A stretch of DNA of 64,000 bases from Epinephelus fuscoguttatus (lineage: Eukaryota; Chordata; Actinopteri; Perciformes; Serranidae): positions 18,432,513-18,496,512 of the forward strand of contig NC_064758.1 in the NCBI RefSeq assembly GCF_011397635.1, written 5' to 3'. The notes under the pieces were generated by a model. That model made no database searches. It was not told the DNA's origin and worked only from the letters and a program-made list of their open reading frames with translations. A program made the position numbers and the translations under genes. Within the stretch, counting starts at the first letter, position 1, and every line of letters starts with the position of its first letter. Of this stretch, positions 1 to 64,000 are shown in pieces.

Positions 1-2334
1 ATTTACATAGACATCAGATCGCTACAGCTTGAAGTGGTGCTTTGTCCCCATCAACTGTGCATATCAGCCTGACCTCATCTGTTATTTGTTTCAGTAACAT
101 TTTAAAAAGCACCAATAAGTTTGTTTTTTTTTAAGTCAGTAGCTCGCTAAAAGGGAACCTCTAAAAAAAGCCTTCAAGCTGACTAGATGTAGCATAACTT
201 AAATGCCGGTGTCATACCTAAACCTACAAAGATGTGAACACAAGTGAGGAACATTGCCAGTATGATGGAAATAGAGTATAATTGCAAATTACTGATTTAT
301 AGTGAATTATCATATTCAACAAAAAGCAGACATTACATTTGATATGTTACCTCATAACATGCACAAAGTTTGCCAGTGGTTCTGGGAGGATATCTGAGTT
401 TGAAGTCACTTTTTTTAAACGCCTGATTTATCAAGCCCCATTAAGTAATGTACATTAAATATAAGCATTCCCAAAGTCTCAGTGAGGGGTGCTGTGGGGA
501 AATTAAAGTTTTGATTATTAATTTTTATAAATATATATTTGGAGAGACAATATAATTATTTCACCACATAGCAAAGTAGAAGTATAATATTACATTATCA
601 GTCAAACGTCCTCTTATACCCCATAATTTTGGGAAATTCTCACTCATGATGGACACTGCAGTCAACTTTACAATGCAGCTGATTTTACCAAATGTGACAA
701 TTTGCTGTTTAAACAGAGTGAGACCTGACATATAACCAACTTTGAGCTGTGACCTCTCATGGCCCGTAACTGCCAACATGAATGTATTTGGACATAAGGT
801 TTGGGTTTTTAAAGACATTAATAGTATATGGCTAACATAAAATAAAACTTTCCCCAGTGACAGCCATATTAGCTGTGAAACTTTTTTTGCTGTCACCTTC
901 CAAGTAATAAAGTTGCACGTGTTTGTATGTTTTCACCCATCTGCGGTAATTTAAATGTTAAGTTTGAATTCTCATGTATTAGTGTACCTTTCACTCATGG
1001 CAGCCTATTCAATCGGACTGAATTATTTTGTTTTCTTTGGAAGCATAACATCACATTCCCCTGTCAAACCTTGCTATGTCATAGATTTTTGCATTCATTT
1101 TGTTGTGTTTACAATATCAAAATATAATTTTGTAACATATTCAAAGATTTAGTACTCAAATATGAATGATGTTAAATGTTATGATTTTCTTGTTCAGATG
1201 ATGACTTTGTTAAAAAGATATGACTGATTAAATTCACAAGATGATGCTTCAGAGTGTGTTTCTGACTTTTATGAGAGTTGCACTGTTACTGTGCTTGTTG
1301 TGGAGCAGTAGCAGGAATCCATTTAAGAAATTAATTTTCCTTTTACATTATGTTGTTTTCTTCCCAGGAGTTTGAACAATGGAAAAACATGAAGGACCAA
1401 GGTGTCCTTCACCAGGATATGGCCAAAAAAAGCATTTATAATAGCACAGGCCTATCTAAATTTTGGTTCAAACAAAACTTCGCTAGAGCTGCAAATTTTT
1501 CTACATCTTTCTTTGAACACTCAATAGTCATGTAAAGATTGTATGATTAATCCTAAAACCCTGATTTTTCTCAAATTTTCAGGCATTACTGAAGAAACGA
1601 CAATTCAGACTTGAAGTATTAAACCTCCCATAAAACTCAGACCTAAACACTAGGCTAGTTAGGTGCATAATAGCTCTTTTTTGTCAAATGACAACTCCTG
1701 AAAGTTGAAAAATAGTTTGTAGGGCTTTTTCGACGACATATTATGATCATAATAATCATTCCCATTAAGATTTTACAGAGGAAGTTTCGATAGCTGTTAG
1801 CGATAGCAACTTCAGTCAGGAAGACAATACTTTTCATGCTCTGGCTGTAGTTTTTTTTCTCACCCTGCCATCACTCCTCACAGGTATCCTCACTCACTAT
1901 CTCCAGGTGTTATTGTCTGAACAGGTCAATTGAGTCATCAGCTGATTCACAATCAACCAATAGCATAGTGACACACCTGCTCTGTCAGCCTATCATCTCA
2001 CTGCTTCTCATTTTATATATGGTTCTTTCTCTGCCGTAGTTCTTTCTTGCGGCTGCCGTGCGTGCCTCCCATCTACACATCACCATCTAGGATTCATCAG
2101 CCTCATCTGCCTCAGCAGTCAGCAGCCTCAGAGTCCTCAGCCACCACCACCAGTGTCTGGACTCCATGGATGGATTTATCCTGCTGCTGCTCAGATGTCC
2201 CTCGATTACAAAATATCTCGCTGTGGTGTCCAAGCACCAAAGACTTCTGTTAAATCTTAATTAAAACAAATCATCTGTTAATCTGTACACTCATATTCTG
2301 TATTAAATACTATCTTTACTTCAATCTTCTGCCT

Positions 2335-2490
2335 CTCTTGATTAAACTTACTACATAGTCCACTATATAGTGAGTTCACCATTTTGTAGTGCTGTCCGAA
2401 TGTGTAGTGGGAATTATTATATAGTTGACTCAAAGTATCCCACACTGCATTGTGAAAAGTAGTGTACAACCGATGGTCACTCACCAAGCA
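2335..2490. repeat. Possible MITE remnant
   Basis: A stretch rich in short self-complementary words such as CACTATATAGTG, followed by text resembling the 'gtagtgctgtccgaatg' style of short DNA-transposon remnants common in fish genomes. Neither terminal inverted repeats nor a target duplication could be defined, so the family is unknown. Confidence 0.3.
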
Positions 2491-2924
2491 ATGTATCCCA
2501 TCATGCGTTGCTCCAGTTTGGACAGACTGTGTAGGCTGGACACCAGGACGAGAGAAGAGAGAGCAGCTCGATTACAACCTGGTACATGTTTAACTCTTAA
2601 CAACATGCTGATGTTTGGTTTACCTGTTTTTCTGCCGTGTAACAAACTATCAGTTTAATGTGTAGTCGTGGGATCCCGAAGAGATAAAAGTAAATTGACA
2701 ATTGATCTTCTCTAGTGCTTCACAGTTAAGCTGGATTCATACATGTGCGGCAGACCCTATGCCATAGCCTATGCACCTGGCCTATGCCGTTGCAAGCATT
2801 TATACTTGTGCATGGTGTGTCTGTGTCACTCTGGAGTTACACCTTTAAAACACTAGTCGGCAGCAGGGTTTCTGTGAAATGCTGTAAAGTTAAGATGATT
2901 TAAAACATCTCAAACACAAATACA

Positions 2925-3265
2925 CAAATCAGCTTCACTATAACTTGCAACATTCACAGACAAACACTTGTCTTTTACTGGACACATTTTCCCCACAAAC
3001 ACAATATGCTAATGTTTTTAGCACAAGCCTATGGCATTTTACATTGTATAAATTAGCCTAGCAGCTAGCAAACTTTTCCTCTTCTCATATGAAGCCAGGC
3101 ACAACAGCAACCTGTAACAAAGGTAAAGTTACAAAATTCAGCTCCATCACAACTCATAGTTTCACCGACAAAGCAATTGTCATATACTGAACATGCTTTC
3201 CAAACAAATGTAACATGCTAATGTTATTAGCACAAGCCTATGGAATTAGTCTAGTGGCGAGTGGA
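2925..3265. repeat. Degenerate direct repeat of about 150 bp
   Basis: Two imperfect copies run in the same direction, about 2925-3080 and 3130-3265. Both contain the words 'ATGCTAATGTT' then 'TTAGCACAAGCCTATGG', and both then reach 'TTAG(C/T)CTAG'. It is probably an old tandem duplication of non-coding or repetitive DNA; no coding content is seen. Confidence 0.45.
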
Positions 3266-4139
3266 GATCATGCATAATGTTATAGGCCCCGACATTAAAT
3301 TCACAAGTATTTACATATCTGACTGGTAAAATTAACTTCAGCCCAACAAACGTTAAACAGGAAATGACTACATTAGTAGGAGAGGTTGCTGCCAGTGTAA
3401 TGTAATGTAATCAATGTAATGTTAAACGTGAGCAGAGCAGCATATCTCCCAACACAACACAAATAGCCAAAGACTACTTCTGTATTGTTCTTTATTAATT
3501 TAGGAAGAATAAGCTCCTATATGTTCATGTTTTTATCACATGTAGGCATGACAGTAGGCTATTTGTTATGGACGGTCGACCAGCCGACGTTGATATGACG
3601 TTTTTTAATTGAGCGACAGCGATGACGTATATTATCCTCCGATACCTGAACGAGTTTTGTGGATTAAAAAACTACACTGGACTTCGGCATGAGGGTGAGT
3701 AAGTAGGCCTACTGCCTGTATTTTCATTCTGAAGTGGCCATTCCCTACGGCTGTGAGCTGAAACTCTCCGTTCCACTGCTGCTGTGCAATCCAAAGTAGG
3801 CTATTATAGCTACTTACTAGTGAGTGCTGTCGGGTTTGTTGTTTTGCTGTAATTTTTTGGACCGGCACCCAATTACACTTTGAGACTCTTGAGTGAGCAC
3901 GCCAAGTTTGCTGAAGACTTATCTCCACACACAACAGTACTAGCCTGCTGGCAGTGTCCTCTCCAAGATGGCGGCGACGTTGACGCATCGCTGAAACGGG
4001 CCGAAGCCGTCAACGAGGTATATACTGCATATGATAGCTATGCATAGAACTCCTTATGTAGTGAAGAGGGAATAGAAAATGCATGACTGCTTTTGGGACG
4101 CAGCCAATTATACACAGATGTGGCGAAGTGTACACCGGA

Positions 4140-4211
4140 AGCAGAGTGGCGCAGCGGAAGCGTGCTGGGCCCATAACCCAGAGGTCGATGGATCGAAACC
4201 ATCCTCTGCTA
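4140..4211 (+). tRNA. Initiator tRNA-Met (CAU)
   Basis: A 72-nt sequence that folds as a eukaryotic initiator tRNA. The acceptor stem pairs AGCAGAG with CTCTGCT and starts with the A1:U72 pair typical of initiators. The anticodon stem is GGG/CCC with anticodon CAT at 4172-4174. The T loop reads ATCGAAA rather than TTCGA, another initiator hallmark. No intron and no genomic CCA. The internal B box lies near 4190-4200 (GGATCGAAACC). Transcription would be by RNA polymerase III; a run of seven T starts nine bases after the gene. It stands alone on the plus strand between gene-free DNA and her3. Confidence 0.96.
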
Positions 4212-4220
4212 TGTGGAACA

Positions 4221-4227
4221 TTTTTTT
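4221..4227 (+). terminator. Pol III oligo-T terminator of tRNA-iMet
   Basis: Seven consecutive T residues begin nine bases downstream of the tRNA 3' end. This matches the short oligo-T signal on which RNA polymerase III terminates. Confidence 0.85.
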
Positions 4228-6289
4228 CATCCGGTAGGCATTTCCAACACCGTTGATTGGTCACCCTAATGCCAACGTTGTTCTGTTTGAAAATAAATGA
4301 AATTTTAACAAAAAGGGTTCAAGTTTTGCGTAAAAATAAATAAACACTTGTTTTTCTTTAATTTGCTGTGTAAGCTATTGCAGGAGTTACTCTTCTGTAG
4401 CTGCAACGGACCACCAAGCTCTTTTGTACTCTTATACTGGCCATTTCTCCCAAGTTTATTTTTTTCACTGGATGTCTGTGTTGCACTGTGTTCAGTTAAA
4501 GGAAGAGCACGGATGCAGGTGTCTAATGATTGTGCACTGCAGCCCCTCGCCAGAGCTCTGTGAGGAGGCCGGCTCTGTCTGTTGTCCAAAGTTGCCTGCA
4601 ACAGTGAGCATGGACACGGCTCTTTCTCTGAGCCCAAGGGTAATTCCACGGTGTGCTGTAGGTCTACGTGGAAACAGTCTGGAGCCATATTGTATAAGGT
4701 TCACGCTTATTTACGACTCTTTGGGTGAGTCACACAGCCTACTGTATGTTTTAATCGCACAAGTCATCAAGTGATTTCACTGTATAAGAGAATACCCTGC
4801 TGTTGTGCCACTCAGCAGCAAAATGAGCAGGGAACACAGAGGTCTGCAGCGCACTTCATCCACTCTCTTAAGAGCGCCTGACTGGGCCCAGTCTAATGCT
4901 AATAACTTATTATCTCCCTCCCCTCGCTTCTCAGCTCTAATATGTGCCCCTATTATTGTGGCAAACCAAACTAGGTTACTTAAACAATGCTGAGAAGAGT
5001 TCATAGAAATTCTTAGAAAAAGTTTAAGGGCATTCAGTGTGGAAGTCACGTGGCATTTCCTTTCTTGGATAAAACAAACTCTTCTTGTGCCGTGGGCCTC
5101 TGCTGGTGTCATCAAAAGAGTAGCTTTGACTTTGTGGGAAGAGAGTATTAAGAAGATTTACAGACGGGGTTCATGAGCCGATCAGACCAAACAAAGAGCT
5201 GGAATAACAAATACTTGGCATAAGGGGGGCTGGAGCTGTGAGTTTAGTTGTTATTTTGCGGGTAGAATAAAACTTGAACCAGGCAGCGAGTGTTTTTTTG
5301 TCCTTCACCACTGCACAGGAGCACCCGTCTTTCACTGGCAGCATGTCCTTTCAACATGTGCCATGTGAAAAGGCTGTGGGCGTTGCAGCGATTCTCCTCG
5401 CTGTAAGGTGCCATCCTCTCCAACGCTGCTCTTTAAGAATGGAGAGACAGTTTATGGCATCCCCGCCAAAGCAGCGGAAGAAAACTATAGGGCACTTGAA
5501 AAGAGCTGCCTGATAGACAGGTTTGTGTCTTGCGCATGGCTCATAGCCCAACACCATATTACAATCTGTGCGGTGCAACAAGTTGTGGGTGCTGCATGTG
5601 GATAGGCTATGACATTCTTTTTTCTCTCAGATTAATGATTAGTTCTATTAGGTTAATTCAGTGACCTGGGTCTGGCACTCCAGGTTGCAGACAACAGCCT
5701 AAGGAACATAAGAGTGAGGTTATGTGGGCCTAAAGCTATTTTAAAGCATATATCAGAGGAGCTTGAAACATCTGAACAGAGAGAGATATAAGTTCAGAGG
5801 GGACAGAGAAAACAGCATGGCGTGTAATTAGCAGCCTGTAGCAGAAAATTGTTGTGCTGTCCGACAAGCGTCTGATTTGCCCGCCACTGTTTCGGTACTT
5901 ATGCGTGAAACCAGAGAAGAATGGAGGAAATGACAGTCAGACCCCACTCTCCACCATGTGTTTTATCTGTCAGCTCCACGAGTGTTTTACTTTTACTTTT
6001 TTTTTCTTTTGGTCAAAGTAGATGATGAGATTTTTTTTTTGTAATTAAACTTTATCAACAATGATTTTTTTTTTTAAAAAAACAAGTGTGTTTATTGGAT
6101 TTTTAATATAACCTACTTCAAATATTACATCACAAACAACAAAAAACAAGTAAGGTACGAAGTAGAACATTCACAGTAAGGCATCATCTTAATAACTTAA
6201 TAACTGCTACTACAGGGAAATGCAATGAGTAGGCTACTTTTTCAAGGTTCAGAATAAATGATCAAAAATGCTACCGTATCGACAGTCTG
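4228..6289. other. Gene-free stretch
   Basis: Short overlapping frames on both strands at about 4305-4774 and 4777-5605 have no family resemblance and no supporting splice structure. Homopolymer T/A tracts occur at about 5997-6080. No feature is assigned. Confidence 0.5.
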
Positions 6290-6680
6290 AAGGAAAGAAT
6301 GCACAAAACTATGTTGCATAGACTTCCGTTGTCTTCTCCCCTTCTAGAAATGTCATAAAACTTCCCCATATCTTATCAAAAATAGAATATTTACCCTTAA
6401 TCAGAAAAGTAAGCTTTTCAAGGGCAACAGGGTGTGACAGTCGGCAGACCAGGCTTGTAAATATGGTCTGACAGTAGATTTCCAGAATCTGGCTATGGTG
6501 TGTTCTGCTTGTATAAGCAGTAGTGTCATTTTCTTATCTGCTTTGTTTTATTTACACTTAATTCCTTTATTTCCAAGGACACGTAATTTGGGGCATACAG
6601 ACACCTTAACACCTATGACATGTGAAATGATATCCCGAAACCTCTATCCAGAAAGCATGGATACTTGGGCAGTCCTATAA
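6290..6680 (-). repeat. LINE-1-like ORF2 C-terminal fragment
   Basis: Reading the minus strand from about 6680 down to 6290 gives a decayed peptide containing 'RFWKSTVRP', 'LQAWSADC' and, after a frame change, 'KGKYSIFDKIWGSFMTFL'. The order of a lysine/tryptophan motif, an internal tryptophan and a terminal 'W..F..FL' segment resembles the C-terminal tail of L1-type ORF2 proteins. Stops and at least one frameshift make it a dead fragment. No 5' part and no target duplication were found. Family assignment is by pattern recognition only. Confidence 0.45.
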
Positions 6681-7526
6681 GCAATGAAAGAGTGTGCATG
6701 AATTTATTTTTTTTATTACTATTATATTTTTGTTTTAGAAAGAAGTGGAGTGTAGCAAGTTAGATGCTGATGCAATAAAACCAAAATCATGTAGCAAGTG
6801 CGAGTTCACAAATTAGAGGAGAACGGGCTGGGAAAAAAAGCTTAATATTTCTATGAGAATAAGTGGGCCTACTGTTGTGCTTTCAGAGAGCCTGGGCAAA
6901 TTCATAGGTCTGAAATCAACACTAAGTGGACTTATCGTGATTCTGTCATTTATTAATAGTGAGCAATATGAATTCATATGTCCTGCTTTAATTAATGCAT
7001 TAAATCACCATGAGACTTCCATTAATTAAGGGTTACTTAAGTATATGACCTTAACCCTTAATATTACCTTTTTTGTGGATTCTATGTCATTGCAAAACGG
7101 ACAAATGAAGTTTGAAAACAAGATCAGTGTTTATATGGGCCTTATGAATTCATCAAAAGTTTGACACATCTAGTTTGCCCATATGCAGAAAACAAAAATG
7201 CACCTAGTTGTTTGAGGCTCAAAGGGCCGCTTATGTCGTTTTCTTTCAGTTTCACAGCTTCAGAACGAAATCATTTTAGCCTCTTAGGCCTCTGTGGTAC
7301 CCACAAACCATCATGTGTTCACACACCATTTCACTTTTTAACATATATGACGTAAAAAAAAAAAAAAATTGACTCTAGAGTTTATTAGGACTATTATTAT
7401 CATTATCATCATTATTATAGATCAGACTTCACTTGCTATAAATCTGCCATGTTGTATTAAATGACTCCTTTTCACATGCGTGCGAGGTTTAAAAAAAGAA
7501 GACAACATGTTCTTTCTTTAGTCAAA

Positions 7527-7532
7527 TTTATT
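7527..7532 (-). promoter_or_regulatory. her3 poly(A) signal
   Basis: TTTATT on the plus strand reads AATAAA on the minus strand, about 105 bp downstream of the her3 stop codon. This is a normal distance for a short 3' UTR. Confidence 0.7.
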
Positions 7533-7636
7533 AAGAAAATAAAACATACATTATAACCTATAATAGCATATTGTGGTAATCTATACAGTGCAAATATAAA
7601 CATTCCATCAAGCTGTAATTTATCATATCTACAGTT

Positions 7637-8674
7637 TTACCAAGGTCGCCAGACACTGTGCTGAGTGTTTGCAGCTTCATGCCTGTGACTAACAGGGTGA
7701 CACCTTTTGTTACTGGAACTTTTGTTTTGTGAGGGCGCCGCAACAAGGACTGACTGATGTGCGTCCTCACCCACTAAATAAGGAGACGTGTTTGAACTTT
7801 GGGGTTTCAGAGCTTTAGATTTGGCCAGTTTTCTCTCGTCAGGTCCAGCTGCAGATGGAAGAAGTCTCAGCACCTCATCCTGTGTCTCTGCTTGGCCCAG
7901 GCCTCTGTCCATGGTGCTGAACACTTCCTGTCCTCCCCGAGAACTGCAGACTTTCCTGGAGAGCTGCGATAACATCCAGCGGTCGCTCCCGTTCAAGTTG
8001 TCTGCCATCAGCAAATACTGGTTGACGTGTGCCAGGCAACTGCGGAAACCGGTTTGAAAATCAGAGAAGTCTGAAGCAGCGGAGGTGCCTGGAAGCAATG
8101 GAAAGACATCTTAAGGTTAGAAACACGGCAGGGCGTTGTGCGTAAAGATGATATCCATGAAATCTTTATCAGTATTTGAATATTTGATAGCTTGGTCTAC
8201 TGTAAGGTCATAACTTACAGCTCTGGGTCTTTTGGAGGTTTCTTAGGTGTTTCACAGTTAGCTCCAAGATGTCGGCCTTTTCCAGTTTGCGCTTACGAAT
8301 CTAAGAAAACCGAGAATATAATACATTACAGCAATTCTTTTGTAATGATTATTTTTATTACTGAAGAATTGGTTGCAGTAAATGGTCCGAAGTAAAAGTG
8401 AAATTGCATACTTACATTACTGCTGTAATAGCTCTCCAGAAGAGATTTTAACTGGTCCAGACACCTGTTTATACGAGCTCTTCGTTTCTTTTCCATGAGT
8501 GGTTTGGATACCTGTAAAAAAAAAAAAGTAATGTAAATATGTATACAACACACTTAAGTAACTTTGTGGCATTTTATTTTCTACCCTTAAATTCTATTCG
8601 TCATAAGTTAAACTACATACCTTGTTTCCAGCGATGGGTTTGGACTTTTCTACGCAATCAGTCGTCGCCACCAT
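7637..8674 (-). CDS. her3: Hes/Her bHLH-Orange transcriptional repressor, her3 (HES3-like)
   Basis: Nuclear bHLH repressor of the Hairy/E(spl) family, which binds N-/E-box DNA and recruits Groucho/TLE. Four coding exons on the minus strand: 8621-8674, 8416-8511, 8219-8300 and 7637-8088. All junctions are GT/AG and the joined frame is 227 residues plus TAA. Exon 2 carries the basic region and helix 1 (KPLMEKKRRARIN, with the family's basic-region proline). Exon 3 carries the loop and helix 2 (RKRKLEKADILELTV). Exon 4 opens with the Orange-type segment (FRSCLAHVNQYL) and ends exactly with WRPW, the Groucho-binding tetrapeptide. The short N-terminus (18 residues before the bHLH exon) and IRKRKLEKADILELTVKHLR-type helix 2 point to the her3/HES3 group rather than hes1 or hes2. 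The start is the first ATG upstream of the bHLH exon. A TATA box and poly(A) signal bracket it. Subfamily naming is by recognition, not alignment. Confidence 0.93.
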
Positions 8675-8756
8675 TCTGTTAGTCCTTTTCTGGTTTCCTT
8701 GAAGTTAATCTCTTTCCCTCTTTAGTGCATGGAATGAAGGAATTGACCCTGAGTGG

Positions 8757-8766
8757 ATTTATATAG
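8757..8766 (-). promoter_or_regulatory. TATA box of her3
   Basis: The minus strand reads CTATATAAATCC about 85-90 bp upstream of the her3 start codon. This is the expected geometry for a TATA-directed start site and a short 5' UTR. Confidence 0.65.
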
Positions 8767-11109
8767 AGACACCCACTTAACATCTCAATGCAGACAGTCC
8801 CGCCTGTCTCTTGCGCTCAAATGAGTAACACTGGCGTCATTTGACAGCCAAAAAAAAAGGCTCAGACGCACCACAGAAAAGTGAGGAATGTTATGCTTTT
8901 GAAAGTAGATATTGGAAATTGCTGAATGTTTTGCCATTTGCGTCCCCATAATTTATTACAAACCTGATCTGAATTTTTTCTGAATTGCTTTGCCAGTTAA
9001 TTTTAGTCAAGTAAGAAAAGCCTGTTAACAAATGCAGGCCCTGCAGACTGCAGAGGAATGATCACACTTTACAATTTACATATTGTGCATAAAAAATGTT
9101 AGTTATTGGGATTATTTTGATGTTGGTGAAACACAAACATGCACAGATCACATATCTACAGTATTAGCTCATTGCGCAATGGATATATTACGCACAAAAA
9201 CCCAAGAGACAACGTGTGGGGCAAGAATCTAAAGAGAAGCGTAAAAATCATAAACATAATGGGTAACCATAATGGTTCTGCTTGGTGAGCATGGTGAGGG
9301 TACTATTGACTCCTGTATTCAATCTTTTATAAGTGAGTTTCACGCCACCAGGTCGAAGGCAGCACCGTGGTAATTCCCTGCGTGTCCCCACAACGTTTCG
9401 ATTTTCTGGTGCTTACTTGCAGTAAAAGTGTTACGCCTGCAAAATGTTACTGCTACTGTTAAATGTTCTTTTTAGGCAAATGTGCAGTTATGCTGTTTAT
9501 TCAAACACCAAATATATAAGTACGAAAAGCACAAGAAGTTTTGAAAAATGGTTATTACTTAAGGATTCTTTGACTATTGTACGTCGCCAGTTTTTGTCTT
9601 TATACCAGGCGCGGTGAGGCACCGAGGAGAATCGCGGGCCGCCCCTTGTCCTCGGTCCCTCGCCTCCCGATTTTCCACACTGCTCCTTGAAAGGGGCGAA
9701 GGCTTGGGAAAGTCACACCAGCTGAAACAATGTATGGACTATAGGCTCACTGCAGTCCACTGCGCATCTTTTGCTCCCACACAGAGCATCTGAAAATACT
9801 AAATGTGGGAGAGGGCACCCACTTATAGAATGTTAGGCTTTAGCGTCATGAATGTAAAGGTGTTCAGTGTATCCAGCTAACTTCATAGTCAAGCGATTTT
9901 GGGTTGCATGAGTATTTCCAGAAGTAAAAACACAAAGTTTAGATGGTGCGTTTTGAAAGACACGCGACAACACTGAAAAAAACCCTGTGCCCAGGTCTTC
10001 TTGCCTGATCCGGTGCACAATGCGTGTGTTAAAATGTGGGCCTGAGTGAAGGAGGGGCGGTTGTATTCAGTCTGGGGACAGCGCGCATAAAAAGAGGCCA
10101 GTTTATAGTGGTGCGCCATTGATCTTTTCTTTGGGTCTGCTTTGTGGCCACAAACGTGTGGGCATCAAAAGATTCCCTCCACTTCTAAAGCAAACCAACG
10201 TGGCTGCTCGTCTCTTCATTCTGTTTTGACAAGATAAAGTAGACTTCATGTATTTGATCTGCTGTTTCATGTGACTTGTTTTAATATAAGCTTTAAATTG
10301 GCAAGTTTAAGTTTTGCTATTGCTCAAATTCATCTGTATGTTTAAGCCCAAGTTGTTGAATATTTTTTGTTTATTAAATTGCACAACATAATCAGTAAAC
10401 AGATGCGTTTTCCATAGTTAAGACTGGATTAATTGGCCTCATCATAGTCTCATGTCGAAGCTATAATAATTCAAACACCTCCGCAATTAAATCGGGGCAT
10501 GTCAGGCCTGTGTCAGAAGACACTAATTGCGTAAAATGTACCGACAACTCTCCAGCCTCAATCGTGGTGTTATATACTAAAGCATTTAATCGGTATGAAA
10601 TTTGCCCACGGTGCTCTGGTGTAAGTGCGCTTTCTGGTGTCTTTTGTCCTCTGTGGACGCCACATTATCTGCGTTTTCACGCTTGGTTTTCACACAAGAC
10701 CGTGGAGCGTCGATTTCAGCATGGAGTCGTGGCATCACAACAGTCCCCTGTCTTGTTATTCTGTGCCACTGAGGAGAGATTTCACCGCTGATTATTCGGT
10801 ATAATTCCAATTAGTGTTGGCCCTCTGGGGTCTGCGGTGAAGGAATTCATCCAGGCTCTAAAACGGTTTCCCTCCACTGCCGCCTCACTTCTCTCAAAAG
10901 TCGTAGTCATCATCTATCCATGAGAATAGCACAACGAGAAACTTGTGTCCCAAGTGGACATAATAATGCAGGTGCCATTAAATGACAAGTTAAGTGTATG
11001 TTTATAAAAGGGCTCGGGCTCTCACTTCACTTTCACTTTTCAGCCCCAGGTCATTCATTAACCCCATCGGGCCTTTGTCATGGATGCCTGCCGGCGGGGA
11101 CCTGACAAT

Positions 11110-11190
11110 GCTGCTGTAATAATTGGACTATTGGGGAACTTGTTAACAACAATTAGTGAAGCAATTACGCAATTACTGCAATAAACTATT
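11110..11190. promoter_or_regulatory. Candidate enhancer: cluster of homeodomain core sites
   Basis: Within about 70 bp there are four homeodomain-type cores: TAATTG (around 11119), CAATTAG (around 11149) and two CAATTA (11162 and 11170). The clustering and the position about 2.5 kb upstream of her3 suggest a conserved non-coding element. This is inference; no conservation data are available here. Confidence 0.3.
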
Positions 11191-12500
11191 CTTCCTAGAG
11201 AGAGCTGACACATTTGCAAGCCAATGGTTAGGCCTATACCCAAACCGTATAATATGCAGAAATGCAGAGGTTACCCACATCTTCCATTTAGGCTACTTCT
11301 AAAAACACTACGCATAAAATACGTATTTTTACGTAGCTATACTTTGATAAGGCAACAACATGCATTTTTATGTTAGTGTATATTAGACTACATTTCAAAT
11401 TAGATCACATTTATTAAATCGAATAGAATATGCATATGTTGCATCTTGCAGAAAATTTCAATGACCGATGTTATAGAGAATTTCGTTCGTATATTGTGCA
11501 TGCATGTTGGGGCTATACCGTGTCTGCATGTCACAGTAGAGCACTGTTAAAATATGCAAACACAGGCCCATAATTTGGCACACCGTGAGCGGAGCAAATC
11601 GATGCACCGCCTTCCATTCAGATGGGCCCAAGGCAGCACTGGTGTGACCAAAACGCTCATTGTGAGTAACAAGGTCACAGTAAAAAGAGCAGGTACATGG
11701 ACAGGTGCTCTAGGGAAAAAAATTAGAAATATATACAGGACTTTCTGAAAAGCCACGCGACGGACCCGTTGACGAAGCTGTGGTCAAACATCAAATAGAA
11801 ATAGCATCATGAATTTCTATAGACTGGTCCCCGGGTTATTTAAAGACTTCTTACTTTGGTTTGGGAACACAATGGCCGCTGTTTGCCTGTGTGTGCCGGG
11901 GTTACCGCATGAAAAGACCAGAGGTGCACATTAACATCGCTTAAGGTTTTCTCAAGGACCGAAATGAACTGACTGGAAAGTAACTTTATAACTCGCTGGA
12001 GGATGAAGCCTTTGTCCAGCTCTGAACTGAAAGACACAAGTGCCTAACAAAAGGGGAGCGCCATTGTTAAACACTAAAGCGCATGGGTATTGATGCGCCT
12101 TGAATTGCAAAACATCTGCCATTTACTCTGAAGCACTTGAGCAAGATTTGAATAAGAATAACCAAGCACCCTTTAGCGCACTGTATTTAGCCGTGCGTAA
12201 AACAACAGTTGCCAGGCATATGATCAACGTGGAAATTAAGCGCTTTGGTTGACATTAAAAGCGCATCAGAAACAAATCTCAGGGGAAATAATATTTGCAT
12301 TTTCTCTGTATCACCGTTTACCTACTGACTCTCACTCCTGCTGGATTGACATGTCATCTTCCTACATTAATGGTTTGCAATATAAGTGTTTTTCCGTTTC
12401 GGCTACTAAAAAGTGACCTTGTTTAAATTTAGTCCACGTCATGGCATTTTAGTTTGGGTTTGATAGATTTATGACTATGAAGTGCGCATATGCTCTTGTT

Positions 12501-12529
12501 GGTGAGATCCATCTCTTTACGCACAGTGT
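12501..12529. repeat. Perfect 29-bp direct repeat, copy 1
   Basis: Starts GGTGAGATCCATCTC and ends GCACAGTGT. It is identical base for base to 13274-13302, and the preceding 15 or so bases are similar too (CGCATAT then CTxTTG). No transposon ends are visible at either copy. Confidence 0.8.
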
Positions 12530-13273
12530 CAGCCTCGGTAGATCAAACCCACCCTTAGTTTTAAACAATGGTACACGGACTAAAAATTAACTTCTACTAA
12601 TTGTCATTGCTGAAAGGGGCCCAACTGTATTGACTGTGAGTAGGTGTAAAGATAGTTATTCAAGTCCACTTTAACATGAATTGATTTGATCACTAACTAC
12701 TCTCTCTGTTAATAATCAAGCCGACATTCTTAAAGACAGGCCCAGCGTTGTTTTAGTGGTGTTTCGAATAAAATGCACCAGTCTCTGCAGACATGACTGA
12801 TAATTAAATGCTGAACTCAGACTACTGGGGGCTGAAGTTTAGGAGAATAGAAATAGGAGGACGTTTTAAAGGCAAATCCCATATGGCCACCAAACGCAAA
12901 TGGCCTCCACTTAAAGTCCGTTTTGTTTTTGCTCTCGGAGCACAAGGAGGACCAGTTGCAGGCCAGGTTTTTCCCAGGGTTTTCCCTTTATCTGACCAAA
13001 GTGGAAAATTGAAAGGTACAAGTGAAAAGCCATGGGGCGTTCCTCCGATTTTCCTCGCTCCATATTTTGGAAAACAGAAAAACGTGTCCCCTCAGCAGAA
13101 ATGCTGCCTCCATCGACTTGAACCAAAAAAACAAATAAATAAAACTATTAAAATAAAATGAATCGAGGCATTTATCCGTTACAGAATACAAAAAGTCTCG
13201 ACATCAAAAGTATATCATTTTGGATATGTGGACTAATTTGAATTTCAAACTCAAGTACGCATATAGTCCTATT

Positions 13274-13302
13274 GGTGAGATCCATCTCTTTACGCACAGT
13301 GT
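13274..13302. repeat. Perfect 29-bp direct repeat, copy 2
   Basis: Second copy of the unit at 12501-12529, same orientation, 773 bp away. The identity ends abruptly on the right (GTC versus GTAATT). Confidence 0.8.
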
Positions 13303-14277
13303 AATTTGAATTTAAACCATCACCCTGTAGTCTTTAAATTGGGTGATGTCATCATACACATCAAGCACTGTAGCAGGCTACACAAATCTTGAACTATTTC
13401 CAAGTGGATGAATACGCTGAAATTCTGCGTGGCAACGTGTGTGGCGAGTGTTACTCTGAAATTGGTATGAAATCGTCAATTTGTTGGTGTCAGCGTTCAG
13501 CTCTCCAAACGCGCCATATGCCATGCTAAGTGGCACTATTTACCAATTCGTTCCTAGTTTCACGGTCCATCCTCCCCTTCTCCCTGCCAGGAAACTCAAT
13601 AGCCACAACAAAATGGCAATTTACCCTCTGGAATTGTCACATACCCCCTGCGGCAAGGCTCTTTCCGTTTCACTTTGTGGGGCTCCCCAGCCTCACTGTG
13701 CGTCACAGCGTGAAACTGTGACTTTCGAATGGAGGCAGAAAGTTTTCGACCTCAGTACTCTCTCAGGTCAGGCTTGCTGTGTGATATTTGTGTCCCTGAC
13801 CAACTATCAGTAACTAAACCTTTAAAAATACATACACCCGACAGTTTCATCTCATTAACAAGGACTTAAAGCAGACACACAAAATGCATGGTTGGCATTG
13901 CAACACCACTCATGGGCCTATGGTATTGTTGGGTGACAGTATGAACGCACAGCTAATAAAGAAATAGACCATGTACCATGAAGGTACTGAAACAAACGGA
14001 CACATGCAAAAACAAAATGCTAGCATACATTACTGAATAGTGTTTATGTATTTCCCTAATGTATTAGTTCAGTATAAATTAACGGTTGAATTTATATTTA
14101 AACAAAGCTGTGCATAAACAGTGCATTCAGTCTTAATCTGTACAAAATCTTGCACCCTCCACCCCATTCTAATGTTAATCTCAAAGCAATAGTTCTTGAC
14201 CAAGTGTCGTTAGAGCTGATTTTTGCCTTTTAAACTTTTAATTTACATCATCCAGTTACAGGGTTTAAAGTCTAAAC

Positions 14278-14720
14278 TTAAGGCAAAGTGACTGTGGAGA
14301 ATTTGGCATAAATATCACACTGAATGGGTGAAAAATGAAACAGTATGTTTATTATCAGGCTCTGATTTTGGTGCATACTGACATTAGAGTAAAATGAGGT
14401 CATACAAGTACATGGTGGAACTGTGTAGTCAGTCTGAAGTGGTGCCATCATGTGGTGAGATTGGTGTAACAACAACCTCAAATATTTTGAACACAAAAAC
14501 ATTCTCCTTATTATTGTTTTTATTGAGCAACTTTTTCTGTTATATAACTTCTATACATGTACAATAAAATATCTGAATTTATACAGGGGTGTAGCAGAAT
14601 AACTTGGAAGTGGTTTGTCACTAAATACCCTGAGTGTTGAATACAATAATTTCAAAAGATCATAAAGCAAATATTCACCACCAAGAAAATGTACATTGAT
14701 AATTCAGTGATAATGTCATC
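14278..14720. repeat. Segment with a diverged relative at 49440-49790
   Basis: Shares ordered words with 49440-49790: 'gaagtgg.gcc.tCATGTGGTGA', then 'GTTTTTATTGA.' followed by '.CTGTTATA.AACT.CTA/GTACAT'. One copy lies about 2.2 kb beyond the 3' end of T1R gene A (after a Tc1 insertion), the other about 4.5 kb beyond the 3' end of gene C. That position fits a shared piece of the ancestral duplication unit. Confidence 0.45.
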
Positions 14721-15284
14721 CTATCTATTTGATATGACAATGTAATATAAATACTTTATTTGTCCCCTTGAGGGAAGTTTTTTTAAGTTTAATATTTAAT
14801 CCAGAAGCCACTTGTCGACACTACAGGCACATTTTCTCAGGAATAAGAACTCCCAAAGATTGCATTTTTAGGGGTAAGGATGAGAGTGCTTGTCAAGCAA
14901 GGCTTGAAAGGTCAAACAAAAAAGTACATAAAACTGACTGTTACTTCAAATTCAATTTGCTTGCAGACATTGGTTGAATAATTAGCTGAACAGCTGAAAG
15001 AGAAATCATTACAGCTAGTATACATTCACTCTTGAAAGAGATCTGAAACAGTCAGCAGTATCAGCACAGATGACAGATTTAGTCTTGATTAGTGTCACAG
15101 TCAGAGCAGGTGAAATTCCACATTACTGACTACAGATATCAGCCATATAAAGGCTATTTAGAATCTTTATCAGAGGTTTCTGTTAAGGAGTGTACATTGC
15201 CAGTCCTCTCTGAAGTAACACTACATGAAATTCTTTTGATGTTTGTTGTTTTGATCTAATTTCAAGGATTTTCTTGTCAATGTA

Positions 15285-16851
15285 CAGTACAGGCCAAAAG
15301 TTTGGACACACCTTCTCATTCAATGCATTTTCTTTATTTTCATGACTATTTACATTGTAGATTCTCACTGAAGGCATCAAAACTATGAATGAACACATGT
15401 GGAGTTATGTACTTAACAAAAAAGGTGAAATAACTGAAAACATGTTTTATATTCTAGTTTCTTCAAAATAGCCACCCTTTGCTCTGATTACTGCTTTGCA
15501 CACTCTTGGCATTCTCTCCATGAGCTTCAAGAGGTAGTCACCTGAAATGGTTTCCACTTCACAGGTGTGCCTTATCAGGGTTAATTAGTGGAATTTCTTG
15601 CTTTATCAATGGGGTTGGGACCATCAGTTGTGTTGTGCAGAAGTCAGGTTAATACACAGCCGACAGCCCTATTGGACAACTGTTAAAATTCATATTATGG
15701 CAAGAACCAATCAGCTAACTAAAGAAAAACGAGTGGCCATCATTACTTTAAGAAATGAAGGTCAGTCAGTCCGGAAAATTGCAAAAACTTTAAATGTGTC
15801 CCCAAGTGGAGTCGCAAAACCATCAAGCGCTACAACGAAACTGGCACACATGAGGACCGACCAGGAAAGGAAGACCAAGAGTCACCTCTGCTTCTGAGGA
15901 TAAGTTCATCCGAGTCACCAGCCTCAGAAATGGCAAGTTAACAGCAGCTCAGATCAGAGACCAGATGAATGCCACACAGAGTTCTAGCAGCAGACCCATC
16001 TCTAGAACAACTGTTAACAACTGCACGAATCAGGCCTTCATGGTCAAATAGCTGCTAGGAAACCACTGCTAAGGAGAGGCAACAAGCAGAAGAGATTTGT
16101 TTGGGCCAAGAAACACAAGGAATGGACATTAGACCAGTGGAAATCTGTGCTTTGGTCTGATGAGTCCAAATTTGAGATCTTTGGTTCCAACCGCCGTGTC
16201 TTTGTGAGACGCAGAAAAGATGAACGGATGGATTCCACATGCCTGGTTCCCACTGTGAAGCATGGAGGAGGAGGTGTGATGGTGTGGGGGTGTTTTGCTG
16301 GTGACACTGTTGGGGATTTATTCAAAATTGAAGGCACACTGAACCAGCATGGCTACCACAGCATCCTGCAGCGACATGCCATCCCATCCGGTTTGCGTTT
16401 AGTTGGACGATCATTTATTTTTCAATAGGACAATGACCCCAAACACACCTCCAGGCTGTGTAAGGGCTATTTGACCAAGAAGGAGAGTGATGGAGTGCTG
16501 CGGCAGATGACCTGGCCTCCACAGTCACCGGACCTGAACCCAATGGAGATGGTTTGGGGTGAGCTGGACCGCAGAGTGAAGGCAAAGGGGCCAACAAGTG
16601 CTAAACACCTCTGGGAACTCCTTCAAGACTGTTGGAAAACCATTTCAGGTGACTACCTCTTGAAGCTCATGGAAAAACTAGAATATAAAACGTGTTTTCA
16701 GTTATTTCACCTTTTTTTGTTAAGTACATAACTCCACATGTGTTCATTCATAGTTTTGATGCCTTCAGTGAGAATCTACAATGTAAATAGTCATGAAAAT
16801 AAAGAAAACGCATTGAATGAGAAGGTGTGTCCAAACTTTTGGCCTGTACTG
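15285..16851 (+). mobile_element. Tc1-family transposon, copy 1
   Basis: A 1567-bp element flanked by TA duplications (15283-15284 and 16852-16853). Both ends read CAGTACAGGCCAAAAGTTTG inward, and the inverted repeats are unusually long, well over 200 bp. It carries a decayed transposase on the plus strand. Compared with copy 2 (28607-30230) it lacks 57 bp near its right end. Its right edge lies only 74 bp beyond the stop codon of T1R gene A, so it must sit in or replace that gene's 3' UTR. Confidence 0.93.
15697..16731 (+). pseudogene. Tc1 transposase, inactivated
   Basis: Starts MARTNQLTKE with a paired-like helix-turn-helix region (SVRKIAKTLNVS). One A is missing near 15818 relative to copy 2, shifting the frame in the DNA-binding region. 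Further on, LWSDESKFEIF (first catalytic Asp), DNDPKHTS (second Asp) and SPDLNPMEMVW (catalytic Glu) are all readable. However, the codon just before DNDP is TAG where copy 2 has CAG. A 57-bp deletion removes part of the C-terminus. No protein of full length can be made. Confidence 0.9.
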
Positions 16852-16925
16852 TAGTTCTCTTAAAATCAGTCTTATCCTTAAAGATTAGCTGACAACCTCA
16901 GTTTTTCTGTCTCTAGAACTTGCTA

Positions 16926-19900
16926 CTAGCTGACTGTCATGGTATAACTCTGAATGAGTCCTTGGAAGTATTCCTGCGTGTTTCTGTGGGGTTGAAAAAT
17001 GATGATGTAACATTTTGGAAGGAAATAAAACAACAGAAAGGAGTAGAGACTGCAGAGTACTGCCAGAGCGTTTAGTGTTTGGGTGTACTTGCCATGATAA
17101 AGTATGTATTCAGTTGCAAAGACGATCCAGGTGAGGATCAGCAGGAGCAGGCAGAAGGTTATTGCTTTGGCCTCATTGTAGTTTTTTGGGAGGTTCTTTC
17201 CCATGTAGGAGAAAATAAAGCAAAGGGAGCACAAAGATAAAAGTAAAATCACAGAACCAGAGGATGCGTTTAGATTAATGTCACAACCAAGTATGATTTT
17301 GTCTGGGTACCAAAATGTTTCATTGTAGGGCTTAAATGGGGAAAAAGTATAGCCAATAATAAGTAAAACAGCCTGCATAGCAAATGCCACAGTGATGACC
17401 AGCCATTGTCCATGATATTTCATCCACCAACTGTGGATCTTGGGAAACTTGGCGGCTATTTTGAAAATGCAAACAATTAGAAAAGAGCGCACAACAAAAC
17501 ATGCTAGACAAACAGTGTAGAACAACAGAAATGGTAAGAACCTTAAGATACAGAAGGAGGTTGTTGGCTCACCAAAGTAAAAGAACACACTGAGACTACA
17601 CAGACTGAGGCAGCCTAAAATCAGAAGGCACATTGGTCCCCCAGCAGATCTGACAACAGGTGTGTTGTAGTTGATGGCAAAGAGAACAGACATGGCTAGT
17701 GTGAGGCCCACCAATGCCCAGGCCCCGATCATGATCAGTATGGCCCCACTGTCTGTGAATGGGATGTACTCCACCACCCGCAGATTGCATGATGTACTTC
17801 CTGCTGCAGACCATTCTGTCTCCTTACAGGCGATGCACTTGTAGGGATTACCTGTTTTATGTGAGAGACAATTTGTCAATAAAGTTAAGGTTCACTTTTA
17901 AAAAATATCATACAGCTTAGGAAGCAGTGTTGCAGTTTCAGTCTGTCATATTGTACATTCTCAACTTCTACGATCAGTTTTCCTGAACTTAAACTTGCTT
18001 TAATTTTTAATTGTTTTAACTATCGTAGAGGTAATTTTAAAAAAAAGACAGCAATGTATTGCACGATTAAAACTTGCAGAAAGACAAAAAAACGCATCTT
18101 CTTAGAACCATTTTCAAGAATAGATTTATTTCATAGTGATCGTCCATGCAATAAGCTTTGAATTCATTGGCATGCTCAGTTGTCAAAGAGGAAATAGAAG
18201 CCTGTATGTGTGTGTCAGCGTGACTCCATCTGTTTCAGCCATGGAAAAAAGCTTAGCAAGATTGTAGAGTCACTTCCCATCAAGGCCAGAATGACAGCAC
18301 TGCTTTTTCTCATTTTCTTCCTCTTATGTACGAATAGTAATTTACCTGTGCTGTTGATATAAGTTCCATTCGGACAGATTTCACAAGTGAAGCAGCATCT
18401 GTGGATTCCATCTTGCTTTTTCACATATCCCGCAAGACATTCTTTTGAACAAATTGAAGTAGGCACCTGTACAAGACGAATATTTAGCAACACATAAAAT
18501 GTATGTCAAGCAAAAAGAATATTATGAAGTGTGGAGGCAAAAAAAGAGAAAAGTATTATTTTGAATTTATATTCATTTTCTAAAATGGAACCACCGCAAG
18601 AGTACACTAATGTACACCAATCAGCCAAAACATTACTGACAGGTGAAGTGAACAACATTGATCATCTTGTTACAGTGCAGTTTTCTGATGGGAAACCTTT
18701 GGTTATGACATTCACATTGCCACCTGACACACCCCACCCTCCGCAACACTAGTGCAGACCAGGTACCCCCTTTTCATGGCAGTACCATGCCCCAGTAGCA
18801 GTGGCCCCCTAGTAGGACAGCGCACTGTCCCATACCACAAAAACTGCTCAGGAATAGCAATGTGTCAAAGAGCTCAAGGAGTTGACCTGGTCTCCAAATT
18901 CCCCAGATCCCAATCTGATTAAAACTATGTGGGATGTGCTGGTACCCCACCTCACAACCCATAGGACTCAAAAGATCTGAAGCCAACGCCCTGGTGCCAG
19001 ACACTATCACTGCCAATACTATTGCCATCACCATGGGGGGGTTTACTTGGTCTGCAACAATGTTTGGGTGGGTGGAGTGCATCAAGTAGCTTTCACATGA
19101 ATGCCAGGACCCAAGGTTTCCCAGCAGAACATTGCACTGTAACAAGATGATCAATGTTATCCACTTCACCCGCCAGTGGTTTTAATGTTTTGGCTGACTG
19201 GTGTATGTATGTGAACATCCCTGTAAATTACACCATGAACAACCACAATTGTTTGATAATTTCATGTTGTGTTTTAAGCCTGTCACAGCTATTACTTAAA
19301 TATAACTGCATGTATGCATATGAACTAAACCAAAACATAACAAAAACATTTATTATTATAATAAATGGTATAAATTGTTGATATATTAAACTGTACATAT
19401 TTTAATTGGGAAAAAAACACTTACTTGTCCATTTGTGTGCCACTGAATTTTGCTGTCGTTGATGGAAAAATTGACTGATGGGTGTAAATGATAAAAGCCG
19501 ATCTCCTCTGCATCACCGCTTTGGTTCCAGAAAACTATAGAATAGGATCCGAATGTGGGGTCACCATTCTCATCAAACTGAATGCTTCGATCTAAAAGTG
19601 TAAAGTTTGATTTCTTCAGCTCTGCTAGAACCTGATGTGGATACACAAAGTTAGGATGACCATTACTTCATGTGATCACAGGAAATGGTAATAAACAGTG
19701 TGTAAGATTCAGGGGGATTTAGTGGCATCTAGTGGTGAGGACTGCAGATTGCAACCAGCTGGAACTTTGCAGTTAGAATTCCTTCAGTGTTCATTGTTCA
19801 GGTGATTTAAAACAGTGAAATGGTGGCTGACATGAAAACATAAATGTCCCTGTCTAGAGCCAGTGTTTGGTTTGTTCATTTTGGGCCACTGTAGAAACAT

Positions 19901-22100
19901 GATGGTACAACATGGTGAAATCTGTAGATGAGGACATGCTTCTTATGCAGATATAAACAGCTTATTCTAAGATAGCGAAAACACAACAATTCTGATTTTC
20001 AGGTGATAATAGATTATTGAGATAGATTTTGAAACCCAGGAAATGTTTGAATAGTAAGTTTTAATAGCTTTCAATAAATGAAATCAAACAGGGTGACACA
20101 TCTATGATATTGACAAAGCCTGATGAACATCTGTATGAAAAACTGAAAAACTGCTCTATCAGATTCAGTTTACTGGCAGTTATCAGTAGCATGTGTGGAT
20201 GTATTTCCTAAATTTTACCTGAATATACGACAGGTACCAAGCTGCTTCCAAGATTATGTTTACATCTGTTACATATGATAACAAAGCAGACAAATAACAT
20301 TACATTCTAAAAGGCCTATCTTTAGGTTAAAGCAATGAGAAACCTAAATGAGCCAAATCTAAATACTGAGATTATCTGTATGCTTACCATGTGTGGGTAC
20401 ACTGTAATGTTGTTGTTACAGCCGCCAGCTCCACATTGCAGGACATTGTGTAAGGCATGAGCGATGGCATATACAGCAGAATAAACAGGAAAATTAAAAG
20501 ATGGATCTGCAGCGATGACATCTTCTGCACTCAGGCTGCTGCAGTTGCAATCCTGATTACAAAACATAATTTGCTTTGTGTTTTCACAATGAGCCTGGCT
20601 TCTGGAAGAATGGATAAAATCACTGAAACCAAGTATTGTCACTACTGGCTGAGACACTCCAAGTACAGTCCCAATATTTTTGATTCCTTTCTTCTTGGGG
20701 AGCTCTTTGTTTAAGGACCATCCCTCATCTGCTATCCACACTTTGTTGGTGACGTTTAGTTGTATTGCTGACTCAATGAGAGCTTCAACAGTCGTTTTCG
20801 GAGCAAAAACAATAATGACACCTACTCCCTGTTCCTTGATCTGTTTGAATATTTGGGAGTAATTTGTATTGTCGTTGAGACCTTTGGTCAATGCAAGGCA
20901 GATCTCAGTGTCCTTAATCCTTTTTATGATCAATTCCAGTCCATCTTTGCCATAGTCATCATCAATGTAAAGGAAAGCAACCCAGCGCCACTTGAAATGC
21001 TGCACAATGTCAACAGTCACTTGTACGGCATTTTTATTGGGGTGCACTGTTCGTAGGAAAGAGGGAAAATTTATGTTTTCTGAAAAGACAGAACTAGAAG
21101 CTCCATAACTGACCTGTCAAAAGAGTAATAGAGGAAAAATAAATTTCGGTGACAAATTCTCAAATGTCATGTGAAAACCCATTTTTACAAGAAATGGCTA
21201 ATAACATATATTGGTGTAAGTTTGCTTTTAATCACTTGGTCTGATGTGAAACTGTTAAAACACAATAAATGGCAAACTTACCATGGGAATGAGACCTGCC
21301 ATTAACAGTGGAGCTACAGTCACAGACTGAGTGCTTGTAAAAGGACCGACCAGTGCTATCACTTTGGACACATCCTGTGGCTCACCCAAAGGTTTGATCA
21401 AGTCATTGACTGAGAGGAGTTTCAAAATGCCTGGAAAACTTCGTGTGTCTGAGCAGTGATCAAATATCTCATAGCCGAGAGATACATTTGGCAGGAGGTT
21501 GGTGGAGTTATTGATTTCCTCTACAGTGAATCTCATCAACTGAAACCTTCGATAATTTGGGAGAAGGAAGGGTTGGCTGTGAACAGAGAAAGTACATCAG
21601 GAGAGTGGAGTTTAGTGGATTATACACTCACTCAAATAACACTCATTCCTGGGACCCCTGTATAGATATGAATGCTTCTAAGCAAATTTAAAGGAACAAG
21701 GACTAATTTCAGACTAAATCTCATACAGCAACTTTGCCAAGATAGCATTAACAGGATTGGATTAGGGGGGAAATGTCCTTCTAAACCATATCTATTGAAG
21801 TTTGAAGTACAGAAGTTTGAGGCAAATCTCTTGAATATATAATAATGTCATCTGACTACACCAGGAATTCTTCAGTAGTTTCAACTTCAGAACCACTCAG
21901 ACGTCTCATTAAACTCACCTGGAGCAGTCGCTGGCTTCTGGTCTGTCCTGACAAACAGGGTCACTGGCCTGATGAATGTCAAAAAGTCCACCTAACAAAT
22001 AATCTCCTTCCAGCTGAAACTCTGATGCTGGGACAGTGCATTGAGCCAAGATATGTAGAAATGTTCTCAGTAGACACAGAGAAGCAAGATAATGTTTCAT
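16926..22100 (-). CDS. tas1r: Taste receptor type 1 (T1R) gene A
   Basis: Class C GPCR subunit of taste cells; T1Rs heterodimerise to detect amino acids or sugars. Six exons, all GT/AG: 21919-22100, 21282-21576, 20388-21113, 19425-19631, 18346-18466, 16926-17851. The joined frame is 818 residues plus TAG. A signal peptide (MKHYLASLCLLRTFLHILAQC) precedes the T1R-type EFQLEGDYLLGGLFDIH. The Venus-flytrap domain spans about residues 25-465 (exons 1-4). The cysteine-rich linker (CCFTCEICPNGTY) lies in exon 5, and seven helices in exon 6 (about 545-800), with TPVVRSAGGPMC and LPKNYNEAK. The start is the first ATG before the signal peptide. Mixed T1R1-like (FLPKCY, YPSFLRT-type) and T1R2-like (RNTQEYF...IQSYTM) residues leave the subtype open; a tandem array favours T1R2 in fish. 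A Tc1 copy lies 74 bp past the stop, and no AATAAA is seen before it. Confidence 0.93.
18615..19203. mobile_element. Foldback mariner/Tc1-type element in intron 4 of gene A
   Basis: Flanked by TA (18613-18614 and 19204-19205). The first and last roughly 150 bp are inverted copies of each other (ACACCAATCAGCCAAAACAT at the left; complement of ATGTTTTGGCTGACTGGTGT at the right). Near 18880-18955 the plus strand reads WSPNSPDPNLIKTMWDVL, matching the region around the catalytic Glu of Tc1-type transposases, with Lys where the Glu would be. It is an internally deleted, dead derivative. Confidence 0.8.
19705..20050. repeat. Interspersed-repeat-like segment in intron 3 of gene A
   Basis: Contains 'GGATTTAGTGGCATCTAGTG' and 'GCAGATTGCAACCAGCTG', wording I associate with a repeat common in perciform introns. 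The boundaries and class are uncertain and no open frame is present. Confidence 0.35.
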
Positions 22101-22243
22101 TGTTGTAGTTATTGTTTATCAGTGTGATATGAACTCTAATGGGATTCCTCTGCCTTTAGTGAGTTACGAGTCACTAGTGATGGTTAAACCCTGTGATCAT
22201 TTCCATGCATGTGGGAATAAAACACATATCTACAAATGGTTAT

Positions 22244-22264
22244 ACACAAATCAGTATGCAAAAA
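22244..22264 (-). promoter_or_regulatory. Shared upstream block with octamer-like core, gene A
   Basis: The 20-mer ACACAAATCAGTATGCAAAA (plus strand) lies 144 bp upstream of the start codon of gene A. It recurs without a mismatch upstream of genes B (36629) and C (62756). On the gene's sense strand it contains TTTTGCAT, one base from the POU octamer ATTTGCAT. Confidence 0.6.
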
Positions 22265-22989
22265 TAATCTGAAGTGCTGCTGCACAGTGTCCTTACACAG
22301 AGGTTGTAACAATCATGAGCAACAAAGTTTAATGCCTTTGAACATGTTTTTCCTCCTAGCTTTAGAGCTATTAAATACTCTAGATTGTTTTGGTGTGAGT
22401 TGCAAGTGTTGGAGATAACAGCCATAAAGATGTCTGCTTTCTTTAAAATAAAATGGAACTGAAAGCGACTCAGCTTATAGTGCTCAAAGTCCCAAGAATA
22501 TATTTGAAAAACTCAACAGCAATGTCTCTTTCCAGAAATCATGGCCTAGTAGATCAAGATAATCCACAGATCTTGTTGTGAGCAGTGTCATTTAGGTACA
22601 GTTTTCTTTCTGCCAACCTCAACCTGCTAACCGTATCAGTGTGTAGAAGGAAGTGTGCAACTACTGGTAGCTCACCTAGCACCACTGAGCTAACTACAGC
22701 TTAACCGAGTGAGGCGCCATTAATGTGAACATGTCACGCTGTAATTAGCACAAGCCTCTCAAATTTACTAGTTTTTACATTCAGTGGCTTGCGAAAGTAT
22801 TGACCCCTCTTGGCATTCTCTCTATTTTGTTGCCTTACAACCTGGATTTTAAAAGGAATTTTGGGAGGCGGGGTTTATCATTTGATTTACGCGACAAAAC
22901 TACCACTTTGAAGATGCAAATTATATATTTTTTTATTGTGAAACAAACAAGTAATAAGACAAAAAAACTGAAAATCTGAGTGCGCATAA

Positions 22990-24060
22990 TTATTTGACCC
23001 CCGCCCCAAAGTCAATACTTCATAGAACCACCTTTTGCAGCAATTACAGCTGCAAGTCTCTTCGGGTAAGTCTCTCTGAGCTTGGCACATCTAGCCACTG
23101 GAATTTTTACCTTACCGAGTTAGATGGGTTACGCTTGTGTACAGCAATCTTTAAGTCATACCACAAATTCTCAATTGGATTAAGGGATTGGATTTATTGG
23201 GTTCTGACTAGTGTGCCATCAGCTTATTAATAGCATTTTAACCTAAACAAAGAAAAGCATAAAATTTCCAGAAAGGTAAGTGTTGCTTTAATTGTTTCTC
23301 CTTAAACCACTGGAGTGTTGCTTTAGCAGTGTGTTTAGGGTCATTGTCCTAGTGGAAGGTGAACCTCCGTCCCAGTCTCAAATCTCTAGACGACTCAAAC
23401 AGGTTTCCCTCAAGGATTTCTCTGTATTTAGCGCCATCCATCTTTCCTTCAATTCTGACCAGTTTCCCAGTCCCTGCCAATGAAAAACATCCCCACAGCA
23501 CGATGCTGCCACCACTATGCTTCACTGTGGGGATGGTGTTCTCAGCGTGATGCGAGGTGTTGGGTTTGCACCAGACATAGTGTTGTCCTTGAAGGCCAGA
23601 AAGTTGAATTTAGTCTCATCTGACAAGAGCACCTTCTTCATTATGTCTGAGGAGTCTCCAACATGCCTTTTGGTGAATTCCAGATGTTCTACCTTATTTT
23701 TTTCTTAATGCAGTTTTCCTGGCCACTCTTCCATGATGCCCAGCCGTGTGGAGTGTACAGCTTATAGGGGTCCTATGGACAGATACTCCAGTCTCCGCAG
23801 TAGAGCTGCCCAGCTCCTTCAGGGTTATCTTTGGCCTCTTGGTCGCTTCTCTGATTAATGCCCTCCTTGTCCGGTCTGTCAGTTTTGGTGGGCAGCCCTC
23901 TCTTGGCAGGTTTGTTGTCAAGGCATAATCTGTACATTTTCTAATAATGGTACTCCGTGGGATGTTCAAAGTTTAGGATTTTTTTTTATAACCAACCCAG
24001 ATTTGTACTTCTCTGACCTATTTGGACAGCTCCTTGGTCTTCATAATGTTGCTTGCTTGG
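22990..24060 (-). pseudogene. Tc1-like transposase, decayed
   Basis: From MKTKELSKQVRE (about 24045), a stop follows early. TTNLPREGCPPKLTDRTRRAL (the second helix-turn-helix region) is then open at 23694-23969, followed in broken frames by [11 protein letters not shown] (first Asp), DNDPKHTA-like text near 23340 preceded by a TAG, and NPIENLWYDLK (catalytic Glu) near 23150. All three catalytic positions are recognisable, but several stops and frameshifts make it non-functional. It is a different family from the two Tc1 copies at 15285 and 28607. Confidence 0.8.
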
Positions 24061-24176
24061 TGGTAGCCCTTGTTTAGTGGTGTTACACTGGTGTTGACTC
24101 TGGGGCCTATCAGAAAAGGTGCATATATATGGCAATCATGTGACACCTAGATTGCCCACAGGTTATTAAACTAATT

Positions 24177-25491
24177 GACCTATGGCTAAACCCCGCCCCC
24201 AAACGCGATGAGCCAATCACAGTGCGTATAGCCATTCCCATACACTCGGACATTCTCTGCCTGGACGTCCATTCAAATGCATTACATAAAGTCAGTTTTG
24301 TTTGGCTTTATGAGCTTTTTCTGAGATTTGAAGTTTAAAAATGGTCAAACGGTATGCATGGGGTACATGCAACTCCGACACAAGGTATCCTGAGAGGCTG
24401 GGCGACAGGGTGTATTTTTTTACCCTTTCCTAAACTACATCTCAACCGAGAAAAGTGTCTCCTTTGGATAAAGCTGTGCGGTAGACCACAACATCAACTC
24501 AGTGTGTATAAGATTAACAATGATGTCTACATCTGTTCTAAGGTAAGACAGCATCGTGTTTGGGCAACATATTGTCACTTTGCTTTAAAGAAATATACAG
24601 CTATCTTTAACATCTCTAGCTAACGTTAGCTAAAGGGGTCCATGTCATTGGTCCGACAGCCCATTGGTCCGACATCCCATTGGTCCAACGGTCCGCGGTG
24701 CTGAAGGGCTCCCGGCGGGCGTATTTCTACCTTGATGGTGCGCCGCGACCGGCTCTGGGTCAGCTGGGAAAGGCTTGAGGCGAAGCAGGCTCACAGCTTA
24801 TGTGTTTGTTACTTTCTTTTTCATTTTAACCCACACCATGATCTTTTCCTGACCCTAACTAAGTGGTTTTTGTGTCTAAATCTAACCAGACCTTAACCAC
24901 AGGGCATCATGATGATTTCGGAACGGACTTCGGAACAATGGGTTTAATATGGTCGGAACAATGGGATGTCGGACCAATGGGCAGTTCCCTGCTAAAGTTA
25001 GCCTAATGTTAGCTCCTAGCTGCGTTGTTCATCATGTCACCTTGTTTGCTGGGAGTTCATTAGCCTATTTTGTTCTAGTTTTTGTACTTTGGTGATCGTA
25101 CATCATTGTTAGCTGTTGTCCAAAGGGCTCTAGTTAAACTAACATTAACTTCTGGAGCTTAGCTTCATTAATGTATCTGTAATTGCAGAGATAACAAAGG
25201 TTGGTAAACGTTATGCTGAATGATTCATTGTAAATACTGTAGCACCAAACTAACGTAGAGACACTCTTGGTAAAGATGGTAAAAAGGCCGTTATCGTTTT
25301 CTCATATTCTGAGCCAAAACCCTTAACTTCAGTGGCACTTTGATGCACCAAACTGTGATCGTTATGTCTCAAAAAATCATCAATTGCCTCCTGCGAACTG
25401 CTGTGTACTGTGACACCTGCCATAGCGCTGGTCACTGAATGTTGATATTTCGTCCGAGTGAGTGGAGGGGGGCGTGGCTTAACCATAGGTC
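24177..25491 (+). mobile_element. THAP-coding DNA element, copy 1 (nested)
   Basis: A 1315-bp element with imperfect inverted ends GACCTATGGCTAAACCCCGC and complement GACCTATGGTTAAGCCACGC. It is flanked by AATT on both sides (24173-24176 and 25492-25495). It lies inside the Tc1-like element, so the pre-insertion sequence can be inferred and contains a single AATT. On the plus strand from about 24342 it reads MVKRYAWGTC, then (after frame changes) REKCLLWIKLCGRP and DVYICSK followed by a GTAAGA donor: the first exon of a THAP zinc finger. The minus strand starts a second frame at 25486. A further 355-bp element sits inside it. Confidence 0.75.
24636..24990. mobile_element. MITE inside the THAP element
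   Basis: Present here but absent from the related copy at 49936-51054, giving an empty-site comparison. Flanked by GCTAAAG on both sides (24629-24635 and 24991-24997). The ends hold inverted repeats built from the unit CCCATTGGTCCGACAT, repeated in tandem at the left. About 355 bp, no coding capacity. A 7-bp (possibly 8-bp) duplication is compatible with a hAT-type mobiliser. Confidence 0.75.
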
Positions 25492-25704
25492 AATTGTGTG
25501 GCTTCTAAAGGTAATGGATGGGGCTTCATAGCAAAGGGGTGAATACCATATGCACACACCACTTTTCAGTTTTTTATTCTTTAGAATTATTTAAAACGTT
25601 ATTACATAAAATCATTTTGAATTTGAAATCCATTTAAGTTCCAGGTTGTAAGGCAACAAAATAGAAAGAATAATAATGGGGGTGAATACTTTCACAAGGC
25701 ACTG

Positions 25705-26819
25705 TATCTGTTTACTCCAGCAGTTTTAGAGCAAAAAGCATTGACTAGAGAACAAATTGTTATGATTATACAGTAGCTTCTTATCCCTGAAGGAGAGAAA
25801 TTAGTTAAAACAACACACTACCCCACATCACTGCTGGCCCTGGTAAAAAACGACTATTGAACTGAGGTGAGGATTTGTGTGCAGATGAGGTCTCGCATAG
25901 ATCAGCGCAGGTCATCTGCCTTTAAGGGGTGAATAGAAGTGTTTTCACACAACTCTGCAACTGCTTTCTGCATTGGCGCATTTTTCAATGCATTATTTTC
26001 ATTCCACACTCAAAAGTCTGTCATTGCATTCTTGATGTTTGGCTAAGTGTGTTTTCTTGATACATCATTTTTAGAACAACTTTAGGCTATTGACCAACAG
26101 CTATTACTTTTGCAGTGAAGGTTTCAAAATTGAATGGCACTTTAGAAGAAGGTAATTTTTATAATAAAAAAAAAAAATCTCACAAAGTACAAATGAGTTT
26201 GGAACATCACACAGGAAAATCTCAAGCAAATACACCCAAATTGAAATCAAATTAATTCAACCCAGTATCTTTGGTTTATGCTAAATGACCACCTCCTCTT
26301 ACAAATAATCCCTGCATGATTGAACACTGGACCACACAGGTCATTTAATTTATGAAAATCTGCAATGACTCAGGAGATGAACATGGTAAATGGTCAGAAC
26401 TCTAACCACAATTTGAATTCCTCCTGGCAGAAGCGCAGAACTCCTTGTTCTGCTTGGTCAAATCAATCTTTATTAGCTACAAACATTATCATACAAGTAC
26501 AATGTGCAGTGAAATGCTACATTACCATGGTCTGATTAAGACTGTTAAACAGAAATAATAAGCAAAATGTATATACAAACACCACATGAAGACCAAATAA
26601 CGGAATAAAAGTGTGTTAATTTATGGTTTCTTTTCCAGAAAATAACAGGTTAGGTACAAATGCATGTGGTCATACACATTCCATTTAAAAACACAGAAGT
26701 AAACTGTATATGAACTATTAAACACACAAACACATATAATGTGCAGTGCTGGCAATATAAAATCAAATATACATCTAAAATGATATACAATCAAAAAATA
26801 CATTATAGACAAAATCGCT
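25705..26819. other. Spacer with a segment related to 46480-47040
   Basis: No gene. From about 26030 to 26460 the order of words (GATACATnATTTTT, then AATTAATTCAACC, AGTATCTTTGGTTTATGCTAAA, TCTTACAAATA, ACAGGTCATTT, GGCAGAA.C...CTCCT.GTTCTGCT.GGT) matches 46570-47030. The two lie upstream of T1R genes A and B respectively. Confidence 0.5.
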
Positions 26820-27330
26820 CTGACCTTGTAATAAAGTTTCACAGCTATCTCTCATTTAGGAGTCTAACTGCTGTAGGCACAAATGATTTGCTGTACCTGG
26901 TTCTAATTTTCTGCTGCAGGATTCTGCATTTTACCCTCTACTCTCTCAGAATATCAGAGAGAATGGTAGGGTCATTGAGGATCTGATCAGCCTTTTTAAG
27001 AATGCGGTTATTTGAAAAACAGTGCTGCAGACACCTGATCAACCCCCAGTGATCCTACTCATTGTCTTGATCATCTGCTACAGTTTGGCATGATTTTGAA
27101 CAAACATTTTCTCGAAGGTGCACATCAGACTAAAGGACAGAATGCTTTGTGAGACGGATTTGTAGAATATCTGGGGGTCTGCAGTGGTCTACTCTAAGAA
27201 CAGCCTCTGTTGTAGTTTCATAGACGTAATTCTTGCACATTCCTTGAATCTAATGGGGTCATCAATTTCACCTCCAAGGTATTGTAAATTGAGACCCGCA
27301 TATTAACCCCATATAGTAACCCAATTACTG
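26820..27330 (-). repeat. LINE ORF2 C-terminal fragment
   Basis: The minus strand, with stops and frame changes, reads YLGVEIDDPIRFKECARI, then FYKSVSQSILSFSL, ILKKADQILNDPTIL-like text and KSFVPTAVRLLNER-like text. This order is typical of the post-reverse-transcriptase tail of fish non-LTR retrotransposons of the CR1/Rex type. Too decayed for a family name; no ends found. Confidence 0.5.
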
Positions 27331-28606
27331 TCATTTTGACATTACTCTGAAAAAAATTCACAATCTATACTTAAAGTATGTAAGAAAAGTTGGGTAGGAC
27401 AATAAGGTGCATACAGTACTTCACAACAGTGTTTGGAGGAAGCAGTCATTGCTGTGATGTTTGCACTTTAGTTTTAAGAGGTTCATAGCTCTATTATCAG
27501 CAGTGTTACTGGAACAGTGACTGTCCTTTTGTTTCCTGGTATGTTAAGATGAACTTTGACTTTATAGATGTAGTGCTAGTGTATTTGTCTCTGTCTGTCC
27601 AGTTTCATCTAAACTTTTTTCTAAAATGCACACTTATTTCATGCGGCAATAGAGGGAATACACTGATCAAAGATTTCAGTTAGGCACCAAATTTAGTGGT
27701 GATTACCTGATTATACTTCATCAATGTACCTTTATTTTAAGCTCCCACCACCAGAGGTAAAAATAAATCTGTGTTGACGTTTTGGTAAACTTAAGCCATA
27801 CAAGTTTATGTGATCTTACAGTAGTCTAGCATGTAGATGTGTTGCCATAAGATTAGTGTGGGAACAAAAAACAAACACAGATTACATTTTATTACTGAAT
27901 CGACTTTATTAATGCATTGACTTTATGTTATTTGTTGTGTAATGTCCAGCGGCATAACCTAATGAGACTTGATAAGAATGGGCACATTTAGTGTACATTG
28001 AATCTTACAGTTGTACATGTTTTAACTCATGCCAAAAATATATCAAGCACATATTCTCTTGTATTGGTTGTCTAAGTGCAAAGATTCAACTTCAACAACA
28101 CCTCTTTCTCCTGTGTAAGTACATTTCTGACCCGAGCTGATGAGTGGCTCAGTATTGCAGAAGTTTAGGTTTTGAAAGAAGTGAGTGCACATTCATATTC
28201 CTCACAAGAGAAATTGTTATAGATATGAAACGTGGATGATTCAGTCCTTGCAAGGCCGGACAGGTCTTGCATTAAGGAATTCTACTCTAACTCATACAGC
28301 TTTATATGCAAATTGCTTGCTAATTAATCTAAATAATTGGCTAAGTTTAAAAAGAAACGACTACACTTAGTATTTACTGTCTTTCTAGAAAAAGTTGGCA
28401 TTTTGAGATATACACTTTTTGCTTTCTTGCTGTGAGTTACATGAAATTTATCCTGCTCTCAATCTCCTCACCTAACTTACTGCAAGAAGAAGAATCAGCA
28501 TATTTCTTAAAATGTTGAATGAGACCTGCGCAGTTGAGTATCTTCTAAAATGACAATCAGAGGAAGGCAGCATTTCCAGTTACTGATTAAAGGTACTACC
28601 CATATA
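27331..28606. other. Spacer without recognisable genes
   Basis: AT-rich DNA between the LINE remnant and Tc1 copy 2. The short frames lack any resemblance to known families. Confidence 0.5.
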
Positions 28607-30230
28607 CAGTACAGGCCAAAAGTTTGGACACACCTTCTCATTCAATGCGTTTTCTTTATTTTCATGACTATTTACATTGTAGATTCTCACTGAAGGCATT
28701 AAAACTATGAATGAACACATGTGGAGTTATGTACTTAACAAAAAAAGGTGAAATAACTGAAAACATGTTTTATATTCTAGTTTCTTCAAAATAGCCACCC
28801 TTTGCTCTGATTACTGCTTTGCACACTCTTGGCATTCTCTCCATGAGCTTCAAGAGGTAGCCCCCTAAATGGTTTTCCAACTGTCTTGAAGGAGTTCCCA
28901 GAAGTGTTTAGCACTTGTTGGCCCCTTTGCCTTCACTCTGCGGTCCAGCTCACCCCAAACCATCTCCATTGGGTTCAGGTCCGGTGACTGTGGAGGCCAG
29001 GTCATCTGCCGCAGCACTCCATCACTCTCCTTCTTGGTCAAATAGCCCTTTAACAGCCTGGAGGTGTGTTTGGGGTCATTGTCCTGTTGAAAAATAAATG
29101 ATCGTCCAACTAAACGCAAACCGGATGGGATGGCATGTCGCTGCAGGATGCTGTGGTAGCCATGCTGGTTCAGTGTGCCTTCAATTTTGAATAAATCCCC
29201 AACAGTGTCACCAGCAAAACACCCCCACACCATCACACCTCCTCCTCCATGCTTCACAGTGGGAACCAGGCATGTGGAATCCATCCGTTCACCTTTTCTC
29301 GTCCCCCAACGACACGGCGGTTGGAACCAAAGATCTCAAATTTGGACTCATCAGACCAAAGCACAGATTTCCACTGGTCTAATGTCCATTCCTTGTGTTT
29401 CTTGGCCCAAACAAATCTCTTCTGCTTGTTGCCTCTCCTTAGCAGTGGTTTCCTAGCAGCTATTTGACCATGAAGGCCTGATTCGCGCAGTCTCCTCTTA
29501 ACAGTTGTTCTAGAGATGGGTCTGCTGCTAGAACTCTGTGTGGCATTCATCTGGTCTCTGATCTGAGCTGCTGTTAACTTGCCATTTCTGAGGCTGGTGA
29601 CTCGGATGAACTTATCCTCAGAAGCAGAGGTGACTCTTGGTCTTCCTTTCCTGGGTCGGTCCTCACGTGTGCCAGTTTCGTTGTAGCGCTTGATGGTTTT
29701 TGCGACTCCACTTGGGGACACATTTAAAGTTTTTGCAATTTTCCGGACTGACTGACCTTCATTTCTTGAAGTAATGATGGCCACTCGTTTTTCTTTAGTT
29801 AGCTGATTGGTTCTTGCCATAATATGAATTTTAACAGTTGTCCAATAGGGCTGTCGGCTGTGTATTAACCTGACTTCTGCACAACACAACTGATGGTCCC
29901 AACCCCATTGATAAAGCAAGAAATTCCACTAATTAACCCTGATAAGGCACACCTGTGAAGTGGAAACCATTTCAGGTGACTACCTCTTGAAGCTCATGGA
30001 GAGAATGCCAAGAGTGTGCAAAGCAGTAATCAGAGCAAAGGGTGGCTATTTTGAAGAAACTAGAATATAAAACATGTTTTCAGTTATTTCACCTTTTTTG
30101 TTAAGTACATAACTCCACGTGTTCATTCATAGTTTTGATGCCTTCAGTGAGAATCTACAATGTAAATAGTCATGAAAATAAAGAAAACGCATTGAATGAG
30201 AAGGTGTGTCCAAACTTTTGGCCTGTACTG
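28607..30230 (-). mobile_element. Tc1-family transposon, copy 2
   Basis: A 1624-bp element of the same family as 15285-16851 but inserted in the opposite orientation. Flanked by TA (28605-28606 and 30231-30232). Both ends read CAGTACAGGCCAAAAGTTTG inward, and the inverted repeats run for more than 200 bp, overlapping the 3' end of the transposase gene. The right edge is 314 bp beyond the stop codon of T1R gene B. The flanks differ from those of copy 1, so the two insertions look independent. Confidence 0.93.
28865..29820 (-). pseudogene. Tc1 transposase, near-intact but frameshifted
   Basis: MARTNQLTKE begins at 29820. The helix-turn-helix DNA-binding half, linker and first catalytic motif (LWSDESKFEIF) are open to about 29300. 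A one-base deletion near 29303 (relative to copy 1) then shifts the frame. The second frame supplies DNDPKHTS, with an intact CAG before it, and SPDLNPMEMVWGEL up to a stop at 28865 created by a second one-base loss just after WKTI. All three catalytic positions are present, so only two small lesions separate this copy from an open frame. Confidence 0.9.
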
Positions 30231-30354
30231 TATATTAAGGCTACTGCTGGGAATCTTTAGTGAAAGCCTCTGTTTAGGAAAAGGACAATGCCAACCATCT
30301 CTGAAATAATCTCTTGTCGCAATGTTGGTAGCTTTAGCTCATTCCAAGGCTTTG

Positions 30355-30360
30355 TTTATT
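30355..30360 (-). promoter_or_regulatory. Candidate poly(A) signal of T1R gene B
   Basis: TTTATT on the plus strand gives AATAAA on the gene's strand, about 185 bp past the stop codon and before Tc1 copy 2. Confidence 0.45.
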
Positions 30361-30544
30361 GATATATTGCTCAAAAGTAAGAAAAATACAATAAAACATG
30401 CATAAAACATTAGTTTTTAACTCTTGAAAGAAAAGTACAAGAGACAAAGACTCAAATTACAATGTACCCTAAAAGGCAAGATTGTTAGCAGGAGGCCTGT
30501 GGAAAAACCATCTGTCTCTAGAGATGCATATTTACTTGAAGTTG

Positions 30545-33500
30545 CTACTGGCTGATTGTTTTGGTATACCTCTGAATGAGACCTTGGAAGTGTTCCTGCG
30601 TGTTTCTGTGGGATTGAAAAATGATGATATAACATTTTGGGAGGAAATACCACAACAGAAAGGAGTAGAGACTGGAGAGTACCGCCAGAGCGTTTAGTGT
30701 TTGGATGTACTTGCCACGGTAAAGAATGTACACAGTGGCAAAGACAATCCAGGTGAGGATCAGCAGGAGCAGGCAGAAGGTTATTGCTTTGGCCTCATTG
30801 TAGTTTTTTGGGAGGTCTTTACCCATGTAGGAGAAAATAAAGCAAAGGGAGCACAAAGATAGAAGTAAAATCACAGAACCAGAGGATGCTTTGAGATTAA
30901 TGTCACAACCAAGTATGACTTTGTCATGGGACCACAATGTGTCATGGTAGGGTCTGGGGGGAGCATAAGTATAGCCAATAATAAGTAAGAGTGCCTGAGT
31001 AACAAATGCCACAGTGATGACCAGCCATTGTCCATGATATTTCATCCACCAGCTGTGGATCTTGGGAAACTTGGCGGCTATTTTGAAAATGCAAACAATC
31101 TGAAAAGAGCGCACAACAAAACATGCTAGACAAACAGTATAGAACAATGAAAATGGTAACAACCTTAAGACACAGAAGGAGGTTGTTGGCTTACCAAAGT
31201 GAAAGAACACAGTGAGACTACACAGACTGAGGCAGCCTAAAATCAGAAGGCACATTGGTCCCCCAGCAGATCTGACAACAGGTGTGTTGTAGTTGATGGC
31301 AAAGAGAACAGACATGGCTAGTGTGAGGCCCACCAATGCCCAGGCCCCGATCATGATCAGTATGGCCCCACTGTCTGTGAATGGGATGTACTCCACCACC
31401 CGCAGATTGCATGATGTACTTCCTGCTGCAGACCATTCTGTCTCCTTACAGGCGATGCACTTGTAGGGATCCTCTGTTTTATATGAGAGACAGAGAGATT
31501 GTCAATAAAGTCCACTTGGGGAAAAATATCTAGACAGCTGAGGAAGCAGTGTTGCAGTTTTAATATTTTGTACAGTATGTTCTCCAAGATGAAATTAAAT
31601 AAAATCAAGTTTATTTATATGGCACATTTAAAAACAACTGCAGTTGACCAAAGTGCTGTACAACATAAAAGAATGACACACAAATGTATAGCAATATAAA
31701 ATGTACATAAATCTAAAACAAAATAAAAGTGATAAGAACAATAACATACATAAAAAGATTATAAAATACTAAGATATTAAAACTACAACCAAAAGCTATT
31801 GAAAACATGTATGTTTCAAGATTTGTCAATGGAGGGGGAGGATTTGATTGAGAGCAGAAGGCTATTCTAATGCTCAGGAGCATCTACCGCAAAGGCACGA
31901 TCTCTCTTACCCACCAGCCTTGATCGCGGGACAGTTAAAAGACATTGTTCAGAAGATCTAAGAGGTCGGGAGTTGGAGTAGGGACAGATATGTTCAGTAA
32001 TATACTGGGGTGCCAACCCATGTACGGCTTAAAAAACAAATATAAGAACCTTAAAATCAATCCTGTCTTTGATAGGTAACCAATGTAGGGATGCTGGCAC
32101 TGGCGTAATGCTGTCTCTTTTTCTGGCGCCAGTGGGGAGTCTCGCTGGAGCATTCTACCCCAGCTGCAAGTGATACAAAGATGACTGGCCGGCCCCCAGG
32201 TACAGAGAGTTGCAATAGTCAAGCCTTGAGGAGATGAATGCAGTGCTTACCGTTTCATGTCTTTGTGAGAAATGATGGACTTGAGTTTTGTAATGTTTCG
32301 TAGTTGACAAACAATAACTTCTGTTTTGTTATCATGTAACTGAAGACAACCGAATTTTGTGAAAATCGGTCAGGCAGTTTTTGTATAATTCTGCTAACAA
32401 ACTAATTAATTGGGCGGCATAACTAAAAAATTGTTCATTTTTGCGATAAAAGCGGCAAATTTGGTACATTTATAGCTTAATATACTGGAATAGAACACTT
32501 TGGTCACAAAACTTGGTGGAGACATGTAGCATGGTCCAACTAAGGCTGCCTTTCCACTACCATGTCTTGATGCCCAATTCCGATTTGTTGCCTATATCTG
32601 ATTTTTCCTGACTGCTGTTTACATGTTCTATTCACCTTATTTTTCACGGAGACACGGAGGCAAAACAGAACGCAGCCAGCTTCCGTTTTTTGTGCAACAC
32701 TTCCGGTCCACCACTCTTGACCACTATGTAAATGTCCCACTGTATTTGCTACAGTGACATTACTGCGCGCATGGAAATGTTTACATTACTGGAAGCAATT
32801 TTAAAGACTAACTTTAAATATTTGAAGTTAATCGTTAAAGAATAAATCACCTGGAAAGCTGGCGCTGCTCCACATAATTTAAAAGGTAACTTAGCCTACA
32901 CAGAGCGGTGGAAATGTCCGTGCAGCTGCAGACGGGTGCAGCTGGATGATTGATAGGTACATGCTGATTCCAGTGCTATCAGAGCCGATCCGCGCATCAC
33001 TATGGCTTAATAATCAACTCAGTCAATAAAAACAACCCGTCCTGTGTTAGGAGTGTATGCCGCTGATGAAAAATTTTAAAAAAAATAAAATAGAAAAGCA
33101 GCGTACACCTCACATATTTATGTCTCACAGTTGCGCACAAGTTTGGCTGGCAAGCAGAAGCACCATATCTGTGTCTGTGTGTCGAGGGTGCGAGCCGCAG
33201 CTTCAGCTGCTCAGGTAGAGAGGCTTAGCCCCGTGTGTTTTTTCGCTGATTTGGTTCTGCAGGTTCTCTGCTGGTACACTGGAGACGGGGAGCAGTTGTC
33301 TCACTCGGGATAGATTGTGCTTTTTTTGGTTCATAGTTTTTGATTAACGTGCGATTTATTCGGCTTTCCTTCCTTTCCCTTGCTCATGAGCACGTCATCA
33401 AAATGCGCTGTTGTCGCATTATTCATGTCGTACGACGTGGATTGCCAGGAAATATCTGATCTGTCTGTTTAGATTACAGACCTATTGGCAGATATCTGAT

Positions 33501-36456
33501 TCATATCTGATATATTTCCACATATGAAGGAGGCCTGAATCTGATCTGACAATATCCGATATCATGCGTTTTGTTTTTTTTACTGTTTACACGTTCATGT
33601 TGCAGATCCGATCTGTGCCACTTGAGAGGAAAAAATCGCAATTGAGTCACTTGAACCATGTAGTGTAAAGTAGGCTTTAGAGGCCAATACATTTTGGAAT
33701 GGATAATGGGACGGGTCCATGGGCAGGTAGGATTCAATTGCCTGCTCTGGCCACCAGGGAGCGAGTTTTTGATGCCCCAATATCCAGATTTGTTCTAAAT
33801 ATATTTGTCAACATATCTGCCAAATTTGGTGCTTTTATCACAAACTTGAACAATTTCAAGTTTAGTTTTTATTCATGGCAGATAGGTGGAAATTGAAGCC
33901 TATATGTGTCCAACCAGCACAAAATGAATGTAAAACCCTTTCAGCTACTGAAAATGCTTAACAATAGTCTGAAATTAACTCCTACCAGGGCCGTTGTTTT
34001 TAATTAATTCTCTTTCTCTCATAAATAGTAATTTACCTGAGCTGTTGAGATAAGTTCCATTCGCACAGATTTTACAAACGAAGCAGCATTTGTGGATTTC
34101 ATCTTGCTTTTTTGCATATCCTCCAAGACATTCTTGGGAGCACAGTGAAGTAGGCACCTGCACAAGACAATTATTTAGTAGCAACGTAGGTGACATACTG
34201 CATTACACTATGCATAATTAGGAAAAAAAACAACTTACGTCTCCGTTTGTGTACCACTGAATTTTGCTGTCGTTGATGAAAAAATTGACTGATGGGTTGA
34301 ATTTAAAAAAGCCGATCTCCTCCGCATCACCACTGTGGTTCCAGAAAACTATAGAGTATGATCCAAATGTTGGGTCACCATTCTCATCAAACCGAATATT
34401 GTGGTTTAAAAGTGTAAAGTTTGACTTCTTCAGCTCTGCAAGAACCTGATTTGGGTACACAAAGTTTGGATGACCATTATTTTATTTGATTTCATTAGGT
34501 TTTTATTCCTGGGGAGGGAAACATTGCTGTTTGATGTTCCCATTTTTGTCTCTTTCTCTCCAGACAGGATGTGGTACATTGTAGACTTTTACTATCTATG
34601 AAATTTCATGCCCGAGATTTTTAATGCAAGGCAATATTTGAAAGAAACATCAGGTTCAGTTATATGATGTAAAGTTTTATATAATATATGACAAAACACA
34701 TATACATTGTATATGTTGAGTTATGATACTCATCTAATGGTTAAAGCTGTCATAAACAAAAACAAACGTAAACATTATTTGTCCTCTTACCATGTGTGGG
34801 TACACTGTAATATTGTCTGTGCATCTGCCAGCTCCACATTGCAGGACATTGTGTAAGGCATGAGCGATGGCGTATACAGCAGAATAAACAGGAAAAGAGT
34901 AAGATGGGTCCACAGCAAGGATTTCTTCTGCACTCAGGCTGCTGCAATTGCAATCCTGATTACAAAACAAATTTTGTTCTGCCTTTTCACAATGAGCCTG
35001 GCTTCTAGAAGAACGGATAAAATCATCAAAACCAGGTATTTTTATCACTGGCTGAGACACTCCAAGTACAGTCCCAATACTTTTGATCACTTCCTCCTTG
35101 GGGAGCCTCTTGCTTAAGGACCAGGTGTCCCCTGCTATCCATACCCTTTTAGTGACATTTAGTTGCATTGCTGACTCAATGAGAGCTTCAGCACTCAGTT
35201 TTGGAGCAAAAACAATGACAACGTATATCTTCTGCGCCTCTATGTGTTTGAATATGTGGGAGTCATTTGTATTGTCGTTGAGACCTTTGGTGAATGCAAG
35301 GCAGATGTCAGTATCCTTAATCCTTCTGATGAACATTTCAAGTCCATCTTTGCCAAAAGCATCATCACTGTTAAGAAAAGCAACCCAGCGCCATTTGAAC
35401 CGCAGTATGATGCTAACAATCACTTCTATGACATCTTTATTGGAATGCACTGTTCGTAGAAAAGAGGGATATTTCGCTTTCTCTGTAAAGGCAGAGGACG
35501 CAGCTCCATAACTGACCTGATAGAGGAGTAATGAAGAAATTGTCAAAACTTGCAGTAACAATACTTTTTCAAATGTTAGATGTTAAAATTTGTTTCAGTT
35601 TTTTTAAAACTAAAAAAAAAGTTATTATGATGACTACACTGGAAAAAATCTCAAAACCAAATAGCTGGCAAACTTACCACAGGAATGAGATCCACCATGA
35701 ACAGTGGAGCTACAGTCAGAGTGTCAGTGCTTGAAAAAGGGCCGACCAGTGCCATCACTTTGGACAGATTCTTGTATGGTTCACCCCAAGGTTGGATCAA
35801 GTTATCGACTGAGAGGAGTTTCAAAACTCCTGGGAAAGTGTGTGTCTCTGAGCAGTGGTCAAATATCTCATAGCCGAGAGACACATTTGGCAGGAGGCTG
35901 GTGGAGTTATTGATTTCCTCTACAGAGAATCTCATCACCTGAAACCTTCGATAGCTTGGCAGAATGAAGGGTTGGCTGTGAACGGATATTGGAAAGTGGG
36001 AGAGGAGGATTACCTTTCAATTAACATCATCAGAACTCTGCACAGAAATGGTTGCAACAAAAGGGGATTTCATGGACCCAGGACCGAGGTCAGATTTAAT
36101 GTTATACAGCAACTTTGGTAATGCAACAATTAATTCTTTTGAGTTAGGGGGGAAAAGTGCGACTACCTACTGACCTAGCATTTGAAATAAAGCTCTTCAG
36201 TGTTCAAATAGGGTATGCTCAGTTACATTAAGAGTATGTCATCAGTGTTATGTGTTATGTATTATGAAACTCACCTGGAGCAGTCACTGGCTTCTGGTGT
36301 GTCTTGATAAACGGGGTCACTGACATGATGAATGTCAAAAAGTCCACCTAACAAATAATCTCCTTCAAGTTGAAACTCTGACGCTTGGGCAGTGCATTGA
36401 GCCGAGACACGTAGAAATGTTCCCAGTAGACACAGAAAAGCAAGAAAATGTTTCAT
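30545..36456 (-). CDS. tas1r: Taste receptor type 1 (T1R) gene B
   Basis: Second paralogue, six GT/AG exons with the same phases as gene A: 36275-36456, 35678-35975, 34791-35516, 34239-34445, 34037-34157, 30545-31473. The frame is 820 residues plus TAG. Signal peptide MKHFLAFLCLLGTFLRVSAQC; the Venus-flytrap domain runs to about residue 471; exon 5 holds CCFVCKICANGTY; the seven-helix domain fills exon 6. Exon 2 is one codon longer than in A. Exon 6 opens with EDPYKC where A has GNPYKC. The first 258 bp common to exon 6 (31213-31470) are identical to gene A while exons 2-4 differ at many residues. Intron 5 has grown to 2.6 kb by repeat insertion. No lesion is visible; expected at the taste-cell surface as one subunit of a T1R heterodimer. 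Confidence 0.93.
31600..32290. repeat. Interspersed retroelement-like repeat in intron 5 of gene B
   Basis: Begins with 'TCAAGTTTATTTATATGGCAC' and includes 'AGAGTTGCAATAGTCAAGCC' near the end, text I recognise as belonging to an abundant teleost interspersed repeat of probable LINE origin. No reverse-transcriptase motif remains. Both ends are approximate. Confidence 0.45.
32541..33680. mobile_element. Non-autonomous DNA transposon in intron 5 of gene B
   Basis: The left end TAAGGCTGCCTTTCCACTAC and the complement of the right end, TAAAGCCTACTTTACACTAC, form an imperfect inverted repeat. Both continue into related 'CCGATnT' and 'TATCnGAT' subterminal words. About 1.1 kb with no transposase. 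A clear target duplication was not found. The style resembles hAT-type MITEs. Confidence 0.55.
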
Positions 36457-36628
36457 TGTTGTAGTAACCTCTCATCAATCTGATATGATCTCTAATAGGA
36501 TTTGCCTCTGTCTTTAGTAAGCAATGTGATGCTTGAAACAGCAAACCCCCAGTATTCATTTCCATACACTTGGAAATGCATGACAGTAGGTGACAAACAT
36601 ACATACCCATCAATGGTTGGAGGAGAAT

Positions 36629-36649
36629 ACACAAATCAGTATGCAAAAA
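36629..36649 (-). promoter_or_regulatory. Shared upstream block with octamer-like core, gene B
   Basis: Exact copy of the block at 22244-22264, located 173 bp upstream of the gene B start codon. Confidence 0.6.
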
Positions 36650-37188
36650 GCATTTAAACTGCACAGATTGTCTGTCATGACTACACAGAGTGTAACAACA
36701 TCATGAGCAAGCAAATTGGATATTTATCATGAATTAATCTGGTAACCCCGGATAATCCCTCCAATAGCCAAGATGACAGATGCACTGTAAAAATAGTTTG
36801 TGAACTCTTTAGAACTCACTGTATTTCTGCATTAATGTGACCTAAAATGTGCTCAGATCTTTACCCATGTCCTAAAACTAGATAAAGCCAACTCAGTTTA
36901 ACAAATAATACAAAAACAATTAAACTTATTCAATTATTTATTCACTAAAATTATCCAACATTATCCAGCTTTCTTGGAAAAAGTATCCTCCAGGATTATC
37001 AGCATTTTAAAGGGTATCAGAGTCAAATGTTTCAATCAACAGGATGACAATCTGGTGTGAGTTTAGCAGTCTGCATTATAGACAGAATATAAACCTGGGT
37101 GGTTGCTATCAAAGTCTGCTCTTCACCACACAAGATTGTGGAAATGGGCCATGCCTCAATCAAAGGAGGTTTTTGGGAAAATGGCTAA
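36650..37188. other. Spacer upstream of gene B
   Basis: No gene. Its right part (about 37050-37165) is duplicated at 37648-37686 plus 39078-39172. The second copy is split by the hAT-like element. Confidence 0.5.
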
Positions 37189-37490
37189 ATGTGTGCTGAG
37201 GTAAAAACCCCAGGCTTCACAAGAGGACGTGCTCAAATGGATGCAAAATCTGTGGAGACAAGGCAGATTGCTCACCTTAGAGTTCATGTGGAACGAGGTT
37301 TGGTACGCAACAAGTATCAGATACTTCAGGGCATCATACCGGTGAGCCTACTGGTTCCACTTGAGGGCGATGAATTTTCCTTCCTAGATAAGATTGTGAC
37401 AGTGTGCTGTGTTTTAACTAATATGTCTCCCAGTATTGTAATGAAACCACAAGGCCACATGTTAACAGATAGTGATGGAGAAACAGAGTG
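37189..37490 (+). pseudogene. DDE_Tnp_4-type transposase fragment
   Basis: An open frame of 100 residues reading PGFTRGRAQMDAKSVETR, IAHLRVHVERGLVRNKYQIL and IVTVCCVLTNMSPSIV. The V-E-R-x-x-x-R-x-K spacing followed by a C(A/C)LTN motif is the C-terminal part, with the catalytic Glu, of Harbinger/IS4EU-type (ISL2EU) transposases. Nothing upstream restores the rest, so it is a fragment. It is a different family from the Harbinger transposase at 39900. Confidence 0.6.
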
Positions 37491-37685
37491 AGGATATGAG
37501 GATAATCAATCTGAGTCAATAGTGAAATGGAAAAGCCAGACTGTACACTGCAATGTTTGTAAAATGCATATGTGGAGGGGGGAGTGTAAAAACACAGCTG
37601 TTTGCTTGTGCTCTTAAACATGTACTATGGATGTCTGTGACCAAATTCTGGTGTGAGTTTAGCAGTCCCTGCATTAATGACAGAA

Positions 37686-39077
37686 TAGGGCTCAACAAGA
37701 AGGATTGCCCGATTGCCCGGGGCAAGTAAAACTCAAGGTCGGGCATGTAAACTAACAACTCACTTGCCCGATCGGGCAAGTTGCTAAAAATAGTAAAAGT
37801 TAATAACTAATTGATAAAATAAATGTATTTTAAAACGTGCTCTTCTGCTCTGATGCAGCGGTCTCTCTGCCTGAAGTCACAGGCACACGCTGTGTAACAG
37901 TGTCCTGCCCACAGCCCCCATTGATATTATTTTGCGCGATGGACGCTTCATATAATAACATAACAATATACTATTTATGGTGTTATGCCATCGTGTCATT
38001 TCTGTCTCTACATGGTCACGCGTTAACAATTCTCCTCTGCTCTCTGTATCGCGCACGGCAGAGTTCCGCCACACACACACAGGTGAGCACGCTAGAGCGG
38101 CTCGGGCCGCATTTTCCTGACCAAACCTGACCACGAGCCCGGTGCAGTTTGTCAGCTGACAAAGTTATTGAAATGGACAGTGTGTAAATAACCAACAGAC
38201 TGCTGTTACGCACAGACAAACACGCTGCTCGCACAGCAGCTCCGCACGGCACTCATACTGAGCTTGTGTTGCATTCAGGCGTTGTCACGTAAATAACAAC
38301 TTCCAACACTTAAATAGGTCATAGCACAAAACAGCAGCATGTCAAGTGACTTTTAACTTTTATTATATTCAATACAACTGTATGTTCCTAAATCTTGAGA
38401 CACCTCATATGTAAGCTAGACAGACATTTCACCTGCTCATTAGTCCTAAAGAGCCCTTCTGGTGCCAGTAGATACACAGAAACATCCCAGCAGGCTGTGC
38501 TTTGCAAGCATACAAAAAAGTTTCACGCATGTGAAAATTATTTTTCATGCGTGTGCTTCACCTCCGCTGCTACAACTCTGTCCTTGGGGAAACACTGCTG
38601 TGTGCGTTTTGTGCAACAGGTGGATGTGGTAGTCTACTGGTAGAGTAGAGAGAGAGCTAAGTAGCGTTGAAGTAGAGCAGAGCAGGGCAGAGAGATGGAA
38701 GCAAAATATATTAAACCCAGTGTTAATACAGCAGAACTGGAGAGAGGGGTGAAAAATAAATAGAGGTGGGCATGGCTCAAGTAGGGCGCAAAATTATAGA
38801 CGGAGAACGATTGACAAATTTTTCACTTTAAGCGCTGACAGTGTCATTTTTGTGTAGGAGTTAAGCTACAATACATGACATATGTTGTTTTAATTAATAA
38901 ATACAGTGTGAATAAAGATTACATAACATACAAATAACTGCAGTCTTTGTTATTTGATAGCCGCTTAAATTAAACAATTTTTATAGGGCAAGTAAAAACT
39001 GACTTCGGGCAAGTAGATCTCTGACCAGCTTGCCCGACCGGGCAAGTGAAAAAAAAAAACCTTAGCGTTGAACCCTG
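37686..39077. mobile_element. hAT-like element 1
   Basis: The left end TAGGGCTCAAC and right end GTTGAACCCTG form inverted repeats of the CAGGG type (first base decayed). Subterminal repeats of GGGCAAGT and GCCCGATCGGGCAAG occur inside both ends. It splits a sequence that is uninterrupted at 37051-37165, so the empty site is visible nearby. A clean target duplication could not be defined. It shares the end motif CGCTAA...with the element at 42674. Confidence 0.6.
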
Positions 39078-39718
39078 ATATAAACCTGGGTGGTTGCTAT
39101 CAAAGTCTGCTCGTCACCACACAAGATCGTGGAAGTGGGCCATACCTCAATCAAAGGAGGTTTTTGGGGAATTCTGATTAAAAAAAATTGTTGATTGTCA
39201 CTAGGTTAGTTAGTGTACAGGCGAAGGGAATTCAGCACCATTTCTGACAATGTGCTGCTCCCATTGAGATTGGTTCTGTTCCCAGGGGTGTCTACCTCAG
39301 AAGTTGGTACACATGTAAAAAGTGAGGTAATACTGTGAGAGACCATGGTTTCATCCATGTCTAGTTTTAATTTTTCTTTTGGATGTGATGTGGAGTGTTG
39401 CCACCCAAGGGAGCTAAAATAGTGGCTAAGTGCTCGGCAGTGTTGCATGTGATCAAGTCAGTGCTGATCAAGTCAGTACTGATCGGCCTACAGTGGACCC
39501 CTTCCTTATGTATGTATGTAAGGGATTCCATATAGACAAAGGGTGACTTCTCAGGGGTAAACAGTAGTGATATTGTGACCAAATCATGGCGTTGCTCTTT
39601 TTCAGCTGTATATGACTTATTTTTAGAACTGTTGGTGGGACCTAGGAGTTGTAGTCTGCTGTGTTGAGCATTAGATCTACACTTATTCTGCGGGTGAAGC
39701 CACACCAATGGGAGGGAC
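39078..39718. other. Spacer between hAT-like element and Harbinger element
   Basis: Non-coding. The first 95 bp match 37086-37165. Nothing recognisable follows up to the TAA target site of the Harbinger element. Confidence 0.5.
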
Positions 39719-39899
39719 TAAGGGCTCATTTATACTCCCTTTACGTATGAAAATGTATACGTCCGTTTCAAACGATGTTACCGTCACTGGCCACATACTT
39801 CCATGCGTCCTTTACGTTGGCATGGATGTTAACCAATATATCCACCAGGGGGCAGCCCAGAGTCAAAAGTTCATGACAACAATAAACTCAGAAAAAAAC

Positions 39900-41412
39900 A
39901 TGGCGACTGTGGAGGAGATTTTGATAATGTACCTGTTGCATAGAAGACAGAAACAGAGGCAGCGTTGTAGGAGGCTGTTAAATACATCGCGACTGGAGGA
40001 CGGAGAATTCGTTTGCCAATGAGAGAAATTGACGACGAGCGCCATTTCCAGTACTTCAGGATGTCCGCCGGGGCATTCGATAACTTGCTTCGCCGGGTGG
40101 CCCCCCACATCCAGCATGACAAGTCGCGCAGAGCGACTAGCTGTCACCCTGTGCTTTCTCGCTACAGGAATCAGCCAGCAAGCTTTGGCAGCAAGTTACA
40201 AGCTGGGTTCTGCAACTGTGAGCTGCATTGTCAGGGAGGTGTGCCATGCAATATGGATTGCGCTCAAGGATGAGTTTGTGTCTGTTCCAGAGGGAGAACA
40301 GTGGGAGGTGATCAGGAGAGACTTTTGGGAGCTGTGGAATTATCCCAACTGTATCAGGGCCATAGATGGAAAACACGTGAGAGTGAGAGCACCATCCAAC
40401 AGTGGTAGAAGTTTTTTTAAATACAAAGGTTACTTCAGCTTCATCTTAATGGCAGCCTGTGATGCAAAGTACAAATTCAGGTACGTCGATATCGGAGCTT
40501 ATGGGAGAGACAGTGATGCTGGCGTCTTCTTGAGGAGCCACTTTGGATCCCAGCTCATCAAAGGCATGCTTCATCTCCCACCCCCAGCTCCTCTGCCTGG
40601 GACTGAGACCAACACTCCAGCTGTGTTTGTAGGTGATGAAGCATTCCCACAGAAAATGAACCTGATGTGACCCTATTTAGGTCAGTACACCCTACACATT
40701 GCAACACTACAGTACAAAGAGATACACAATACTAAAGACATTTATCAATTAAATCAGGTTTTAAATCTGTTGTTAATGGCATAGTGTATTGTGGCGTGCT
40801 TTGTTGTTCTCTTTTAATTCACTATTAATATTTGTGCTATTGTTAGTAGACACGTATCCAGCATAATCTGTCAGCATTAATTATGACATAGGTTTTAGTT
40901 TTTGTAACCAATTAATTTTGTGTTTTACTATTCATTTATTGATCTTTTTTCCTTCTAAAGTATTTGCCCAGAAAACAAATGATCATGCAGGTTTTAACAG
41001 CAATATTGTTTTTACAGGTTTGCACCTCTCAGCTGATCAGTGAACCTACAATTATCGGCATTCCAGGGCCAGGCGAGTTGTAGAGAATGCTTTCGGCATA
41101 CTTGCAGCGAGGTGAAGAGTATTTGGAAGGGCCCTGGAGTGTTCCATTGAAACTGCACAGGATATCACAAAGGCATGTGTTGCTCTGCATAATTATCTTT
41201 GTGATGCAGATCAGTTCCAGCCAGAAGCTGAAAGGTACATCGCTCCTTTACTGATGGACACAGAGGGTGCACCTGGAGAATGGTGGCAGGTGATTCAGGG
41301 AGATACTAACCTTCTGGACACGCGGCACTTCACTACAGCGAGAGCAACACAGGATGGCATGGCTGCTCGTGATCAATTCAAAGACTACTTCCTTACTGAT
41401 GAGGGAGTGTGA
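39900..41412 (+). pseudogene. Harbinger transposase (HARBI1-like), inactivated
   Basis: Reads MATVEEILIMYLLHRRQK, then after a frame change MREIDDERHFQYFRM, and after another SQQALAASYKLG and CIRAIDGKHVRVRAP (first Asp) followed by DIGAYGRDSDAGVF (second Asp). A TGA replaces a codon after EAFPQKMNLM. A probable intron (donor about 40680, acceptor about 41018) leads to NYRHSRARRVVENAFGIL, which holds the catalytic Glu, and an end at 41412. Two more in-frame TGA codons (CGA to TGA and TGG to TGA types) and at least two frameshifts make it dead. The catalytic triad positions are intact. Confidence 0.88.
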
Positions 41413-41978
41413 CTTGGCAGGATGCTGTCGTCCAACGAGGCACATTACATTAAAAAGGCCACAGAAGCCTGAACACAATAGCTCAGTACAGCACATAATC
41501 CATTTCAAATTCAATATTGTCAAATAAGTAAAATGAAAACATGGTGATAATTTGTGTTCTATCCAAGAGATAGCACTTGATTAAATGTAAATAGTTACAC
41601 TCCATTACTGTCCAAAGATAAACATAGCACTTAAACCACTGTTATGTGGGAAATTAAGATTCCTTATCTCTTAAGTTTCATTTCCTGGTTAAAAAGTTTA
41701 AAAAGTCAGCATGCTTAATATAGAATTTCATGTACTTTACCAAATACGACATCTACAGAAAGAGGCCAGTAAGAAACTCTTATTCAATGAAAGAACAGAC
41801 AAATTACAAGAGATAACAGTGTAATCTACTGTTAACAATAAATAGAACAGTGTGAGCTCATGTAAACAATTCATAACAAGCATTGGAATATGAGCTCCAT
41901 AAAACAATAAAGTGCACAAATCTGGGCTCATGTAAACAATTCATGACAGAATGTGAGCTCCACAAACAAATCAATAAA

Positions 41979-42174
41979 CTGCAAAAACTCAAAGTCTTAC
42001 CAAGAACATTTGTCTTACTTCTAGCCAAAATGTTTCATTTCTCGCCAAATTTTCACTTGAAATAAGTAGAAAAATCTGCCTGTGGAGCAAGATTTTTTTG
42101 CTTGTAATACCGGTAGATTTTTCTACTTATTTCAAAACATCAAATATTCTTGGTAAGACTTAAAGTTTTTGCAG
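41979..42174. mobile_element. Hairpin MITE inside the Harbinger element
   Basis: Starts CTGCAAAAACTCAAAGTCTT and ends with the complement of CTGCAAAAACTTTAAGTCTT. The two halves pair over much of their length, including AAATAAGTAGAAAAATCT with its complement in the centre. About 196 bp, non-coding. It lies between the two Harbinger genes. Confidence 0.75.
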
Positions 42175-42673
42175 TGTAAACAGTGTTACCTCATGTAAAC
42201 AAAAAATAAAGTGCAAATGAACATAAAATATGGGACCTTTAAACAAAAACGTCCAAGCTAAGATTTGTTTGTAGCCAATGTGTAATCTGTGTCTAACCTT
42301 GTCACAGACACAAAAAGTGCATTTCTATATTGTTTACCCAAAACAAAGCATCAGTTGCGGCTGTATTTCTTTTACTAGCCATTTGGCGTCAGGTTCAGGC
42401 AGTTGTAGCAAAAAGCTGTTTAGGTAGGTTGTGAAAGTTGTATACATGCTTTTGTTTGCCTGAGTCTCCTTGCGAATTTCTTCCAGCCTCTGGAGTAGTG
42501 CAGTGTCAACTGGATTTGGTTCCTGGCTTTGCTTCCTCTTTTTTTTCTCATGTGATGATGTCCCAAGTGGACTAGGAGCAGGAGTGAGGCTTGTGACATC
42601 AGAGGAAGATAGTGTACCTGAGCTTGATGCAGGTGAAGGAGGATGATTGACAGTGTGCAAACTTGAAGTACTG

Positions 42674-44091
42674 CAGGGCTTGACGCTAACTTTTTTCCCA
42701 AGGAGCACATGTGCTCCTAAGTTGAAAAAGTAAGGAGCGCACAAAGAACTTTAGGGACACAATGTAAATTGATCAAATAATGTGTTTTCCGTAATAAACG
42801 TGATGCAAATAGACATTTACAAGCAAAGTTATTAAATGAATTTGTATACAAAATGTACAGAAAGGTAAAATCATCAAGTTTTGAAAAAGTATTGCCATTT
42901 AATTTTGTCTTTAATGTTATCTTATATATATTATCTTTGCAATATGATTATCTTATGTAATGTTATTACTATCCTAAACCATTCTCCAGGTCCTCTGAAA
43001 CGCTGCAGGACTTATTTCCACCGCGGTACTGTGGCGAACGGTCAGAGGCTTTCCTGGCTAGTTTTACACCCTGGGCGAACCATCCCTCGGCGCCCCCCCG
43101 CCCAACCCCCCACCGCTTCCCACCCCCCATGGTACGATACCAGTGAAAGTATCATGGTTCTGAGTAGTATCACGATACCACGGCAAAAATGAGGCAGATG
43201 TGCCTTTTGTAATTTATTACAAGATAAATCACTTTCTATAATACATCAATGATATTTCAATGGAATAAATTACTTACTGACTTATTCATACTTCAAAAAC
43301 AGCATCAATAAGTGATTAACATAGGGGGGAACGGCTTGTTTCTCCTCTGACACGCCACATACCTGTGTGCTGCCACGGCTCGGTTGTCCAAGTACTACTG
43401 GGCACTCATGACACCAACGAAAGAGGAAATTACTGGACCTGGAGTCGGACTTCTCTGTCGCTGGTAAGCCGTTATCTTGCGCCGCAGAGCAATATGAGCC
43501 TCCGCCGTATTCCTGTCTGTGACCCCCGTTCAACCCACAACCGCCAGAATTCGCCTCTCCTTTCTGCTGCAGGCTGAAACGTGATAATATGGGTGCCCCA
43601 GCGCCCACTCCACTAACTTGACGTGGAAATGAGCGGTAGTCTAGAAAACTGGCGAGTTTTTTTTTTGTTTGTTTGTTTGTTTTACGCCCTGGGCAGTCGC
43701 CCACAGTGTCCATAGCAAAAACTGTGAACGGTCCCTAACTGCGGGGAGAATGGAGCAGGCTTCCCCGGAGGTCCGCCGCTTTTCCCAGTCCGTCTCCTCC
43801 ACACTTTGACTTATTTCCACGCTGCTGATAGTGGGACTTATATTCATTGTGCCGACAGTGGCTTGGAAAACCGCCCAAAACCGTGTCACACGGGGAAGAG
43901 AGAAGAGGGAAGGCGGCTGGAGTTCCTCCAGCATTTGCGGTTAGATTATCATATTTTTTTTATTGACAAAAATATAGGCTGCTTCGGCTGATTTTTTTAT
44001 GCGTACATGTACCCCTAAATATTTTTAACAGTTCGCGCACACCTATTTTTAGTCGCAAATGTGAGTGAAACGCTCGCACTGTTGAGCCCTG
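42674..44091. mobile_element. hAT-like element 2, inside the MADF gene
   Basis: 1418 bp, ends CAGGGCTTGACGCTAAC and complement CAGGGCTCAACAGTGCG. Flanked by TACTG on both sides (42669-42673 and 44092-44096). No transposase is recognisable; the short frames inside are unconvincing. The inverted ends are similar to those of 37686-39077. Removing it joins the MADF second exon in frame. Confidence 0.75.
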
Positions 44092-44710
44092 TACTGGCCT
44101 CTCCATCATCTTCTGGTGGCTAGAACAAAGAAGCCACATGTAAAGGGTTGGCAGTGTAAATCAATAAGTGCCAAGTTATTTGTTGTGTAGTTCGTATTAA
44201 TTTATGAACCAGTCAATAAAAACATGACTCATTTATAATCAACCCGGTGTCAAGTGACCTAATCTGTGACTATATTACCATTAGCACTGTTATTAACTGA
44301 TGTCGGTTAACGTTAGTTTTGTTGTTTTTGCACTCTCTACCTCCTTTCATGTTTTTTAAAATGTATTTTAGTAAATCTTTCAATGAAGCTTATATCAAAG
44401 ATGGTGGAAAAAACCCACATTATGAACTTTCAAATGGCAAAACATTAATAGTAAACTGTCTTTCAAAGTTGCTCAGTGATTTATATATGCCTTGAGCCAT
44501 CCCAGACGCCGAAGAATTGGTGGATCCACCCCAACAGCAGCATCCCCACTCCGCTTGCTCATGGACTTGTTGTGGGCTCGAACAAATCTGTCTCGCACAG
44601 ACCGCCACTTCTCCTTCGCTACCGACCACGTCACATTTAATTCCCTTCCAATCTCCTCCCAGCTGTTCTGTAGCATTTGTTTATCCCGGTGTCCAGGAGA
44701 AGTAACATCA

Positions 44711-45255
44711 TAGCCTGAGTGTCAGACTGAAGCTCCCAGAATCTTCAGTCTGACATGGCTTCCACTGAAGGCGATTTATAAGGGGGAGGGAATTTGATTT
44801 TTTCCCTAACCAATCAGTAGAGAGATCAACGACTCACCCAGAATCTGACATCATTAGTATCCATGTCTCCGGGGTGCCGAAAACAAGCGAGCATTGCCCG
44901 TTTAAAATGTCTCCGTTGTCGTGCACGCCCAGCTGCATCGCCGTTAAATCCAGTTTAGCAGCTTCCTTAATTTGGTCTTCCATTAATGCGAGTAGTAGCG
45001 AAATACCTCGAGAGCATCGTCAATGTGGTCTGTAGGATCTGTAGCGGTCGCCATTGTTGCTATCCTCTCCAGTTACCCACCGGCGTACAGCTTGACATCA
45101 GCGTGGCGCTGATTGGCTAATCGCTAGACCCCCTGCGTTCATTGGTCCGTCCAGCGTTTGGACAAGATAAATCGCAAATTCATTGAAGTATGCCAGACCA
45201 GAGATGCAAGCCTACTCAGTTGAGTGGGCGGGGTCTATGGTCTGGAACCAGGCTA
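44711..45255. mobile_element. MITE with 9-bp duplication inside the MADF gene
   Basis: 545 bp, ends TAGCCTG and complement TAGCCTGG. Perfect 9-bp duplication GTAACATCA at 44702-44710 and 45256-45264. Non-coding. A 9-bp duplication points to a Mutator-like or Merlin-like mobiliser, but the short ends do not allow a firm family. Confidence 0.8.
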
Positions 45256-45529
45256 GTAACATCACAGAGATTTTTATAGTTTCTGACTAGTTCGCACAAT
45301 CTTTCTTCAAAAAGTTCCGCCATTGTTCTTCGTGTCTCACTAGAGCTACGTATCGGGTAGTGACAGCAACACTGCCCCCACGGTTTCCGGTGGTACTGCT
45401 CCGTTTGGCCCGTATCCATAAGCTTTATGGAAACATGCAGAAATACGGACAAAATGAACGCATAGCACGGACAGAAGGCTCCGTCCGTATCCGGATCCGT
45501 ATTCAATGTTGTGCATAAATGAGCCTTAA

Positions 45530-47127
45530 GACTATTTTTTCATTGACACACCGGAGTCAGTTTGATATCTGTGTACCTGAGGAAGAGATCATTTGTGCTC
45601 AAAATGTACTTTAATTTAAATTAGTCTATATGTGCAACCAGGGACAAACACGGTTGGTCGAAACACCCAATGATAATATATAGATGGGCTGCATGTAAGA
45701 GATGGACACAATAACACCGCAAAATAAAAAAGCTATAAATTAACCTATTGATGAATACAGTGTTAATGTTTTTGGATAAGGCTCTGTCGGAGGGGTGTGA
45801 CTCTGCTCTATTGTAACTTTTAGATTGCATTATATAGTTTGGAAGTTTTGATATTTAATCTAACTCGTGTGGTAAATGATGGCGTTTTGCACAAACAAAA
45901 GTTCCGTTTATATTCTGTGTTTGCGAAGTCCATCCACGTTTGCTAGCTAGCAGTTGCTGCTCCACTCCTCTGTGTGTTACTGCAACCAACTGTCAATCAG
46001 CAGAATATTGTGAAACCAGTGGCAGGAATGTGTACCCCATCTCCCTGTGCTCGTGCATGTGCACTACAGCCAAAACTAAATCACTGCTCTATGGTGCTGC
46101 TAGTGGTTAAAAACTTGACATGGTATTTTTAACTGTATTGTCTGGGTTGCACTGACATTTAAGTACATCAGTCAAAGTATACATTTTACCTTGCCTTTTC
46201 AAAAAGATTACTACAAGAGGCTTATTACAAGTATTGGCCAGGACACTTGCAGGTTATGGGTGTCAAAGAAATGTGCAAATGATTGCGATGATGATGCTTT
46301 TGGTTCCCAAATGTCAGGTAAGAAATCTGTGACAAAAAAACTGTCAATTTGTAACAATGAAGAGGCATAAGTCAACAACATCCTCAGTTATTTCTCACAG
46401 TTGTAAGGCTACTTGGTCATTTAAGATGAAAAGTGCACAGATAAAACATCAGGAAAGAGCAACCAAAGATCATCATTTCATTCACCAGGCAAATCACAAC
46501 TGTTAATTGACGCAAAACCACTCTCCTATCTTCTTGCTTTGGTGTCATTGATCATTGTGCAAACAATTATTAGTGTTTCTCCTTGATACATAATTTTTTT
46601 TACAATGGCTAAATTACATAAATCTTTTAAACAATAACTCATGCCTTTTGAAAGTAAAAATTTCAAAATACTAGCCTAATGAAAAGTATTTATATTGAAT
46701 GAAAAATTTTGCTAAAGAGATGATCTATTGATGACAAGGATAAAGTGAAGATGGAGTACAGATGAGGTTGTAAGCTTATGCAGGGTCACACGCAAATGCA
46801 CACAAATTAATTCAACCAGGTATCTTTGGTTTATGCTAAAATGCTACATCATCTTACAAATAGGCTCTGCATGACTTACACTTTGACCATACAGGTCATT
46901 TGAAAGGAGGTTTATTTGCAATGACTCTGTGGATGACACAGTCAGGCCATGAGCTAAACTCTCACCAAAGTTTGAATTCAGGAAACCTCCTGATGAGATG
47001 GCAGAACTCCTCGTTCTGCTCGGTAGGAAGGGACAGGCCCTCATCTGCAGGAAGGAGAGGTCATGGGATGATGCCAACCGGGCTGCTCACGGCCACTCTA
47101 GGCAATTGTTATAATTCCAGCAGATGC
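45530..47127. other. Spacer; right part related to 26030-26460
   Basis: No gene. 46570-47030 is the relative of the segment upstream of gene A described under 25705-26819. Confidence 0.5.
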
Positions 47128-47133
47128 AGAACA

Positions 47134-47810
47134 CAATCCCTCCAGAAAATCGCGATCTTGCGATCGCAATGATTAACGCAAATTCAACGAAAGTGTGCAA
47201 TATTTGCGGGAGCTTGCAATTTTTCAAGAGTCCCGCGATTTTTCCGCGTTTTTCCGGCCGACCGGAAGTCGTCATTTGAAACGTCATCAGACGCGTCATC
47301 AAATGCGCTAATGGCATTGCAGTATGGAGAAACACTCTGTATTGACATAAGAATTTGCACAGTTTAAATGCATACAATATGTGTTGAATGTATTAAAATG
47401 TTATGTTTTCAGAAGATGTAGCTTACATGTTGTTTTACAGTCACATTGTCTGGTTTGAGAGCTACAATATTCACTCAGATTTTTTTGCAACATTATTGGA
47501 CTCCATGTTTTGAAATTAATTAAATAAAACTAAAGAAGAAAACTATAAAAAACATTTGCAGCTATTTTTGTAATATTCAATATGATTATTATAGCAAGTG
47601 ATTACATGACTTATTTTTTGGAGGTAGTAATTTTTTTTTTTTTTTTTAAATCACATTTTCTTTTCTCCTTTTGTCATTAGCCGCAATTGTTGTCATTTGC
47701 AGCAATTTCCCACAAAAAATCACTTAAAAATGCCGTAATTTTTACCGCAGTTTTTGACAAAATTGGCTGCAAATTCAAGGATTTTTTGCTGCAAGATCCT
47801 GGAGGGACTG
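47134..47810. mobile_element. hAT-like MITE
   Basis: 677 bp, ends CAATCCCTCCAGAAAATC and complement CAGTCCCTCCAGGATC. Flanked by AGAACA on both sides (47128-47133 and 47811-47816). Subterminal GCGATC/TTGCGATCGC and GCAAATT words occur, in keeping with a short non-autonomous element. No coding frame. Confidence 0.7.
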
Positions 47811-47816
47811 AGAACA

Positions 47817-49930
47817 GCATGTTTCAGAAGCCTCCCAGGAGCTAGTAAAAATACAAGCCTCATCTAATTTTGAGCCACAGGAAACTGCACAGAGCAGATA
47901 GTTTTCCCGCTAACAGACACTGTGTGTGAAATATAGATACAATATAATTATGGGAACAAATGTATGTTTGATAACTAAAAAACAGCCACAAATCTTTGAT
48001 CCACGTCATTCATAACTGGACTCTTTAACATTATAAAAGTTGTCTCTAGGTTCCAGCACAATATAATAGCAAATGACAACAATAAACACAACTAAAATAG
48101 ACAAAAAAAACCCTTTTCACTAGGAGCACAAATATCAAGAAAAAATGACCAAATCAAGATCCTGATGTGATAGGATGCAGCACGGCAGACGGAACAAAAC
48201 CAAGTAGCAGAAAATAGCAGCTAAAATGTGGTGCAGCTGTGCCCAGAAGAATTATCGCTTTCAGCTCCCCAGTCAAATAGCAGCAAAGATAACAAAAACA
48301 GGGACTGATTCATCCCGTAACATGCCTAATTTTAGTGGATCTGGTGTGGAATTTATCTGCGGATGCTCAGGTTCAAATTAAGGCCAAAATTTGACCTGCA
48401 ACAGATGATGTTGTTTGTTGTTTTTAGCTGAGACAGTTTCTGGAAAACTTATGACCCTTACCTGCTGGTTAAGAGGAGTCAGCAGTCGATGATGATATAA
48501 GACAGGTTTTTAAACAACTGTGAATCACCATAATCACGAGAGGTCCTTAAAGCATAGTCCTAAATGTGCACACAAAACATTAGGATGATTGTTCCAGTTG
48601 TGGGATTTGCGAGATTAGTTGGGGACAGACAGCCAGACATGCAAACATTCACTTCACATTTGTTGTTCATTGAGTAGTAGTAGTATTAAGTGGTCCTATC
48701 TCCTATTTAGTATTCTGCAAGGCTTTTTCAGGATATAGTTTCAAAGAATTGCGTCTGAAGGCTGTTCCATCAGTGTGTTTAACTAATTAGCAGGTGGCAC
48801 CTTGTAAGATAGCCTTGGCCACCAGCATGTGAATGTGTGTGTGAATAGGTTAAAGTGACAGGTGGTTTTCTTAAGCAGAGGAGAAAATGGTGGAAACATG
48901 AAGAGGTCAGAGAAATATCCTCAAACACTGGATGACCGTGAATAAGAAATATTACAGATAAGATCATGCACAAATAATGTGTGTGGCTGATCTCATTAGG
49001 GATACACACACATTTCCCACCTAATGCTAAAACGCCAGAAATAAAATGATCACAATACTAAGATATTTAGAAAACTGGAAAATTGCAAAAGTGCAGCAGT
49101 TATGACTTAAGTCTGTCTCAGCCCTCCATCAGCAGAGTGATCACACTAACAATGACAACACTTTCAGTCTCACGTTGTCACGCAGTTCATTTCACTTCCA
49201 CTGGGTGTCCACATGTCACAGGCTCACAAAAGGGCGTGTCTCTGACAACTCACATCTGATAAAATAATGCATCACACCTAGCAACAGGGTCAACCACACT
49301 TCCTCACTAAGGTAAACAGTTATGTCCCTTCCTTGCCCAGAGTTGCTCTGAGAACTTTCCTAAATCACTCCTGAGCTAGGACTCCTTACCAAAAATATTT
49401 AGGCGAAGTTAAGAGCTTTTTGAGAGACTGTTTATGAATATATTACCCCAGGGTAATTGGGTGAATCTTTGATGGATATTTGAGCAAGTTTTGCACATAT
49501 ACTCAATAAAATCATAAGCTGCACAAAAACGGACGTTCTGCACCCTAATTTTAAGAAGTAATTTTAGAAGTGGCGCCTTCATGTGGTGACACACGCATAC
49601 AGCAATTTCAAAATCACACAGGAAATCACACACACTTCATTTCATGTTTTTATTGAATCACTCTCACTGTTATAACAACTGTACATATAGCTATATGTAA
49701 ACCAGTACAGGGCTTAACAGAATTAACTTCATGTACTTAATCTCTGAATGTTCTGAAGCTGGTTAGTAGTGACATATAAGATTTTAAAGTGTATCTTTAA
49801 AGCACAGTGTAGATTGAATACAACTGCAGTACAAGTTTCAATTTATATGTTAGCAAGGCCAGAATGGTCAAACACGGAGAGTCATAAAACTGTAACTTAA
49901 TCATTGATTACCATGTTTAAATAGGCTATA
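47817..49930. other. Spacer, no gene recognised
   Basis: AT-rich. 49440-49790 resembles 14278-14720 (see that entry). No coding or RNA feature supported. Confidence 0.5.
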
Positions 49931-49935
49931 CAATT

Positions 49936-51054
49936 GACCTATGACTAAGTCCCGCCCTCAAACGCGATGAGCCAATCACAGTGCGTGTAGCCATTCCCAT
50001 ACACTCGGACATTCTCTGCCTGGACGTCCATTGAAATGCATTACAGAAAGTCAGTTTTGTTCAGTTTTATGAGCTTTTTTGAAGATTTGGAGTTTAAAAA
50101 TGGTCAAATGGTGTGCATATGGGGAACATGCACCTCCGACACAAGGTATCCTGAGAGGCTGGGCGACGAGGTGTCTTTTTTACACTTTAAACCACATCTC
50201 AACGGAGAAAAGTGTCTCCTTTGGATAAAGTTGTGTGGTAACGTTAGACCACAACATCAACTCAACGTGTGTAAGATTAACAAGGATGTCTACATCTGTT
50301 TTAAGGTAAGTCAACATTGTGTTTGAGGCAACATATTGTCACTTTGCTGGAAAGAAATATAAAGTTATCTTTAACATCGCTAGCTAACGTTAGCTTAAGT
50401 TAGCCTAACGTTAGCTCCTAGCTGCTTTCTTCATCATGTCACCTTGTTTGCTGGGAGTTCATTAGCCTATTTTTTTTTTTTTTTTGCCTAGTTTTTGTAC
50501 ATACATCATTGTTAGCTGTTGTCCAAAGGGCTCTAGTTAAGCTAACGTTAACTTCTGGAGCTTAGCTTCATTAACTTATCTGTAATCGCAGAGATAACAA
50601 AGGTTGGCAAACGTTATGCTGAATGATTCAGTGTAAATACTGTAGCACCAAACTAACGCAGAGACACTGTTGGTAAAGATGGTAAAAAAGGCAGTTATCC
50701 TTTTCTCATATTCTGAGCCAAAAACCTTAACTTCAGCGGCACTTTAACTTGTTGTCTTTGATGGTGATGGCAACGAGATGCGGTTCACAAGCGTACACTG
50801 TGACCTGTAAATTTTGGCTTGTAATTTAAGCTTTTCATCGACCTGCTCAACAATAAAATGATGAATATATGCCTCCAATGCGTAGTTTAGGCCCTTTTGG
50901 TTACTTCTCAATGACATCTGATTGTTATGTCCCCAAAAATCACCAATTGCCTCCTGTGAAATGCCGTGTACTGTGACACCTGCCATAGCGCCGGTCACTG
51001 AAAGTTGATAGTTTGTCCGAGTGAGTGGAGGGGGGCGTGGTTTGGCCATAGGTC
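49936..51054 (+). mobile_element. THAP-coding DNA element, copy 2
   Basis: 1119 bp, ends GACCTATGACTAAGTCCCGC and complement GACCTATGGCCAAACCACGC. Flanked by AATT on the left (49932-49935) and AGTT on the right (51055-51058). Plus strand: MVKWCAYG then, after one extra base, TCTSDTRYPERLGDEVSFL, NGEKCLLWIKLCG and DVYICFK directly followed by GTAAGT, a THAP finger cut by an intron just before its last histidine. Minus strand: an open frame 50744-51049 starts inside the right inverted end. The 355-bp insert of copy 1 is absent. Confidence 0.75.
50744..51049 (-). pseudogene. Second coding segment of the THAP element (unknown)
   Basis: An open frame of 101 residues beginning MAKPRPPPLTRTNYQLSVTG within the right terminal repeat, then NQKGLNYALEAYIHHFIVEQ and DEKLKLQAKIYRSQ. 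Copy 1 keeps the first part (MVKPRPPPLTRTKYQHSVTS) and lacks the rest. Conservation of the peptide between diverged copies suggests it was once coding. I cannot name the protein; a nuclease or accessory protein of a larger parent element is possible but unproven. Confidence 0.4.
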
Positions 51055-51058
51055 AGTT

Positions 51059-53223
51059 GGTTTAGTAATTTTGATGACAGTCATTACAGTTGACATTTAA
51101 TGATCTCAGAGGAGAATCAACACTGTTTTATAGTGGGAGGAAAAACTATACAGTATGACAAAGATTTTTAACAGTAGCCTATAGTAGCAATATATTAACA
51201 CCCAATTTCACATATGAATATAAATATATTTTGAAATGTAATATACAACATCCCAAATGTCCTTTTAAGGCCATGATGTTAAATTTACATTTCAAGAGGG
51301 ACTGAAACTCCTGTCAGTGTGTACATTATGAAAACAGATTGTTTAAGAAAGCACCACACATTTTTAAGTATTTGATTAAAAAGGATACATTAGTCACACA
51401 AGATACACATATCCACAACAATGTCACTACTGTATATACAGCCACTTACAAACTGATGTGACAGATTTTTGTTATGGGCAAGTGGGAAGATGTGCTTTAT
51501 GGAAAAATAGTTGTTTCAATTCCAAGAGCAAACCATGTAATTGTTGGTGATACATTTCACTCAAAACTACCAAATGTCAAGCTCATGATGGGAGGAAGTC
51601 ATTAGGATTAACAAAGACCTGAGATAACTATACCAAATTTCCCAAAATTAGAATGTTATTGCACTAAAAATTCAGGGGATTGTACTCCTAACTATGAAGC
51701 TAGATGGAAAGAAACTGAGCAAACAATGGGAAAAGGAATACCAGTTAATGCAATGACTGTGGACCCCTCCCCATTCTCTCTTAGCACTTAGACAACAATA
51801 ACACATGGATTACAGTTCACTACAGACGTGGAATGACACGCTTCAAATATTTATTAGAGCACATGAGAATTAACCTTTATAAAAAAGGTTATTTCAAAAC
51901 TGTACGTGGGCCTTCAACAACTAAATAAGTAAGATACATTTAAAGTTAAAACAAGATAGGAAGCTGAGAGTTACGTATCTGATAGTCACACAAGGGGAAT
52001 GACCAGAATCAATTTGAATTTTGAACTCATGTGCCTGATTAGATCAAAGAAATAAGTGGAAGAAAAGGGATAAATATCTGCTAAGAACTTTATCGGTGGC
52101 ATGTAAGAAATCCATAACCAAGAAATGGCTGAAGAAAGAATACCTTCTACTGATGAATGCATTGACTTGGTATATGACATTTATGTAGCCTAATGGAGTG
52201 AATGACTTTTAGTTTGAGAACCCAGAGGGATATTTTTATTGAGAACTGGACGAAATGGTTAGTGTACGTCTCAAATATGAGACTTGACGTTGTCTGAATA
52301 GGTACCAGAAAATCATTGCGGGGTGACCAGTAGCCCCTCACTGTTCAGCTGGCTGTGGATTTTGATTATATATGTTTATATATGTTGATGTTTATATGTG
52401 TATATATATATAGAAATGCTATGCTACAAAAGGCAACCATGCACCACAATCCCAAATAATGATTAGCATACATTCACTTAACAAAAAATATAGGCGTTTA
52501 CAGTCCTGATGAAACATGACATAACTACAAGATGTTGACATGACATGACATCCTGTACTGTATGTTACAAATGTAGTTATTTTAGGTAAAACCATGATCT
52601 TTTTCTAAATCTAACCAAGATGCAAGCTCTGAGACTGGAAAAAAAAGGCCAACGTTGAACTGCCAAAACCTGCAGTTCCTCAATTGGCCACTTGAGGCAG
52701 ACTCCAACAGTGAGTCAATCCCCACTTCTGGCTTCTGGCTCAGTCTGGCAACAGCAAAAATGCCAAAGTCAAAGCTTCAAATTTGGAGTCCACAAACCAG
52801 TGGGTCATTTAATGGAGGATACCAAGTGCATAACCAGTTAGCCCTACTTACCATATGTTAGCATGCTCACAGGCTAAAATAAGATGGGGGGCCATAGTAA
52901 ATATTACATATACTGAGCATCAGCATCAGTCATTGCGGCCAAGTAAGTATGCTGATTAGCATTTAGCTCAAGATACTGCTGTACCTATAAGTAGGCTACA
53001 GTCTCATAAAGCTACTAGCATGGCTGCAGACTTTTAGATTTGTTTAGTTCTGAAGTCAAATGCTCTGATCAGGATTAAGAGATGCCAACCATCCCCAAAA
53101 CAACAGTATGATTGCCTCTTGTTGAAATAATAAACACTGTTTATTTTTACAGCTAATTTCAAGAATCTTCTTAATACACCCCTCACTAAAACAACCAAAT
53201 AACCAATTAAAAATATGCGTAAC
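51059..53223. other. Spacer, no gene recognised
   Basis: AT-rich non-coding DNA. Simple TATA/TG tracts occur near 52365-52415. No supported feature. Confidence 0.5.
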
Positions 53224-53235
53224 ATGATTAGGTTA

Positions 53236-53512
53236 GTGGGTGGCACAGTGGTGTGGTGGTTAGCACTCTCGCCTCACAGCAAGAGGGTTGCCGGTTCGAT
53301 CCCGGGTGTGGGAGCTCTTCTGTTTGCATGTCTGTTTGCATTGTCCATAGGTGTGAATGTGAGCGTGAATGGTTGTTTGTCTCTATGTGTCAGCCCTGTG
53401 ATAGTCTGGCGACCTGTCCAGGGTGTACCCTGCCTCTCGCCCGATGTCAGCTGGGATAGGCTCCAGCCCCCCCGCGACCCTCAAGAGGATGTAGCGGTTA
53501 GAAGATGAATGA
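53236..53512 (+). mobile_element. tRNA-derived SINE with perfect 12-bp target duplication
   Basis: 277 bp. The head reads GTGGTGTGGTGGTTAGCACTC and GCCTCACAGCAAGAGGG then GGTTCGATCCC, a Pol III B box at 53293-53303. The tail is a short GATGAATGA repeat. ATGATTAGGTTA is present on both sides (53224-53235 and 53513-53524) without mismatch, the signature of LINE-mediated insertion. The perfect duplication suggests it is recent. It lies about 0.7 kb downstream of T1R gene C. Confidence 0.85.
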
Positions 53513-53668
53513 ATGATTAGGTTACTACAAAATAGAGACAAAGATTTAAACTACAATGTACTTATTTTGATCATCTACTCTATAAAGGCAAATTGGTTCA
53601 CAACAGTTCATTTAAAGTATTCAGAAGGCCTGAAGAGCAAGAGTTCTGTATACAGATACACACATATA

Positions 53669-54209
53669 GGCCATATCCACACGAAGATGGAACCGATTTT
53701 GTTTCTTAAAAGTTTTCCATAAACACTGAATCATCTCAAGATATGTGTACGTAAACATGAAGCCACTGAAAACGCTGTAGGATATTTGCAAGGCCTGTAA
53801 GTGGCGCTGCAACGCTGCCACAACACCAAAAACAGAGAATAAGAAAAGGAGCATGCACATAAAACTCATGTGATGTAAACAAACACGAAGAAGAAGATGG
53901 CGGAAAATACAAATGTGAGAGGAGCCCACTTTGTATGGACTGACGACAAGGTAGAGCTGCTATTTAGGGTCACACTTGATTGTGCATGCGGGTTAAGGGA
54001 GAGGTGAGGTTTTGGCGTCATCGTTTCAGAAAAGAGGTGTACTGTCTTGTACGGAAATGCAAAGGTGGCGTCTTCAGATTTTTTCACTCTGGGACCCGGT
54101 TTCAAAAGTACTTGGGCTCCTAAAACGCTGGTTCCATGTTTACGAAAGGTCTATGCCGTAAAAAAACCTTTGCGGATACACCTAATCTCATCTCCGTGTG
54201 GACATGGCC
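53669..54209. mobile_element. MITE 13 bp beyond the stop codon of gene C
   Basis: 541 bp, ends GGCCATATCCACACGAAGATGG and complement GGCCATGTCCACACGGAGATG. Inside, the plus strand from 53898 reads MAENTNVRGAHFVWTDDKVEL, a Myb/SANT-like start seen in DNA-transposon accessory proteins, soon broken. The sequence to its right (TTACTTGAAGTTGCTA) matches the DNA after the gene B stop codon, which fixes the insertion edge. The target duplication is unclear (ATA versus TTA). Confidence 0.7.
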
Positions 54210-54222
54210 TTACTTGAAGTTG

Positions 54223-57200
54223 CTACGAGCTGACTGTCATGGTATAACTCTGAATGAGACCTTGGAAGTATTCCTGCGTGTTTTTGTACGATTGAAAAAT
54301 GATGATGTAACATTTTGGGAGGAAATAAAACAACAGAAAGGAGCAGAGACTGGAGAGTACTGCCAGAGCTTTCAGTGTTGGGATGTACTTGCCACGATAA
54401 AGAATGTACACAGTGGCAAAGATGATCCAGGTGAGGATCAGCAGGAGCAGGCAGAAGGTTATTGCTTTGGCCTCATTGTAGTTTTTTGGGAGGTCTTTAC
54501 CCATGTAGGAGAAAATAAAGCAAAGGCAGCACAAAAGTAAAAGTAAAGCCACAGAACCAGAGGATGCTTTGAGATTAATGTCACAACCAAGTATGATTTT
54601 GTCTGGGGATGAAAATTCATGGTAGGGTTTAGGGGGAGTAAACGTATAGCCAATAATAAGTAAGACTGCCTGTGTAACAAATGCCACAGTGATGACCAGC
54701 CATTGTACGTGATATTTCATCCACCAGCTGCTGACCTCACGGCACCTAGCAGCTATTTTGAAAATGCAAACAATCTGAAAAGAGCGCACAACAAAACATG
54801 CTAGACAAACAGTGTAGAACAACAGAAATGGTAAGAACCTTAAGATACAGAAGGAGGTTGTTGGCTCACCAAAGTGAAAGAACACAGTGAGACTACACAG
54901 ACTGAGGCAGCCTAAAATCAGGAAGCACATTGGTCCCCCAGCAGATCTGACAACAGGTGTGTTGTAGTTGATGGCAAAGAGAACAGACATGGCTAGTGTG
55001 AGGCCCACAAATGCCCAGGCCCCGATCATGATCAGTATGGCCCCACTGTCTGTGAATGGGATGTACTCCACCACCCGCAGATTGCATGATGTACTTCCTG
55101 CTGCAGACCATTCTGTCTCCTTACAGGCGATGCACTTGTACGGATCCTCTGTTTTACATGAGAGACAGACAGGTTGTCAATAAAGCTAAGGTTTAATTTA
55201 GAAAAATCATCTGTGAATTAAGGGATAAGAAAAACAGTGTAGAAAGCAGTGTAAGACATTTAATCTGTGATATTGTATGTATTGGAATTAGTGTTTTGGT
55301 TTCTTTATATGATCTTTAGCACCAACTTGTGGTTATTGTAAGTACTTGCACTGAGAGGAAGGGAGCTCATAGGAAAACAGGATGCAGTGAGCATCCCAGT
55401 GTGACAACCTTCATAATCCTTTGCCTAAAAGACTACAAAACGGCTTCATCTGTATGTCATACACTATTTACATTTATATTAATATGTTTAAATAACAATT
55501 TCTTGGATTTGAGTACAGTATTTTTGATGATGTTTGCTCAGTTTGTTACAAAACTACAGTACTACAAATGGATGTATGAGTACTTGATAGTTCAAGCATT
55601 CTTACTTCTGTAATTGATGTTTACTGTTGTAAGTTCATCAGTTATCACATATTTTGACATACCTACAAGTGTTAACATTAATTTGTCATTAATATTTTCT
55701 CAGTAGCCTTTTCTCTAAGTCTTCCCAGAGATGTTATTTAGTACCTAAAAGGGTATTAACTTGTTTGTGTTCTGTGTTCTTTGGGCAGTTTACAAAACGA
55801 AATATTTTGGTTCATTGAATCCTGCCAAACACAACAACCTGTCTGTTCCTTTAAAGAAAACTAAACTGTTATATAAAGCTAAATATAAACTAAACTGTTA
55901 TATAAAGCTAAATATAAACTGTTATATAAAATATAATATAAAGCTGGCTGTACAGCTAAAAAACACGTTGCCTGCAACAACTTTTAGTGAGGACAGCATA
56001 TTGTGTATTTTCCTAAAATGAGCTTTTACCTCATGTCAAACTTGGTTTAAAGTTAACACTGATATACTTCAGAGATAATTGCAACAATTAAAATATTTAT
56101 TGTCGTATCTTAATTGGTGTGTGCATTTCTGAGTGAATATGGAAGCCTGTACAGCAGCCCAGTCAACATGAAATGACTGTTATATCCTTTTGGCCATAGA
56201 AAAGCTGAACAGTCTGAAATTAGCTCCCATCAATCAGTCATTGTCTTTTTTTCTCATTTCCTTCCTCTTATGTATAATAATTTACCTGTGCTGTTGACAT
56301 AAGTCCCGCTGAGACAGATTTCACAGTCGAAGCAGCATCGTTGGAGTCCATTATACTTTTGTGCATATCCAGTAGGACATTCTGGGGAACACACTGAAGT
56401 AGGCACCTGTACAGGAGAATTATTTAGCAGAAAAGTAAATGAAGTAAGTGATGGGGGCAAATGATAGAGAAGTGGCAGTATTTAGTATACAGCTTTTTAA
56501 AATTCTGAACAGGTTTTGTAATATGGAATCAACACTGAGTTTCATATCTAGATGTCAACAAGTGACACCATGAACAACCACCTTTGGTTCATGTTCCTGA
56601 CATTGGGTCTCATTAATGAAATGTTAGTGAATCTGTGAGTAGATTTGCACATTAAAAACCTTGATACTAAAAAACAACACTAGATATATGAACGCTGGAT
56701 TTGATCATAGGCATGTGTGTATGTTCATGAATACCAATCAATCGTAAACTGACACCATGCAAGTCAGCAATCAGCATACATCCCCGCCCATAATTAGCCA
56801 GTGTCTACTATGTATGGTAGTGATAATTACTATAGGTTCATCCTGTCGACTTGCGAGTATGGGGCAAACAAAGACAGAGAGTGAGAGAATGGAAAACTTC
56901 TCGGACGCTGAGACTTAGGTTATAATAGGTGAATGAGAAGAGATACATTTTTTTTTCTTCTGTTAGTAGTGGTGTGACTATTTCTTTTTAAAAGATTATA
57001 TTTTAGTTTTTGAATTTGACCCATGGCATCAATTCTTAATTAAAAGTATGCCGTTTGCCCGACAACTGCATTTGAGTCGAGGCGCTATCCTGTGAACACC
57101 TAGTGACTGTCACACCCCCACTTCACAGTCTTACCCCATAAAATGAAATGCAAAATATTTTCTTGTTTGTACAGATTCTGTTAATTATGAAGTCGTATTT

Positions 57201-60200
57201 CCCTCTTAATTGATATCCCCCCTCTCGATCCCTAAACAATTTCTGTATATTTTGTGGTAGAAGGTTATTATTCACTTTGTACATGATTTGTGCTGTTTGG
57301 AATTTCACTATGTCTGTAAATTTTAATAACTTTGACTGTAAGAAGAGTGAGTGAATATGATCCTGATAGCTGACATTATGGATGACCCGTATTGCCCTTT
57401 TTGAAGAATAGTGAATTGATTGAACTCATATAGTTATTGCCCCAGATCTCTGCACAGTAATTGAAATATGGTAAGACAATGGAACAGTATAGGATGCGGA
57501 GTGATTTATGATCCAGAACCTGTTTTGCTTTGCTTAAAACTGAAATGCTTCTCAATAGTTTGGTTTGTATATGTTTGATGTGTGGTTTCCAGCTGATTTT
57601 CTCATCTATTATCACCCCAAGGAATTTATTTTCATGAACCCTTTCAATCTGCACCCCATCTATCTGTATTTGTACTTGTTTGTTAATCCTGCAATTCCCA
57701 AATAACATTATTTTTGTTTTATTTAAGTTAAATGATAATTTGTTTCTGTCAAACCATATTTTCAGTTTGTTCATTTCTTTAGTGACTTCCTCCATTACTA
57801 CTTTTAAATTCTCCCCAGAACAGAAAATATTCATGTTATCAGCAAACAACACCAGCTTCAATACCTGTGACACCCTACAAATATCATTAATATACAAGAT
57901 AAATAGTTTAGGGCCCAACACTGACCCCTGGGGGACACCACAAACAATGTCTAAACATAAAGAACAAACATCACTCAGCGTAACAAACTGCTGTCTCTTC
58001 TGTAGATTTAACAATGTCCAATATTTCCTTCTTTTCCACCGCTTTGAGAAACATTGAGTTGTGATTTCATTCTATCAATATATCCATATTTTTTCCAACT
58101 GTCCCTGGATCAGAGATTTTTCTGTAAGGTCGGGTCCCACATTTACAAAAAATTTATTCAGATTGTCAGCTACATAACTTCTATTACAAATTACATTATG
58201 CTTATAGAACTCTGGATAGTCTATTTACTACTTCTTATAATACTGTTTAATATACCCCATATTCCTTTAATATTGTTTTTGTTATCGTCTAATATTTTCC
58301 AATAATAATCTTTCTTGCTTGTCCTTATAATATGAGTTAACATATTTTTACATCTTTTATATTTATTTTCTGCCTCTTTAGTTCTCAGTCTTATGAATTC
58401 TCTGTATAGTGCATTTTTCTTTTTGCTGGTGTTTTGCAATCCCTTTGTGATCCATGGCCAGTTGCTATATTTCAGTTTTCTTGTATAATCTTGAATTGGA
58501 CAGCTTTTGTCATATAATTACTTAAATACCCTCAAAAATATTTCATATGCATTGTTTCAAAGTCATCTGTGTATTGTGATCATAACAGAGCACAATATGA
58601 ATTAAAATTACAATTTTTAATGATGACAAGCAATATTTATGAGCAATATCTTATTAACACAAGCACTATGAGCAGTCAGAAGCAGGTTATGTTAGTACGT
58701 ACGAAAAAATTAGAGTTACAAACATATTGATGAATGCTAAAATACATGTAAATCTGCAGACAGTTTACACACAAATTCATTCTGCTCACACTTCATATTC
58801 ATCAAGAATATGAATTATTGTCAGTAACAAACAACTTACTTCTCCGTTTGTGTGCCACTGAATTTTGCTTTTGTTGATGAAAAAGTTAAATGGTGGATAA
58901 AAATTATAAAAGCCGATCTCCTCTGCATCACCACTTTGGTTCCAGAAGACTATAGAATAGAATCCATAGCTGGGGTCACCATTCTCATCGAACTGAATAC
59001 TGTGGTTGAACAGTGTGAAGTTTGACTTCTTCAGCTCTGCAAGAACCTGATGTGGATGCACAAAGTACAGATTATTGGAATGTGTTCATGGTGAACAACA
59101 GAGGTGTTAATTAAATAAGCAGTGTGATGCCCCCACTTTACCTCTGATCACTGCACAATGCATGTTGGTTAGGTTTGTGTCTGACTTCAGCCTGACTTGC
59201 TCTGAACTCATGCAAAATTGGACAAAAATAATCACTTGATTTTGAGCCGGCTGCATTTTTTTGAGCCAGACCCTGCAGTTGCTCTCTACTGACTGCAAGA
59301 CCCAGAGCATGATGGGAAATGTCCTGCTCTCACCTGATCTAACAGCTGATTTGTTTAGATGTTGAGTGTTGAATTGGAGAGATTTAGATTTTGTGTGTCT
59401 GACTTGGAGGTTTATTCTGATAACAGAATACATGTTGTGGCTGATGGTGACTTTAGTAGCCAGAGTGACCAAATAGATTCCTATTACAGATCATACTATA
59501 CATAGTCTGTTGTATATTAAGACTTGTGGTAAGTAGGATGTGTGCAATTTAAAACATGTCATTGTGAACATCTGCAGTTGCACCAAAACTACTTGGTTAG
59601 GTTTTGGCACCTCTTGGTCAGATTTACAAAAAAAGACTATAGTTTTAGCCAATAGCCCTTTTTATGCAGAGATGGTACTTCAGAATCCCTATTTTATGCC
59701 TCCTTTACATTTTTACACAGAACCAAATAATAATGGCATCATTCCGCTCCAGTGTGTGATTGTGGAAAGCATCCTGGCATCGCAGGATCAAAAGAGGCAT
59801 GACGGACGTGGCATGTAACGCAACAACATCGGCCTCTAATGTGACATTAAACACACACGTTGACAGCACTTTATAAACAATAACAATGGCAAAACATGGC
59901 AACAAGAATCATTTACTGTTCCTGTTATATGGAGGGTGATCTTGTCCTCTGCTCGGAGGGTAAGGAGCTCCCAAATCTCATTGTTTTACCAATATGCAGT
60001 TATTTACGGCTGATGTTCTTCTTCTTTGAGTTAGCCGCTAACTGCCAACAGCTACTTTCATATCACCTGTGGTGGGTTTCATGCACAACGTGTCATCAGA
60101 ATGTCACATGTGTCCTGCCATTGGTCCCGTCTTGCTGGCTGTCCTGTTTATAGAGCTCGTAAGTTGCGTGTTTCCATTTGCAGTACATGGGACCTTAAAA

Positions 60201-62643
60201 ATCGATTTCTCATAATGTATTTCAATGGCTAGATGAAAGTTATTTTCTGGTCCCACTTGAATTGTGCCATGAATTTCACATATGTTGTTTGTGAATTTTT
60301 AATATTTTTTCGTGCAAAGAAGGCTACAATTTAGCAGGAAGAAGTTTGATACTGTTAGGTTTTGTGTGAGAGCACTTTGTGGACTACAGCTCTTCTCCGC
60401 TCTCGACGCGTATGATATACGTCACCACTCGCACTCGGAACATGGCTGTGTCTCTGGTACACTTCACTGCCTTCTTCCAAGGAGAGGACAAAAGCCTTAA
60501 GCATGGTGAAAACCACTACAAGTCTGTTCTTGTTGGAATGGTGACATTCGGATACGAAACACACCGTCATCTTGATCTGATGGCTCCATAGATCGTGGTA
60601 GAAGATGCAGCAGCAGCACAGTGAGTTGAGAAGTGGAGGGAAAGCGTGATGACGCGACATCACATAGGCGACATGTAGTCTTTCTCATTACGTTGTTTCC
60701 ACAGCCTTTAACTGAAGAATCATACAATAAACTGTCAAACTCTTAACATGAAAAAAGTATTGTTTAGACCCTGGAACCCGAAAATATTAATTTTCTCTGC
60801 ATTGACTCCCATTCATATTTTCCGAGCCTAGAGGTCCGATGGGGGTCTACTGGAAGGGGCGTGACTTACGAGCTCTATACAGACACCGTTTGGGCGCTAT
60901 TACTACCTCCCACAGGGGCTCAAAGACGAGACAGACTGTCTCCCCATTCCACAATCGTACCATAATCACAATCATGAACTCTAAAAATCAGATAGTGAGA
61001 ATAAATTAAATGAATGATCAAGTTATCTGTATGCTTACCATGTGTGGGTACACTGTAATGTTGTTATTACATCTGCCAGCTCCACATTGCAGGACATTGT
61101 GTAAGGCGTGAGCGATGGCATATACAGCAGTATAAACAGGAAAATTAAAAGATGGATCTGCAGCGATGACATCTTCTGCACTCAGGCTGCTGCAGTTGCA
61201 ATCCTGATTACAAAACGTGTTTTGCTCTGTGTTTTCACAGTGAGCCTGGCTTCTGGAAGAATGGATAAAATCACTGAAACCAGGAATTGTCAGTCTTGGT
61301 TCAGCAACCCCAATTACAGTCCCAATATTTTTGATTCCTTTCTTCTTGGGGAGCTCCTTGTTTAAGGACCAGGCATCCACTGCTATCCACACTTTGTTGG
61401 TGATGTTTAGTTGTATTGCTGACTCAATGAGAGCTTCAACAGTCCATTCAGGAGCAAAAACAATAATGACACCTATCCTCTGTGCCTCTATCTGTTTGAA
61501 TATTTGAGAGTGATCTGTGTTGTGATTCAGGGCTTTGGTGTACGGAAGGCAGATCTCAGTGTCCTTTATCCTTTCTATGAGCAAGTACAGTCCATCGATG
61601 CCATAATCCCCATCAATGTAGAGGAAAGCAATCCAGCGCCAGTTGAAGTGCTGCACAATGTCAACAACTGCTTTTACGACGTCTTGATTGGTATGCACTG
61701 TTCGTAAGAAAGAGGGAAACATCTCTTTTCTTGAAAAGATAGAACTGGAAGCTGCATAACTGACCTGTTCAAAGAGTAATAGAGAAACTGATTATTTTCT
61801 CGGTGACAAATTGTCATGACTTTAAAGTAGTTTAGATTTTTTACAATTACTTTTGTGTTTTTATTACTCGATTTATCTGGTAAGAATATGCTAAAATGCA
61901 ATGATTGGCAAATTTACCATAGGAATGAGATTCATCATGAAGAGAGGGGCCACAGTCCGTGCCTCAGTGCTTGTAGAAGCGCCGACCAGTGCTATCACTT
62001 TGGACAGATTCTTGTGTGGTTCACCCCAAGGTTGGATCAAGGCGTCGATGGAGATGAGGTTGAAAAAATCTGGGAAATTGTGCGTATCTGAGCAGTGGTC
62101 AAATATCTCATAGCCGAGAGATACATTTGGCAGGAGGCTGGTGGAGTTATTGATTTCCTCTACAGAGAATCTCATCACCTGAAACCTTCGATAGCTTGAA
62201 TTAAGTAAGTGTTTACTGTGGGGAGAGGAGGGACAGGGAGAATATGAGAATTAGTTTCACTATTCAAGAATAAGGCAACAGTATTGTAAAGTCCATCCAA
62301 CCATGGACATCTAAAACAGGATTTCATGGAAATCATATTTTGAATAGAATGTGCTCCTGGCTATATCCATTGAGCTGACGTATGAGGCAGAACTCTTAAT
62401 GATATAATCAGATACAGCAGGCGCTCTGCATTAGTTTCATAAGGTATGCACTCGGATTTATTTTAAGACTCACCTGTAGCAGCTGATGGCTCTTGGTCTG
62501 TCATGATTAACAGGGTCGCTATGATGAACATCAAAAACTCCACCCAACATGTAATCTCCCTCAAGATGAAACTCCGAGGTGCATTGAGCCAAAGCATGGA
62601 GAAAAGTTCCCAGGAGACACAAAGAAACAAGAAAATGTTTCAT
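54223..62643 (-). CDS. tas1r: Taste receptor type 1 (T1R) gene C
   Basis: Third paralogue, six GT/AG exons: 62474-62643, 61918-62215, 61039-61764, 58840-59046, 56286-56406, 54223-55148. The frame is 815 residues plus TAG. Signal peptide MKHFLVSLCLLGTFLHALAQC; exon 1 is four codons shorter than in A and B, in the segment just after the signal peptide and beyond. The Venus-flytrap domain ends near residue 467, exon 5 has CCFDCEICLSGTY, and exon 6 the seven helices. Exon 2 starts with SKHLLNSSYRR where A and B have SQPF, and the second intracellular loop reads ARCREVSS instead of AKFPKIHS; together with the shorter exon 1 this makes C the most distinct copy. Introns 3 and 4 contain a MITE and a LINE fragment. 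No stop or frameshift is visible. Confidence 0.92.
55861..55945. repeat. 29-bp tandem repeat, about 2.6 copies
   Basis: The unit CTAAACTGTTATATAAAGCT plus AAATATAAA starts at 55861 and again at 55890, then a partial, drifting third copy. It lies in intron 5 of gene C. Non-coding. Confidence 0.75.
57120..58510 (-). mobile_element. Non-LTR retrotransposon (LINE) fragment in intron 4 of gene C
   Basis: Minus strand, N- to C-terminal order: KNALYREFIRLRTKEAENKYK (58439-58221), then a gap where the reverse-transcriptase core should be. Then VPQGSVLGPKLFILYINDI and LFADNMNIF (58014 onward; the catalytic FADD is FADN here), KFLGVIIDEKISWKPHIKHI and PYFNYCAEIWGN, then MKFQTAQIMYKVNNNLLP (57308-57123). 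The set is typical of fish LINE ORF2 proteins. The missing core, the D-to-N change and frame breaks make it inactive. It is in the same orientation as the host gene. Confidence 0.85.
60151..60877. mobile_element. MITE in intron 3 of gene C
   Basis: 727 bp with inverted ends TAGAGCTCGTAAGTTGCG and complement TAGAGCTCGTAAGTCACG. TA on both sides (60149-60150 and 60878-60879). The flanking sequence reads smoothly across the site when the insert is removed (GTCCTGTTTA then CAGACACC). No coding content recognised. Confidence 0.7.
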
Positions 62644-62755
62644 TGTTGTAGTTATTATTTACCAATCCGATGTGTTAGCCTCTACTGTTTGTAAGTTATG
62701 AGACACTGGTGAAGGCTACACCTCAGTGATCAGTTCCATTAACTTGAAAGACAGT

Positions 62756-62776
62756 ACACAAATCAGTATGCAAAAA
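62756..62776 (-). promoter_or_regulatory. Shared upstream block with octamer-like core, gene C
   Basis: Exact copy of the block at 22244-22264, located 113 bp upstream of the gene C start codon. Confidence 0.6.
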
Positions 62777-64000
62777 TACTGCAATGACTGTTCCAGAGTC
62801 TGTGCGATGTACACACGCAGGGTTTAACAGTAATTATGTGAATGGACGTTTATTGTTCCCATCATGAACACATGTAGTAAAGCTGAAGTTCCATGTTCCT
62901 GAGCTAAATAACCAGCTCACATTTTAAACTTTTGTTTTATTTAAATTTGTGCCACAATCATAAGACTATAAAAATTTGAAATATATTTATGTTAAAAATT
63001 CATGGAAGACACTTTCTCTCTGTTAAAAGATTTGGGGTTTTTAGTTTACCTTACTCATCCTTACTCAAGTTTTGTTTTCTAATTGTACCAAAGACTGCAA
63101 CTTCTTTTTCAGTGTGGTTCCTCCTTGGTGGCTTCATACTTCCCCCATGGGGTTTAAAAAAGCAAAAAGCAGCATCAGCTGCTCACCTACTAGTGAACAA
63201 ATGCAGACCAATCCTTAAAATGTAAAATCCTACCCCATCACAGTGCTCATATTTACATCAAATGCCAAACTAATTGTATTTTGTCTAATTGTATTTTTTA
63301 TGTTACTGTCCTGCATAAAAGAAATTATCACAGCTAAAATCACAGCTTGTGTTCATGGTGCATGATGAAAACATTAGCTTCCAGACTTTTGCATTTGGTT
63401 GCATTTATAGTATTTTCTGTTTAATCCAAAAAACACTTCCTGGATAAACTGCAATGTTTGCATGACTCCAGTACAGCTGCAGTGTCAGTGTATGCAGTGC
63501 ATGTGCTATAGTCTGTCAGTCAGCGTATATTTTTTACATTGATCTGCAGAAGACAAGATAAAGAACATTGCAAGAATAGGCCAGAACGCTGGCACCTCTG
63601 AATGTGTCATGTATGTCTAAGGATATTTCATGTTGGAATCAGTGTGGGGAGAGTGACGAATATACTATTCAGTACTCTACTTTTATCGAGAAATTTTAAA
63701 AACAACACAGTCATTTATTTGAGCCACATGGAAAGGGGAACCAAAGATTATCTTTCAATACACTATGCAAATGCCAGCTGCATGACTGATGCAAAACAAC
63801 TCTCCTTTCTACCAGCTATAGTACAAAACAGGACAAAGACTTTGCATTAACAAACTCAAAACTGTAAACAAACTGTTAATAGTCCAGCACAGAGAAATGT
63901 GGACCTAATGTTCAGTATTTTCGTCCATTAAACCATTTTTTAATGACTAAAAGATGTCAACTTACTTTTTGAAAATTTGTCAAGCCAGGCTAACAAGAGT
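62777..64000. other. Upstream flank of gene C
   Basis: No gene recognised. Near 63770-63840 the words 'GCAAAACnACTCTCCT' and nearby text recall 46500-46530, so this may be the third copy of the upstream flank of the duplication unit. Confidence 0.4.

Follow-up and report, generated by a model that had tools for sequence, protein, structure and literature searches.

A conserved element with an octamer-like half upstream of tandem T1R2-like taste receptor genes in Epinephelus fuscoguttatus

Octamer elements bound by POU-domain proteins occur in either orientation in the proximal promoters of immunoglobulin, histone H2B and snRNA genes. In V1R and OR gene clusters, paralogous chemoreceptor genes retain a common proximal motif although their flanking sequences have diverged. 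Among taste receptor genes, vertebrate TAS1R4 has a conserved Oct motif (ATGCAAAT) in the 300 bp upstream of its reading frame (Nishihara, 2023; PMC10781636). In that paper two Oct-like motifs are described, Skn-1a/Pou2f3 is proposed as the protein that reads them, and the regulatory network of taste receptor genes is characterized as little known; Oct sites are stated not to have been seen in the other novel TAS1Rs, which counts against POU reading. A preprint reports that zebrafish pou2f3 marks solitary chemosensory cells of the gill (PMC12927525). Repeated duplication of T1R2 in fish is described in a study of seabream, whose accessible part makes no mention of T1R promoters, and searches of the open-licence literature turned up no description of an octamer element for T1R1, T1R2 or T1R3 of teleosts.

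The element described here lies upstream of T1R2-like genes in the grouper Epinephelus fuscoguttatus. Like the TAS1R4 motif, it places an octamer or a one-base variant of it in the 300 bp ahead of a T1R reading frame; unlike that motif, which was compared across species, it is shared by T1R2 paralogs of one fish genome, and it consists of an extended 17-bp invariant core carrying mostly a one-base variant of the octamer. It resembles the immunoglobulin, H2B and snRNA elements in placing an octamer-like sequence in the probable proximal promoter, and differs from them in that the constraint runs past the octamer, which is imperfect in five of seven copies. As in V1R and OR clusters, the T1R2 paralogs retain a common proximal motif, although the receptor family is a different one and the exact core is found in the genome only at the T1R2 cluster. 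The block extends a published idea about T1R octamers and does not represent a system of a new kind. For the question of how taste cells switch on their receptor genes, a 17-bp element offers a compact and directly testable handle. It also bears on how tandem receptor copies keep the same expression while the proteins diverge.

The T1R2-like genes and the block in the window

The window, the whole 64,000-nucleotide stretch of DNA analysed, spans 18.43-18.50 Mb of NC_064758.1 (contig C7 of the assembly of 1,046,998,120 bases, or 1.047 Gb). It carries three genes on the minus strand (Table 1), each with six exons and an intact reading frame, the splice sites having been placed with guidance by eye. 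Gene 1, the one of the three that was scanned against Pfam, has ANF_receptor, NCD3G and 7tm_3 domains above the cut-offs, and thus shows the Venus-flytrap, cysteine-rich and 7TM layout of a class C GPCR. When gene 3 was compared with PDB, its highest score (663.7 bits) was against T1R2a 5x2m_A, the ligand-binding part of the medaka protein. Scores were lower for T1R2 9nor_A (516 bits), CaSR (391 bits), T1R3 (338 bits) and the ligand-binding part of T1R1, 9xpj_A (232 bits), and no V2R appeared among the best 60 PDB matches listed. Judged by the domains of gene 1 and the scores of gene 3, the window genes are T1R2-type, nearer to T1R2 than to T1R1, T1R3 or CaSR.

Table 1. Positions of the T1R2-like genes and their upstream blocks in the window.
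Feature	Position	Strand	Details
T1R2-like gene 1	16926..22100	-	6 exons, 818 aa; ATG at 22100
Exons of gene 1	22100-21919, 21576-21282, 21113-20388, 19631-19425, 18466-18346, 17851-16926	-	
Invariant 22-bp block, gene 1	22243..22264	-	17-bp core 22246-22262
Octamer-like ATGCAAAA in gene 1 block	22256-22263	+	
T1R2-like gene 2	30545..36456	-	6 exons, 820 aa; ATG at 36456
Invariant 22-bp block, gene 2	36628..36649	-	17-bp core 36631-36647
T1R2-like gene 3	54223..62643	-	6 exons, 815 aa; ATG at 62643
Invariant 22-bp block, gene 3	62755..62776	-	17-bp core 62758-62774

A preliminary description of this DNA had reported an identical 20-bp block 144, 173 and 113 bp ahead of the three start codons, within upstream DNA that had drifted and acquired indels. 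These statements hold. The 20-mer occurs exactly at 22244-22263, 36629-36648 and 62756-62775, the distances are correct as differences between coordinates, and no further copy is found in the window when up to three mismatches are allowed. Dinucleotide shuffling gave an expectation of 0.01 matches, and none of 100 shuffles reached three. The 250 bp upstream of the three genes contain many indels, and their ungapped sites agree pairwise at 66-69%; the three-way invariant run within this sequence extends to 22 bp (TTTTTGCATACTGATTTGTGTA on the sense strand).

In nine control stretches of the same genes (all of introns 1 and 2, 300 bases from each end of introns 3-5, and 300 bases past the stop codon; 1,798 ungapped columns in total), three-way invariant runs reach 12 bp at most. 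The probability of a 22-bp run by chance is about 1e-5 to 4e-5 if the invariance is taken as the observed 0.49 and 1e-4 to 4e-4 at 0.55, and rises to 0.001-0.004 at 0.61, which is roughly the synonymous rate, and to 0.02-0.05 at 0.70. Taken alone, the three window copies thus give evidence of constraint that ranges from suggestive to strong according to the neutral rate assumed, and it is the additional paralogs that settle the matter. Rfam and ARAGORN searches found no non-coding RNA or tRNA at the block and gave only a tRNA-Met at 4140-4211.

Conservation among seven paralogs and restriction in the genome

A protein search of the genome showed that the cluster extends past the window and comprises at least seven T1R2-like genes in tandem; T1R1 and T1R3 lie elsewhere. 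The count of T1R genes is a lower bound from scoring the best 55 of 420 candidates. The earlier statement that the block precedes 'all three T1R genes' is therefore right for those three and understates the family. In an exon-by-exon search, all six exons of genes 4, 6 and 7 were matched with no stop codon. Gene 5 is probably a pseudogene, because an in-frame stop interrupts its exon 2 and its exons 3 and 6 were matched only in part; the stretch contains 213 N.

The block is present upstream of all seven genes. Its 22-mer is unchanged in five of them, whereas genes 4 and 6 depart from it at 2 of 22 positions, and every upstream region has the same 17-bp core, which reads TTTGCATACTGATTTGT on the sense strand, giving the sense-strand consensus T[T/A]TTTGCATACTGATTTGT[G/A]TA. 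Outside the block and its margins, only 29 of 166 ungapped columns are invariant across the seven upstream regions. None of 100,000 column shuffles produced a 17-bp run (longest, 12), and at the local invariance the run-length probability of the core is about 1e-11. Some of these promoters are near-copies: those of genes 3 and 5 are identical and those of genes 4 and 6 are 95% alike, while the remaining pairs are 52-65% identical with the block counted in. With near-copies dropped, five distinct promoters remain, and the 17-bp run is unchanged under three alignment settings.

Genome-wide, the 20-mer has five exact matches in the 1,046,998,120 bases, all upstream of T1R2-like genes and three of them in the window, and the 17-mer core has seven, one for each T1R2-like gene; the reversed sequences of both gave none. 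The search was for exact matches, with very common words and simple repeats skipped. By exact matching the block did not prove to be common across the genome, where abundance had been named as counting against it, and an origin as a dispersed repeat was rejected on the same distribution of the 17-mer. In its exact form the element is thus restricted to T1R2-like promoters, with a defined sequence, a defined position (its GCATAC lies 104-188 bp ahead of the start codon across the seven genes) and marked constraint. We consider it very probable that the block is a constrained cis-regulatory element of the T1R2 genes.

Two functionless origins, chance and a short remnant of gene conversion between young duplicates, together seem highly improbable. 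The window paralogs do look partly homogenized in recent time, with exon 6 about 93% identical (dS 0.11-0.14, as against 0.26-0.38 for exons 1-5). However, distinct promoters begin to diverge no more than about five bases from either edge of the 22 bp, which makes it implausible that conversion in five lineages covered exactly this length, and the run-length probability of the core speaks against chance.

It is also unlikely, though less so, that the block is a core-promoter or transcript-processing element, such as an element around the transcription start or a branch point (CTGAT) in an intron of the 5′ UTR, instead of a cell-type enhancer site. The position of the block ahead of the ATG in all seven genes would suit such a role, as would the TATAA at its end in genes 1 and 7, and CTGAT agrees with the vertebrate branch-point consensus. 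On inspection by eye, however, genes 2 to 6 lack TATAA there, no acceptor AG is common to all genes, and the DNA directly downstream aligns with gaps and shows poor conservation; moreover, the distance to the ATG varies by 84 bp.

Octamer content and candidate readers of the block

The preliminary description placed the block one base from a POU octamer. This is so in five paralogs, which carry TTTTGCAT, while genes 4 and 6 carry the exact octamer ATTTGCAT, so that the difference varies among paralogs. Matched against ATGCAAAT, two of the seven copies are exact and five have one mismatch, and all of them fall between -108 and -192. The block of genes 4 and 6 reads ATTTGCATA-CTG-ATTTGTATA, a direct repeat of two octamer-like sites spaced 12 bp apart. 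Two octamer sites with at most one mismatch in total, the level of genes 4 and 6, were found in none of 8,000 random 22-mers, and with at most three mismatches, the level of the other paralogs, in 0.33%. A direct repeat as such reaches the level of genes 4 and 6 in 0.7% of random 22-mers and that of the other five in 15%; on these frequencies the repeat is notable in genes 4 and 6 only and unremarkable in the other five.

The extended octamer TATGCAAAT ranked first among 47 consensus motifs and was equalled by 0.7% of 4,000 random 22-mers, an uncorrected value that loses significance once all 47 motifs are allowed for (0.007 x 47 = 0.33). One-mismatch matches to the Onecut and PBX-HOX consensus motifs occur in 3.0% and 3.5% of the same number of random 22-mers, close to the value for the plain octamer (2.65%). 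The CTG spacer and the ATTTGT half are also invariant, and an octamer alone is therefore, as judged from the alignment, an incomplete explanation of the block.

These last two observations would fit a taste-cell cis-regulatory element read by a factor outside the POU class, its likeness to an octamer being incidental. By consensus, the candidates are Onecut-like (ATTGATTT) or PBX-HOX-like (TGATTTAT) proteins, or an unlisted factor over CATACTGATTTGT, and the spacer and right half are as strongly constrained as the octamer half. Nevertheless, the exact octamer in two paralogs and at T1R1 (see below), the first rank of the extended octamer, and earlier literature favouring Oct and Skn-1a all point the other way, and we regard a non-POU reader as a tentative alternative.

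The explanation that we favour, with moderate confidence, is a proximal promoter element whose octamer half is bound by a POU protein, plausibly Pou2f3. The block would have been copied together with the T1R2 genes during tandem duplication, after which purifying selection would have kept it unchanged while the flanks diverged. Its left half would be a POU octamer, followed 12 bp on, or about one helical turn, by a weaker octamer-like site. The octamer half may be occupied by a POU-domain factor, with Pou2f3 (Skn-1a) of taste receptor cells a plausible candidate, and the CTGATTTGT half by a partner protein or another POU molecule, with the outcome that the T1R2 paralogs would share expression in the same cell type. 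We infer regulatory function, POU binding and a part for Pou2f3 with differing assurance. That the block is read by some POU protein is, from its sequence, rather probable; the choice of Pou2f3 in particular, which draws on the literature, is somewhat less so. The earlier proposal of a shared taste-cell promoter element accordingly stands as regards a shared and constrained element (the core in all seven promoters and, by exact match, nowhere else), and its octamer reading gains support because two paralogs have the exact ATTTGCAT and T1R1 an exact octamer at -135.

Octamers at T1R1 and T1R3

T1R1 was located at 18.00 Mb of C7, where one exon scores 394 bits to T1R1 9xpj_A, and T1R3 at 22.10 Mb of C1; start codons of both were chosen by eye. 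An exact octamer occupies positions -135 to -128 of T1R1, 127 bp ahead of the presumed ATG, and such an octamer is present in 2.2% of random 200-bp pieces. The 300 bp upstream of T1R3 hold four one-mismatch octamers and no exact one, and the site at -82 reads ATGCAAAC / GTTTGCAT. Within 300 bp of the start codon, an Oct motif is thus present, exact or with one mismatch, in all seven T1R2-like genes, in exact form in T1R1, and with one mismatch only in T1R3. Farther upstream, T1R3 has three exact octamers at -997, -933 and -898, which are not a tandem repeat and form the sole cluster of this kind across the 155,737 bases that were scanned.

We do not claim that T1R1 or T1R3 shares the T1R2 element as a whole, because the patterns that suggest it were composed post hoc and unbiased gapped local alignment was non-significant. 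Across 138,832 bases the pattern ACAAATC-N3-6-TGCAAA matched only the promoters of T1R1 and of six T1R2 genes, and TTTGCATA-N0-10-CTGAT matched the seven T1R2 promoters and T1R3 and nothing else in 155,737 bases; both were set aside. In neutral gapped alignment of the whole element, 1,125 of 4,000 controls did at least as well as T1R1 at 200 bp and 1,545 at 300 bp, and the corresponding numbers for T1R3 are 390 and 568.

A broader possibility, which we hold to be doubtful, is that all T1R subfamilies of E. fuscoguttatus are wired by promoter-near POU octamers: T1R2 through its two-site element with sites 12 bp apart, T1R1 through the site at -135, and T1R3 through TTTGCATAC at -82 together with the three exact octamers at -898 to -997. 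If this were true, an octamer code for taste-cell identity would be older than the split of the T1R subfamilies and would have been kept through every tandem duplication. The 9-mer TTTGCATAC is not rare, being present in 1.5% of random 200-bp pieces, and 3 of its 11 matches lie outside T1R promoters.

One further T1R candidate, C8:45785526, was dropped, its 7TM part being CaSR-like. The genome gave 26 POU-domain matches, among which pou2f3 was not identified; three POU genes, read from small pieces, presumably resemble the POU6 and POU5 types.

Exon 6 and the fifth T1R2 copy

Among the three T1R2-like genes of the window, exon 6, which encodes the 7TM region, is ~93% identical with dS of 0.11-0.14, whereas exons 1-5 are 82-85% identical with dS of 0.26-0.38. 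This contrast suggests that gene conversion keeps homogenizing the transmembrane exon, with the ligand-binding exons left to drift apart. A fifth T1R2 copy (C7:18520800-18529000) looks, from its sequence, like a recent pseudogene derived from gene 3. Its exon 2 carries an in-frame stop, exons 3 and 6 are matched incompletely, and the piece includes 213 N; its promoter block is intact despite the pseudogene-like coding part.

Octamers upstream of T1R3

Three exact octamers (ATGCAAAT) lie on the same strand within 107 bp (positions 3377-3483 of L052, the genome piece holding T1R3), ~0.9-1.0 kb 5′ of the presumed T1R3 start codon. This cluster is the sole one of its kind in the 155,737 bases examined.

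Mobile elements and other genes

The two Tc1-like transposons, of which the second (28605-30236) was covered by the Pfam scan, share ~95% identity, and each adjoins the 3′ side of one T1R2 gene. We take the RVT_1 fragment to be LINE-type and the DDE_Tnp_4 fragment to be Harbinger-like.

Features of the window
Feature	Position	Strand or orientation	Remark
tRNA-Met gene	4140-4211		
HES/her-like bHLH gene, pieces	7640-8553	minus	recognized by eye
Tc1-like transposon	15279-16853	opposite to second copy	
Exon 6, gene 1	16926-17851		7TM
Tc1-like transposon	28605-30236	opposite to first copy	
Exon 6, gene 2	30545-31473		7TM
DDE_Tnp_4 transposase fragment	40023-40670		between genes 2 and 3
Exon 6, gene 3	54223-55148		7TM
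RVT_1 reverse transcriptase fragment	57379-58071		gene 3 intron 4

The bHLH assignment is presumed from resemblance to HES/her genes; the one 157-aa piece of this region scanned against Pfam gave no match. Outside the window, class C receptor exons, presumably V2R/OlfC-like, form a large cluster at C5:25.7-26.7 Mb.
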